A program made the position numbers and the translations under genes. 64,000 nucleotides of DNA from Siphonodentalium dalli. Its lineage: Eukaryota > Mollusca > Scaphopoda > Gadilida > Siphonodentaliidae. Shown in pieces: positions 1 to 64,000 of the stretch. Location of the stretch: positions 15,236,450-15,300,449 of the forward strand of contig CP136069.1 in the NCBI GenBank assembly GCA_032622095.1, read 5' to 3'. The notes beneath the pieces are model-generated. The model made no database searches, was not told the origin of the DNA, and saw nothing but the letters and a program-made list of their open reading frames with translations. The stretch's first letter is position 1; the number at the start of each line of letters is the position of its first letter.

Positions 1-52
1 TTAAGTCTCAATGGTGTAAAATAACAGATTTTAAAAAATGATATCTGATAAC

Positions 53-182
53 CAAGCCTTGAAATAGTGTGTCTGTCATTTGCATAATGAGGTCCCCAGA
101 TATGCTATGCGGGGTATCATCACTAAATTCACCCTCTGGGAACCTCATTCTGCAAATGACAGACACACTATTTCAAGGCTTG
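53..182. repeat. Family B foldback MITE, copy B1
   Basis: Short inverted-repeat element. The left arm starts CAAGCCTTGAAATAGTGTGT and the right arm is its reverse complement, ending AATAGT...AAGGCTTG style at 182. The arms enclose the family signature GAGGTCCCCAGA / TCTGGGGACCTC and a small central stem around GCTATGCGGGG. There is no coding capacity; open frames through it are by-products of the repeat. Transposase class is unknown. Confidence 0.85.
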
Positions 183-412
183 CTGATAACTCTGAGCTTT
201 GATCGGTTCCTCGAATCAAATATTTTTTATCCCCAAACCCCGGAATGCAAATAAATAGTAATTGAGGGGCGCTTAATCGGTGTATGCATCTTTAATAACA
301 ATATGTACAGAGTGCTCAGTGAATTTCCCTGTCTGGGTGTTGATATAATCTTTAAATGGGCAGCTTCTGATTGTGGTTAGGTGATAATTACTATCCCTGT
401 GGGAATCCAAGG
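183..412. other. Non-coding dispersed repeat between B1 and B2
   Basis: No gene seen. The stretch GAGCTTTGATCGGTTCCTCG through GCATCTTTAATAAC reappears inverted near 15780-15905 and in part near 45885-45918 and 62555-62640, so it is a dispersed repeat of its own. Confidence 0.5.
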
Positions 413-666
413 CAAGCCTTGAAATAGGGTGTCTGTCATTTGCAGAATGAGGTCCCCAGAGGGTAAATTGGTGATGCTACCCCCGCATAGCGGGCTAGCA
501 TCACCAAATTCACCCTCTGGGGACCTCATTCTGCTGAGGTGTAAGCAGAATGCAGTCCCCAGAGGGTGAATTTGGTGATGCTAGCCCACTATGCGGGAGA
601 GCATCACTAAATTCACCCTCTGGGGACCTCATTCTGCAAATGACAGACACCCTATTTCAAGGCTTG
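413..666. repeat. Family B foldback MITE, double copy B2
   Basis: Two B-type hairpins joined head to tail between arms beginning GGCAAGCCTTGAAATAGGGT and ending in the complementary ATTTCAAGGCTTG. Each hairpin has the TCACCAAATTCACCCTCTGG arm and a central GCATAGCGGGC stem. Non-coding. Confidence 0.85.
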
Positions 667-899
667 ATCCAAGGATAATGGTCTGTGTAATCAATACTCA
701 TAAATTTTAAATCAATGTGCTCATAATCCTGAGACCATGCTAGCTGGGATAACACCAGAAATCCCTGCTGGGATAATGAAACTTAAGTATGGACCAACAC
801 AGCACAAATATAAATTGTTTGCCCAAAGCTTCAATAGGCCTGGAAATGGGATGCTAATACTTATGAATTGGCATTTCATAGTTTTGATATTATACCATT
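667..899. other. Non-coding, no feature recognised
   Basis: Includes an open frame at 737-1000 with no recognisable domain that runs into element Q1. I see no splice or coding signal worth calling. Confidence 0.4.
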
Positions 900-903
900 T
901 TAA

Positions 904-1588
904 AGGTACTCAATCCGATCAGACGGTCCCCATACAACAACAACAACATTTCTTCTATATACGCTTTAGTTATCAGAATCAATTTATTACAACAAAATAA
1001 TGCTAACCACTATCAACTATGGTATCAAATTTCCCAAAACTTGTTATTTATCAACATTTTGTTCCAACAAACTATGGCCGTATTATCATTAAAGTATCAC
1101 GAAATTTGACCATATTACCACTTGATTTTAGAGTTATCCATCTTCATCCGCAATTTTGTCCGAGACCCTCCGTTTGACCACTTGTTTCTGGGCCTCATAT
1201 TATTACACATCTCGAGAAATAACAAACTTCAAAATTTTTTAAATCTATTCATTTTCACCACTGATAATTTTTAGTAGTCCAGTAAAAGGTCGACGAGAAG
1301 ATAATTTAAATGCGGATGAAAATGGATAACTCTAAAATCAAGTGGCTTTTTTATGTCAAATATTTGACAAACCGGCAAAATTTCGTTCAACAAAATGTTG
1401 ATAAATAACAGATAACCTTTACTGCAGGTTATCTGAGTGTTGAAGGTTTTCTCTGGAGTTTTTTCTCGATTTTTTTGCCAATAACAGGTTTTGGGCAAAT
1501 TATTCGATTCTGATAACTGGAGCGCCATTTAAAAAAATAGTTGTTGGAATCTGATGATATGGAGACCATCGAATCAGATTGAGTACCT
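904..1588. mobile_element. Family Q MITE-like element Q1
   Basis: A 685-bp element bounded by AGGTACTCAATC on the left and GATTGAGTACCT on the right, with TTAA just outside both ends (900-903 and 1589-1592). The TTAA flanks suggest a piggyBac-type target, but a shorter TA target cannot be excluded. Related copies are 19578-20563 (Q2) and about 15915-16665 (Q3). The right end lies about 13 bases inside the intron that follows the laminin-G exon. No transposase is encoded. Confidence 0.65.
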
Positions 1589-1605
1589 TTAACCTTGATC
1601 TTTAC

Positions 1606-1807
1606 CTGAACTGGAGATGTCCATCTAACAACAGAAGAGCAATAAAATCTCCATCTGCGTCTGGATGCTCAGAACTGAACAGTAATAATCCATTCCTTGA
1701 TTCAGGTGAGAATTCTACCACAATATTAAACTCCTTGTGAGCTTTCTCTAGAGGTGAGAAGGACAGATATCCCAGTCCGTCAAACCGAGGGTATCTCACA
1801 TCATAAT
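1606..1807 (-). CDS. Exon: N-terminal part of a laminin-G domain (agrin/pikachurin/perlecan-type matrix protein)
   Basis: Internal coding exon of about 67 codons. The upstream side has a TTTGTTTCAG acceptor (AG at 1809-1808); the downstream side reads TTCAG|GTAAAG (donor from 1605). It enters in phase 1 and leaves in phase 2. The translation has the beta-strand pattern of a laminin-G domain: FDGLGYLSFSPL, then FNIVVEFSPESRNGLLLFSS, then GDFIALLLLDGHLQFR. This matches the start of LG domains in agrin, pikachurin and perlecan (family knowledge), which bind dystroglycan, heparan sulphate or other matrix partners outside the cell. The rest of the domain must lie below position 1. The phase and order fit the EGF exon at 12242-12790. 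Which orthologue this is cannot be decided from 67 residues. Confidence 0.88.
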
Positions 1808-2137
1808 CTGAAACAAAGTACATGAAATTCAAGCAAATAATAACAGAGTTCCAATCACAGGACAATAATTGAAGCAGTAATAATAAGGAGTGATTCCCTG
1901 CATTTTATATCCATGCCTGCGAACCGTGACCATATGGTGTAACAGCGGTACGCGTGGTGTGTTGAAGTGTTAACTTTACTGCAGTGTTAACCCTTTACCC
2001 AACAAACCGGCCAAAACCGGCCAAATAAAGCTTCAACAGCCTAAAATATCTTCGGTCTGTCTCAATAGAACCATACAAATATGGATATCATTGGAACCGG
2101 CTCATTGGCCACATTGTGATAGTTACAGTTATACCCT

Positions 2138-2145
2138 GTGCCAAT
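2138..2145. repeat. hAT target-site duplication, left copy
   Basis: GTGCCAAT directly before the hAT left end. The identical 8 bases follow the right end at 8778-8785, and the uninterrupted sequence CTGTGCCAATGCATTC is seen in sister MITEs at 43140 and 47115. Confidence 0.93.
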
Positions 2146-2162
2146 TAGAGCTGGGCGGTTTT
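2146..2162. repeat. hAT left terminal inverted repeat
   Basis: TAGAGCTGGGCGGTTTT, exact reverse complement of the right end. Confidence 0.93.
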
Positions 2163-2403
2163 GCGGTTTTTACCGTAAGTTCGGTGTTTCCTCCACCACT
2201 AAAAACCGAACCGAACATTTAGAAGAAAACCGTCATCGGCGATCTTTCTTGGTTGACTACTGACCGTATTTCACCGGTCAGCGGGACGGTCGGAAATTAT
2301 ACTCGCCGGTCCGCCGGAAGTTATTAATCGACTTCCGTTTCCAAGCGAGATAGGTGACTCGAAAAAATCAACTCGTCTCGACAACGATGTCATAATTCTC
2401 ATA

Positions 2404-4368
2404 ATGTCGAGTACGAAAAGCAAATGGCTACGATTTTTCAATAAAAAAAATAATAAACTTTCATCTTGTAAATTATGTATCAAAGAAATATCGGCGGAGC
2501 ACGGAAACACGTCAAACTTGCGGCCACATATCCAAAGAAAACACAAAAAAGAATTCGTTGAGATACAAACTGAAATTGAAAGCGAGAGTCAGCTTCAAGT
2601 TGAAAAGACCGCCACTTCTTCTGGGCTTATATGTAGAAAACGGAAATCTGAATCTGTTGTAACTGATAGTAGAGAAACGAAACAAGGAAGAATAACTGGA
2701 TATTTGGGATCACATGGTATTTGGGATAAGAAAGATGCCAGAAGATTGCAATCAGACAATCTCATAGTACAAATGATTTGTCTAGATTATCAACCTATGT
2801 CAATCGTAGAAGATGAAGGATTCCTCAAGCTTATAAATTATCTTCAGCCGTGTTATAAGCCACCAACAAGACGTGAATTGCGATCAGTTCTCATCCCAGG
2901 AATGTACCAAACAAAAAAAGCAGAAATTCTCGAGGAGCTAAAGCAAGCAGAATTATTTGGATTAACTACTGACCATTGGACTTCCAGAGCGAATGACGCA
3001 TATATGGCCATAACATGCAATTTTCTCAATTCTGATTTTGAACTGAAGGATTATTGTCTCGCCATTACTCATACCCCAGACTCACATACAGCTGTTAATA
3101 TATCGACGGATTTAACAAATTGTGTTGAAAACTGGATAAGGGACAAAGGGAAAAAATGCAAAGTGTATGTGGTTTCGGATAATGCTTCCAATATGGTCGC
3201 TGCTGCAAAATTATTGCCATCTCATTTCACAACTCTGCGCTGTTTCGCACATACCCTCCAACTTGTAATTAAAGACAGTCTTAAAAAGTTTCCTGCCACT
3301 CAGAAAATAATAGCGAAGTGTAAAACTATTGTGACATATTATCATCATAGTTCTCAAGCCACACATAAACTCAAAGAAATGCAAAGAACAATGGGGTTGA
3401 AGGAACATAAGCTAAAAACAGAGTGCGAAACCCGATGGAACTCGACGTACTATATGATGGAAAGATTAGTACAAGAAAAAGAACCTCTGTCTGCAGTAAT
3501 TGCATCCATCGCTAAATTGCCAAATCTTAATGCATTTGAATGGAAAACGGCAGCTGAATATGTCAAGGCATTGAAACCTCTGGAAAATGCAACAACAATG
3601 CTCTCGTCTGCAAAGTTTGCCACCACATCCATGATCATACCAGTTCTGAACACTGTCGTAGATGAACTGTCCTGTTCTGTATTGAATGACTTTGGCAAAA
3701 CTGTTACATGTAACATCAATAGCAGGTGGCCTGACTATGAGAAAAATGCACTATATGCTGTTTCAACATGTATTGATCCCAGATTTAAACTACATGCCTT
3801 TTCATGTGACAATCTGAAATGTACTGCCAGACAAATGTTGTTAGACCAACTGTTTTCACACTGTAACAAAGACACCAAACTTGTGACCAAAGATAAAGAG
3901 ACATGTTCAGAATCAGAGGAAAATGTTGACTCTGTTGAGGAAGTTCAAATAACTCATGCTACTCCATCTACTTCCTCCACAGTCTCAGTATCAGAAAAGG
4001 GTAAAGAGGAGACAGTTCCTAAGCGTGATTTCTGGGCTACGTTAAAAAAAAAAGTGGCGAAGAAAAAGGAGCCAACGAAAGGAGATGAAGATGAACTTAG
4101 AGCAGTGCTACTGTTTGAAACTGACCATTACCTTGAAGAAGATCCCATTGAACCAACAGATTGCCCGTTCAGTTGGTGGCAGAACAATAAAAGACAATAC
4201 AAACATCTTGCAGACTTTGCCAGGTCTCTGTTGTTCATTCCTGGAACATCTGTTCCCAGTGAAAGGATTTTTAGTAAATCAGGCTTAGTTCTGTCAGACA
4301 GAAGATGCAGCTTGAAGCCTATTCACGCAGAAATGCTTGTATTCCTAAATCATAATTTGAGATGTTGA
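2404..4368 (+). CDS. hAT-family transposase with BED zinc finger, 654 residues, intact
   Basis: DDE-type hAT transposase that would cut and paste the surrounding element. An N-terminal BED finger has C22, C25, H42, H47 (CKLC...HIQRKH). A basic stretch (KRKSE, about residues 79-84) may act in nuclear import. The RNase-H fold carries TTDHWTS with D190, VVSDNASNM with D259, the C280-x2-H283 pair (CFAH), and the R344-W345 motif (ETRWNS). The C-terminal dimerisation block FARSLLFIPGTSVPSERIFS supplies the third acidic residue, E620. All three catalytic acids are present and there is no stop or frameshift. ATG at 2404 is chosen because the BED finger begins a few residues later; it lies about 260 bp from the left end. 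The frame is single-exon. Length and layout fit ZBED-like/Ac-type animal hAT proteins. Confidence 0.95.
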   Translation: MSSTKSKWLRFFNKKNNKLSSCKLCIKEISAEHGNTSNLRPHIQRKHKKEFVEIQTEIESESQLQVEKTATSSGLICRKRKSESVVTDSRETKQGRITGYLGSHGIWDKKDARRLQSDNLIVQMICLDYQPMSIVEDEGFLKLINYLQPCYKPPTRRELRSVLIPGMYQTKKAEILEELKQAELFGLTTDHWTSRANDAYMAITCNFLNSDFELKDYCLAITHTPDSHTAVNISTDLTNCVENWIRDKGKKCKVYVVSDNASNMVAAAKLLPSHFTTLRCFAHTLQLVIKDSLKKFPATQKIIAKCKTIVTYYHHSSQATHKLKEMQRTMGLKEHKLKTECETRWNSTYYMMERLVQEKEPLSAVIASIAKLPNLNAFEWKTAAEYVKALKPLENATTMLSSAKFATTSMIIPVLNTVVDELSCSVLNDFGKTVTCNINSRWPDYEKNALYAVSTCIDPRFKLHAFSCDNLKCTARQMLLDQLFSHCNKDTKLVTKDKETCSESEENVDSVEEVQITHATPSTSSTVSVSEKGKEETVPKRDFWATLKKKVAKKKEPTKGDEDELRAVLLFETDHYLEEDPIEPTDCPFSWWQNNKRQYKHLADFARSLLFIPGTSVPSERIFSKSGLVLSDRRCSLKPIHAEMLVFLNHNLRC

Positions 4369-4443
4369 TTCCATTTGAAATTGGAATACAAGCATTTCTG
4401 CATCAATAGGCTTCAATACTCAATAGGCTTCAAGCCTTCAAGC
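4309..4443 (+). repeat. Inverted repeat covering the end of the transposase gene
   Basis: The last coding bases (GCAGCTTGAAGCCTATT...GAAATGCTTGTATTCC, 4309-4350) are followed after the stop by an imperfect inverted copy (GGAATACAAGCATTTCTGC at 4382-4400, then a partly duplicated AATAGGCTTCAA segment to 4443). A transcript would fold into a hairpin at its 3' end. It could be a chance local inversion. Confidence 0.7.
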
Positions 4444-5609
4444 TGCTATTGTTGTCAATTTGTTGAATGAACTTGAATCATCAGTCATCATGATATCAAT
4501 GTGAATTATGCGACCCAAATGAAAATATTCATTTAGTTTAAGACTTTAAGTTAATGAACTGCAGTTAAACAGTGTTACAATATATTTTAATTTGTTTTAA
4601 AGTCATTAGCTTCACTCCCGGTGGGTATATATTTCATGTCAGACAGAACTGTATCCGATATACCATAAGAAAGGTCATAAAAAACTAGAAATAAAACCCC
4701 AAGGTTGCATATTATTGATGCGGTATTCGCCCCGTATTAAATTGTTGAAAACTGCGGTCAGAGTAAGAAATCTTCTCAGATACAACCACATTTTCGGCGC
4801 GAATCATCGCGTGGAGGTCATGGAATTATATTCGGAAGAAATCGGAACCGCCCGAAAAACGACGATCGGCTGGCACGCACGGTTAAGAGAACAGCCAAAA
4901 CAATAGCCGACATGTCGATAACCGAAAGTAGATTCAACAAAACACAAACTAGATAATGTGATTATGTCTTGATTTTTGCATCGATATCTCATGTTTTCTA
5001 ATTGAAATGTCGAGAATTAATTGGCAACTAACAAAGTGTACACACTGTGTATATGTTATATATGGATTGTTTGCAAATTTAGGCGTGAATGGGTATTCGT
5101 GCACAGCATGCAAAATACGATTGGCACACCTCCGAACCGATCAGCTGATCCAGGTCGTCATGCTTCTCATCGATTGAAAATAAACAAATCGGGGAATTCC
5201 TGCCCTTCTTATCAAACGTCAACACATTTGGTCGAATTTAAGATGAAGTTATCTGCAATGGCATTATTGACTTATGTAAATGGAAATTATTAGCAATATT
5301 TCAAACGCAGAGAGTGCATGAACCACCGATCGATCTATAAATTATAATAGCCCAATCGGGCTGAACTAGATCGATTGGTCTTCCTGGCATAGTGGTTGCT
5401 GCTGTAAGAGAGGGAACTCTAAATTTCTTAAATATTAAAATTTTGTTTGTTTTCAGATTTGTACAAGTTTATAATGAATATTACTAGTAAAAAAATATAC
5501 CATTGTCTTTCATTAGTTTCAAAATAAATGAGAATTTTTTTTAATTGGTAGAAACAGCTGGTCGAAAGAACAATTTAGAGTACTCCCCTTATCCCAGATT
5601 CACTTTATA
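4444..5609 (+). other. hAT 3' region, non-coding part 1
   Basis: Inside the hAT, after the transposase. Short open frames (for example 4715-4906 and 5021-5293) have no recognisable domains. No polyadenylation site could be fixed with confidence. Confidence 0.5.
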
Positions 5610-7765
5610 GTAGCTAATTACACTTAAGCATAAATTATTTATGCTTAAGCATAATTAACTTACGATCAGCGTAATACATTTGAATTACGCTTGAGTGTTA
5701 TTGGGTTCATCAGCTATCTCACCTCTATGGGAGGAAGCCAAATTAACATTTAATAAATAATTGAGCTAAAGCCCCCCCCCCCCAATCAAGGAATCTCTAA
5801 TTACACTTAAGTGCAATAAGAATATTTCTTATCGCGCTTAAGTGCAATAAGAAGATTCCTTATTGCGCTTAGAGATTCCTTATTGCGCTTAAGTGAAATA
5901 CGATATTCCTTTTTGTGCTTAAGTGCAATAAGATATTCCTTATTGTGCTAAGCGCAATTAGATATTTCCTTATTGAACTTAATCGCAATTATATCTTCCC
6001 TTATTATATCGCTTAAGCTCAATTATATCGCTTAAGCTCTATTATTTATTAAATGTTAATTTGGCTCCCCATAATTATACCTCATGTATATTGGTATAAC
6101 CTGATGTAGGTTACTGGCATTAGTAATGCGGTTGCATCCATTTCAGCTTGAGGGGAGTTCAATGAGAGTGTATATGAATTACGTTTAAGCGTACTTCATT
6201 TACGCTTAAGCGCGGAACTCATTTACACTTAAGCATAATTAATATGAATAATGCTTAAGCAAATACCTAACTCCAACTGATTTCCTCTGTCTGAATAATT
6301 GAGTCCATCTCATAGTATATGGGGGAGTCTAAACCGATGTTTGATTGATGTCTTATTGCCAGAGTAAATTTGAGTTTAGAGGAAATCGCATGGGAGACAG
6401 CCTTTTCAAATATATTATTTATTAGTGTAAATCAATTGCGCTCAAGCGCCAAAAATATGTGTCTAATAATATATTTGCGCTTTAGCATAAAATTGCCATA
6501 AATGTGATCTATTATATGGGAGGCCCTTTTCACATTTATTATTTATTTACGCTTAAGCGCAAATAACCTCTATCATTTGCAATTAAGCAAATAGATCATA
6601 TTTGCGCTTAAGCGCAAATCATTTGCACTTAAGCGCAAATAAAAATCAATATGCAATGATCCCCCCTGAATTAATTTTACATGGCACAGGCCTAAACACA
6701 TCACTAAAGTTGATATAGCCCCACCATATGAGGGAAACAATCCCCCAGAAACCCCAAGATCTGTTTTATGACCATGGAAATGATATAGATCTGTGTAGGA
6801 TATGTCTCTTTTATAAAATATACTATATCTCTGGGATGGCGACACAAATTCTTGGGGACAGGGATGCTGATATTATGAAAATAGGGTTTTTCCCCAACTT
6901 CAAGTCAATGAGTACACCATATGAGGGAAGCAAACCCCAGTAACCCCTAATTCCCTATTTATGGCCATGGAAATGGTATATATCTGTGCAGGAGATAATA
7001 AAATATACATGAGCTCTGGGAGTGGGGCACCAAATCTTGGGACACCAGGGACAGAGATGCTGATATGCATATGGAAATATGTTTTTTCTTCAACTTCGAG
7101 TCTGTATGGGGCTATTACTATGGGCCCATGCTAATATAATATGAGATGGACTCAATCATTCACATCAGAGGGATGTAATGGAGTGTTAGGTATTTGCGCT
7201 TAAGCGCAAATAAATTGATAGACACATATTTGTGCTTAAGCGCAAATGATTTACGCTTTAGCACAAATATTTGCGCTTAATGATTTATGCTTAAGCACAA
7301 ATATTTGCGCTTAAGCGCAAATAAATAATAAATGTGAAAAGGGCCTCCATACTATTTCCGCTAAAGCGCATATGATTTGTATTTAAGTATAAATGATTTG
7401 CTCTTAAGTGCAAATGATTTACACTTAAGCGTAAATGATTTGCGATTAAGCAGAATCAGAATAAATGTGAAAACGGCTTCTCGTATAATCGCTTAAGCAT
7501 AATTCATTTATGATTAAGTGCAATTAATCTATCAATGAAAATAAATGACCAGTGAGCTTAAGCGTAAATCAATTACGCTTAAGCACACTTTAATCAATTA
7601 CGCTTAAGCACACTAGTCATAATTCTATTACTCATAGGAGTAATGCGTTATCTACATCATACGGTTAAGCGTAAGTGAAGTACGCTTTATATGTGTGCAT
7701 TACACCTGAGTGTAATACATTACGCTTAATTGTAATTCACTTACGCTAATGTGCAATTAGCTAAT
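5610..7765. repeat. Array of CTTAAG-centred imperfect palindromes inside the hAT
   Basis: Dozens of copies of a palindromic core, best form TTTGCGCTTAAGCGCAAA with many variants (ATTACGCTTAAGCGTAAT, TTATGCTTAAGCATAA). At 5800-6030 they repeat at about 30-37 bp with CTTATT and AATAAG arms, so each unit is itself a hairpin. Larger inverted repeats frame them, for example GCCAAATTAACATTTAATAA near 5738 against its complement near 6045. No open frame. Function unknown; the strand could extrude cruciforms. Confidence 0.85.
5771..5783 (+). repeat. Poly-C tract
   Basis: Run of about 13 C inside the hAT. Similar mononucleotide runs occur at 10577, 13612, 20077, 44850 and 56692; their exact length is unreliable in any assembly. 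Confidence 0.8.
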
Positions 7766-8760
7766 ACATGTGAAAAAGGCTTTCCATTATAGTTATCATC
7801 CATCAGAATGAATAGTGCTTACTAAAGCTTGACAACAGAATTTGCCATTAAAAACATTTCATGGCCAATGAGCTAACAAATGTTCTGTACTGGCATATTG
7901 AATACCAATTATTTGTACTAGTGTACAGGTATAATGTAATTAAACAGTTTTGAGTTACAAAAGTAAGACAACTCTTTCTGCACGGTACTGTGCTTGCGGC
8001 CAGATTGATGTAAAAATTCGGTCAATGCGCTTACAATTTTCTATAAATAGTAACATTTTGGAATTATTACCTCTCGATCACTGTTCGATTATAATCTTTG
8101 CCACTAACTCGGCCAATGTTCTTCCGTTTGTGATTTCACGCAATAATTCCCTTTCTATTCCTTTCCTGTCGAATTGACTACCGATTGCGATGTCAATTTG
8201 TTTTTCGCTTTAATATTCTGATGTGCATGACGCTATTCCAGCGAACGGTCATCCTCCCTAGAAGCCATTTCTGAGAACGAAACCCGATTCAATCCCAATC
8301 GAGTCGGAAGTGCTCGGGCATTTCCGTGACTGCACAAGACAACGCATCGGTTTGTATTTTCGTGTTATTATGGTGAGATTAATCGGGACGATTGATGAAT
8401 ATAAATAGTTAGCCGAATGGCCGTATAATGTGTACAAACTGACTTCAGGATGGGGGATTTCGTGTATCTGAGTTATTTTATTCACTCTTCCCACAGAATG
8501 ACGCAGGGAACTCAATTGTGAGGTTCAATTTACGTTTCACATCACTTTAAGTTTAAGTTTATTTTTTGTTGTTATTACAGAATCATATTTTTAGTTCTGT
8601 TTGCTTTATTTTTACATGATTTTGAATAAATTTAATTATTTTATGAAAACAGTTATCAATTCCCATTTGTTCAAGCCTTGTTAGGAAAATTACCGAAATC
8701 GAAACCGAACCGAGGTTTTTCTTAGTAAAAAACCGAAATTGAAAACCGAGCCTGAAAAAA
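7766..8760 (+). other. hAT 3' region, non-coding part 2 and subterminal repeats
   Basis: No gene seen. The last 100 bp are rich in AAACCGAA/CGGTTTT-type repeats matching those near the left end, the usual place for hAT transposase binding. Confidence 0.55.
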
Positions 8761-8785
8761 AAAACCGCCCAGCTCTAGTGCCAAT
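8761..8785. repeat. hAT right terminal repeat plus right target duplication
   Basis: AAAACCGCCCAGCTCTA (8761-8777) is the reverse complement of the left end; GTGCCAAT (8778-8785) is the second target copy, after which the interrupted MITE sequence GCATTCTC resumes. Confidence 0.93.
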
Positions 8786-9147
8786 GCATTCTCTTATATA
8801 TGCGAGTCGACCATAGGTCGCCTCGCATATATAAGAGAATGCATTGGCCTAAAAAAAATCTTTTTTTACCATTTTTTCTTACATTCTTTAACAATTTTAT
8901 AATTTTTAATGTGTTAAGCCAATGCATTCTCTTATATATGCGAGGCGACCTATGGTCGACTCGCATATATAAGAGAATGCATTGGCACAGGGCCCTTCTG
9001 TTGGGTAAAGGGTTAATACTGCAGTATTACCTGGCTGACACCACGTTAGTATACCGGTAGACGTTTTCCAAGGAAATTTCAAAAGTAACTGACCTGATAT
9101 TTAAGAACAAAGATCTTAAACCTTCAAAACAGATGTTCAAACACGTA

Positions 9148-9509
9148 CCCTGCGGGACAAAACAAGTGTCCACTTAACGTGATGCAGTTAGCGTTGCCAC
9201 CGCGGCTGAAATGCAACTACACCGCGGCTGCACCAGCTAACTACAGTTGGGCCATGGTGTAGTTGCCGCGGTGTACGTTCATTAAACTGAAAAAAGATGA
9301 TACAAACCAGAAATCTAACCACGGTGTACATGCAGTTCAGCCGGGTGTAGTTGCCTTTCGGCCGCAGTGTACTTGCTGTTCGGCTGTGGTGTACTTGCCG
9401 TTCGGCCACGGTGCTCAACTGCAGTTACATTACATGTACAAACTCTGACACCGCGGCCGAACGGCAAATACACCGCGGTGCCAATGGACACTTGTTTTGT
9501 CCAGTGGGG
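9148..9509. mobile_element. Family D GC-rich foldback MITE, copy D1
   Basis: Ends CCCTGCGGGACAAAACAAGT and ACTTGTTTTGTCCAGTGGGG, with TA on both sides (9146-9147, 9510-9511). The interior is a run of ACCGCGG / CCGTTCGGCC / GTGTACTTGCC motifs in both orientations with an AT-richer middle (AACTGAAAAAAGATGATAC). Sister copies: D2-D5. Codon-like translations of it are artefacts. Confidence 0.85.
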
Positions 9510-9743
9510 TACTTAGAATACTGGACATTTCTCAGTGAATTTAAGTCAACTATGGCATCATTCGGCTATAGTTTCGACATCAAATCCTTCTTTGTCGTTG
9601 AGACTTTGATGTGTTTTTCTGATATATAGGGAGATAAAATTGATAGTGGAAGACAAATGTTTCAGAAGACATACAGTACATCTAAGTTACAACCTCTGAA
9701 TATTAAGAGTAAGAATATTTATTGAATGTGCTGATTTGTTTAA

Positions 9744-10201
9744 CCCTTTGAGTGCCAGGTCCGATTTTTGTATCAACCCATATACCCTGTGCCAATGCAT
9801 TCTCTTATATATGCGAGTCGACCATAGGTCGCCTCGCATATATAAGAGAATGCATTGGCCTAACAATTTTTCATCATTTGTTATTATTTTTTACAATTTT
9901 AATAATTTTTTCTTATATTCTTTAACAGACTTATTCTGTAGGTTTAGTGCCAGGGAATCTCACATTTTTCATGGGCATCAAAATTATTACTATGAATATT
10001 TGGTGATAGTTTTGAGTTATAACATTCCCCTAAGGTTTTATCCAGTTTGTTTTCGCTATAGCATGCTTAAGCATACCCAAAAAAATTTAACCCAAAAAAA
10101 TCTTTTAAAAAACCATTGTTTTTATTTTTTTATTTTTTTTAGGGCCGATTTTACAGACCGTAAATTAGGGCCGATAAGATCGGCCTCTGGCACTGAAAGG
10201 G
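9744..10201. mobile_element. piggyBac-like MITE P2a
   Basis: Left end CCCTTTGAGTGCCAGGTCCG, right end complementary (CTGGCACTGAAAGGG), TTAA on both sides (9740-9743, 10202-10205). Contains one GCATTCTCTTATATA hairpin shared with family P1 and an AT-rich middle. 458 bp, non-coding. Confidence 0.88.
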
Positions 10202-10205
10202 TTAA

Positions 10206-10733
10206 AGTTCCTTGAAATCATTATCAAAGAAATAATGTGGACTTTTCTTTGTACATGCTACTGATTGTATCATTTGTTGCAACAAGTTGCTATTAATTGA
10301 CATGCAGTTTCAGTCATTTTCCATCTCAGAAGACAAAGAATTCATGGTCTTTGCCTGTTTTTGTGGGAAATCACAACTGTGGAAGAGAATATGACCTGTC
10401 ACTGGCTGTCAAGCTCCTTGAGCGAAAACTCTGAATGAAATGGTAAACTGACAGTTACTAGTACATGTACATGTAACTATGAAACTTAATTTAGAGAGTA
10501 AAAAATAATTCTGTTCCTAGTAATTACAACAAATCTGTTATGAACTGAAAGTAACATTTTTAAGAGCATAATTCAGGGGGGGGGGGGGGTCGGAAAAAAA
10601 TTACAGGATACAAGGACCGGGTGGGTGGGTGTCTCCGAGCCCGGAATGCAGATTTTTTCTGATGTCATCTGCATAATTGCTTGTTTTCTCTCAAAATAGG
10701 TTGTTTAATGTTCCAAAAGACAGCACATTTCAT
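10206..10733. other. Non-coding intron DNA with poly-G tract
   Basis: No gene. Holds a run of about 13 G at 10577 next to GTGGGTGGGT, which could form a G-quadruplex on the plus strand. Confidence 0.4.
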
Positions 10734-10801
10734 GCTATTTCCACTTAGTCAATAATATATACCCCGCTGGACAGCTATTTCCACTTAGTCAATAATATAT
10801 A
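10734..10801 (+). repeat. 40-bp tandem duplication that includes the tip of a D element
   Basis: GCTATTTCCACTTAGTCAAT is repeated 40 bp apart (10734 and 10774). Each copy is followed by the D terminus TACCCYGCTGGAC, so the duplication copied flank plus 13 bases of the MITE. Confidence 0.85.
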
Positions 10802-11150
10802 CCCTGCTGGACAAAACAAGTGTCCATTGGCACCGCGGTGTATTTGCCGTTCGGCCGTGGTGTAATAGTTTGTAACTGCAGTTGAGCACCGCGGCCAAAC
10901 GGCAAGTACATATGTACACTGCGGCCGAACGGCAAGTTCACTGCGGCCGAACGACAACTATCCCCGTGGCCTCGTCTTTTTTGAGTTTAATGAAAGTACA
11001 CCGCGTTAACTACACCATGCCAAATGATATGTACACCGCGGCCCAACTGTAGAACGTTAGCTGGTGGAGCCACGATGTAGTTGTATTTCGGCCACGGTGG
11101 CAACGCTAACCGCACCGCTGTTAAGTGGACACTTGTTTTGTCCAGCAGGG
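10802..11150. mobile_element. Family D foldback MITE, copy D2
   Basis: Same ends as D1 (CCCTGCTGGACAAAACAAGT ... TTGTTTTGTCCAGCAGGG) with TA at 10800-10801 and 11151-11152. Orientation of the interior is opposite to D3. Confidence 0.85.
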
Positions 11151-11156
11151 TACATG

Positions 11157-11431
11157 TATGTATATAATGTACGTCCTACTCCCGGGTGCCTAATAATCGT
11201 GATGGCCTAATAATAGTGATGGGTGGACATTTTTGGCTGAAATTAATGATAGTGATGGCAATTTCACTCTGTGTTTCAATGCCAAATAATAGTGACCGTT
11301 GGGAATTTTCTAAAAAAATACATAATTGTGTTGACATTATTATTAGGCACCTGAGAGGTGAGTTAATAAATTTAGCCCTATAATACAATATATAAATTTG
11401 AGATGGAGAGAGAGATAGAAGATACCTATGG
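11157..11431. other. Non-coding intron DNA with local repeats
   Basis: TAATAATMGTGATGG-type phrases recur three or four times between 11190 and 11300. No gene. Confidence 0.4.
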
Positions 11432-11578
11432 TTTTTGAGTGAATACCATAATTATTTCATGAGTGGACTAGCAGTGGAAATATCAATTTCCAATGAGCGA
11501 CAGGAGGTAACGAGATGAATATTTATATTTCCACTGCTAGTCACGAATGAAATAATATGGGATTCACTCAAAACACCA
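11432..11578. repeat. Foldback hairpin of about 147 bp
   Basis: TTTTGAGTGAATACCAT on the left pairs with ATGGGATTCACTCAAAA on the right, and GACTAGCAGTGGAAATAT pairs with ATATTTCCACTGCTAGTC. The loop is CAATGAGCGACAGGAGG. D3 begins two bases after its right end. Confidence 0.8.
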
Positions 11579-11580
11579 TA

Positions 11581-11954
11581 CCCTGCTGGACAAAACAAGT
11601 GTCCACTTAGATGCGGTGCGATTAGCATTGCCACCGCGGCCGAAATGCAACTACACCGCGGCTCCACCGGCTAACTACAGTTGGCCCGTGGTGTAATTGC
11701 CATTCGGCATGGTGTATTTGCCACAGTGTACTTTCATCAAACTGAAAAAAGACAATAGAAACCAGAAATCTAACCACGGTGTACATGCCATTCGACCGTA
11801 GGGTAGTTGGCTTTCGGCCGCAGTGAACTTGCCGTTTGGCCGCAGTGTACTTGCCGTTTGGCCACAGTGCTAAACTGCAGTTACAAACTCTGACATCGCA
11901 GCCGAATGGCAAATACACCGCAGTGCCAATGGACACTTGTTTTGTCCAGCGGGG
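11581..11954. mobile_element. Family D foldback MITE, copy D3
   Basis: CCCTGCTGGACAAAACAAGT ... ACTTGTTTTGTCCAGCGGGG with TA at 11579-11580 and 11955-11956; 374 bp. The right half shows near-identical 22-bp units GTGTACTTGCCGTTTGGCC. Confidence 0.88.
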
Positions 11955-11956
11955 TA

Positions 11957-12241
11957 GGTGTTCTAATTTTTATATGCTTTAACCAGGTTGATAATTATTA
12001 TTTTAATGCTAAAGGTTGCTAAATTATGCAGCATTTTCACTTATAATAAAACAACAAATTAAACAATACATGACGTCATTCGGCAAGTTCAGCTGATTTT
12101 ACCGGAAGTACATGTATATAAGTGACAGTGAAGATATAATTTTTGAATAACAAAATGATATCATTACTGTCGGTCTAGACAATAAATAAGATATTTTTCC
12201 ACTATTTAATGGGGAAGCATATCATAAATTTTAAAACTTAC
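11957..12241. other. Intron start adjoining the EGF exon
   Basis: AT-rich, no repeat recognised apart from ACATGTATAT. The 5' splice site GTAAGT reads leftward from 12241. Confidence 0.5.
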
Positions 12242-12790
12242 ATTTTTGACATAATGATCCATAATATCCCATCGGACAGTCGCAGTGAGCGCTTCCTCCG
12301 AATACTGAACACGTCCCGTTATTCTCACAATGAATGTCCTCACAAGACGACAATGTATCAGGCTTCATATTAATTCGACCAGACTTTAAATTTGACTTGT
12401 TACTAATAGAAAACTTCTTAGAAGATGAATTATCAATGATACTTGATAAAACGTTTGAGGTCCTATGAGGGGTTAGCTTTTTACTAATTACGTTTGATTT
12501 AGCACTTTGTAGAATAACATCTTCTTTACTAAGTTGAGGTATTGAATTGTCCGAATCAAGATCCGGAGGTTCCTCGTATTCTGATGGGAGGAAGATGTTA
12601 TCCGATCCCGCGGAGCCCGAGTTCTCACTATTATGAATTTTGTCGTCCTCGGGATCGGTGTCGACCAGAATGTCATCGTCTCCATATGGCAGTTTAGTTT
12701 TAGTGGGCGACACTTTTTCCTCAGGAAGGTGGATGACCTGGATGTGGGTGAAGTCACTGGAGTCAATTTTCGGCAATTCTTTTGTCACTG
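12242..12790 (-). CDS. Exon: acidic linker plus EGF-like module of the same matrix protein
   Basis: 549-nt symmetric phase 1-1 exon (183 codons). Acceptor CTTTATACTTTCAG ends at 12791 and donor AT|GTAAGT starts at 12241. The first ~145 codons are a low-complexity acidic and Ser-rich linker (DDDILVDTDPEDD, SEYEEPPDLDSDN) with N-glycosylation sequons, then a basic Ser/Lys-rich part. The last ~34 residues are a six-cysteine EGF module: CEDIHC, CENNGTC, then CDCPMGYYGSLC. It lacks the calcium-binding pattern. It has an O-fucose consensus (C2-ENNG-T-C3) and an exact match to the EOGT O-GlcNAc pattern C-x2-G-Y-x-G-x2-C. The exon joins the LG exon at 1606-1807 by a split TAT codon. EGF followed by LG, exported to the matrix, fits agrin/pikachurin/perlecan relatives. 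The linker has no match I know. Confidence 0.88.
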
Positions 12791-12794
12791 CTGA
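12786..12794 (-). promoter_or_regulatory. NAGNAG tandem splice acceptor
   Basis: On the minus strand the acceptor reads TTTCAGCAGTG. Two AGs three bases apart allow the exon to start at 12790 or 12787, adding or dropping one residue without changing frame. Confidence 0.55.
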
Positions 12795-14769
12795 AAGTAT
12801 AAAGAACATTTTTTTTAACAAAGAATTCCTGAACTACATGTGCATGTACATATACATGTACATGTAGCTGTCTGTATTGATTCCGTCAGATACAACATTT
12901 TATCAAAGAATTCCTGAACTACATGTACTGTTCTGCCCTAAGTAATTGACCCAGTAACTGCGGTTATTCTGCAGGGTTTCCGTTAGTATGGCTCAGCATC
13001 CATAGGACGGCCTCATTCCTCTCGCAGATGATCTGTTTGATTCATACATGTACCAAAAGTCAGTAGCAATATGTCGTAAAAAAAATCTGGCTGCAACGGG
13101 AGTTCGGGGGTTAAACAGAATACTGGTGAAAAGGCGGGTCAAATAGCGACATTAGATACAGCGTAATACATGTCGCGGTAACATCAAAGAATGCCGGACT
13201 GTTGAGTGCGGAAATTTTTGTGCACTGGATTCCATGGATGAAACTACTCACGCTCGAAGACCCTGTGCTATCGTACGATTACATAATTGGATCAAAGAAC
13301 ACCCAATTGCTGAGTCGGGACATTTTTATGCACGGGATTTTCTTGATGAAACTACTCAATATCGATCATTTAAATTATCTTATTGCTGTATTATCATTTG
13401 TTTTGAGTTCGATGTAAGTGAAGGTCCTGAAAAATACATGTGATTCTCTACGTGTGTTGATTATATTATGCCTATATTGCCATGCATACTCAACAAAATC
13501 CCAATAATACGGAACCTGTCCCAAATCGGTCTTTATAGCGGGAATTCATAGTGAAAACACCATTCATTTGAGCCATATTACATGCATGGAGGATAAACAT
13601 GAACACATACCTCCCCCCCCCCCAATATGGAGATAAAGTCAAAGTACGGTCAATAATAGTTTCGTTGTCCCGCCTGGGTCCCCAAGCACAATCAACGACG
13701 CACATGTTCACATTTCCCGCCAAAACTCAATTATATTTTATAACACGTTGGCTAAAACTCTGTTCTATAGCTGCGGTCGCCAGTTGTTGGACTATAATAC
13801 AGACTATTGAACAAGCTACGCGTTCCGAGTGAAAAATTTTGCTACCATTAGTATTTCGCCGCTATAAATATCTCCTGCAGACAAACCCTGCATGTAGTAT
13901 GACATCACAGCGCACAAATAGTTTTACGATTGACAGAATATATAATCCTGTCAGTTTCATTTTCACTGACGCTACTTGAAATTCTAAGAAATACTTTATT
14001 CAATTCTCCTTGCTAGGTATTATTTGTCTATGCGTAGATGCTTTTTAGTGTTTACATTCATTATACCTGTTGGAATCTTATTGTAAGTTATAAATTTGTA
14101 AACACTGTAACTCGTAGCTCGTACATTTATATAGTTTTCAATCAGACGGCAGTCTTATGTACATGTATGTAATTAAATGACTAATTATTTGGATACCATG
14201 AGAATTAATGCACCCACGGAAATGATCGACTTGCATAATATGCGTAGCTTTGGATTGCTTTGTGAGACACTCGGGTGCAAGGTAATGGCTACTTTTCAGT
14301 GTCAAATAACAACATTTTCACCCGACGGAACGAACCATATGCATGGTCGTCCCGTCGCGTTATGTGTTTCCCCAATACGGTCTCATTATTTTCCCCCTGG
14401 CGGAAACCCTGCATTATGCGTTTATAACTGCAGTAAAATCATAACTGCATGACAGTTAACGGTTGTGTGATGACTGTGGCACCATGATAAATGCAGAAAG
14501 AAACCCTGGTTATAACTGCTGACTATGACAGATATAAATTTGTTGGAGGCGCAATTGTACTGGTAGTTACAATTCACACCTGAGTTGATAATTTCATGCA
14601 TTCTGACCAAACAATTATAATCCTTTGGTTGTCAATTGCGTTTAAAGTCCTAACTGGGGTGCAACCCCGGTTTGATGAGTCATTTACGGTACTTAGAGTA
14701 GTACAATAGGTGCATGTCTATTGATTTGAAGGTACAAAGTTTTATCAAAGAATTCCTGAACTATAGGTA
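12791..14769. other. Non-coding, probably upstream intron of the matrix gene
   Basis: No convincing exon on either strand. It contains a degenerate direct duplication (GAGTGCGGAAATTTTTGTGC at 13205 and GAGTCGGGACATTTTTATGC at 13312, both followed by GATGAAACTACTCA), a poly-C run at 13612, and a second copy of TTTATCAAAGAATTCCTGAACTA (12900, 12820 and 14740). Confidence 0.5.
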
Positions 14770-14873
14770 CAGTAATGCCCTAATTAATCGACTCCTTTAA
14801 CCACAGCAGAATTATGGGTGACTTTTCAGGAATTAGTCGGAAATATGGCTTGTTGCCATTCATTGGAAAGCTC
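14770..14873. repeat. Family A MITE, left half only (A1)
   Basis: CAGTAATGCCCTAATTAATC through GGAAAGCTC, the complete left arm of family A, stopping at the hairpin centre and joined directly to a CCGCGG-rich block. Confidence 0.8.
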
Positions 14874-15066
14874 ATACCGCCACTACACCGCGGTCATGCG
14901 GTAGTACACCGCGGTCATGCAGTAGCACACCGCCCATTCGCGGTAACGCGCGGTATCTGACCGTGGTCGTGTTGAAGTCCACCGCGGTAATCTAGTCCGT
15001 TACCGGCGTACACCGCGGTAGTATTTTCCGCGACCGCCTTACACCGCGGTCATACCTCGTGTCAAC
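14874..15066. repeat. ACCGCGGT-rich block
   Basis: About 190 bp of reiterated ACACCGCGGTCATGC / GTAGTACACCGCGG in both orientations. It replaces the right arm of A1 and resembles the interior of family F (GACCGCGGTGATACC). Confidence 0.7.
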
Positions 15067-15625
15067 CGCGATCGAATAATCTGCCGATAAGAATAATTTT
15101 CGCTGTTTTTTTATTATTTTTTTAAGACTCAAGGCTGTGTTTATAATTTGCGTTAATATATTAAGAAACTTACATTCATTCCTCGCGTGAAACTAAATTT
15201 ATTTTAGAGTACTAACGTCTTCAATGGTTGATGTACATATGTACCAGTAGTAGAAATGTAAACTTGAGAGATAATTGCAGGTTTTGCCTTTTTACACTAT
15301 AGCCCATCTTCAGACATTACTTGATTTCCTGTATCGCGATACACATGATACGATACAATAAGCATATCGTTTTAAAGTGTATCGCGATACATTGAATTCA
15401 TGATGAATCGTTGCAGCCCTATATAATCTTTAGTAATTTCTTGGTAGACATGCACTTCAAGGTCAAATATTTGCCTCAACTTGGCCTTAGGCTAATATTG
15501 TGACCCAGTACACTTGTTATTTTATGAGTGCTTACAATACACTTTGCTTTAATTTGCAGGAACAATTTTGTTTCGATAACCATGATGCATCAAAAGAAGT
15601 CAGGGCAAGATATTACACTATAATA
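15067..15625. other. Non-coding with hAT-type MITE terminus
   Basis: TATCGCGATACA direct and inverted repeats at 15333-15395 lead to GAATCGTTGCAGCCCTA (15408-15423), the reverse complement of a TAGGGCTGCAACGATTC-type hAT terminus. The left end was not found. No gene. Confidence 0.45.
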
Positions 15626-15770
15626 CAGTAATTCCCAAAGTAATTGACCACTTAACCACAGCAGAATTATGGGTAATTTTTCAGGATTTAGTCGGAAATA
15701 TGGCTTGTTGCCATTCATCAGAAAGCTCTCGCCGATGTGGTTAAGTGGTCAATTACTTTGGGCATTACTG
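15626..15770. repeat. Family A MITE, right arm truncated (A2)
   Basis: CAGTAATTCCCAAAGTAATT through the left arm, then a short right terminus GTCAATTACTTTGGGCATTACTG followed by TA. Its terminus is intermediate between families A and F. Confidence 0.8.
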
Positions 15771-15914
15771 TAGTACCAGTACATGTTAAAGATGCATAAT
15801 TCAAATTAATTAATGCTCGCAAATTACTATTTCTTTGGCTTTGGGGGTAAAAATATGTTATTCAAGTCGAGGAACCCACCCATCAAAGCTCAGAGTGATC
15901 AAATATCAATTTTT

Positions 15915-16665
15915 TAAATCTATTATTTTTCACCACCGGTACTTTTTAGTGGCCTGGTAAAAAGTAAAGAGAAGAGGGTCTCGGACCAAATTGCGGATGA
16001 AGATGGATAACTCTAAATTCAAGTGGCTTTTGTGTGTCAGATATTTAACAAACAGGCAAACTTTTGTTGTACAAAATGTTGATAAATAACAGGTTTTGGG
16101 TAAATTTATACTGTAGTTGACTGTGATTAGCATTATTTTTGGGCAATTAATCGATTTTGATAACTGAAGCGGCATGCATTTCAATAAATGTTGTTGTTGC
16201 TGGAATCTGATGATATGGTTAGAAGGAACTAAATGTTTACGAATTTCACGAAATCGTAAATTTCGTGAAGCCCAACCCTTCGCGCATCTTTTGCCATGTA
16301 TGAGTACTGTCCGAACCACACTTTTTTCAACTTTCCAACACACGTTTTCCACACTATACCCCACTTTTTGCACAAAATTTGAACTGCATGCTGATGAAAG
16401 TAAATACCCAGCCTTATTCTCCCGTCAATTTTTGGACACAAACGCATTTCAGACTAGGGAAAACACACATTTATACATGCCATAGGTATTATATTTTTTT
16501 TAATTTGTAAATACATGTATAATTGAAATATTATACGCCAATCGCATGCCAGAATTTTTTAACTCGTATTCGAGATACCCTGTAAAAACGAAAGGGACGT
16601 AATTCTACTTATTTAGTTCCTTCTAACCATATGATGGGGAACAACAAATCGATTGAGTACCGGGG
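15915..16665. mobile_element. Family Q element Q3, left-truncated, with a nested insertion
   Basis: Matches Q1 (AGTGGCCTGGTAAAAAGT, GCGGATGAAGATGGATAACT, GTTGGAATCTGATGATAT) and ends near CGATTGAGTACC. Interrupted by the element at 16216-16629. Confidence 0.65.
16216..16629. mobile_element. 414-bp inverted-repeat element nested in Q3
   Basis: Ends TGGTTAGAAGGAACTAAATG and TATTTAGTTCCTTCTAACCA with TA on both sides (16214-16215, 16630-16631). Comparison with Q1 (GATGATATGGAGACC) gives the uninterrupted site. An internal hairpin AATTTCACGAAATCGTAAAT / TTTCGTGAA is present. No transposase. Confidence 0.7.
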
Positions 16666-16739
16666 CCTTTATCTTTCCTCAAACCTATGTTTGTACCTGT
16701 TGATTGCTTTAGCAATGAATCCATTTGTTTGAATATGTA

Positions 16740-16945
16740 CTGTAATGCCCAAAGTATATAACCCCTTAACCACAGCAGAACTATGGGAAATTTTTTAGTC
16801 GGAAATATGGCTTGTTGCCATTCATCGGAAAGCTCTCACCGAGAACTTTCCAATGAATGGTAACAAGCCATATTTCCGACTAAATCCTGAAAAATTTCCC
16901 ATAATTCTGCTGTGGTTTAGGGGTTGATTATTTAGGACATTACTG
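16740..16945. repeat. Family A foldback MITE (A3)
   Basis: Full two-arm hairpin: TAATGCCCAAAGTATATAAC ... ACCACAGCAGAACTATGGG ... GGAAATATGGCTTGTTGCC, then the complementary arm ending GGACATTACTG. Confidence 0.85.
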
Positions 16946-16976
16946 TAACTTCATGTCTGGAAAATTTAGTTCTTAA

Positions 16977-17186
16977 CCCTTTCAGTGCCAAGTCCGATTT
17001 TTGTATCAACCCTGATATTTCCTTGATCATTTTTCAAATTTATTGATTATAACAATGTGATGCATTGATGGAAAGAGCTCTTAGAGCTCTTTCCATCAAT
17101 GTATCACATTATTATAATAAATAAATTTGAAAAAATGATCAAGGAAATATGGGTTGATACAAAAATCGGACTTGGCACTGAAAGGG
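16977..17186. mobile_element. piggyBac-like MITE P2b, near-perfect palindrome
   Basis: CCCTTTCAGTGCCAAGTCCG ... CGGACTTGGCACTGAAAGGG, TTAA at 16973-16976 and 17187-17190. The 210 bp fold back almost completely around AGCTCTTAGAGCT. Confidence 0.9.
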
Positions 17187-17190
17187 TTAA

Positions 17191-17624
17191 AGAATTTTCC
17201 GTGACTATATAATCAATGATGAAATAAGCCCGTTCTGCACCGCAATAATCCTGTTGACTAAATATGGAGAAAGGGTATTTATATCAATGGAAGTAATATA
17301 ATCGAATAAAGTTTTCGGGACGCAGAGTTTATTCGGCAGCATTTATTTGAATTGGTATTGATTGGCATAGTACCGTCTAGGACACAAATCACCCAGAGAA
17401 GTCTACGGAGAAGCCAGCACCAAATCAATACGAGATAATTTACATCTGAGCTGTTTACATAAGTGATCAGTGCTGAGGATTTGCCACAGAAAGCCGAAAA
17501 TATAATCAAAGTAGCTAGCGTGTACGTCGCTAACATCAAAGGCAACTTTAACAAGTGCAATACTAAGCATGCCCCCTTCTCCACCTCCCCATTGCTGTTT
17601 AGAAAGTGGGCAAAACTAAATATT
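17191..17624. other. Non-coding, unique-looking
   Basis: A hydrophobic minus-strand frame (17584-17279) was considered as a signal-peptide exon and not accepted. No repeat recognised. Confidence 0.4.
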
Positions 17625-17639
17625 TGTGCATGGCTTCAT

Positions 17640-17955
17640 CTGATATGGGAGACATGGACTCAGATTGAGGTTCCCAAATGGTGAATATTTTGATGTACAT
17701 GTACACGTACACCCAGTGGGAACCTCGATTATGCAATGTGTCGTGTGCCAATTTCGGGATATAGAGAAACTAACTAAAAAAGAAATAGAATCTTTGAGAA
17801 GAATTTTCTTTAGAAATTTGATAATAAAGAAACTTTCCAGAGAATGTGAGGCCTGCGCATAGGGTGAATTTAGTGATGCCAGCCCACTATGCAGGATAGC
17901 ATAGTTAAATTTACCCTCTGGGGACCTCATTCTGCAAATGACAGCACACTAAACC
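17640..17955. repeat. Family B composite MITE (B3)
   Basis: Contains the longer B interior (GAGGTTCCCAAATGGTGAAT, inverted CCAGTGGGAACCTCGATTAT, AACTAAAAAAGAAATAGAAT) and ends with a standard B arm (CCCTCTGGGGACCTCATTCT, then GCAAATGACAGCACACTAAA). Confidence 0.75.
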
Positions 17956-17962
17956 CAGACTT

Positions 17963-18035
17963 GCTTTTATTTGACAAAATTTGAAGTAAATCTTGGGGCC
18001 TCCAAGATTTACTTCAAATTTTGTCAAATAAAAAA
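17963..18035. repeat. 73-bp near-perfect hairpin
   Basis: TTTTATTTGACAAAATTTGA pairs with TCAAATTTTGTCAAATAAAA; the arms run on through AGTAAATCTTGG / CCAAGATTTACT around a short GGCCT centre. Confidence 0.88.
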
Positions 18036-18508
18036 TGGAGGATCCTCATTTTGAAGTCAATCTCTTTAGAAAATTGCTAAATTTTAGACTAAAAATAAGG
18101 AATAATTGGCAACATTTGGCATTGGGAAAGGTGCGCGTATTTAGTCCATAGTGCAACCAAGGATACTAGTAATCCATGCAACCAAGGATAATCCATATTT
18201 GCTGTTCTTATGGCAGCACACTTCATTTTTAGTTTCCATTATTCAAGCCAGAGTCCAAGTTAGAATCTTGACCCAAATTGGCGATCAGCTTGGGAGTAAT
18301 GAAATCTTTGAGTGGGAATTTCAAAGTAGAAACTTCATCTGAATCGTCCAATAAGAAACCTTCTACAGAATTTGTGGTCAAATTTGATTATCAACACCAG
18401 AGGCCACAATGCAAAATGTTTAGCAAAGTCCATAACTCGATCTGGCAGGAAAATGTCAACAGAACTAGATTTATGCAAAGATGATTTCTTATGTATTGGA
18501 TGGTACTA
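18036..18508. other. Non-coding, no feature recognised
   Basis: Has a short direct repeat AGTGCAACCAAGGATA / ATGCAACCAAGGATA (18150-18190). No gene. Confidence 0.4.
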
Positions 18509-18719
18509 CAGTAATGCCCTAAGTAATCGACTCCTTAACCACAGCAGAATTATGGGTAACTTTTCAGGATTTAGTCGGAAATATGGCTTGCTGCCATTCA
18601 TCGGAAATCTCTGTGAGAGCTTTCCGATGAATGGCAGCAAGCCATATTTCCGACTAAATCCTGAAAAGTTATCCATAATTCTGCTGTGGTTAAGGAGTCG
18701 ATTAATTAGGGCATTACTG
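18509..18719. repeat. Family A foldback MITE (A4)
   Basis: Complete: CAGTAATGCCCTAAGTAATC ... GATTAATTAGGGCATTACTG, flanked by TA on both sides. The arms match almost fully. Confidence 0.9.
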
Positions 18720-18738
18720 TATACTGTATACAGGTATG

Positions 18739-19308
18739 CAAGCCTGCAAATAGTGTGTCTGTCATTTGCAGAATTAGTGTCACCAAATTCACCCTCCAGG
18801 AACCTCATTCTGCTTAGACCTCAACTGCTATGGGAGAGAGACCTTAGGGATCAGATGCCTGTCATTTGCAGAATAAGGCCCCCAGTAGGTGAATTTAGCG
18901 ACAGTATCCCGCAATGCGGGCTAGCATTGATGCTATCCCGAATTTCCCCCCTGAGAACCTCGTTCTGCTTATAGGCCTCAACTAATGTACTACAGGAAAC
19001 CTACATGTACTAGTACTATATAGTACGGTAGGATCAGATTAAAGTTCCCCAGTTGAAGTTGGTAATGTTCACCCATTAGTCTCCTCGATTATGCATTTTA
19101 TCTTCTGCAAACTAGGGTATATATTAAACTTCCCAGAAAGGAAAAAGTAACCAAATACAACGTTAATTTGAGATGATGAAGCCTAAGCAGAATGAGGTCC
19201 CCAGAGGGTGAATTTGGAGATGCTAGCCTGCTGTGCGGGATAGCATCACTAAATTCACTCTCTGGGGACCTCATTCTGCAAATGACAGACACACTGTTTG
19301 CAGGCTTA
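18739..19308. repeat. Family B long composite MITE (B4)
   Basis: 570 bp with arms CAAGCCTGCAAATAGTGTGT and ACACACTGTTTGCAGGCTT. The interior holds two B hairpins and the central module (AGATTAAAGTTCCCCAGTTG ... CTCGATTATGCATTTTATCT). Probably the fuller form from which the 130-bp B copies derive. Confidence 0.8.
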
Positions 19309-19577
19309 ATGGTATGTATGGATGGACCACAGATAGAACGTACAGCTAGGACACGAGTGTGTGAAGTGGTTAACGTTATTGCTTGAAGGCTAATGTTATT
19401 ACTTGAGTTTGAATTGACACGATGGCACGAGAACTGCGTAGGCTCAAGTTGTACCTCGCAGCATGACAAATGAGTGCAATAATGTTATAGACGTTCCCAT
19501 CACAGAGCTGTTCTAAATGTTTATTACACACAGGGACCTTATGCATCATGCACTCCGGAACTCAATCTCACATTTAA

Positions 19578-20563
19578 AGGTACTCAATCCGATCAGACGG
19601 TCCACATACCGGTATCATCAACAACAACAACCTTTCTCCAAATATGCTTTTGTTATCATGCAGATTCGATATTACAACAAAATAATGCTAACTGCTAACT
19701 ATATGGTATAAAATTTCCCAAAACATGTTATTTATCAACATGTTGTTCAACGAAATATGGCCGTATTATAATTTGAGTATCACAAAATTTGGCTGTATTA
19801 CCACTTGATTTTAGAGTTATTCATCTTCATCCGCAATTGTGTCCGATTTGGCGGCTCTTTTCTGGGCCACAAATAATTAAACATTTACAAAAATCAGACT
19901 TGGCACTGAAAGGGTTAAAGACGAAAAGAAGGTACGTTCTTGGCTTTATTATGGCATATACTAGTACATGTAGAAGGTGCTGTGAAACTATAATTAAACT
20001 ATTTCTGCAAAATACCTGTCTCCTAGCAACTGTAATTAAGCTCTTCCCACTAATGAATGTATAGAAACCTCCATTGCCCCCCCCCCCCCCCAAATATCCA
20101 CTACCCCGCTGGACAAAAGAAGTGTCCATTGCCACCACGGTGTATTTGCCGTTTGGTCACGGTGTCAGAGTTTGTAAACTTCATCAGTTGAGCACCGCGG
20201 CCAAACGACAAGTACACTGCGGCCGAACTGCAGGTACACTGCGGCCAAACGGCAAGTACACCACGACGTACACCGTGGTTAGATTTCTGGTTTGTATCTT
20301 CTTTTTTTTTCAGTTTAATGAACGAACACCTTGGCAACTACCGTACACCATGGCCGAACGGCAAGTACACCGCGGCCCAACTGTAGTTAGTCGGTGGAGC
20401 TGCGGTGTAGTTGCATTTCGGCCGCGGTGACAACGCTAACCGCACCACGGTTAAGTGAACACTTGTTTTGTCCAGCAGGCTATAAGTACATGTATTATGC
20501 AATCAATGACCCATTATAATCAGTATATATATAATATAAACCGTCTGATCAGATTGAGTACCT
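19578..20563. mobile_element. Family Q element Q2 with nested insertions
   Basis: AGGTACTCAATCCGATCAGA at the left and TCTGATCAGATTGAGTACCT at the right, TTAA on both sides (19574-19577, 20564-20567). The interior is interrupted by a P2 terminus (AAATCAGACTTGGCACTGAAAGGGTTAA, about 19887-19917) and by D4. Confidence 0.75.
20104..20480. mobile_element. Family D foldback MITE, copy D4 (nested in Q2)
   Basis: CCCCGCTGGACAAAAGAAGT ... ACTTGTTTTGTCCAGCAGGC with TA at 20102-20103 and 20481-20482; 377 bp. Preceded by a poly-C run at 20077. Confidence 0.85.
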
Positions 20564-20583
20564 TTAAATGCCCTGTGTGAAGA

Positions 20584-21256
20584 AATTTATGCTTAAATAA
20601 CCGAGTTTCCACAAAAAATAGTCAGAAGTGAGACATTTGAAAGTGAAGATGTCTCCCAAAATAAATATATGGTTCGGGTACCAATTAGTCAGAAAAAATT
20701 AAATGTAGATCGGTAAGGCACATACTGAGTACATGTACTTATACTAGTAGGCTTAAAATGTTGCTATTTTCACATATTCTTATGACTTTTCATGTCTCAT
20801 ATTATAATTTATGTGCAAGATTGAACTGCGATTAATTTTGATTGTCTTTGTATAAACTAAAGTACATTATAAACTGAGAAATCAACCCATTTTATATACA
20901 TGTAAATGTAACACAGGACATGTAAAATATTGTTAAAGAAAAGCTTCATCTTGGATAACATGAAGAAACTCTGACCTGGATAAATGTATTAAATATTGAT
21001 TTGATACAGAATGAAAACCAGAGACCATCGCTCAATTAATCTTCCAACAGACCAAAGGGCAAGCAGATTGATACCCCCACTCAATCAATTTATGCTAAGT
21101 AGAACTTGATTAACTGTTAAATGAATGACTTCCATCCATTCAGCTTGACAAAGTAAACCCCCTAATTATGGCTAAATGAAGCAGGCATCAATATACCACA
21201 ATCCCAGAAACAAAGCAGTGGGTATAACTGAATTTAATAAGACTTCAGCTTGAATG
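20584..21256. other. Non-coding, unique-looking
   Basis: AT-rich with scattered ACATGTA motifs; no exon, ORF or repeat recognised. Confidence 0.4.
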
Positions 21257-21522
21257 TATACCAGTGACTGGTATGTACAGTAATGCCTTACATAATTGAC
21301 TCCTTATCCACAGTAGAATTATGGGTAATTTTTCAGGATTTAGCTGGAAATACATGTATGGCATGTTGCCATTCATCGGAATGCTCTCACTGAGAGCTTT
21401 CCGATGAATGGCAACAAGCCATATTTCTGACTAAATCCTGAAAAATTAACCATAATTCTGCTGTGGTTATATAAAGAGTCAATTATTTAAGGCATTACTG
21501 TATACCAGTGACTGGTATGTAC
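21257..21522. repeat. Family A MITE (A5) between 21-bp flanking duplications
   Basis: The MITE proper is 21278-21500 (CAGTAATGCCTTACATAATT ... AAGGCATTACTG). On both sides lies TATACCAGTGACTGGTATG (left about 21258-21276, right 21501-21520), itself a palindrome. Confidence 0.85.
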
Positions 21523-21915
21523 ATGTTTTGATTTTGGTATGGGGGAAAATATTTGTAGTCAGGAAAAAAGTTAAGGTTCGGCGGTCAGAAACCGAAACAC
21601 CGCAGAAATACATGTACACATATTTTGTTGTTCTTGGCATAAGATATAGAAGTTACGTGTATACATGTACATCATCTATCCAACTGTGTGACGCTATCCT
21701 GCATAGACATGGTCCGAGAGAGAATGAAGGCCATTACCATCCTTACAATAATGTATTTTCAACTTCCCGAGATCACGAATTGAATTCCTGCAGGCCGCCT
21801 AGTTTGTTTCAAACATGTTTTCACTTCGTGGTTTGAAGAGGAACCAAAATATATATATATTCCACCGGAATAAGGATCAGCCCAATGACCTAGGAGTGTC
21901 CATTATACATGTATG
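21523..21915. other. Non-coding, no feature recognised
   Basis: An open frame at 21528-21836 has no domain. No splice context supports it. Confidence 0.35.
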
Positions 21916-22321
21916 TCGGGATTTTTTTTACCCTGTGCCAATGCATTCTCTTATATATGCGAGTCAACCATAGGTCGCCTCGTATATATAAGAGAATGCA
22001 TTGGCCTAACAATTTTTTATCATTTTAAAAAAATAAATTTTTCTTACAATTTTTAGGACATAAAATAAAAAACATCCATTACCCTGCAGGGAGCCCCACA
22101 CATATATAGAAGCATATAGAAGAGTGTCGTCTGCTCATGTTTGTCTGGGGCTCTGTATGGGTGAAATTATAAAATTGTTAAAGAATACAAGAAAAAATTA
22201 TTAAAAATTGTAAAAAATTGTTAGGCCAATGCATTCTCTTATACATGTATATGCGACCTACATGTATGGTCGACTCGCATATATAAGAGAATGCATTGGC
22301 ACAGGGTAAAAAAATCCCGAC
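21916..22321. repeat. 406-bp foldback built from the GCATTCTCTTATATA module
   Basis: Outer arms GTCGGGATTTTTTTTACCCT and AGGGTAAAAAAATCCCGAC. Each arm contains a complete CCAATGCATTCTCTTATATA hairpin as in P1/P2, with AAATTTTTCTTACAATTTT and its complement further in. No TTAA flank was found, so it is a different assembly of the same module. Confidence 0.8.
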
Positions 22322-22328
22322 TTACAAC

Positions 22329-22389
22329 TTGGGGTGAATCTGAGAATATGTCCAACAAGTGATAAGAGATTCTCAGATTCACCCCAAGA
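22329..22389. repeat. Perfect 20-bp stem hairpin
   Basis: CTTGGGGTGAATCTGAGAAT and ATTCTCAGATTCACCCCAAG enclose a 21-base loop, immediately after the preceding foldback. Confidence 0.88.
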
Positions 22390-22642
22390 CTCCCCCCATT
22401 ATTTATTCCACAATGCATCATAATTCACAACTACTCAAGTAACGTATCAAAAGTGCTATTCTCCTTCCATTGAGAATAATAAACTGGGAGTACACGAACA
22501 GGACAGATTGAAATTAAGCACAGAATACAGGTTGGTACATGTTCATGTACCTTGACAAAATCAACATGGTCACAGTTTATTCAACCAGATAAGTTGATAA
22601 TACAATGTTTTGGAGCTTCCTCTTTCAAATGGTATACGGGGG

Positions 22643-23017
22643 CCCTGCTGGACAAAACAAGTGTCCACTTAACTGCGGTGCGGTTAGCGTTGCCACCGCG
22701 GCCGAAATGCAACTACACCGCGGCTCCACCGGCTAACTACAGTTGGGCCACGGTATAATTGCCATTCAGCATGGTGTAGTTGCCACGGTGTACTTTCATC
22801 AAACTGAAAAAAGACAATACAAACCAGAAATCTAACCACGGTGTACATGCCATTCGATTGCGAGGGTAGTTGCCTTTCGGCCGCAGTGAACTTGCCGTTT
22901 GGCCGCAGTGTACTTGCCGTTCGGCCGCAGTGCTCAACTGCAGTTACCAACTCTGACACCGCGGCCGAACGGAAAATACACCGCAATGCCAATGGACACT
23001 TGTTTTGTCCAGCGGGG
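22643..23017. mobile_element. Family D foldback MITE, copy D5
   Basis: CCCTGCTGGACAAAACAAGT ... TTGTTTTGTCCAGCGGGG with TA at the right (23018-23019); the left TA is lost (GGGG precedes). Very close to D3. Confidence 0.85.
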
Positions 23018-23134
23018 TATAATATGGAATACATGTATGTTGTACATAATGCGATCTGGTGATTCAAAAATTAAGTGGGCCTAAAATATAACCGGGCCTT
23101 TAATATCTGTCAGACTCCAAAAAGCTAATGTTAA

Positions 23135-23518
23135 CCCTTTGAGTGCCAGGTCCGATTTTTGTATCGACCATAGGTCGCCTCGCATATATAAGAGAATGCA
23201 TTGGCCTAAAAAAAATTCATCATTTGTTATTATTTTTTACAATTGTTTACAATTTTAATAATTTTTTCTTATATTCTTTAACAGTCTTATTTTGTAGGTT
23301 TAGTGCCAGGGAATCTTACAGTTTTCAAAAATTATTACTATGAATACTTGCTGATAGTTTTGAGTTATAACATGCCCCTATGGTTTTATCCAGTTTGTTT
23401 TTAAATTCGCTATAGCATGCTTAAGCATACCCAAAAAAAATTCAACCCAAAAAAATCTAGGGCCGATTTTACAGACCGTAAATAGGGCCGATGAGATCGG
23501 ACCCTGGCACTAAAAGGG
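23135..23518. mobile_element. piggyBac-like MITE P2c
   Basis: CCCTTTGAGTGCCAGGTCCG ... ACCCTGGCACTAAAAGGG, TTAA at 23131-23134 and 23519-23522. It lost about half of its inner hairpin (joins GTATC directly to GACCATAGGTCGCC). Outside it, CTCCAAAAAGCTAATG occurs on both sides as a short flank duplication. Confidence 0.85.
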
Positions 23519-23522
23519 TTAA

Positions 23523-24097
23523 TATATGTCAAACTCCAAAAAGCTAATGTTAATACACAAATTATAGCCAATCTCTTTATCTTCAATGGGATAGGATATC
23601 CAACTTTATCACCAATACTGAGATATGGGGTCCGCTAATAGATTTTCTGTCAATTGAGTCATGGATTTGATTTTTGTCTTGTTTTAAAGGGAACTATTCC
23701 ACAGATGATTCCAAGCGTTTGAATAAGTAACACATCATTTAGAATTAGATTGGACTGATATAAGATTTTTTCGCTTAGTTTCAGACAGGCGAGGTTTCAC
23801 TTCAATAATTTTATGCATGAATTAATTCCGTGAAAGGAATCAGTATCTTGGATATAAAAAAAAACTATGAATATTTAGATCTTGATTTGAAAAAGTATCG
23901 TGGCTTTGCATCAAGCTAGAGAGATTAACAACTACTTATACATGTAGAAGATGATCGTTAACATGCAACAATATACTGGTTTTTATATGCAAACATCAAT
24001 AAAACAGATCAAGAGACGTACGTGATTGATGTAAAACTAGACGTTGCACTTCGAGTGCTGGCATGCCCCATGTGCCAGTTGAAACATGAACAGGACG
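23523..24097. other. Non-coding, unique-looking
   Basis: No gene, splice site pair or repeat recognised. Confidence 0.4.
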
Positions 24098-24189
24098 CAA
24101 GCCTTTAAATAGTGATGCTAGCCTGCTATGCGGGGTAGCATCACTAAGTTCACCCTCTGGGGACCTCATTCTGCAAATGACAGACACCC
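24098..24189. repeat. Family B MITE, internally deleted (B8)
   Basis: CAAGCCTTTAAATAGTGATG, then one arm to GCAAATGACAGACACCC, cut where F1 begins. Confidence 0.75.
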
Positions 24190-24191
24190 TA

Positions 24192-24389
24192 CCGCTATTC
24201 TCAAAGTAATTGACCAGAAAAACAGGGTGATACCCCGGTCATGACCGCGGTGATACCGGTAATAAATGGTAGCGGTATCGAGACGGTCATGGAGGTGGAG
24301 TTACGGTATTGGGCGATAATGATACCGCAGTCTTTTAGCGGGCACCGCATTAATTTTGTTGAATACCGCGGTGATTTTCATGGAACTCT
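24192..24389. repeat. Family F MITE, right end missing (F1)
   Basis: CCGCTATTCTCAAAGTAATT then the ACCGCGGTGATACCGG-rich interior, identical in order to the complete F2 (52794-53137) up to CATGGAACTCT, where similarity stops. Confidence 0.8.
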
Positions 24390-24839
24390 AGCGGTAATTC
24401 AAGGCTTGACAGGACGGAAACCAAATTTAACAAGAGCAATGATAGGGCATGGCAAAATACGCCCTTTAGCCATTTTGAATTGTACTACTGATAAATAAAA
24501 TAATAATTTGAGCTTACAAAGAATATCTGATATACCCTTAATTTCAATGCCAAAAGTTGAAAATGGCCGTAACTCATGTGAAAATAATGTGAAAATAAGT
24601 CCCATATTCAAATTTGGTCTGTAATTTTAGCTGGGAAACACACATGCCGGCTTTGGTTCAAATAAAATAATCCAAACAGGAGTTACCAGTTGGAAATCGA
24701 AATGTTATCAAATTCTAAATAAAAAAAGGGCCTTACCTCATGTAAAAATAATTGGACAGAACACATATTCGACCTTGACCTGTACTTTTACATGTAGCTG
24801 AGAAATACCAACTTCGGTTCAGATAAAATTACGAAAACT
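24390..24839. other. Non-coding, leading into a pearl-like element
   Basis: Contains two degenerate copies of GGCCGTAACTCATGTGAAAATAATG... CTGGGAAACACACATGCCGG / AGCTGAGAAATACCAAC about 185 bp apart (24560 and 24735), so tandem repeats may begin here. Confidence 0.5.
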
Positions 24840-25800
24840 ATAGGGTTATCGATTGGAAACCAAAAATGTTAACGGACGGATGGCTAGACGTCCAGATGGA
24901 CGCATGTAATCCAGTATATGAAAGTGTCAATGACATTGTAGCTCAAATTGGAAAGGGAATAAATTCAGGTGTTATATAATACAGTCAATGGAGCAATTAG
25001 GAATGCGGAAAGTTGAAATGTCTAAGTAATAGATTATCAACAAGAAGAGATACATGTATCTATAAAGTAAAATCCAAGATAGTTGCTGGCGGCTATGTTT
25101 TCCAAAGAAATTAAAAAAACATTTGATAGCTTCCATCTGGCAGATCAATATCAAAATTAATATGAAGTTTGGTGATGATCAGACGAGGGAAGTGGACTCG
25201 TTCCCATCTACATGTCAATATTAACTTCCACAACAAATTTCATGATTAGCCCTTGCTAATGGATTAAATTTTGAAATCCAAGATGGCCACTGGTGGCCAT
25301 GTTTTGTTTACCGAATGAACCCAAAATGACTAGTTTCCATCTACATGTCAATGTCAACACCCATGACAAATTTCATAATGATCCAACCAAAGGTATGTAC
25401 GACCTGTAGCCCGTGCCAAAGGATTTAGTCATGCAAAGAGTAACATCCAAGATGGCTGCTGGTGGCCATATTTTTTAGCTGAATGACCCCAAAATGACTC
25501 GTTCCCATCTGCATGTCATTGTTAACATCCATGACAAATTTCATGATGATCCGACCACAGGTACAACCTGTAGCCCATGCCAAAGTATTTATTTACAGTC
25601 ATGCAAAGAGTAAAATCCAAGATGGCTGCTGAATGAACCCAAAATGACTCGTTCCCATCTACATGTAGATGTCAATGTCAACAGCAATGACAAATTTCAT
25701 AATGATCTGACCAAAGGCACGACCTGTAGCCCATGCTAAAGGAAATTGTTGACAAACACACGCACACACACACGGACGGGCAACAACAGGGCTATTACGT
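24840..25800 (+). repeat. Pearl-like tandem-repeat element (copy 1)
   Basis: At least four degenerate units of about 170-200 bp, each with AAATCCAAGATGGCTGCTGG, GACTCGTTCCCATCTACATG and TGACAAATTTCATGATGATC, followed by a (CACA)n / CACGGACGGG tract and AACAGGGCTATTACGTTCTT. A tandem core followed by an ACGG-type microsatellite is the layout of bivalve pearl elements, considered Helentron derivatives (family knowledge). Confidence 0.65.
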
Positions 25801-28170
25801 TCTTGAATGAACGTCATTCTGTACAACCAATTATCTGTGACATAACTCCTGGAATATCATGCATTCAATTTTGTTTCTCTACCAGATAATTAATCTAGCA
25901 TGTTGGCTGAAGTTTCGATACGATAAATTGTCACATTCAACCATTGTTACTTACGTGTTTACTGGATCCTTATTTGGAAAGATAACTTCTGTGATGTAGG
26001 TTTTTAATCTATTGTTGGGTGAAAAGTTGAACAGAAAACTACCATTGGACTACAACAATTATACAATGAACAGTAAAACTGTGCCCGAGTGCGTCAAATA
26101 TTTATTAAATATAATGTAGACCAGTGAATTCCATGGGTTTGTTATACATTGATTGGATTGTCTTACTGTCATTTTACAGTCATGTTAGACATGGCACAGC
26201 TACATGTACATGTAGATAGAAATGCAATGCAACATTGTGCAAACCCTCCATGAGAGTGACTTGCCCGCATGTACTAGTACAATGTACATGTACGTCATGA
26301 TTTTCCTCAATAAACAGAAGTTCCAATGGATGCTTATGGAGATCTATAGTAATATTGTTAGTGGTATAGAGTATCTAGTAACTTTTGCAGTTGTTTAATT
26401 AATGATACACGAAAATTAACAATGGTAAACAATGATCAACCGAATCGATTCAAGATTCGATTCAAGATTCGTTTTGATGTCGATATCAGGAAGGAGATTC
26501 GATATTGATATTTGATTTGATGCAAAACCCCCCATTCGCAGATCCATAAGTGTATGGTACATATACATGTATAGCACCTTCTCCATTTGAAGGCCCTTTT
26601 CTAAAATAGGCTGAGTAACTGTACACATATATGAACTGCATGTAACTATCTAAGTCCCGGAGGCTACAAATTATTATACTACCAGTACATGGAAACTTGT
26701 AACACATACATGTAGGTAACTGTTATATACACAGGTACCTATACAGGAACATACTTGTACCTGTACCTACCGTATAAAGGTAAATACCGGTCTTTTAAAA
26801 TAAATTTATTTTGCCCCATGGCATTATTAACCTATTGGCAGCTACATGTAAACGTCCATACTGGGTAAGACATACATGTAAAATGTCATGCTGTGAGCTA
26901 CTTGTATACCAGTTGGTCCCATCTGAGTATGGACCTACATGTATTTGTAAATGTCAGACCAACTTGCATCCATACTCTATGGAACGCAACAAAATCAACA
27001 TTCATTACTTATATTTACACTCAACCGAGTCAATTGGCAGATTAAAAGAGTTTTAAGCGTCCATTTCCAACATTATTATCGTGGCTCGGAGCAAGTTGCG
27101 TCTACACAAAAATGGATGCAAGTTGGGGCCAGCGCGCGACGTCATGTGACGTAATTTCGACCAACCAACGTCCTGCATTCATGTTCCACAATACGAATGC
27201 ATGTGTGAGTGTAAATATTCAGTTATGTTGAGTATACCGGTACATGTACATGCAAAAGGAGATGGACCCATAAATGGCCGGATTAAGTGTACAGTACCCC
27301 TTTAAGTGAAATCATAAAATATACAAATTACAACCGGTAGGTAGCATATTTATCAACAGCATGCAGTTACCACATTTCAATTTTACATGTACAAATGAAA
27401 CCATGTCAGAGTTTCTGTAAATTCCATGAGAAAGTGTCACATGTCTATCAGAGAGGAAATGAGGACGCACTTCAAACCTTTAATTTAGATCAAAGATTAA
27501 ATATGAAATCTATATCAAAAGGAAAATAGTGATGATGAAAACAGCAACAACAATAGAGCAGATAATTGTATGAAGCTTTATTCCAATATTTAAATTAAAT
27601 GGATACAAAAGATGGGAAAACAGTTCAAAATACATCTAATCATGCGGCGAAAATTATATCTCCCTTTATAAAAGGTTACAAAGGTCACGCATGAAGACAA
27701 CCGATGAGAGCCTTCGATATGGTTTCAAATTTATTAACTCATTAATTGAAGTTTATGCATTCGTGGAAACTGGGAAAATCTCATTCGTTGTCAGATTGTG
27801 GACTGAATGTCATTTTGTTCTCTTGTGTGATTATTTTGCGAGCCTATCATCATATTATGTGTGCGATTCCCAGGGTCATTTGCAATCAGGCTCATTTGAC
27901 TGTTCATCTCTTATTGTATTACTATGAGCGAAGCACGTGTCCCAGATCTCTAATAATGTTACTATGATAGAGGCACGTGTCTAACGAGCCGGGCAACAAG
28001 TTCAATCACACGCACCCTCAATTGAGCCTGGCTAATTATAAGGAGTGAATGAAAGCAGTGCATCCTAATTTAGAAGCGCATGTTGTACGATGTAGCTCAT
28101 GCAGCTTTGCATTTTGGCGGGGCACACAGATCCAAGTCCCATAAACAGCCCATTGTGTGCCATTTGTGGG
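25801..28170. other. Non-coding, mostly unique-looking 2.4 kb
   Basis: Numerous ACATGTACATGTA motifs, a GATTCAAGATTCGATTCAAGATTCG direct repeat (26445-26475) and a duplicated CACGTGTC segment (27935/27975, TTACTATGA.(A/T)GA.GCACGTGTC). Open frames are short and without domains. Confidence 0.4.
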
Positions 28171-28173
28171 GCC

Positions 28174-28352
28174 TTTTGAACCTTTCATGACAAGAGCTAG
28201 CTGCGCTGGTGCAGCATTGAAGATCCTGTGCCAGTGCATTCTCCTATACATGTACCGGTATATGCAAGTATCCCATAGTAAGACTCGCATATGTAAGAGA
28301 ATGCACTGGCACAGTGTCTTTAATGCTGCACCATAGGTGATCATGAAATGGT
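28174..28352. mobile_element. Family P3 MITE, probably piggyBac-like (P3a)
   Basis: Left CCTTTCATGACAAGAGC...GTGCAGCATTGAAGATCCTG and right complementary (CTTTAATGCTGCACC ... TCATGAAATGG) followed by TTAA; the left flank TGAA looks like a decayed TTAA. The centre is a GTGCCAGTGCATTCTC hairpin, the same module as P1/P2. Confidence 0.65.
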
Positions 28353-28379
28353 TAAGCACTACATGTACTTGTATGTGTA

Positions 28380-28545
28380 CAGTAATGCTCTAAGTAATCG
28401 ACTTCTTAACCACAGCAGAATTATGGGTAACTTTTCAGGATTTCATCGGAAAGCTCTCGGGGAGTCATATTTCCGGCTAAATCTTGAAAAGTTATCCATA
28501 ATTCTGCTGTGTTTAAGGAGTCTGATTACTTAGGGCATATTGCTG
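28380..28545. repeat. Family A MITE, internally deleted (A6)
   Basis: CAGTAATGCTCTAAGTAATC ... ACTTAGGGCATATTGCTG; the GGAAATATGGCTTG part of one arm is missing. Confidence 0.8.
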
Positions 28546-28870
28546 TAGATACAAGTGCTTCATTGGGCTTCCTTTTTTTTTAAATGGCATGGGTACTAAT
28601 GTGTTTTCATTGACAGGCCTGTTATAGTATGAATATACCGGTACCTGTACATATAAAATTTATATCTATAATAACTAATATGTAACAAAATATAAAAACT
28701 AGTATCATTGGTCGCGTTAGGTGCACATGACCAGACGCCCAGGAATTTTTGTTTGCTCTTCATCATTTACTAGTAGTTGATTGCCTGACCCACTTTGATC
28801 TGAAACCAACCAACCTGATCATCTACAATATGCCAATACGCCCATCGACATACATGTACATGTATATGTA
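28546..28870. other. Non-coding, no feature recognised
   Basis: ACATGTACATGTATATGTA at its end precedes A7. No gene. Confidence 0.4.
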
Positions 28871-29076
28871 CAGTAATGCTCTAATCAATCGACCCCTTAA
28901 CCATAGCAGAATTATGGGTACCTTTTCAGGATTTAGTCGGCTTGTTGCCATTCATCGGAAAGCTCTCGGTGAGAGCTTTCCGATGAATAGCAACAAGCAA
29001 TTTTTCCGACTAAATCCTGGAAAGTTACCTATAATTCTGCTCTGGTTAAGAAGTTGATTACTTAGGGCATTACTGT
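28871..29076. repeat. Family A foldback MITE (A7)
   Basis: CAGTAATGCTCTAATCAATC ... GATTACTTAGGGCATTACTG with TA on both sides. Confidence 0.88.
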
Positions 29077-29201
29077 ACATGCAGGGACATCCCTGAAAGG
29101 AAGCCCTTTCACTGAGCTTAGAGCTGTATCCTTGCCCCATGCTCATATTTATACATCGGAATCTATTACAGAAAACACTAGTGAATTACATGTACATTGT
29201 A

Positions 29202-29398
29202 TAGTAATGCCCTAAATAATCGACTCCTTAACCACAGCAGAATTATAGGTAATTTTTCAGGATTTAGTCGGAAATATGGCTTGTTGCCAATCATCGGAAA
29301 CCTCTCACTGAGAGAGGAGAAGTTTATCATTAATAAATACTGAAAAATTACACACAATTTTGCTGTGGTTAATGAGTTGATTATTTAGGGCATTATTG
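29202..29398. repeat. Family A MITE, degraded right arm (A8)
   Basis: TAGTAATGCCCTAAATAATC then a full left arm; the right arm is partly replaced by GAGAGGAGAAGTTTATCATTAA and ends ATTTAGGGCATTATTG. Confidence 0.8.
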
Positions 29399-29467
29399 AT
29401 ATATATATTTATTTATTATAGAGACATGTAAAATATATACATGTACATGGTAATTACAGTAATGGTA

Positions 29468-30012
29468 GTGTAAAACCTCTCCAACCGGACCCTCTATAAA
29501 CCGAATCCCTCGCCATACCGAACAATTTGTCTGGTCCCGAATTCACCCAAATGCATTCTCATTAAAAATTACCTCTATTATCCAGTAACTCTCTATTCCG
29601 AACATCGGATGGCTTTACATTAATTTTAACCTCCGAAATCCGAACAGGCTTACTCAACAGGAAATGAAACTACAATACAATGCGCTACATTACTATTTTC
29701 AGCGACATTTTCGAATCACCGTAAAATTTATTTGTTTACAGTCTTATCTATATACCGGTACATGTATTATGTCTTATTAATATACCATGTTTTCATTATT
29801 TTAATTCTTATTATTTATCTATGTTATTTATATTTTATTCGGTACTTTATTCAAGTTAAGTTCAATAATGAGTTCGTTGTGCCTCGACCACTCTTAGTAA
29901 CAACGTCATGCAATGTATTCCGATCGTAGTGCGATTTTCTATAAACCGAACACCTCTCTAAACCGAACAGAAGGGCTGGTCCGAAGGGTGTTCGGTTTGT
30001 AGAGGTTTACTG
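29468..30012. mobile_element. pogo/Tigger-like MITE
   Basis: Left TAAAACCTCTCCAACCGGAC and right GTTCGGTTTGTAGAGGTTTA, with further CCGAACA / AAACCGAA repeats inside and TA at 29466-29467 and 30013-30014. The CAGTAAACCTCTA-type terminus with CCGAAC repeats is typical of the pogo branch of Tc1/mariner (family knowledge). The middle (ATTATTTTAATTCTTATT) is AT-rich and non-coding. Confidence 0.7.
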
Positions 30013-30028
30013 TACCAGTAAATACATA

Positions 30029-30174
30029 CAGTAATGACCTAAATAATCGACTCCTTAATCACAGCAAAATTCTGTGTAATTTTCAGGATTTACAGTAATG
30101 CTCTATAAGTAAATCCTGAAAAGTTACCCATAATTCTGCTGTGGTTAAGAGGTCGATTACTTAGGGCATTACTG
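30029..30174. repeat. Family A MITE, rearranged (A9)
   Basis: Left terminus CAGTAATGACCTAAATAATC, then a second terminus ACAGTAATGCTCTATAAGTAA inside the arm, then a normal right arm to GGCATTACTG. One copy seems to have inserted in or recombined with another. Confidence 0.75.
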
Positions 30175-30179
30175 TATTA

Positions 30180-30313
30180 ATGATAAACTTCTCTCCTCTC
30201 ACTGATCTCTAGAGCTTTCCAATGAATGGCAACAAGCCATATTTCCGTCTAAATCCTGAAAAATTACCCATAATTCTGCTGTGGTTAAGGATCAATTATT
30301 TATGACATTACTG
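30180..30313. repeat. Family A MITE, right arm only (A10)
   Basis: GATAAACTTCTCTCCTCTCAC matches the replaced segment of A8 in inverse, then GAGCTTTCCAATGAATGGCA to GACATTACTG. Shares an ancestor with A8. Confidence 0.75.
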
Positions 30314-30947
30314 TACTGGTATATTGTCTTTGCAACTCGGTTGGCACAGAATTACTCTATGTTTAGCACCCTCGTGATGGAAAACTCTGAATATATGCAC
30401 CTTCAGGTCTCAAGTCATTTCGGCAGCTAAAAATTAGCAGTGCATAATTTGATCACACCCAAAAATACGGGTCAAAATTATCCACAAGTGTGAGACTCGG
30501 AATAATTTGGAATCGCGTTTCCCGTGGTAACCTAATTACCTAACATGGAGACTGGCAGTCAGAGGTTGTTGACGATCCCAAGAGAATCATGAACTTTAAT
30601 ACCACATCGCGGCTGACGCATTCAAATTTGTAAAAGCGTAATTTTTTAAAGGCCAGATCTGATTAAACATGACATTCGTTAAACATTGTAACAAACTAAT
30701 GAATTATTTCTTTTAGAATTTAAATGAACCAATTTGTTAGAATTTCATGAATATTCCCAGAGCAACAAGACGAAGTCGAGAATCTTTTTGTAGTATTCCC
30801 AAAGCTGTATGAGTGATTGGATCTAAGGTATTTGGTATTCTGTTCGGTTTGATATCGCAGAATATAAGATGAGGTTGAAGTCGATAACCATCGTATAAAG
30901 ATGAAACAGTCTTTACACTATCCATCCCTATAAAATTCTTACTTCTA
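30314..30947. other. Non-coding, unique-looking
   Basis: A minus-strand frame at 30925-30737 has ordinary amino-acid composition but no splice borders or known domain. No repeat recognised. Confidence 0.4.
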
Positions 30948-31168
30948 CAGTAATGCCCTAAATAATCGACTCCTTAAGACCTTAACCACAACATAATTAT
31001 GGGTAACTTTTCAGGATTTAGTCGAAAATATGGCTTGCTGCCATTCATCGGAAATCTCTCAGTGAGAGCTTTCCGATGAATGGCAATAACCCATATTTCC
31101 GACTAAATCCTGAAAAGTTACCAATAATTCTGCTGTGGTTAAGGAGTCGATTATTTAGGGCATTACTG
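30948..31168. repeat. Family A foldback MITE (A11)
   Basis: CAGTAATGCCCTAAATAATC ... GATTATTTAGGGCATTACTG; TA on the left, GA on the right. Confidence 0.88.
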
Positions 31169-31203
31169 GACAACCTCTCAATAGCACAGAATGTTTATTT
31201 ACT

Positions 31204-31580
31204 CAAGCCTGCAAATAGCATGTCTGTCATTTGCAGAATGAGGTCCCCAGAGGGTGAATTTAGTGATGCTATCCCGCACAGCGGGCTACATGTGTAGCAT
31301 CACCAAATTCACCCTCTGGAGACCTCATTCTGCTTAGGCCTCATCTTCTGGGAAGTTTCTATAGTATCAAATTAACATTGTTTTTAGTTACATTTCCCTT
31401 CTAGGAAGTTTCTATATCACCTAATTTGCAGAAGATAAAATTCATAATCAAGGTGCCCAATGGGTGAACATCACCAACTTCAACTGGGGAACTTCAATCT
31501 TATCCTAGGTCTGCCATAGCAGTTGAGGTCACCAGAGGGTGAATTTAGTGATGCTAGCCCGCACGCTATTTGCAGGCTTG
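31204..31580. repeat. Family B composite MITE (B5)
   Basis: CAAGCCTGCAAATAGCATGT ... GCTATTTGCAGGCTTG. Contains the long-form interior seen in B4 (AATTTGCAGAAGATAAAATT, GGTGCCCAATGGGTGAACAT, ACTTCAACTGGGGAACTTCA). Confidence 0.85.
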
Positions 31581-33261
31581 CGTTCACTCAGTCTGATGCG
31601 TTCAGTCAGTCTGCTACCGTATGTACTCTCAGGATCTAAATAAACATACATGTACTCTTATTAAATTTCAAGTAAAAATCCCCCCTGTATGCTGCTTATT
31701 TGGGTGCTTATAACTTGAGTTATTTCATTTCAAATTGTGCTTTTCATATTAAACATACATGTAGTCGTATAAGAGCGACGTATTTTATCCCAAACGGTTA
31801 ACCAGATGCGTGGATTTAAACCAGAAAATTTGTAGAAACGCAAACATGTTCAGTAGATCATTATATATGCCATACAGCATGGTATTCCACAAAAGTAAGC
31901 AATATAATAAAGTGGCAAAGTACTTAAGACGAATTTACAACATAATCCTGAAGTACAATAATTTTGGCAATAATTTAATTATATTATGAATCAAATGGGA
32001 TAATTCTTGAGCAAGAATTGGGAGAACTATATTTTTACCCGTAGATATGAACGATGCGGTTGGTGTTAACTTTCTTTTCAATTTATTGACCGCCGAAGAC
32101 GGTCAGGTTTTTTTCGAAAACCCTCCCTCCCTCCCATTTTCGTTTGTGTTGTTCGAGTCCACACATGATTGATGTCGTTGCATTTTTGCTTATACATGTA
32201 GGCGGTTATTGCACCTCAAAAATTGTATATCACATGTTTGTTTTTGTTATTACTACCATCGAGTGTATTGGCTTCCTATAATTAATTTGTTTTCTAAACA
32301 GGTACCGGTAGCTAAAAACGCATTCCATTGTTTGTCTTTATTTTAACCCTGTGGGATAAAAACCACTTCAATGTGCTGCAAAATGATAATTAAGAATCAG
32401 ACAAAGGCCAACACAGCATCTCTTGGTTCTTACAAGGCTAAACAAAGAACATGTTGGGAAATGACCCCATTAGTTCACCCCTGTACTCTTATTTAATTTT
32501 GAGGAAATTTCACCTTTGTACTATTATTCTGCCTATGTTTATTTGGATACAAAGATGATGAGATGAATTTTAGATGGTTCATCTACAATAATACAGGGAC
32601 CAGTAGTGATTAATTAAAAAGCTGACCTGATTACAGTGAGGCTTCCTCTAGAGCACGTGTCATGTGACATCACATGCTATGTCAATAACTTGAAGCACAC
32701 ACTGAATGAATTAATACAGTTGTTATCAGAACTGTCTTCAATAACGATCAATGTTAGTAGGGGCATAATTAGCTTTTTCGTCTGTACAACGTATGCTATG
32801 AAATACGCTTAGCTCCACGTTGAACTTTCGAAACAAAAATTGAGCAGGCGGAACTATAAAAGCTTCCGAGTTGTTAAAAGATAAAAGGTGTGACCAATGG
32901 AAACTTGGGAAATCTCAGACAAATATGACAGCAATCATTATCCATCAATCAAAATTTAGTTAATAATCATCGCCATTCCATACATTGTTGCAACTTAAAG
33001 TATTCAATCAAGACTTTTACTCCGCATGCAAGTGTTCCACACATGGTCATAACGTTACTCTGAGTCGGCACCTTTGATCTCTGTGTCAAAACAACTACCG
33101 GTATACATCAAAGGAAGCACGTACACAACCGACGTCGGCAGAAATACTGTCACGACAGTGTGTATATATTTCTTTGATGTATTTGGCTTTGAAACTATGC
33201 GGGATATGGAGTGCATTGGGTGTATATAAGTCCATTATAGGAACAAACGCACAATATATAT
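31581..33261. other. Non-coding, the longest unique-looking stretch (1.7 kb)
   Basis: No MITE, exon or long ORF recognised. A short strong hairpin GACCGCCGAAGACGGTC followed by AGGTTTTTTT lies at 32090-32115; in a eukaryotic setting I would not call a terminator. Confidence 0.45.
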
Positions 33262-33360
33262 AAACATCGGAATCGGAATCGGAAATCGGCCGATTGTGCC
33301 TCCACTCCTCCAGTTATCGGAAATCGGTCCGATAATCTTTTTCATTATCGGAACATCACT
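33262..33360. repeat. hAT-type MITE remnant
   Basis: ATCGGAATCGGAATCGGAAATCGG repeats end in ATTATCGGAACATCACT(A), the reverse complement of a TAGTGATGTTCCGAT-type hAT terminus. The left end is missing and the minisatellite starts at the right end. Confidence 0.5.
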
Positions 33361-34573
33361 AGGGACCAGCCTAGAGGGCGACTTGGGAGACAGGGACCAT
33401 TCTAGAGGGTGACTTGGGAGACAGGGACCATTCTAGAGGGTGACTTGGGAGACAGGGACCATTCTAGAGGGTGACTTGGGAGACAGGGTCCATTCTAGAG
33501 GGCTACTTGGGAGACAGGGACCATTCTAGAGGGTGACTTGGGAGACAGGGACCATTCTAGAGGGCTACTTGGGAGACAGGGACCATCCTAGAGGGCGACT
33601 TGGGAGACAGGGACCATCCTAGAGGGTGACTTGGGAGACAGGGACCATTCTAGAGGGCTACTTGGGAGACGGGGACCATCCTAGAGGGCGACTTGGGAGA
33701 CAGGGTCCATCCTAGAGGGTGACTTGGGAGACAGGGAACATCCTAGAGGGACTGACTTGGGAGACAGGGACCATCCTAGAGGGCGACTTGGGAGACAGGG
33801 ACCATCCTAGAGGGTTACTTGGGAGACAGGGACCATCCTAGAGGGTGACTTGGGAGACAGGGACCAGCCTAGAGGGCGACTTGGGAGACAGGGACCATCC
33901 TAGATGGCGACTTGGGAGACAGGGACCATCCTAGAGGGCTACTTGGGAGACGGGGACCATCCTATAGGGCGACTTGGGAGACAGGGACCATCCTAGAGGG
34001 TGACTTGGGAGACAGGGACCATCCTAGCGGGCAACTTGGGAGACAGGGACCAGCCTAGAGGGCTACTTGGGAGACGGGGACCATCCTATAGGGCGACTTG
34101 GGAGACAGGGACCATCCTAGAGGGTGACTTGGGAGACAGGGACCATTCTAGAGGGCTACTTGGGAGACGGGGACCATCCTAGAGGGCGACTTGGGAGACA
34201 GGGTCCATCCTAGAGGGTGACTTGGGAGACAGGGAACATCCTAGAGGGACTGACTTGGGAGACAGGGACCATCCTAGAGGGCGACTTGGGAGACAGGGAC
34301 CATCCTAGAGGGTTACTTGGGAGACAGGAACCATCCTATAGGGTGACTTGGGAGACAGGGACCAGCCTAGAGGGCGACTTGGGAGACAGGGACCATCCTA
34401 GATGGCGACTTGGGAGACAGGGACCATCCTAGAGGGCTACTTGGGAGACGGGGACCATCCTATAGGGTGACTTGGGAGACAGGGACCATCCTAGAGGGTG
34501 ACTTGGGAGACAGGGACCATCCTAGCGGGCAACTTGGGAGACAGGGACCAGCCTAGAGGGCGACTTGGGAGAC
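33361..34573 (+). repeat. 31-bp minisatellite, about 39 units, with higher-order repeat
   Basis: Unit GACTTGGGAGACAGGGACCA + TCCTAGAGGGT. Variants (ATTCTAG, CAGCCTAG, CTATAGGG, GGCTACTTGG, GACGGGG) recur in the same order 498 bp apart (from 33643 and 34141), so a 16-unit block was duplicated as a whole; both blocks share the odd unit with GGGACTGACTTGG. Open frames through it exist only because three units total 93 bp. Confidence 0.95.
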
Positions 34574-34843
34574 ATATTCTCCTTAAACTGTTCCACTTCT
34601 CCCTATTTTTGTCTGAGGGAGAAGTGACTTCTCTCTCATATACATGTACATGTACCAGTATGGATATGTCCTAACTGCATACTTGAAGTATATTTACTGA
34701 TTATAATGGTGTTCTTACTCGCTATAATGGGTTTATAAATGGGCGCTTGTGTTGCATAATACTTATTGGATCATAGAATGCTGATGTTGGTGTGTAAACT
34801 AAACCTCAGCCATTATGGCTTCTCCCTGATAACAGTCCACGTA
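34574..34843. other. Non-coding spacer between minisatellite and A12
   Basis: Phrases AGGGAGAAGTGACTTCTCTC and, beyond A12, AGGGAGAAGTGACCTCCC suggest A12 inserted into a short local duplication. No gene. Confidence 0.4.
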
Positions 34844-35058
34844 CAGTAATGCCCTACATAATCGACTCCTTTAACCACAGCAGAATTATGGGTAACTTTT
34901 CAGGATTTAGTCGGAAATATGGCTTGTTGCCATTCATCGTAAAGCTCTCGGGGAGAGCTTTCCAATGAATGGCAACAAGCCATATTTCCGACTAAATCCT
35001 GAAAAGTTACCCATAATTCTGCTGTGGTTAAAGGAGTCGATTCATTAGGGCATTACTG
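34844..35058. repeat. Family A foldback MITE (A12)
   Basis: CAGTAATGCCCTACATAATC ... GATTCATTAGGGCATTACTG with TA flanks; one of the cleanest full-length copies. Confidence 0.9.
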
Positions 35059-35144
35059 TACTTCTCTCTAATAAGCAAATAGGGAGAAGTGACCTCCCAA
35101 TTTGAAACTTCTTGGCTGGTCGCTGCAATAATGAATTGTTAAAC

Positions 35145-35886
35145 CCTTATACATATTATTTATGTGGGCAGTAGCATTAGTCTCCATGCAGCGCCTGTGG
35201 CGCATAAGATGCTATGGGAGTGGGTTCAGTCTGCTTCCTCGAGTAAATACTCTAATGATATAGGGGCGCCTGCGGCGCATAATATACTATGGGTGGTGGG
35301 GTGGGGTGGTGGGCGGGCCACCTTATACATATTATTTATGTGGGCAGTAGCATTAGTCTCCAGCGCCTGTGGCGCATAAGATACTATGGGAGTGGGTTCA
35401 GTCTGCTTCCTCGAGTAAATACTCTAATGATATATGGGCGCCTGCGGCGCATAATATACTATGGGTGGTGGGGTGGGGGTGGTGGGCGGGCCACCTTATA
35501 CATATTATTTATGTGGGCAGTAGCATTAGTCTCCAGCGCCTGTGGCGCATAAGATACTATGGGAGTGGGTTCAGTCTGCTTCCTCGAGTAAATACTCTAA
35601 TGATATACAGTAGGGGCGCCTGCGGCGCATAATATACTATGGGTGGTGGGGTGGGGTGGTGGGCGGGCCACCTTATACATATTATTTATGTGGGCAGTAG
35701 CATTAGTCTCCAGCGCCTGTGGCGCATAAGATACTATGGGAGTGGGTTCAGTCTGCTTCCTCGAGTAAATACTCTAATGATATAGGGGCGCCTGCGGCGC
35801 ATAATATACTATGGGTGGTGGGGTGGGGTGGTGGGCGGGCCACCTTATACATATTATTTATGTGGGCAGTAGCATTAGTCTCCAGT
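35145..35886 (+). repeat. Tandem array of about 174-bp units, 4.3 copies
   Basis: Units start CCTTATACATATTATTTATG at 35145, 35321, 35494, 35671 and 35843 (spacings 176, 173, 177, 172). Each holds GCGCCTGTGGCGC and GGCGCCTGCGGCGC hairpins and a GGGTGGTGGGGTGGGGTGGT G-rich strand. The last unit stops at TCTCCAG and runs straight into a truncated P2 MITE. Confidence 0.95.
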
Positions 35887-36280
35887 GCCCTAATTTACGG
35901 TCTGGTTTTTTTTTTTGGATGAATTGTTTTTGGGCTGAATTTTTTTTTGGGTATGCTTAAGCATGCTATAGCGAATTTAAAAACAAACTGGATAAAACCT
36001 TAGGGGCATGTTATAACTCAAAACTATCACCAAGTATTCATAGTAATAATTTTGATGCCCATGAAAAACGTAAGATTCCCTGGCACTAAACCTACAAAAT
36101 AAGTCTGTTAAAGAATATAAGAAAAAATTGAAAAAAATAATAACAAATGATGAAATATTGTTAGGCCAATGCATTCTCTTATATATGCGAGGCGACCTAT
36201 GGTCGACTCGCATATATGAGAGAATGAATTGGCACAGGGTATATGGGTTCATACAAAAATCGGACCTGGCACTGAAAGGG
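35887..36280. mobile_element. piggyBac-like MITE P2d, left end lost
   Basis: Inverse orientation to P2a: starts inside CTAATTTACGGTCTG and ends GACCTGGCACTGAAAGGG followed by TTAA (36281-36284). The first terminus is missing at the junction with the tandem array. Confidence 0.82.
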
Positions 36281-36284
36281 TTAA

Positions 36285-36826
36285 TTATCGACAGCTTAAT
36301 ATGACACATGTAATTATAAATGGTCAAAAATATTACATACCAGCACATGACACACCATTTTTATTAAGCTGGTACCCATCCAAGCATTCACATATGAAGC
36401 CCGATGTGTAATTCCGACATTTGTGTTGACAGAAGTTTTCTCGGCATGGTCCTGAAATACATGTATAACAGAATAGACATATTAATTTTTCTCATAACCG
36501 TCATCCACCCAGTTAATTTTTTTTTTCGTGAATGCTGTGCACCGCGTTAATTCAGTTCTGTTCGATCAAGAAATTTAGAAAAATGTAAGCGTTCGATGTC
36601 CGGCGCCATTTTCACCAAGTATTCAATTGATAAATACTGGTACCATACACCATCGGGGTATCTTTATTTTCAAGTTAACTACATTGTATACACAAAACAA
36701 TATTTCAATTACATGTAGTAAATTGTTTGCAGGTTGTTCAACATACGAAGTTGCTCACTGACCAATATTCGTGATTGCATCATCAATGCAGCATCACACC
36801 ACACCAGAAATGAACACTCTTTTAGT
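36285..36826. other. Non-coding, no feature recognised
   Basis: No gene or repeat apart from ACATGTA motifs. Confidence 0.4.
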
Positions 36827-36966
36827 CAAGCCTTGAAATAGGGTGTCTTGTCATTTGCAGAATGAGGTCCCCAGAGGGTGAATTTAGTGATGCTACCCCG
36901 CATAGCGGGCTAGCATCACCAAATTCACCCTCTGGGGACCTCATTCTGCTTACACCTCAGGTCAAG
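36827..36966. repeat. Family B MITE (B6)
   Basis: CAAGCCTTGAAATAGGGTGT, hairpin around CCCCGCATAGCGGGC, right arm to CATTCTGCTTACACCTCAGG. Confidence 0.82.
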
Positions 36967-36983
36967 CCAGTGAAATCTCTTAG

Positions 36984-37081
36984 ATATATGCAAAGCTCCC
37001 TATGGGAGACTCGCACATATAAGAGAATGCAATGGCACAGGATCTTTAATGCTGCACCAGCGCAGCTCCTGTCATGAAAAG
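36984..37081. mobile_element. Family P3 MITE, left-truncated (P3b)
   Basis: GGAGACTCGCACATATAAGA, GGCACAGGATCTTTAATGCT, GCACCAGCGCAGCTCCTGTC, ATGAAAAGG then TTAA: the right half of P3a's structure. Confidence 0.65.
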
Positions 37082-37221
37082 GTTAACATGAAATGTGTGA
37101 TTATCGATGCGACCAAGAGTCCATACCAAGAATGAACCGCAAAAGGCTACAGTTTTCATTAAAAATAAACAACTCCGAAGTACATGTAAACTCAGATTGT
37201 AGAACTGTTGGCTGTCGATAC

Positions 37222-37600
37222 TCTATATGTTTTATGCTTCATAGTGACAGCAGTATTCTTTACACAATTAAGCCATGAGACAGTTCTTACATGTATACAC
37301 AGAACTACCATAATTAATTGGGAAATTGATTGAGTTGTTCGTTAGCGGACTTTGAATCATTTTTCAAGTATGTGGTGGAGGGTGTTAGTGACAATTATTC
37401 TTCCAGCATGGTATTGAGTTAAATGGAAGTCAATCATTTTCCGCTATACACTTAAAGTTGACTACAAAATGAGCTTGGTGACAATTGTTTTTCCAGAGTT
37501 TCAGCAATCAATGGGTGTGCAGGAAATATAAAATTTCATGGCTCAGATGGTGTACCGCATTGATTCAGAGGTACCGTATAACATAATAATATGTTGAGTC
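37222..37600 (+). repeat. Segmental duplication, block S1 (unoccupied copy)
   Basis: Matches 42945-44676 once two insertions are removed. Here CACAATTAAGCCATGAG is intact with one TTAA (37268-37271), the empty site for MITE P1b; GAGGTACCGTATAACAT is the equivalent of the site filled by the 920-bp element. Confidence 0.88.
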
Positions 37601-37604
37601 AAAT

Positions 37605-37758
37605 AGAAAAATATGGCTTGTGGCCATTCATTGGAAAGCTCTCAGGGAGAGCTTTCCAATAAATGGCAACAAGCCATACATGTATTTCCGACTAAATCCT
37701 GAAAAGTTACCCATAATTCTGCTGTGGTTAAGCAGTCGATTAATTAGGGCATTACTGT
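37605..37758. repeat. Family A MITE, left-truncated (A13)
   Basis: Begins GAAAAATATGGCTTGTGGCC at the S1 end and runs to AGGGCATTACTG. An ACATGTA insertion interrupts CCATA...TTTCCG. Confidence 0.82.
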
Positions 37759-37765
37759 ACATGTA

Positions 37766-38228
37766 CAAGCCTGAGTTTTGTGTGCCTGTCATTTGCAGAA
37801 TGAGGTCCCAAGTGGGTGAATTTATTGACGCTATCCTGCATAGTGGGCTAGCATCACTAAATTCACCCTCTGGGGACCTCATTCTGCTTTGGCCTCATCT
37901 TCTCTGGAAAGTTTCTTTATTATTAAATTTCTATAGAAACTTCTTCACATATAGATTCTATTTCTTTTTTAGTTTAGTTTCACTATATCCCCAAATTGGC
38001 AAATGACACATTGCATAACCAAGGTTCCCAATGGGTGTACATCACAATATTCACCATTTGGGAACTTTAATCTGAGTCTATGTCTCCCATAGCATATGAG
38101 GTCATGCAGAATGAGGTCCCCAGAGGGTGAATTTAGTGATGATTGTCCACTGTGCTAGCCTGCTGTCACCAAATTCACCCTCTGGGGACCTCATTCTGCT
38201 AATGACAGGCACACTAAACTCAGGCTTG
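37766..38228. repeat. Family B long composite MITE (B7)
   Basis: CAAGCCTGAGTTTTGTGTGC ... GCACACTAAACTCAGGCTTG, 463 bp, with the long interior shared with B3-B5 (GGTTCCCAATGGGTGTACAT, CACCATTTGGGAACTTTAAT). Confidence 0.85.
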
Positions 38229-38451
38229 TACATGTACCTGCCAGTTACCCGCCACAATGTAGCAGCCTTCTTAATTCCGATTGTTTGGCTTCCACAATCC
38301 ACTATGACATCCCTTTATCATGGCCCATGCAGTTTGCTAAAAATCAGCCATGCAATAATGGCTTTGGCATTGCTGATTGCCTTTGCAATTTATGAGGACT
38401 GATATGTGGGGACTAAAATAGGGATATAAACGTAATTGATAAGTATTTTAA

Positions 38452-38689
38452 CCCTTTGAGTGCCAGGGGCCGATATTATCGGCCCTAAACCTACACAATA
38501 AGTCTGTTAAAGAATATAATAAAATATATTAAAATTGTAATAAAAAAATAAAAAATAAAAAAAAAAAAATTAAGCCAATGCATTCTCTTATATATGCGAG
38601 GCGACCTATGGTCGACTCGCATATATAAGAGAATGCATTGGCACAGGGTATATGGGTTGATACAAAAATCGGACCTGGCACTCAAAGGG
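38452..38689. mobile_element. piggyBac-like MITE P2e
   Basis: CCCTTTGAGTGCCAGGGGCC ... GACCTGGCACTCAAAGGG, TTAA at 38448-38451 and 38690-38693. 238 bp, with one complete GCATTCTCTTATATA hairpin and a poly-A stretch. Confidence 0.9.
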
Positions 38690-38874
38690 TTAAATTAAAA
38701 TTGGTGGCATACATGTACATGTGTAATGCCAAATTCTTTGCAAACAGTCAGTTCTCCGAAATAAAACCCTTACCGTACATGTATATGTACGGTATACGGT
38801 AACTGAATAGGGCGAGGTAACTTCTTGTAAGCCGACATGCTTTAACAATTATTATGCTACATGTATGTACATGT

Positions 38875-39824
38875 CACAGGCCCCTGGGGAAAAAATAGCA
38901 GTGAAACTATACTATATACCCAGGGATGGATCCAGAGATTTTTTGGGGACACCTGTTCTGTATTTGAGTATGTCCCCATATAAAGTTGGATGTTAAAAAA
39001 TTCCGTATTGGACACTTGATTGTGCAAATAAAGGCTCTATATAATAGACTATACCACCTGCATGTTGATGATTTGCATTACATGTGTTTGAATTATAGAA
39101 AAATTCCTTGAAAATATGGAAAATCCAACTTGAATAAATACTATCCACTTGGAATTTGGGGACATTTGGGTCTCCAGAGTTTGGGCGCCCAAACCTGTAA
39201 CAGGTATCAAAACATCCCTGGATCCTTCTCTGACTATACCAGTGACAAGGTATAATCACAAGTCCGATTTTGGGAACATTTTAAACACACCATCTTTCAT
39301 ATTTCTCACCGATTCTCAAAATCGTTCAACTCAGTCACAATATATTTCGAAATATGACCCAGTGTGTACGTGTTATAGGGCATAAAATATTCTTTCATTT
39401 GACGAAGTCAATTTAAGTGACGTCGCCATATCGTATGGGAAATTCGCTAGTTCGGCAATTGTGATCGTAATAATTGAATTGGTATCCGTGTACATGTATA
39501 ATCACTACTTACCGGACAGGGAAACAGACAACCGCTTTTCGTCGGTAGGTTTTGCTAGTTTTCGATACAATATCCCGACTTCCTTCATTTGATGCAATCA
39601 AATTATATGTCAAAAGAAAGGAAATTTCATGGCCATGCAATAAGACACAATGAAATATATTGTGACTGAGAAGACAGATATTGAGAATCTATGAGGAATA
39701 TGATAGATGGTGTCTTTTTCCAAAAATCGGACTTGTGAACCTAATATACGGTAATGTCACTTATGGTATATCATACATGTACATGTATTTTTGTATATCT
39801 GGTAATTTCCCCCAGGGGCCTGTG
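38875..39824. mobile_element. Family Z foldback element with inner inverted repeats
   Basis: Termini CACAGGCCCCTGGGG and CCCCAGGGGCCTGTG. Nested inside are CCAGGGATGGATCC / GGATCCAGGGATGT-type arms and TCACAAGTCCGATTTT (39256) against AAAATCGGACTTGTGA (39721-39738). The right end is repeated at 48380-48415 as part of block S2'. No transposase domain seen. Confidence 0.7.
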
Positions 39825-40618
39825 GTAATAGTACATGTATGGTAGCACCGAGCATGCAATAGTAGTAATATCAATAGTGTATTGTGAGTGTGATCTGGTA
39901 TAGCATCATGCATTCAGCAGAATATATTCAGCCTGAATCCTTCGAGACACGATGGCAATTAAAAACCATTGAGCATTGAAGACTATTTGTGAGCTTTTCA
40001 TTGCGTTCAAAGCATTGAGAACCCCAGACAGGATGTGAGCTTTACATTGCATGAAATTATTCATTTAATGATTCGTCCTTTGATAACCAACGGACTGGAA
40101 GATTTCATCTTTATTTTAAGCAAAGAGAAACAAAAAACTATTTCACAGTGCATTTGTCCAAACAGTACAGCTAGACTTGAAAAAAGAGTCCCGAAATTAG
40201 TTATGGCATGAACTCGTTGAACTAGAGAAAGAGTTATTAGTCTACAAAAACCAAAGCAGCCAACCAAATAAACCAGGAAATTGATGAAATTCTCCCAGAC
40301 AGATAGTAATGAACTGGCGTGTCCTTCCGTATGATCAACAATTTTATCACTGAATATGACTACATGTATGCAACTGCATGTAAGAAAAATTATCATTGGT
40401 GACAATGAAGCATGTTTTTTCTGTGAAAGAGGCAATAATTAAAGTGACAAGGAAGAATCTTTTTTCTTCGAGATAAACTACAATGTACATGTAGGTAATT
40501 TTCAATGAAAATTCTCTGAACTTTAATTTAGTGCCTCTTTCACAGAATATACATGTTTTGTTGTCACAAATGATAGTTTTTCTTAGTCGCATAATCATAT
40601 TGAATGATAAAATTAACT
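39783..40618 (+). repeat. Segmental duplication, block S2 (first copy)
   Basis: Matches 48371-51330: TCAATAGTGTATTGTGAG, TTCAGCCTGAATCCTTCGAG, GGCAGCCAACCAAATAAA-type and GTGACAATGAAGCATGTTTT all recur in order. It holds a single GGTAGCACC(G)AGCATGCAAT unit where the second copy has a minisatellite. Confidence 0.88.
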
Positions 40619-41429
40619 AGAGGTGTGACTGTCCCAATGGGACTACGGATACCCCCCTTTTTAAAAAATACTAAGATGTTTGACATGTCAGTAAACATTT
40701 AGTTAAAATAATAAAATAACAGTTCCCATTGCAGGTGTACAACCATAACCCTAATCTTAAACCTATTGACCGAAAATTGTAGGAATAAAAGCTTGGAAAA
40801 ATTATGATATGGTTGCGAAAAAAATAATTCTAAGTCGAAAATGGGAATAACTCCACACAAAAAGATGGTCGGGGACAGACGTCATAATTGCAGGTGCACA
40901 GGTTCCCATGGTACTAAATATCAGTGCCAAGATTAAAAAACATTGACCGAAAAATGTAGGAATAAAAGCTCGGACAAAATTATGCATGTTGCAAAAAAAG
41001 TTTCTAAGTTGAAAAAGGGGGATAACTCCACCAAAAATGTCGGACAGATGTCATAATCGCAGATGCACAAGTTCCAATGGTACTAAATATCTGTGCCACG
41101 TTTTAAAAAAATTGACCAAAAAATGTAGGAATAAAAGCTCGGACAAAAGTATACATGCTGCGAAAATTTTCTAAATCGAAAAAGGGGGGATAACTCCAAA
41201 AAAAAAAGTCTGACAGACGTCATAATCGCAGGTGCACAGGTTCCCATGGTGGTTGATGTCTGTGCCAAGTTTCACGGAAATTGATCAAAAAACGACTGAG
41301 AAAAACTCCGGACAAATTTGTGTCCACGGACGGACGGACGACGGACGACGGACGGACGGACGACGGACGGACGGACGGACAAGCTGACTCCAGTATACCC
41401 CCCCTAACTTCGTTGCGGGGGGTATAATT
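40619..41429 (+). repeat. Pearl-like element (copy 2) with ACGG microsatellite
   Basis: Starts AGGTGTGACTGTCCCAATGG, has about four ~180-bp tandem units (GGTGCACAGGTTCCCATGGT, AAATGTAGGAATAAAAGCTC, GGGGGATAACTCCAC), then a (GACG/GACGG)n tract at 41331-41382 and a terminal hairpin TACCCCCC...GGGGGGTA. Layout of pearl/Helentron-derived elements. Confidence 0.75.
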
Positions 41430-42648
41430 ATGAACAAGAGATGGACTGTCGTCCGGTGCATACCCCCTCGTGGCATACGCCTAGTGTGGGCATATCTATA
41501 ACTTATGATGGCTATACTCAGACTTATGGACCCAGAAATCAGTATTTTCATAAACAAAGATGAATAAGAATAGAACAAAAACCAAAACAAACATTTGAAT
41601 GTACCATTAAATGTCCTCATAATGGTGAACATCCATACAAAATTTCATTGAGATCCGAGCACTACTGTTCAAGTTATGACATGAACAGTCACCAGACGGA
41701 CACCAGATAAACAAAGATGAATAACTCTAGAATGAAAAATCCTAACAAAACGATAGAACCCTCTATTTAATGTCCTCATAGTTGTGAACATCCATACCAA
41801 ATTTGGTTAAGATCCCAGCACAACTGTTGACGTTATACGACATGAACAGACACGTACCAGACGGACCAAAAAGCCACTATTTCCAGATAAACAAAGATGA
41901 ATAACTCTAGAATGGAAAAGCGGAACAAAACAATGGAACCCCTTATTGAATGTCCTCATAGCAGTGAACATCCGTACCAAATTCCATTGAGATCCCAACA
42001 CAACTGTCAAAGTTACGACATGAACAGACACCATGCAGACTGACCAAAAAGCCAACATTTTCAGATGAACAAAGATGAATTACTCTAGAATGGAAAAGCA
42101 GAACAAAACGATGGAACCCTCTTTTTAATGTCCTCATAGTAGTAAACATCCAAACCAAATTTCATTGAGACCCCAGCACAACTGTTAAAATTACGACATG
42201 AACAGACGAACAGACACCAGACAGAAAGCCAACATTTCCAGATAAACAAAGATGAATAACTCTAGAATGGAAAATCCGAACAAAACGATGGAACACTCTA
42301 TTGAATGCCATCATAGTGGTGAACTCCATACAAAATTTCATTGAGATCCGAGCACTACTGTTCAAGTTATGACATGAACAGACACCAGACGGACCAAAAA
42401 TCCAACATTTCAAGATAAACAAAGATGAATAACTCTAGAATGGAAAATCCGAACAAAACGATAGAACCTTCTATTTAATGTCCTCATAGTTGTGAACATC
42501 CATACCTAATTTCATTGAGATCCGAGCACTTCTGTTCAAGTTATGACATGAACAGACATCAGACGGATGTACGGACGGACGGACGGACAGCTACATGTAG
42601 GTGCAAAACAGTATACCCCCCCTTTTTTTTTAAAAGGGGGTATAATGA
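41430..42648 (+). repeat. Pearl-like element (copy 3, different core)
   Basis: About six ~175-bp tandem units (AACAAAGATGAATAACTCTA, GAACAAAACGATGGAACC, TTTCATTGAGATCCGAGCAC, TATGACATGAACAGACACCA), then ACGGACGGACGGACGGACAG and the hairpin ATACCCCCCCTTTT...AAAAGGGGGTAT. Reverse-strand open frames across the units are periodic artefacts. Confidence 0.75.
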
Positions 42649-42745
42649 ATGTAAATCAACTACGGGATTGTACCAATATTTTATTGTGAATCAGAAATTC
42701 TGAGAAAAAAGTATGCAAATATCCATCTTTATGTACAGGTATGTA

Positions 42746-42935
42746 CAGTAATGCCCTAAATAATCAACTCCTTAACCACAGCAGAATTATGGGTAACTTT
42801 TCATAATTTAGTCGGAAATATGGCTTGCTGCCATTCATAGGAAAGCTCTCAGTGAGAACTTTCCGATGAATGGCAACAAATTCACCCTCTGGGGACCTCA
42901 TTCTGCAAATGACAGGCACACTAAACTCAGGCTTG
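42746..42935. repeat. A/B chimeric MITE (A14 joined to B9)
   Basis: Family A from CAGTAATGCCCTAAATAATC through TTCCGATGAATGGCAACAAA, switching at about 42880 to the B right arm (TTCACCCTCTGGGGACCTCA ... ACTCAGGCTTG). The duplicate position in S2' (51457-51671) has an intact A copy. Confidence 0.85.
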
Positions 42936-42987
42936 GTCTATTTGTTTTATGCTTCAATAGTGAGAGCAGCATTCTTTACACAATTAA

Positions 42988-43395
42988 CCCTTTACCCTCA
43001 AACCGGCCAAAAACACCCAAAATAAAGCTTCAACAGCCTAAGATATCTTTGGTCTGTCTCAATACAATTAACACCATACAAATATGGATATCATTGGAAC
43101 CGGTTCGTTGACCACATTTTGATGGTTACAGTTATGCCCTGTGCCAATGCATTCTCTTATATATGCGAGTCGACCATAGGTCGCCTCGCATATATAAGAG
43201 AATGCATTGGCCTAAAAATTATAATATTTTCTTACATTTTTTAACAATTTTATAATTTTTTCTACATTCTTTGACAATTTTATCATTTTTAATATGTTAA
43301 GCCAATGCATTCTCTTATATATGCGAGGCGACCTATGGTCGACTTGCATATATAAGAGAATGCATTGGCACAAGGCCGTTCTGTTGGGTAAAGGG
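42988..43395. mobile_element. piggyBac-like MITE P1b, with empty-site twin
   Basis: CCCTTTACCCTCAAACCGGC ... TCTGTTGGGTAAAGGG between TTAA copies (42984-42987, 43396-43399). The unfilled twin at 37268-37271 has one TTAA with identical flanks. 408 bp; two GCATTCTCTTATATA hairpins. Confidence 0.95.
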
Positions 43396-43721
43396 TTAAG
43401 CCATGAGACAGTTCTTATACAGAAACAACTACCATAATTAATTGGGAAATTGATTGAGTTGTTCGTTAGTGGACTTTGAATCATTTTTCAAGTATGTGGT
43501 GTAGGGTGTTAGTGACAATTATTCTTCCAGCAATGGTATTGAGTCAAATGGATGTCAATCAGTTTCTGCAATAAACTTATATACATGTACCTGTAGTTGA
43601 CTACAAAATGAGCTTGGTGACAATTGTTTTTCCAGAGTTTCAGCAATCAATGGGACTGCAGGAAATATAGAATTTCATGGCTCAGAATGTGTACCGCTTT
43701 GATTCAGAGGTACTATGTACC

Positions 43722-44641
43722 CAGTCTGGGTGAACGTCGACTCTATATTTGAAATATAGAGTCTGGAGCTAATGTAGCCAAAACCATTTCTATTCAGCGA
43801 AGAGCTTCCCCAAAATGACGTCACGGATTTTTAAAAATACATCGATGATTGACAGGTGTCCCCACGTGTTATTTGTTGTGCTTCGCCGACTCATCAACCC
43901 ACAGAAGGACTGCGTCGCGACATTAAAACTTACAGAAGATAATATTTGTCGTGTGTGCGACTATTCTTTTTTCGGGAGATGAACTCGCTGCATCAACGGG
44001 AAAGCTGCATCCGAGAGCAAAAAATTAGGTCGTCATCAAAAATGATGCTTTAGAACTATTTAAAAGCATAAAATTAAGTCATTTCCTCGGTGTTTGACTT
44101 TCAGATGACTTTTTTTTTACGGCAAATAATTTGTCGATTTGCAAACCATGTTACAATAAAGTAAATCAAATACACGGACATGAGTAAAGTTCTATATATA
44201 TTTATGGGAGGCCAAGTTGGTACCATACGCAGGCCTATCTATCAGGTCCAGCACATCCTTCAAATTAATCGGAATCGTACCGAATATATAATTTCGAAGC
44301 AATTTTTTCTGTCTCTGTTGAATTTGCAAGCCTCGAAATTCCGCTGTGTTACTATATTTAGAGCATTCGGCAAACCTCGTCGCGGTCACAGGTCGAGGAG
44401 TTCAGCCGCAGAGGTCACAGGTCGAGGAGTTCAGAATGATATTTAGAGGTGACATTATGGGAGTCTCCGCCCATTAACACTTGTTTATCAACACATACGG
44501 TTTCATTGGACGGAAAATAATTTATGCAATCAATCAGATTACGGAATCCCGAGGACTTGGAAATGAGATAGCGATGTTATATCCGTCAGACCTAATATTC
44601 AATGTTGTAATGAATATTTAGGTATGAGTTTACTCAGACTG
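43722..44641. mobile_element. 920-bp DNA transposon remnant with 9-bp target duplication
   Basis: Ends CAGTCTGGGTGAAC and GTTTACTCAGACTG (12 of 14 complementary). CTATGTACC is repeated exactly on both sides (43713-43721, 44642-44650). The related site in S1 lacks the insert. Interior unique, with a perfect TGACGTCA near 43815 and a direct repeat GGTCACAGGTCGAGGAGTTCAG at about 44385 and 44414. Superfamily undecided: 9 bp fits MULE-like, CAG ends fit hAT. Confidence 0.75.
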
Positions 44642-44807
44642 CTATGTACCGTATAACATGTCATGTTGAGTCAGATACCATTCAACAGGGGCGGGCTTCA
44701 GTTGTTGAACAGGGGGGGGGATGCCTTCAGTCATTTTAACGAGGTTAGGAATTGTTACTTTTTTAGAACATTTTTTATTGAAAAATGAAAATTGATATTT
44801 TAAAACT

Positions 44808-45230
44808 GGAGGTGTGACTGTCCCAATGGGACAAAGGATAGTAGGATACCCCCACCCCCCCCCCCCCCCCCATGTTTTTAAAACACTAAGATGTTTAAAA
44901 TAATAAAATAACAGATTCCCATTGCAGGTGCACAACCCTAACCATAATCATAAACATATTGACTGAAAAATGTCGGAATAAAAGCTCAGACAAAATTATG
45001 CATGTTGCGAAAATGTTGAAAAAGGGAAATACTCCACAAAAAAAGAATGAGAGACGTCAATATTTCAGGTGCACAGGTTCCCATGGTACTACATGTAAGT
45101 ATCTGTGCCAAGTTTTAAAAACATTGACAATGCAGGAATAAAATCTCGGACAGAATTACATGTAGGAATGTACCGGTAGGAATAGAAGCTCGGACAAAAT
45201 TATACAGAATTATACAGAATTGGAAAATTT
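44808..45230 (+). repeat. Pearl-like element, partial (copy 4)
   Basis: GGAGGTGTGACTGTCCCAAT start as in copy 2, a long poly-C run (44850-44870), then about two tandem units; no ACGG tract or end hairpin. Confidence 0.65.
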
Positions 45231-45916
45231 AAGTTTTTTCTCCTGGTTGAGTTATAACATACTACGTGTACTTTCCATACATGCAGTCATATGTTCGTAA
45301 TGATAGGCCTATCTTTACATGGTACTATAGTAACAGCACCGGGATCAGAGCAATTGAAGATTTATATAACCTTAGAATTATTATGCGTGAAATTTTGCAA
45401 GCATGTTTGATGTTATCGCCCGGGTGCAGATTTGCATTATTTACAGTAAAAAAGTGACAATTGAGAAGAGGAACATACAGGTAATTGGGGGATAAAACAT
45501 CATTATTAGTTTCACATGGCATTATTTTGGGTAATAAAAAAGATATGTCAGACAGTCAAATAAGAATTATTTTAAGGCCTGGGCAATGTATACACTCCAT
45601 CAGAGACAACAGTTTATATACCAAGTAAGATTTGTTTGACATTACTTCAATAATATTCAACATAGTATTGTTTCTCCATCATTCTGTGTATAATTTGGTT
45701 TTTTGACAAGATAATGATGGAGCTTATTACAAACATGGATTCAATTACTATCATTTCACATATAGATTCAAGCTTTATCGCTCTGAGTGTTGCAATTTAT
45801 TCCGATCCATGATATATAATGTAATTATATACATATTATGCAGCATACAAGTGTATAATTCTTATTTAAAATGTATAATTTGATTAAGCGCCCCTCAATT
45901 ACTATTTATTTGGATT
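45231..45916. other. Non-coding
   Basis: No gene. The end (GATTAAGCGCCCCTCAATTACTATTTATTTGGATTC) is an inverted copy of the repeat at about 241-276. Confidence 0.4.
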
Positions 45917-46025
45917 CAGTGAGAGCTTTCCGATGAATGGCAACAAGCCATATTTCCAACTAAATCCTGAAAAGTTACCCATAACTCTGCTGTTGCTAAG
46001 GAATCAATTATTTAGGGCATTACTG
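45917..46025. repeat. Family A MITE, right arm only (A15)
   Basis: CAGTGAGAGCTTTCCGATGA to ATTTAGGGCATTACTG followed by TA; the left arm is absent. Confidence 0.82.
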
Positions 46026-46977
46026 TAGTTCCAAAATATATAATAGACTAGAATGCACTCACTGGAGCTGCCTATACTTGCGCCCATCACACATCTGGTG
46101 TCTTAATTGCCAACAACAGTTTGAACCACCGGTGCTGCATGCAGGCCCCTCATAACAAAAAAACTTGAGATCGATAAAAAAATCTAGATATCGAATTTCA
46201 GTTCATCCATCGTTGAAATATTTGTGTGTACGGACAGAATATATCAGTGTTACCCCCAGTTGATCTATTACACGTACGAGTTGTTTGACATACATAGGTC
46301 TAGAACAATGGAGACATCGATCACATGGAGGGTGTGAATACGATTGGTTGCTGATGATGCTATATATATTATATACCAATTGGGTCAAATTACTAGTTTG
46401 ACTAGAATGACTGGTGTATGCCATTGCACTTTAGCGGCAAAAACCATCAAAGTCAATTAGAAAAACCGACACAATTAACAAAAAAGACACCCGATCATTG
46501 GCTAGTTTTTTATTAACAGTGTGTCAATGTGAACATGCCCTTAGCGAATGATCTACAGTCTTCGGGAACATATAATATATCATCAAAATGTCTATTGCGT
46601 TGAGAATGAGAAAGCTTGTTTCCCAGTTAATTAATAAGGCATTTGAATCATCCATGTTTCCACATTCACATTTTCCAGTGCAATTGTTTCTCAATTGAAC
46701 CATGCGCTCGACTATTTGGCTGCACATGGTTCATATACATGTATACGCACCAGGATCTTTCGGAAACTTCGAAGAAATATGTTCGCACTCGTTTTGTAAA
46801 TCCAGCTATAAACTGGGGATGAGTTGTACCGGGTAGATTTTATTTAATACATGATCCAAAACCTCGATAAAACATACATGTACTTAAATAAAAAATATGG
46901 GATGCAAAAATAACATCGGCTTCTATAAGGCATGCGATGACATTTCATGTACATGTAACTATGCATTGTTTGTCCGC
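46026..46977. other. Non-coding, unique-looking
   Basis: No exon or repeat recognised. Minus-strand frames at 46203-46424 and 46524-46727 lack domains and splice context. Confidence 0.4.
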
Positions 46978-46981
46978 TTAA

Positions 46982-47340
46982 CCCTTTACCCAACAAACCG
47001 GCCAAATAAAGCTTCAACCTAAAATATCTTCGGTCTGTCTCAATAGAACCATACAAATATGGATATCATTGGAACCGGCTCCTTGACCACATTGTGATAG
47101 TTACAGTTATGCCCTGTGCCAATGCATTCTCTTATATATGCGAGTCGACCATAGGTCGCCTCGCATATATAAGAGAATGCATTGGCCTAAAAAAACTCTT
47201 TTTTTACCATTTTTTCTTACATTCTTTAACAATTTTATAATTTTTAATGTGTTAAGCCAATGCATTCTCTTATATATGCGAGGCGACCTATGGTCGACTC
47301 GCATATATAAGAGAATGCATTGGCACAGGGCCGTTCTGTT
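46982..47340. mobile_element. piggyBac-like MITE P1c, right terminus replaced
   Basis: CCCTTTACCCAACAAACCGG at the left after TTAA (46978-46981), interior as in P1a and P1b, but after CCGTTCTGTT the expected GGGTAAAGGG is missing and TGTCCGCTTAA follows, which is also the left flank. Confidence 0.85.
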
Positions 47341-47638
47341 TGTCCGCTTAAAGAAAACGTCCCAGATAAATAAGGACTCTTTGGCATATTTAATGGCGTA
47401 TACACATGTACATGTATCTAATTACATCACTTTTCAAACTCTTCATTCATTATAGTTTTTTTTGAAAAATATTGGAAGCCATAGTATTTTGAAACATACA
47501 TGTAGTGTATGGAATGTAAACAGATGACAAACAGGAAGTCAAAGATCACATGGCACTATTTCCTGTTATTAAACGAACGTTTAATATCACAATTTATTGA
47601 ATGGGTTCATTGAATGGAATAAAGGTAGGATCATGTAA
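47341..47638. other. Non-coding spacer
   Basis: No gene or repeat recognised; ends with the base A that borders the Helitron-like element. Confidence 0.4.
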
Positions 47639-48370
47639 TCTCATATATATTTTGAAGACCTCTGTTTGTCTGTCTGTCCTTTATAGAATCGAAAACGGGT
47701 TGACCGATCGAGACCAAACTTCCTATCCCACGGGAATCGTCGACGTCGCATTTTGGACAAGCTCTGAGCACCGATTCTCCACTCCCAACCATCAAAATCA
47801 CCGCAAACGCCACTTCGGGGGTTAAGACATTAACGGTCTTTATATTGACCATATACGGAGTTGTTAACGACGAACGCTCTTTATTACAATCGACGCTGCT
47901 AAACGGCTACCCATGCGTAAAATACGGACAGGGACGAAATGCAATTATCTCGATTAAAAAGGCAGAATTGATCTGTAATAATCGACGCTGCTAAACGGCT
48001 ACCCATGCGTAAAATACGGATGCGGGACGAAATGCAATTATCTCGATTAAAAAGGATAAAAATGAATTAACTCATTGAAAAACAAAGAATGCGTTGTCTG
48101 TCATTCCTAGGAAGGGGGGATTTCATCGGGTCAATTTTTCCGCCAGAAACAAAAAATTCATTTAAAAAATTAATTAAAACACGGGTGGAGCTATCGACTT
48201 GAAATTTGCTATGTGAATGTATCTTGCCCCGGATACGAATTTTATCAGGTCGCCGAGCCCGTGCGACGCCAGCTTCGCGCATGCGCAGACCAGATCTCGG
48301 AAACAGGTGGAGCTATCGACTTGAAATTTGGTTTTTGAATAGCCCGGACAACGTCGGGCTCATCGGCTAG
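47639..48370 (+). mobile_element. Non-autonomous Helitron-like element
   Basis: Starts TCTCATATATAT after host A and ends CTAG before host T. A hairpin AGCCCG-gacaacgt-CGGGCT (48341-48360) lies 6 bases before the terminal CTAG. These are the Helitron hallmarks: 5' TC, 3' hairpin then CTRR, insertion between A and T. Inside are two 92-bp direct repeats (AATCGACGCTGCTAAACGGC at 47888 and 47980) and GGTGGAGCTATCGACTTGAA at 48184 and 48306. No Rep/helicase, so it would need help from elsewhere. Confidence 0.65.
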
Positions 48371-48436
48371 TAAAGTATATTTTGGTATATCTGGTAATTT
48401 GCCCCAGGGGCCGGTGGTACTACCGGTAATACATGT

Positions 48437-48475
48437 ACAGTAATGTCCTAAATAATTGACCCCTAAGAGAGCTTG
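48437..48475. repeat. Family A terminal fragment
   Basis: CAGTAATGTCCTAAATAATT then GACCCCTAAGAGAGCTTGCA; only the first terminus survives. Confidence 0.6.
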
Positions 48476-48542
48476 CATGGAATGGTAGTACATTGCACAT
48501 GTACATGTATGGTAGCACCAGCATGCAATGGTAGTACATGTA

Positions 48543-49926
48543 CTGTTATGCCCCAAGTAAATGGCCCATCTAACTGAAGTGGTACCCCAGTTTAACTGCG
48601 TTCCGTTTTAACCTAACCGCGGTTATAAGATGCGTTTAAAACGCAAGAGAACCGAATAAATTGTGCAGTTAAAACGGATACGTCGCGGTTAAACCAGTAT
48701 ATGTCGCTCTTAATGGAACAGATACCATATGGCGTATATGGCGTGTCATGTTTTAGTTGCCATGCTCGTTAGACAAGTTAGCACAAATAACATGGCAGTG
48801 TCCCTTTCAATATCAATATTTTTTGTTGTGGATCTTCTATTTATTTTGGATAAATAGAACAGACATTCATATACCAATATTTTATGTTTTGGGTAAACGG
48901 AAGATTGTGATGTATGGTGTGAAAAAATTAAAGTGTTTTTGTGTGTTTTATTTATTTTTGGATTTCTTTTTATACCGTAATAATGTTGTATACTTTATAG
49001 TAGCCTTTTGGGCTAACCCCGACGGGTAATCGGAATTCTTACGTCCCATTTTCGACTTTAACCATCGATAAAATAAATATTTATATAATTATATATAAAT
49101 ATAATTATTCGACAATTTAGCTGATGAGTGCCGGTCACTTTCAATGTAAGGAAACGCGTTTAAAATGGAACAACCGCAAAACAGAAAAAACGCATTCATA
49201 CGGATCAAATGGCCACTGAATTTCGGATTCGAGTGGATAATTATATAATAATATAAAGTGGGGGTTAGAGTCCCACACATGCATCATAAATGTAAAGTGA
49301 GGGAAACAAAAATGCATTTAAACGGAACAACCGCACTCTTCAAACGTCGGGCATTATTCGGATATCGGAAACCGATATTTAAGTTTTCCGATCTTGCATT
49401 TGTTGCTATATAATCATAGTTAACTACAAACGTGACACGCCAGCTAGATTCGTGAATTGTGTATGTACTATTACTAGTATTAAATTCAGCACTCTACTTT
49501 GCTTCAAACATATAAGCATGTATTTTTTCTCAAGCCGAACAACGGACGTATACTAGAACATATACAATGTACGTCAAAATTATACAGTTTTCAACAAGTC
49601 GGGATTAAAACATAAAGTATATCGTGTTGAGTACCGTTGGTGATAACAAAAACATACAATCAACTCCTGGTCGATTATGAAGTTACCACTTTGCCGGGAT
49701 CGCTAAAACACAAAACGATAACATACACTGGTAGATGCATGGGTAGTACCCCTCTCTTTCCAATTAAATATTCAAATACGTGCGGTGTAACCGCAGTTAA
49801 GGGTTATTAACTGCGGTAACCTAACCGCATGTAACTGCGATGCCACCGCAGTTATGGCAAATAACTGCGGTTACGGTTTAACCGCAGTTGTAAACGGATT
49901 ATAACTGCAGTTAATGGGTCATTTAC
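48543..49926. mobile_element. Family E element E1, right terminus missing
   Basis: CTGTTATGCCCCAAGTAAAT after TA (48541-48542). Ends TTAATGGGTCATTTAC without the final TTAGGGCATAACAG. It split the 39-bp minisatellite. Both ends are packed with AACTGCGGTTA / TAACCGCAGTTA motifs; the middle is AT-rich with no transposase. Confidence 0.85.
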
Positions 49927-50290
49927 ATATGTATGGTAGCACTAGCATGGAATGGTAGTACATGTACATGTATGGTAGCACCAGCATGCAATGGTAGTAC
50001 ATGTATGGTAGCACCAGCATGCAATGGTAGTACATGTACATGTATGGTAGCACCAGCATGCAATGGTAGTGGCATGGAATGGTAGTACATGTACATGTAT
50101 GGTAGCACCAGCATGGAATGGTAGTACATGTACCGGTACATGTATGGTAGCACCAGCATGCAATGGTAGTACATGTATGGTAGCACCAGCATGCAATGGT
50201 TACATGTACATGTACACATGTACATGTATGGTAGCACCAGCAAGCAATGGTAGTACATGTACAATGTACATGTATGGTAACACCAGCATG
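49927..50290 (+). repeat. 39-bp minisatellite
   Basis: About nine or ten units of GGTAGCACCAGCATGCAATG + GTAGTACATGTACATGTAT with variable ACATGTA spacers; more units lie left of E1 (48480-48540). Confidence 0.92.
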
Positions 50291-51456
50291 CAATAGTAGT
50301 AACATCAATAGTGTATTGTGAGCGTGATCTTGTATAGCATCATGCATTCAGCGGAATATATTCAGCCTGAATCCTTCGAGACACGATGGCATTAAAACCA
50401 TTGAGCATTGCAGACTATTTGTGAGCTTTTCATTGCGTTCAAAGCATTGAGAACCCCAGACAGGATGTGAGCTTTACATTGCATGAAATTATTCATTTAA
50501 TGATTCGTCCTTTGATAACCAACGGACTGGAAGATTTCATCTTTATTTTAAACAAAGAGAACAAAAAAAAAAATTCACAGTGCATTTGTCCAAACATCGA
50601 CGTATATTATAGATCGATGGTCCAAACAGTACAGCCAGACTTGAAAAAAGAGTCCCGAAATTAGTTGTGGCATGAACTCGTTGAACTAGAGAAAGAGTTA
50701 TTAGTCTACAAAACCAAAGCAGCCAACCAAATAAAGCAGGAAATTGATGAAATTCTCCCAGATGGATGATACACTGTAATGAAGTAGCGAGTCCGTGGTA
50801 TGATAAACAAACCTGAAGTATCAATGTGTAAGTACTAATTATCATTGTCTGGACCCTGGTATCAGAATCAAGCAGACTAAATTCAATCATGTCAATTACC
50901 CGGGGCAGCTATTGTAGGGACGTTTGAATCACAAATGATGACTGTCAAAAATGTTCCGGTGTGCTACAATTAACATCTCCCCCCTGTCCCTGGTGCCCCC
51001 CCACCACCTAAACTTTTTTTAACTCAGGATTTAATGGCCAGTTACTCTAATTTTATCACTGAATATGACTATGCAACTGCATGTAAGAAAAATTATCATT
51101 GGTGACAATGAAGCATGTTTTTTCTGTGAAAGAGGCAATAATTAAAGTGACAAGGAAGAATCTTTTTTCTTCGAGATAAACTACAAATAGGTAATTTTCA
51201 ATGAAAATTCTCTGAACTTTAATTAGTGCCTCTTTCACAGAAAATGCATGTTTCATTGTCACCAATGATAGTTTTTCTTAGTCGCATACATGTACATGTA
51301 ATCATATTGAATCAAAAACTAATTATGAATGAATGTAAATCAAGTAACTGCTCGTCATATGATTTTTGAAAGAGGGGGATGATATTGTACATGTACCAAT
51401 ATTTTATTGTGAAATATCAGAAATTCTGAAAAATATTACGCAAATATACATCTATA

Positions 51457-51671
51457 CAGCAATGCCCTAAATAATCGACTCCTTAACCACAGCAGAATTA
51501 TGGGTAACTTTTCAGGATTTAGTCGGAAATATGGCTTGCTGCCATTCATCGGCAAGCTCTCACTGAGAGCTTTCCGATGAATGGCAACAAGCTATATTTC
51601 TGACTAAATCCTGAAAAGTTACCCTGATATTTCTGCTGTGGTTAAGGAGTTGATTATTTAGGGAATTACTG
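51457..51671. repeat. Family A foldback MITE (A16)
   Basis: CAGCAATGCCCTAAATAATC ... GATTATTTAGGGAATTACTG with TA flanks. Present at the equivalent place (42746) in the first duplicate, so it predates the duplication. Confidence 0.88.
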
Positions 51672-52383
51672 TATGTAGTCCTTCAGAGTAATTTGCGGCA
51701 TGTACATCTACAGTATCTGAACTTCTGAAGACTGTGTTACAAATCGCCCTGGCAGCTTTATTGCGCATTCCAATACAGAGTATTGTTCTAAATTGATTGA
51801 AGTAGACTCAGCGGTGATGATAACTAGATTAGTAAGATTTCTTTATAGCAGCGCGTGTCAAAACATAAGTGTGAGGATGCCAATCAATAGGATTTATTCT
51901 GACAATAAGTGCAGGCAGTTCATAGATTCACATACGGTAGATAGTTCACACATCAGGGTCAATACCATATACATGTACACTGTACATGTATGTGACCCGT
52001 CATATCAAAACTAGTCGTAAGTCAAAAAATATTGTATTTGAGTTACGTGCTGCATGTTATAGAGTGTGATAAGATTTTTACATAGGTCGCAAAGTTGCGG
52101 TCCAAAGTTATAGGATTTTGAATGTCAGCATAAACCGATTCCAGAGATAATCAGAGATAATCGCATTTAAGGACAAACAAATTAGCTAATTCTTAATAAA
52201 TATACACCACTATATGTCCAAATTACAAAAGCACATTAATAGACACAAACTTCACTTTATGCTACTTTATGTCGACAGAGTAGAACTATATACAAATGTG
52301 TCCAAAATGTTTTTTTATATTTTATGCATTTACTCAGTATTAGAAATCCCGACTTATGACTGGTTTTGATATGGCGGGTCACA
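51672..52383. other. Non-coding
   Basis: TATATGTGACCCGTCATATCAAAACTAGTCGTAAGTC at 51978 has a partial inverted counterpart GACTTATGACTGGTTTTGATATGGCGGGTCACATA at about 52350-52385, so 51978-52385 may be another foldback element of about 410 bp. Confidence 0.55.
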
Positions 52384-52793
52384 TACTGTTATGCCCTAAG
52401 TAAATGACCCATTAACTGCAGTTATAATCTGTTTACAACTGCGGTTAAACCGTAACCGCACCGCTGTTATTAGCCGTAACTGCGGTGGCATCGCAGTTAC
52501 ATGCGGTTAGGTTACCGCAGTTAATAACCCTTAACTGCGGTTACACTGCACGTAAACGTTAACCTTCCGGTATTTGAATATTTAATGGGAAAGAGAGGGG
52601 TACTACCCATGCATCTACCAGTGAATGTTATCGTTTTGTGTTTTAGCGATCACGGCAAAGTGGTAACTTCATAATCGACCAGGAGTTGATTGTATGTTTT
52701 TGTTATCACCATCGGTACTCAACACGATATATTTTATGTTTTAATCCCGACTTGTTGAAAACTTTATAATTTTGACGTATATGCTCTAGTATA

Positions 52794-53137
52794 CCGCTAT
52801 TCTCAAAGTAATTGACCAGAAAAACGGGGTGATACCCCGGTCATGACCGCGGTGATACCGGTAATAAACGGTAGCGGTATCGAGACGGTCATGGCGGTGG
52901 AGTTACGGTATTGGGTGATAATGATACTGTGGTCTTTTAGCGGGCACCGCATTAATTTTGTTGAATACCGCAGTAATTTTCATGGAACTCTTTGAGGGGA
53001 GGTATTTACTCACACATACTTGTTCGCGTTAACAAGCGGTATCAGTACTGCGGTATTGGAGGATACCGCGGTATAGTACCGCCATATTAACGGGGTGACA
53101 CCACGTTATTGGTGGTCAATTACTTTAAGTATAGCGG
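52794..53137. mobile_element. Family F MITE, complete (F2), nested in E2
   Basis: CCGCTATTCTCAAAGTAATT ... AATTACTTTAAGTATAGCGG, TA at 52792-52793 and 53138-53139. The same position in E1 (about 49548, GGACGTATACTAG) is uninterrupted. 344 bp with GACCGCGGTGATACCGG and GGTATTGGAGGATACCGCGG motifs. Confidence 0.92.
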
Positions 53138-54113
53138 TACGTCCGTTGTTCGGCTTGAGAAAAAATACATGCTTATGTTTGAAGCAAAGTAGAGTGCCGA
53201 ATTTAGCTGGCGTGTCATGTTTGTAGTTAATTATGATTATATAGCAACGAATGCAAGATCGGAAAACTTAAATATCGGTTTCCGATATCCGAATAATGCC
53301 CGACATTTGAAGAGTGCGGTTGTTCGGTTTAAAACGCATTTTTCTTTCCCTCACTTTACATTTATGATGCATGTGTGGGACTCTAACCCCCACTTTATAT
53401 TTTTATATAATTATCCACTCGAATCCGTTTGAAATTCAGTGGCCATTTGATCCGTTTGATTGCGTTTTTCCGTTTTGCGGTTGTTCCATTTTAAACGCGT
53501 TTCCATACATTGAAAGTGTGCGGCACTCATCAGCTAAATTGTCGAATAATTATATTTATATATAATTATATAAATATTTATTTTATCGATGGTTAAAGTT
53601 GAAAATGGGCCGTAAGAATTCTGATTACCCGTCGGGGTTAGCCCAACTGTTATTTTCACCAAAAGGCTACTATAAAGTATACAACATTATAATAAAAAGA
53701 AATCGAAAAATAAATAAAACACACAAAAACACTTTTATTTTTTCACACCATACATCACAATCTTCCGTTTACCCAAAACATAAAATATTGGTATATGAAT
53801 GTCTGTTCTATTTATCCAAAATAAATAGAAGATCCACAACAAAAAATATTGATATTGAAAGTGACACTGCCATGTTATGTGTTCTAACTTGTCTAACGAG
53901 CATGGCAACTAAAACATGACACGCCATTAAAATATACGCCATATGGTATCTGTTCCATTAAGAGCGACATACCGGTATACCGGTTTAACCACGACGTATC
54001 CATTTTAACTGCACAATTTATTCGGTTCTCTTGCGTTTTAAATGCATCTTATAAGTTATAACCTCGGTTAGGTTAAAACGGAATGCAGTTAAACTGGGGT
54101 GCCACTTCAGTTA

Positions 54114-56490
54114 CTGTTATGCCCTAAGTAAATGGCCCATCTAACTGAAGTGGCACCCCAGTTTAACTGCGTTCCGTTTTAACCTAACCGCGGTTATAAG
54201 ATGCGTTTAAAACGCAAGAGAACCGAATAAATTGTGCGGTTAAAATGGATACGTCGTGGTTAAACCGGTATATGTCGCTCTTAATAGGGGTGCCACGATT
54301 AATCGTATAATCGATGAACCGTTGATAAAGCCGATAATCGATTACCATTTCCATAGTCGATTAATCTACGTTATTTATTTCGGACGTCGGAAAATGTTGG
54401 ATATTATTGAATACTAGTACTTTGTTTGTTTTACACAGTTTTATCTACAACTGAAGGGTTAACAACCTTTGATCGCAGATCAAAGAGATTCCGACATGAG
54501 TACTACTAACTTAATATGTTGCAAACAGTCGGCAGTTCAATTGGTGATGTGACATGGCTACTCTTCGGGTCGTTGTATATTCTACAAAGCTTTGAACTTA
54601 TGGCGATGTCGTTGTATATCTATACTTGAAAGGCGGCACTATATCTTTGAAATATTCCGACTGGTACCGTGTTCAATGAAATGAACGCCACTAGCCTTGA
54701 ATCTGATTGGACCAATGGTGAGTTGTTTGACATTCTCTGGAAACCACGGAACCTACAGCATTTTAATCATCGATGTTCTCCGCGATGTCATTTGCGACTA
54801 TACTTTGTTTGCATTGTTATAATAAGATGATACTAGCACAGGCTATCACATATCATGCGGTGAATGCTGAATGAAACTCGCTATTATCAAAATGTTTAAT
54901 TTGTTGTAAGTCCTACAATTTGCAGGTGGGGACACATCTTTGTGATTGTTATCCACGCTCTGGATGTTTGATGAAATCGTTTCCCTTTTTTAGGAACCGC
55001 CGGCCATCCGTTGTGCATTCCTACTTTCAATACATTGTGTTCATTGGTCATTAACAGTGGTTTTTGATGCACTTATTAATGTAAACATTTCATCAGCCGA
55101 TGCCTCAAACAACCAGCGACAGTGCAGTTAACCAGCACCCAGCCATTAGGCCATATTACAGAATACTCCTACCGGTACTGATGTCATTAGGTACGATTAA
55201 TCGATTATAGTCGATTATTGACGACCGATTATCGATTATCAAAATCAATAATCGTGGCACCTCTAGCTCTTAATGGAACAGATACCATATGGCGTATATG
55301 GCATGTCATGTTTTAGTTGCCATGCTCGTTAGACAAGTTAGCACACATAACATGGCAGTGTCCCTATCAATATCAATATTTTTTGTTGTGGATCTTCTAT
55401 TTATTTTGGATAAATAGAACAGACATTCATATACCAATATTTTATGTTATGGGTCAACGGAAGATTGTGATGTATGGTGTGAAAAAATAAAAGTGTTTTT
55501 GTGTGTTTTATTTATTTTTCGATTTCTTTTTATTATAATGTTGTATACTTTATAGTAGCCTTTTGGTGAAAATAACAGTTGGGCTAACCCCGACGGGTAA
55601 TCAGAATTCTTACGGCCCATTTTCAACTTTAACCATCGATAAAATAAATATTTATATAATAAATATAATTATTCGACAATTTAGCTGACGAGTGCCGCTC
55701 ACTTTCAATGTAAGGAAACGCGTTTAAAATGGAACAACCGCAAAACGGAAAAAACGCATTCAAACGGATCAAATGGCCACTGAATTTCAAATGGATTCGA
55801 GTGGATAATTATATAAAAATATAAAGTGGGGGTTAGAGTCCCACACATGCATCATAAATGTAAAGTGAGGGAAAGAAAAATGCGTTTAAACCGAACAACC
55901 GCACTCTTCAAATGTCGGGCATTATTCGGATATCGGAAACCATTTAAGTTTTCCGATCTTGCATTCGTTGCTATATAATCATAATTAACTACAAACATGA
56001 CACGCCAGCTAAATTCAGCACTCTACTTTGCTTCAAACATAAGCATGTATTTTTTCTCAAGCCGAACAACGGACGTACATTTGTATACTAGAGCATATAC
56101 GTCAAATTATACAGTTTTCAACAAGTCGGGATTAAAACATAAAATATATCGTGTTGAGTACCGATGGTGATAACAAAAACATACAATCAACTCCTGGTCG
56201 ATTATGAAGTTACCACTTTGCCGTGATCGCTAAAACACAAAACGATAACATACACTGGTAGATGCATGGGTAGTACCCCTCTCTTTCCCATTAAATATTC
56301 AAATACCGGAAGGTTAACGTTTACGTGCAGTGTAACCGCAGTTAAGGGTTATTAACTGCGGTAACCTAACCGCATGTAACTGCGATGCCACCGCAGTTAC
56401 GGCAAATAACAGCGGTGCGGTTACGGTTTAACCGCAGTTGTAAACGGATTATAACTGCAGTTAATGGGTCATTTACTTAGGGCATAACAG
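54114..56490. mobile_element. Family E element E3 (inner), interrupted by a hAT MITE
   Basis: CTGTTATGCCCTAAGTAAAT ... ACTTAGGGCATAACAG. It sits in E2 in opposite orientation, so E2 and E3 form a palindrome with ~1.38-kb arms. Subtracting the hAT MITE leaves about 1.39 kb. Open frames are short and without domains. Confidence 0.92.
54285..55264. mobile_element. Non-autonomous hAT element, 980 bp
   Basis: Ends TAGGGGTGCCACGATTA and TAATCGTGGCACCTCTA-type (one mismatch), flanked by GCTCTTAA on both sides (54277-54284, 55265-55272), an exact 8-bp target duplication; the uninterrupted site TCGCTCTTAATGGAAC is in E1 at 48706-48720. AATCGATTA-type repeats occur in both subterminal regions. No ORF. 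Confidence 0.92.
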
Positions 56491-56522
56491 TAGATGGGCC
56501 ATTTACTTAGGGCATAACAGTA

Positions 56523-57180
56523 TACGGTACATGTACAATATATAAACATGTATTTATCATAAGGCCAAAAAATATATATTCCTGTGTTTCTGGTGACATG
56601 CAAGAAAAAATTAAGGGTGGGCTGGTGGCTTTTCATTTTATTTTATTATTTCATTTTATTTTCAATTTTGCTCAAAATAAATATGATTATCCCCCCCCCC
56701 CACATCCCGGGACTTCTTCTCCTTGATTGTAATGTACATGTACTATGAAATAATAAAACTAAATACATGTACTAGTACATGTACTAGTACATAATATTAG
56801 AACATACATGTAATGTAATTTATTGTTTTATTGAATAAAACATGAAAAAATTAATTTAATTCAGCTGTGACCTACTAGTAATTGAAGTGTGGTATACCAT
56901 TTACTCAGTACTTATCAATGAGTATTTACTATAGGAAGGGTTAATTTATCATGAATCTGTGGAAAACGAATATTGACTGACGAGGAGTGTCTATGACCAT
57001 ATAGCCTATGGTCTACATATGCTCTGAATAATACAATAGACTACAGTGTACAATGTACCGGTAGCTGAGGTGACAGTTGCTTTTAGGCTAGCCATGCAGA
57101 CAGTCATACAATATGGCTAATATTGATTCCTTATGGACCGAATCTAATAATCTTCTCCCTGAGGAAGCAGTTCTCATATA
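56523..57180. other. Non-coding
   Basis: Poly-C at 56692, palindromic ACATGTACTAGTACATGTACTAGTACAT-type run at 56766-56790. No gene. Confidence 0.45.
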
Positions 57181-57393
57181 CAGTAATGTTCTAAGTAATC
57201 GACTCTTTAACCACAGCAGAATTATGGGTAACTTTTCAGGATTTTGTCGGAAATATGGCTTGTTGCCATTCATCGGAAAGCTCTCCCCGAGAGCTTTCCG
57301 ATGAATGGCAACAAGCCATATTTCCGACAAAATCCTGAAAAGTTACCCATAATTCTGCTGTGGTTAAGAAGTCGATTACTTAGAGCATTACTG
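57181..57393. repeat. Family A foldback MITE (A17)
   Basis: CAGTAATGTTCTAAGTAATC ... GATTACTTAGAGCATTACTG; arms almost perfectly complementary. Confidence 0.9.
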
Positions 57394-57399
57394 GACTCG

Positions 57400-60300
57400 C
57401 AAGTCTGAATTTAGTGTGTCTGACATTTGCAGAATGAGGTCCCCAGAGGGTGAATTTAGTGAAGCTATCCCGCACAGTGGGCTGGCATCACAAAATTCAC
57501 CCTCTGGGAACCTCATTTCACTTAGACCTCATCTTCTGGGAAGTATTTAAAGTCTCAAATGAACATTGTTTTTGGTTACTTAATTTTTCCCTTCTGTTCA
57601 GTTTTTATATCAACCAAAATTTGCAGAAGATAAAATGCACGATAATCGAGGTGACTAATTGGGGAACATCACAAACTTTTAATAAATGGGGAACTTCAAC
57701 CTGATCTACTAGTAGGTCTCCATAGCAGTTGAGGCCTAAGCAGAATGAGGTCCTAGAGAGTGAATATGGTGATTTTAGACCGCCATGTAGTGTGGTCGTC
57801 AAAGGGTTCGACCCGGAAGAAATTGGTATAGAAGCGGTTTTGGTGTCATTCGACGCGGGAGAATCTTGTGTATAACATATCCAAAATCCGCTAAAATCCG
57901 CTTTGGGCAAAATTCAGGATCCAACATGGCGTCCAACATGGCTGCCGTTAGTCAAAAGATACTCTGACTGAAATTAATTCGATAACAGTGAGAACAAATG
58001 TTGTCATATGTATACAAATGTATACATTTTTGCAAAGGTAAAATGTTGTGCCACCTGTTTATGGCAAAAATGGAACCCATCGTCCCAGATGGCCGCCAAA
58101 ATGGCGGCCTAAACTAGAACATTTGAAATTTTTGCCTAATATCTTAAAGATCAATTCCTGTTGTTTGATAATGGTTCAGACTGGCGACATTGATTAGTCA
58201 TATTCATGTTAATTCATCATTGGAGCAATGAAAGATACCATAAATGGGGTCCCAGACTCATCTACACCCTCAAAATTTCGATTTTACAGAACGCGGTATA
58301 AAATTCCACAAAACTCTCCATTGTGATTACAGTCATATATCAACAAGAAATGGACAGAACTGTACAAAGTAAGTTGGGCATACCAATATCTATAAATACT
58401 CCAATTCAATGAAACCCAAATTGGCGCTTTGTCTCAAAATGGCTGCCAAAATGGCGGTCAAAATATGGAAAATGGCGGATATTGATCACAGTGTCATTCA
58501 ATCCATTATAAGTAGTGGTTGATGAATAAAATTGACTAAATAAATACGAATGTATACCTCTTTATGATGCCATTATGCTAGCTCTATGTAAAAACTTAAA
58601 AATCAGTAACAAAAATGGCTGCCAAAATGGCCACCCGATGTGAAAAATACTATTTTCTATCACATCTGTTTATCACTTGTTGCTCTCTGAACTGGGAAAC
58701 AATGGGTATATTCTTTCAATGATCGTGTCAACTGATCATTACAGCGATGACATTTCTAATAGATTAGATCATAGTTTACTCTGGTCCTTCACTAATAAGT
58801 TATAACGAATGTGGTATGAAATTTAACCAAAATCGACTTTGGGGTTCTGGTCACATTTGATATTTAGGGATAAACAGATCTTGTCTACAAAATAATTGAT
58901 CAAATAGACCAAATAGACAAAAAGAAACAATAAATTTTATCTAATATGGTTCCAAAACGAAAATGGTAGACTCTGCCCAGCTTATCACATAATGGAAGTT
59001 GTGAGTGGTGGATGCAGTTGATAGTTGGCTCATATACATGTATGTGGCTCATATACGTCAAAACTATTTATTTTCAATCTTTTGGTGGCTTCCCGCGGGT
59101 TGACAAAATCTCGACTCATCAGTGCTATAATGTCGTATATCCATTTTGGCGGGAAATGAGTATTTGATACCATTCGAATCGTGAGAAAAAATCCAATCCG
59201 ATGGGCCACACTGTCCTTGCATTGGATGACAAATATTCGCACAAACCAGTGAAGCAAATGTCGTATCTCCAGCGATCTTTACAATTATTCGTGCTATGAG
59301 GTCGTATGTCCAACAGCAGCCAAGCGGACGCTTCAGGTTGTCCACGTGACTTCTGTTTTGTGTTTGTGAATTCTAAAATGTGTGCTATATGGCAGTATCT
59401 CCATGTTAGTCACGTGATCATTTGGTGATTTAAATTTTGTGATTGTTCCACACATTTCTGTATGATGATGCACATGGGTGAATTTTCATAGTGTAGAATA
59501 TGCACTTTTTAGTTCATAGACACATGCGATTGCCACCATATTTAGCTTAATCTGCATTTATTAGCACAACTTCATTATAGCACGGAAACGAATCGTCGCT
59601 GGCATGTCATATCTCCAAACAAGCTATTGCTTTTTAAAAGAAATCGAGGGAATAAACAGAAAACAATATGTGGTTCAATGAACAGCTAATGTCAGTTTTC
59701 ATTGGGATAAATACAACAATACGTCATGCTTTGTCAACATTAGGAGAAATGTTGTCTAAAAACTTCAACCTTCATTTTCTCGGAAAGTTGAAAATGTGGG
59801 TTACATTATAGCACTGATGCGACGAAATATTAACTATTCGGGCTCGGCCATCATTTTCAAGTTTCAAGCTGGAACTAAATGTAGCCCATGGATTCCCCAT
59901 TCGACATGTAAGAAAAGTAGTTTTACTCTGATCTCTTCCCAGATATCAACTCTCCGGTAAATGGTGATCTCTTATGTTCTAGAAAATACGTGTGCCAAAT
60001 ACATATATGTATGAAGAAACTATCCCCATACATTGTTTACACATCGACTCCGTAAGTATGTGGAGGTTTTCTTGGACAAGCGGGATTTTCAAACCTCGAA
60101 ACCGTCCGTCCAAACAATAAAAGTTAATAGGAAATGACGTTGGATGTACATGTAGGTCTAGAGTACGTCGTCCGCATGAAATAGTTTTCGTGTCATTAAT
60201 TTGCACATATTTCGTGCTCTGATGAGCATGGATGAACGCCTTATGTGGCAGTTTGATTGTCTAACATCCGGAAAATAACATGTTCATTGTTCACATTTCT

Positions 60301-62167
60301 TAGACAAACATGTTGTTAATCACCATGTTCATGTGGCATTTCTATCCAATGACAACCTTGAAATGCCAGTTAATCAAGCTAAATGGTTGATACCTTTACG
60401 CCTACGGGTCAGATCCAGCCGTGACGCACATTGTGTCTACATATCATTGATGAAATTCACTAAATGTGTAGAAGATATAGGTGCGTCTATATATGTACTA
60501 GAATGTTTCTATCCACATGTATATACCCACAATCGCATGACACGGAATTGTCACATAAAGTGTGAAGGGTATACAATGTACGTGCGAATTTTCATTTTTC
60601 CTCTTGATATTGAAGAAAATAATTTTACTTTGAAACTCCCCAGCTCCGATAACCAACTTGCCCACCAATTAAATAAACCCCAGATTATTCGCTTTTCCCT
60701 CCTGTCCTTTTCACTTTCGCCAGCACTGGAAAACCTATTATAGCCTGATGCTTCCGGACTACCACCGATGCCCATATATTTGATGTTCCGAATAGTCGTT
60801 ATAAGTAGAAATGTTGACACTGTGTTTTCAAATAATCCAGATTTGTAGCAATTTAATTTCTTTTTAATTAATTCCCAGATAGTCCCTCGTAATAAGTGGA
60901 CATCGTGTTGGATCCTGCAGTAGATACTGCTTAGTTGGAACATTTCGGGCTGAACTGATTGTGGTAGTAGATTATTGGCAACATGTTTAATAGGTCTGTC
61001 ATCGTTAGCTCACAACCGAAGTGTTGTTTCGGCTTTCCTCTGAGCAGAACTTAAATTTCGACAATTTTCGGTGGCCATTTTGGTAGCCATCTTAGCATTT
61101 TGAATCGTGATTGGCTACTCATACCCACAAAAAACATTGATTTCAATCAATGATGTGTATTGGTGCCGAATTGGCGTTTTGTCGAATGGGTTTTCGTGAA
61201 TAACTACATATTTGCCATTTTCATTATTATTGGCGACCATGTTGGACGCCATCTTGAATTCTGTATTTTCCCCAAAGCGGATTTTAGCAGATTTTGGATA
61301 TGTTATACACGAGATTCTCCCGCGTCGAATGACAACAAAACCGTTTCTTTACCAATTTCTTCTGGGTCTAACCCTCTGACGACCATTCTAAATATCTGCC
61401 ATTTTCCATATTTTGACCGCCATTTTGGCAGCCATTTTAAGACAAAGCGTCAATTTGGGTTTCATTGAATTGGAGTAATTATAGATAATGGTATGCCCAA
61501 CTTACATTGTACAGTTCTGTCCATTTCTTGTTGATATATGACTGGAATCCCAATGGCGATTTTTGTGGAATTTTATACCGCGTTCTGTAAAATCAAATTT
61601 TTGAGGGTGTATATGAGACTGGGACCCCATTTATGGTATCTTTCATTGCTCCGATGATGAATATGACTAATCAATGTCGCCAGTCTGAACCATTATCAAA
61701 CAACAGGAATTGATCTTTAAGATATTAGGCAAAAATTTCAAATTTTCGAGTTTAGGCCACCATTTTGGCAGCCATCTGGGGCGAGGGGTTCAATTTTTTC
61801 TATAGATATGTGGCATAATACTTTACCTTCGCAAAAATGTATACATTTGTATTAATATGGCAACATTTGTTCTCATTATGTCGAATTAATCTCAGTCAGA
61901 ATCTCTTTTGACTAAAGGCGGCCATGTTGGACGCCATCTTGGATCCTGGATTTTGCCCAAAGCGGATTTTAGCGGATTTTGGATATGTTGTAGCAGAGAT
62001 TCTCCCGCGTTGAATGACACCGAGATCGCTTGTATACCAATTTCTTCTGGGTTGACCCCTTTTTTTGCGTACTACGACCACACTAATGCGGGATAGGGGC
62101 ACTACATGTACATTCACCCTCTCAGGACCTCATTCTGCAAATGACAGACACACTAAATCCAGACTTG
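57400..62167. mobile_element. Family B long composite MITE (B10) interrupted by element K
   Basis: Left part 57400-57787 (CAAGTCTGAATTTAGTGTGT, long B interior) and right part 62086-62167 (GCGGGATAG ... GACACACTAAATCCAGACTTG). Confidence 0.85.
57788..62085. mobile_element. Element K: 4.3-kb long-inverted-repeat element
   Basis: Termini TAGTGTGGTCGTC and ACGACCACACTA, flanked by ATG on both sides (57785-57787, 62086-62088). Long subterminal arms of roughly 700 bp follow (GAAGAAATTGGTATA, GATTCTCCCGCG and its complement, ATCCGCTAAAATCCGCTTTG); part of the right arm is present twice (61230-61490 and 61730-62060). The arms and interior repeat AAAATGGCGGCC / GGCCATTTTGGCAGCCATTT. The middle (58500-61230) has frames up to 136 codons (60333-60743) with no recognisable transposase. 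Superfamily unknown; a 3-bp target would fit Harbinger or CACTA types, but the ends match neither well. Confidence 0.75.
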
Positions 62168-62254
62168 TATACTCGCCGCTCCCAATTGATTGTATCATGC
62201 TGGATCGGTTCTGATCATCCACCATCTCATTTAATGTTCTTACCTTATTAATAG

Positions 62255-62341
62255 TTAAAGTGCCTAATCAGTTCAGATTTACCCCTAATCCTGGTAGACT
62301 GCCCTGTTAGCACATGCACATGTAAACCCAGAATATCAAGA
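62255..62341 (+). repeat. Direct repeat flanking A18, copy 1
   Basis: TTAAAGTGCCTAATCAGTTC ... CAGAATATCAAGAAG. The same ~90 bp recurs at 62622-62714 (CAGAATACCAAGAAG). Confidence 0.88.
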
Positions 62342-62546
62342 AGTAATGCCCTAATTAATCGACTCTTTAACATGTGACAGCAGAATTATATAGGTAACTT
62401 TTCAGGATTTAGTCGGAAATATGGCTTGTTGCCATTCATCGGAAAGCTTTCCGGTGAATGGCAACAAGCCATATGTCCGACTAAATCCTGAAAAGTTACC
62501 CATAATTCTGCTGTGGTTAAGGGGTCGATTACTTAGGGCATTACTG
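62342..62546. repeat. Family A foldback MITE (A18)
   Basis: AGTAATGCCCTAATTAATCG ... GATTACTTAGGGCATTACTG; TA on the right. Confidence 0.87.
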
Positions 62547-62621
62547 TATATCAGAGAAGTGTTTTGACCCGCGAAGCCAAAGAAATTGTAATTTGCGAGC
62601 GTTAATTTGGATAATGCATCT

Positions 62622-62714
62622 TTAAAGTGCCTAATCAGTTCAGATTGACCCCTAATCCTGGTAGACTGCCCTAGCTATTAGCACATGTTCATGCAAACTC
62701 AGAATACCAAGAAG
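62622..62714 (+). repeat. Direct repeat, copy 2, followed by element H
   Basis: Matches 62255-62341; the position that holds A18 there is followed here by element H. The preceding bases (GCCAAAGAAATTGTAATTTGCGAGCG) are an inverted copy of about 15815-15845. Confidence 0.85.
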
Positions 62715-62716
62715 TA

Positions 62717-63435
62717 CTGCTCTAATTAATCGACCAGGTATTGCCGTGGTACATATACATGTACATGTACTCAACCACGTTCATGCGATCAACCGCAACC
62801 AATTATACTGATGCCAACCACGGTAAATTCGGTAACACCTCCCAATCCCAGTTATACAGTATTCTTTATGCAATGTTTATAAGATTTAAAAAAAAATTTA
62901 AGTCGGCATTGTAACCATGCAGTGTTTATTTCTGGCGTGGTGTCAGCTGCATTGTTGATGCAGTTGCAATGACGGTCGGTGACCAACTTTGTACGTTGAA
63001 TAAACCATAAAAGATTTCTCAACTGAAACAAATTGTACCGGTATATGAAGTATGTTTAGTTAACGGTAACTTGAAAATAAATATACTCCTGATGGTGTAG
63101 ATATCGTATTAGTGAATTAAAAACTTGGCGATTGAAAATGGCGCAGGTCAAGCGCCGACGTGTTTAATAATTTCTAGACTGAATTTGCTGTTATTGCGGT
63201 CGCAAAAAAAAATGGGGCAGTTATTTATTTGGTTATCGCAGTTCAAATCTATTACCGCTGTAAGACTACCGATGGTTAATACATGACAACAGCTAGCATT
63301 TCGTGGTGATACAATGCACCACTTGACTGTGGTTGACTGAAGGTTGACTGGAGATACATGTATAATGTACCGCATGACTACAACCATTACCGGCCTACAA
63401 CTGCGTTAAAGGGGTCAATTAATAGATCATACTAG
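62717..63435. mobile_element. Element H, A/E/F-type ends with a GTGGTTGA-rich interior
   Basis: Left CTGCTCTAATTAATCGACCA after TA; right GGGGTCAATTAATAGATCAT + ACTAG before TA (63436-63437). Both end zones repeat AACCACG / CCGTGGT / GTGGTTGACTG. The interior is AT-rich and non-coding. Ends are diverged, so the limits are tentative. Confidence 0.5.
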
Positions 63436-63437
63436 TA

Positions 63438-63956
63438 GCTGCATGTACATGTACATGACAACATGTACATTATATCAGAGAAGTTGGTGGTTGTGGACTG
63501 GACAAACCAGGGCAGCTACTGTAGTTCATGCATCCACCCTGGTCCAATACTTGTTTTTGGCGTGCCAATAGTTTCTTGCAGAAGATAAACTAAAACTTTC
63601 GAGATTACCAATTATCTGTACTGTTTATATCGAATGGTGGTCATCATTATAGCATACATGTATATTGCTGTTTCACATTTTCAGATATTCATGTGTCCCC
63701 TCTGTGCAGATTTAAGCACATTTTACACATGTATCACATGTATCACATGTATCACACATTGTTTCAGCATTCTGATTCGCAAACCGAATCAAATATCGAA
63801 GCTTCACAGGGCCCTACTTAGAAAATAATAAACCGAATCAAAAAGCCACCTATGCGGGAGAAACTGTCTGTAACTTGACTGTGTCGTGCACTTGTTAGAA
63901 CTTAGTAACTAACGGTACCTGTATAGTTTGCATATACAATGCACTGTACATGTATG
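63438..63956. other. Non-coding with short repeats
   Basis: Direct repeat of CACATGTAT four times at 63725-63755; ACATGTACATGTACATG near 63445. No gene. Confidence 0.45.
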
Positions 63957-63958
63957 TA

Positions 63959-64000
63959 CCGCTATTCTCAAAGTAATTGACCAGAAAAACGGGGTGATAC
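63959..64000. mobile_element. Family F MITE, cut by the window end (F3)
   Basis: CCGCTATTCTCAAAGTAATT then GACCAGAAAAACGGGGTGATAC, the first 42 bases of family F after TA (63957-63958). Confidence 0.85.

Follow-up and report, generated by a model that had tools for sequence, protein, structure and literature searches.

The terminal motif common to four families of elements, A, E, F, and H, in the window (the whole stretch of 64,000 nucleotides that was analyzed) is real. Together with two further elements, J and L110, these families are probably non-autonomous, TA-inserting elements of the Tc1/mariner/pogo (ITm) superfamily that resemble Stowaway in organization and were moved by a persistent lineage of related, possibly pogo-like transposases. 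A preliminary description of the window had called them Tc1/mariner-like, and this assignment agrees with the insertion at TA, the inverted repeats, and what may be an excision footprint; TA duplications were found for E, F, and J, and TIRs for A, E, F, and J.

The terminal motif and a second box

The starts quoted in the preliminary description for A, A2, E, and F were all located in the window, each adjoining TA. H had been placed 5 bp off; in genome copies, the H end is TACAGYTATGCTCTAATTAATCG, so that the first base after TA is 62712, not 62717. The statement that all ends sit at TA holds for these four quoted starts (A, A2, E, F) but not for the left end of H, where the TA at 62710–62711 has decayed to AG, the A copy at 62339 (AG), the A ends at 31170 and 57395 (TC), or the degenerate tips at 28545 and 29400.

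Within the window, TACNGYWATKCYCWAAGTAA with ≤3 mismatches gives 39 matches versus 0–1 per Markov shuffle (n = 4). Genome-wide, the A 20-mer with ≤2 mismatches occurs 66,332 + 65,473 times (131,805 matches to family A tips; reversed control, 0 + 1), the exact E/F form of the tip 894 + 905 times (control, 0 + 0), and the H form with ≤1 mismatch 6,243 + 6,263 times (control, 0 + 0), a count that may partly consist of mutated A ends. At the level of consensus sequences, with only distinct sequences as rows, the ends of A, E, F, and H are identical at 15–21 of 26 bases in 13 between-family pairs, and 0 to 65 of 50,000 letter shuffles do equally well or better. A fall of the similarity to chance level, which the preliminary description had named as the outcome that would speak against it, was thus not seen. 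The F-left consensus begins with TACTGC because its set includes variant tips that were fetched deliberately (L068–L073). Twelve other TA-flanked TIR families from the same genome, a control set that left out one recovered pogo-type tip (L046, TAGGGAAGAGTC), have 7–13 of 26 bases in common with the A/E/F/H ends. A literature text search with six 11-mers of the ends yielded, among the matches listed, titles on unrelated subjects; the families may already be catalogued in Repbase or Dfam.

A second box, ACYGCGGT, is found at element position 55–62 in E, F, J, and some H copies, and its GCGGT core is enriched in the E, F, and H arrays named in the preliminary description. At least 7 of the 8 box bases are present at one register in six of eight tested E/F/H ends, which none of 20,000 circular shifts reached, in a test that was anchored on the same columns, used a word picked after inspecting the data, and represented H by copies L075 and L079 only. 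Two smaller subsets of ends gave 27 and 6 of 20,000 shifts, and with the H anchor off those columns the box was found in four of eight ends (24 of 20,000 shifts). Four H ends outside the test (both of L074 and one each of L076 and L077) lack the box, so that 6 of 12 E/F/H ends examined possess it, or 9 of 16 once J and L110 are included. The ends of the latter two, met later, provide a small independent check, in which three of four carry the box (J left and J right with 8/8 bases, L110 right with 7/8; L110 left has none).

Identity among E, F, and H ends, computed without the H end HR79, is 0.63–0.65 at positions 3–28, 0.41–0.47 at 29–54, 0.75–0.83 in the box, and 0.26–0.32 at 63–90. Within E, the box reads ACTGCGGT in 18 of 23 left ends and ACTGCGTT in 15 of 18 right ends; within F, it reads ACCGCGGT in 11 of 13 left ends, and the right ends show ATGGCGGT (9 of 10) or ACCGCGGT (1 of 10), with a few ends counted twice in these figures because some loci overlap. 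Our literature searches met no bipartite end composed of a 28-bp tip and a palindromic box at 55–62. The second signal at a fixed distance may be new, shared ends being already known from other genomes.

Element families and their insertions

Features of the window (positions 1–64,000)
Feature	Positions	Strand	Remarks
A, left half	14768–14871	+	Broken at hairpin tip, joined to L110-type array
Subterminal box array	14872–15140	−	Related to L110
A2	15624–15772	+	Shortened A copy, 149 bp
A	16738–16947	+	
A	18507–18721	+	Example copy, full-length hairpin element, ~106-bp arms
A	21276–21502	+	
A	28869–29077	+	
A	30946–31170	+	
A	34842–35060	+	
A	51455–51673	+	
A	57179–57395	+	
A	62339–62548	+	Decayed left TA
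E-like tip	12926–12967	+	Tip only, 42 bp, 90%
E#3	48541–49929	−	90% identical to E reference
E#1	52384–56522	+	With nested F (52792–53139) and nested E#2 (54112–56492)
E#2	54112–56492	−	Nested at TA within right end of E#1
Second box, E	52438–52445	+	ACTGCGGT, position 55–62 of E left end
Second box, F	52846–52853	+	ACCGCGGT, position 55–62 of F left end
E#2 counterpart of F site in E#1	56071–56091	−	8-bp insert (TACAAATGTA), possible excision footprint
F fragment	24190–24389	+	First 200 bp, 95.5%
F	52792–53139	+	348 bp with both TA copies counted, nested within E#1
F	63957–64000	+	Cut by window end
H	62710–63437	+	Old element, decayed ends, second box absent at both ends

Family A measures ~212 bp, with TIRs of ~106 bp and a palindromic interior, and its copies (n = 10) lie 2.8–9.5% from the consensus. 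F has TIRs of ~48 bp at 84% and 1,912 first-look candidates genome-wide. Both families are small, non-coding, and high in copy number and have TIRs, as do MITEs. E was previously taken for a short MITE, which it is not: it spans ~1.39 kb and has two distinct ends, ...AAATGACCC and ...AAATGGCCC, with TIRs of ~40 bp at 92.5%, and its copies (n = 22) are 1.2–3.1% from the consensus. Among the first 100 + 100 listed ends, 75 left–right pairs span 403 to 13,429 bp (12 below 1,300 bp, 45 at 1,300–1,500 bp, and 18 longer). Five of the 18 long spans (L080–L084, 2.6–5.4 kb) were fetched whole, as was L059 (2.1 kb), and each consists of E plus inserts; L080–L084 contain no long reading frame, the longest open frame being 189 amino acids. 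In the window, the last 30 bp of E#1 are found at 56493–56522, E#2 holds a further insert at ~54286–55265, and E#3 lacks its left tip and adjoins a CATGTA repeat.

H elements measure 0.64–0.73 kb. One copy each was read of J (2.62 kb, inverted repeats at both ends) and L110 (1.82 kb), in which no long reading frame was seen (longest open frames, 93 and 87 amino acids). L110 has H-type ends and contains, in decayed form, the leader and beginning of a pogo-like transposase gene (best E value 7e-22), of which the leader and ~15 codons are recognizable. L043 and L045 are relatives of this relic and possess DDE_1 and HTH_Tnp_Tc5; the relic could be a nested fragment within L110.

The interiors had been described as wholly different, which is correct for A, an element with little in common with E, F, and H beyond the tip, but not for E, F, and H, which share box or GCGGT-core words. 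Likewise, the notion of several cargo types applies to A versus the rest. E, F, H, and J have a subterminal word in common, in many cases at a constant position, and so seem to be related elements that have diverged, not unrelated cargo.

Comparison with unoccupied E copies revealed clean TA duplications for F in E, E nested in E, and J in E. Across 21 E copies, the F site is occupied by F in one, empty in 12, marked by TA-CCGG-TA in three and by TA-CAAATG-TA in four, and rearranged in one. The TA-CCGG-TA form fits an excision of F and possibly represents F tips, whereas the CAAATG insert does not match the F ends. In a tree of the E copies, built on positions aligning to E, one clade (support 0.98) holds the copies with TA-CCGG-TA, and a second (support 0.995) unites the F-bearing copy, those with TA-CAAATG-TA, and a single empty one. 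Therefore, either this TA served as a target on two or more occasions, or one of the two inserts did not arise by excision.

Search for an encoding element

The full-length relative suggested previously as a search target, a transposase gene with A/E/F/H-type ends, was not found among the 52 fetched loci, for about half of which carrier ends were recovered. The DDE_1 search (150 of 415 candidates scored, 150 matches listed) supplied 24 loci and the DDE_3 search (150 of 191 scored, 90 matches) 28. The Transposase_1 search gave no match here, and because control genomes were equally silent, this is no evidence of absence. All 150 scored of 910 DDE_Tnp_4 candidates match; these loci were set aside without fetching, as the duplications of ISL2EU and Harbinger elements are AT and TWA, respectively.

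The fetched stretches extend ~0.8–1.5 kb past the domain, seven of them with ~2 kb more per side. Inverted TA-flanked carrier ends, their genuineness being a matter of judgment, were found in 26 of the 52 loci (17 + 5 + 4), and those of L051/L056 were recovered by copy comparison; none of these recovered ends is of the A/E/F/H kind. Several candidates for carrier ends were rejected. L031, L034, and L055 contain complete A elements, which lie beside the gene; L033, L035, and L108 have lone A tips oriented away from it; and a 16-bit match near L051 lies within an unrelated 580-bp insert.

Origin of the shared ends and relation to known systems

The preliminary description first proposed one transposase for all families, which is not shown; the families differ in age, and no encoding element with these ends was found among those fetched. 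That a single, currently active transposase mobilizes all four is improbable: although their ends are alike at up to 21 of 26 bases and E and F are both young, long H matches are 69–78% identical versus 98–99% for the best-scored F copies (rough ages, as best-scored copies are biased to young), the consensus ends of F and A differ at 11 of 26 bases, and the fetched loci (n = 52) revealed no such enzyme. Exchange of interiors or ends by recombination or chimera formation, also raised earlier, has one possible case in the half A element that abuts an L110-type array at 14871/14872 (88% and 77% to L110 over two pieces, 14941–15012 and 15058–15140), and apart from the tip A has little in common with the others. 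As the source of the end similarity it is nonetheless quite unlikely, because a single such junction is known and because box position as well as tip is common to E, F, J, and some H copies, suggesting shared descent or a shared constraint. Convergence, by which unrelated elements took similar tips, would draw on the many Tc1/pogo elements that start with CAGT, and several pogo families of the same genome do start with TACAGT or TACCGT; yet we consider it very improbable given the 7–13 of 26 bases shared by the 12 other families against 15–21 within the group and the box at one register in E, F, J, and some H ends.

Movement by a persistent lineage of related transposases is our preferred reading, with many non-coding families of one end specificity, as in plant Stowaway MITEs. 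The first 28 bp would constitute the core transposase site, and ACYGCGGT at 55–62 (E, F, J, and some H copies), together with the internal repeats, might be an extra transposase-binding site; A would retain the terminal site only, with its palindromic interior in place of the box. Tip and box thus may both bind transposase, the enzymes presumably forming a long-lived lineage of related transposases; whether this lineage is pogo-like we judge about evenly balanced. More tentatively, a pogo-like transposase could be loaded onto E, F, H, and J at a platform made of the 28-bp tip and the box reiterated into arrays. The tip would have stayed fixed while arrays and interiors were turned over, and elements from old H to young F could have remained mobile via one long-lived lineage. 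The elements show that, within a single genome, a large non-autonomous group has retained one specificity of its ends through the replacement of interiors, and they offer a second end signal that is testable. Were the box bound by transposase, the presence of repeat arrays inside such elements would be accounted for, the arrays being reiterated binding sites and not random satellites. The tip plus the box at 55 can serve as a search key for the missing transposase.

The Stowaway end sequence differs from the A/E/F/H end. According to PMC3660474, Stowaway MITEs comprise many TA-inserting families with short shared ends, orphans without cognate autonomous elements, whose excision leaves end residues, and Osmar elements are rice mariner-like transposases. 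The present group likewise has many TA-inserting families with one end type but, unlike Stowaway, includes several families of 0.6–2.6 kb with subterminal box arrays and resides in an animal genome. MITEs are usually smaller than 500 bp according to PMC2872659, a size exceeded by E, H, L110, and J, which are best called non-autonomous elements. With pogo-like Tc1/mariner elements (PMC7325037; L043–L045), the group shares the TA duplication and tips beginning with CAGT or CCGT, and the decayed pogo-like gene start within L110 adds to this likeness. However, no pogo-type end recovered here equals the A/E/F/H end.

To our knowledge, Helentrons and HINEs have no TIR-TA structure, and this class was rejected in view of the TIRs and TA duplications found here and of the 28 of 30 J core sites located ≤240 bp from an end. 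The oyster Cg_HINE (PMC7492417) resembles the present elements in being non-autonomous with tandem repeats and varying modules; it is a Helentron with central satellite-like repeats, whereas TIRs, TA duplications, and subterminal arrays are found here. Sleeping Beauty, with its IR/DR ends (PMC7827188), has two transposase-binding sites per end, direct repeats in ~220-bp TIRs, and 3-nt overhang footprints. The elements described here also possess two separate, putative binding sites per end, but the second box differs from the tip and lies at 55 bp, within an array. Coral CMITEs (PMC2872659) are likewise a group of MITE families with a common module; there the interior is conserved, the TIRs vary, and a link to piggyBac exists, whereas here the ends are conserved. 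ISL2EU (PHIS) elements show AT target duplications and tips that are usually GG (PMC4482050) and were rejected on account of the TA duplication and CNG tips seen here.

Terminal motif and structure of the families

The terminal motif attributed to the TA-flanked non-coding families A (a hairpin), E, F, and H is abundant both in the window (C9:15236450-15300449 of the 2.23-Gb, nine-contig genome) and beyond it. The window contains 39 matches to TACNGYWATKCYCWAAGTAA with ≤3 mismatches; four Markov shuffles of it contain 0-1 apiece. A weight-matrix scan returned 42 places at ≥14 bits versus 0-1 in each of five shuffles; the matrix was built from family ends, including those of the window, and the scan thus serves as an inventory and not as a test. 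One of its matches, at 12314, lacks the TA and may be due to chance. Genome-wide, we found 131,805 matches to the A form of the tip (≤2 mismatches; reversed control, 1), 1,799 to the E/F form (exact; control, 0), and 12,506 to the H form (≤1 mismatch, mutated A ends possibly among them; control, 0).

The preliminary description had held that chance-level similarity between consensus sequences would speak against a common end. We built the consensus for A from 30 window ends and those for E, F, and H from the distinct sequences at the ends of fetched copies (E, 10 left and 5 right; F, 7 left and 2 right; H, 4), and the similarity persisted. At positions 3-28, 15-21 of 26 bases are identical between families. 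Of 50,000 letter shuffles per pair, none was equally good for nine of the 13 pairs of different families; for the remaining four, 1, 8, 42, and 65 were. The control consisted of 12 inverted-repeat tips with TA flanks, found next to transposase genes in this genome. These match the A/E/F/H group at 7-13 of 26 positions and each other at 2-19, with 6 of 66 pairs reaching at least 15, so that tip sharing between related families is nothing unusual here.

The H start had been placed 5 bp off: the ends of genome copies read TACAGYTATGCTCTAATTAATCG, and the corrected H matches the group better than had been claimed. E is about 1.39 kb long and has no long open frame. Its left end (...AAATGA) occurs in 97 + 94 exact copies and its right end (...AAATGG) in 87 + 101; when neighboring ends no more than 15 kb apart were paired, the first 100 + 100 listed gave 75 left-right pairs, one left-left, and one right-right.

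Features of the window and of other genome stretches (L, fetched stretch; C, contig)
Feature	Coordinates	Strand	Description
E#2			E copy nested in right end of E#1, another E copy (window)
F			nested in E#1 (window)
Third E	48541-49929		E copy (window)
J	L083:130-2744		element elsewhere in genome
F target site	E position about 402-422		TACAAATGTA, common to four E copies (L016-L019)
Intact H-type ends	C2:507537-508514, C2:1167361-1168338, C2:32737438-32738418, others		regular 978-1,075-bp spacing
703-aa open frame	2257-4365	+	zf-BED, DUF659 (below cut-off), and hAT dimerisation matches; possibly intact hAT transposase
EGF-like and laminin G-like stretches	12234-12833, 1605-1904	-	probable exons of animal genes
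Array-hairpin junction	14871/14872		L110-type array joined to half A hairpin at hairpin tip; possible end-swapped chimera
Second half A	42744-42907		continues into another repeat (ATTCACCCTCTGGGGACCTCATTCTGC family)
Palindromic repeat (GCCAATGCATTCTCTTATATATGCGAG...)	8764-8848, 43127-43211, 47102-47186, others		11 window copies
Tandem array	33361-34574		31-bp unit, 39 copies

With the second half A, loss of one arm may be a recurrent event in A palindromes.

Second box and interiors

Eight ends from E, F, and two H copies were aligned on the conserved AAGTAA/AATTAA columns. In six of them a second box, ACYGCGGT (match threshold, ≥7 of 8 bases), begins at offset 40, which is element position 55 (position 54 for one H end). 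The remaining two are the F right end, with 6 of 8 bases at this position, and an H end carrying an exact box one base off. When each end's own match profile was shifted in a circular-type control, a count of six was reached in 0 of 20,000 trials. The box is absent from four H ends outside the test (both of the window H and one each of L076 and L077), giving 6 of 12 for the E, F, and H ends examined in total, and it is absent from A. Two further elements partly check the choice of this word: J carries ACCGCGGT at positions 55-62 of both ends, and L110 a 7-of-8 match at its right end and nothing at the corresponding position of its left end. Copies of the F right end have the full ACCGCGGT in 1 of 10 cases and ATGGCGGT in the rest. 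A segment-by-segment comparison of E, F, and H, using the same two H copies minus one of their ends and with another H end moved by one base, gives identities of 0.63-0.65 for the tip (positions 3-28), 0.41-0.47 from tip to box, 0.75-0.83 for the box itself, and 0.26-0.32 beyond. These values suggest that the box is under constraint; E, F, and H are not fully independent families, as F and H may share descent.

The interiors, said to be unrelated, are so only in part. In Smith-Waterman comparisons with tips removed (200 shuffles each), A shows no similarity to E or H (182 and 136 shuffles as good). Scores are weak for A-F, E-F, and E-H (28, 36, and 15) and clearer for F-H (3), via ACCGCGGTRATACCGGT. 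The core GCGGT occurs 12 times in E (2.2 in shuffles), 13 in F (0.9), 7 and 10 in two H copies (1.0 and 1.2), and 17 in the array at 14.9 kb of the window (1.4), each count being reached in 0 of 300 shuffles; A has none. The arrays of E, F, and H, described as different, thus have a common core word.

Insertion, excision, and age

Three nested insertions (F in E, E in E, and J in E) have unoccupied counterparts, each with TA duplication; for F, CTAGTATACGTCC becomes CTAGTA-TA[F]TA-CGTCC. Of 22 E copies, among them E#1 and E#2 of the window, 21 allow the F site to be read: it holds F in 1, is unoccupied in 12, reads TA-CCGG-TA in 3 and TA-CAAATG-TA in 4, and is rearranged in 1. Overhangs of 3 nt are described in PMC7827188. 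The F tips are CCG...CGG, and such overhangs pairing via CG would give TA-CCGG-TA, which we regard as a likely excision footprint of F. The four-copy insert is not explained by the F tips alone. Copies with the one insert and copies with the other belong to different clades of the E tree (support, 0.98 and 0.995).

Identity among top-scoring copies is 98-99% in F (40 of 1,912 candidates scored) and 97-99% in E (40 of 476), a selection that favors the best ones. The 22 E copies lie 1.2-3.1% from their own consensus and ten A copies 2.8-9.5% from theirs. Among the 40 of 623 candidates scored against the window H, long matches have 69-78% identity. This spread of ages indicates long-term use of the end and favors a transposase lineage over a single enzyme. 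The regularly spaced, intact H-type ends indicate use of the H tip at a time later than the old H copies and point to a younger family that carries it.

Transposase candidates and precedent

A full-length relative encoding a transposase within A/E/F/H-type ends, as sought in the preliminary description, was not found among 52 fetched loci (24 DDE_1 and 28 DDE_3), for about half of which the carrier ends are known (26, plus L051/L056 through copy comparison). The only link to a transposase is a relic in L110, a 1.82-kb element with H-type ends. It holds the 5' leader and start-codon region of a pogo-like gene in the same order (71.6% over 204 bp, E 7e-22; 77% over 74 bp; 79% over 67 bp). Relatives of the gene in L043 and L045 match BrkDBD (just below cut-off in L045), HTH_Tnp_Tc5, and DDE_1. 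Protein comparison at the relic gave no significant match, as expected with about 15 codons left. The tip of the L043/L045 pogo family was not found in L110, and the pogo-like stretch is possibly a nested fragment.

The closest precedent is Stowaway of rice, for which PMC3660474 describes 25 TA-inserting families, called orphans without cognate autonomous elements, that mariner-like transposases mobilize in yeast. The phenomenon as such is thus known. What appears new, as judged by literature text searches alone, is the tip, the second box, and the members of 0.6-2.6 kb that bear arrays. Comparison of L051 with L091 also revealed a TTTAA-flanked insert of ~580 bp with ends AGGGGTACTGTACGCCA, which, judged by its flanks, is perhaps piggyBac-like.
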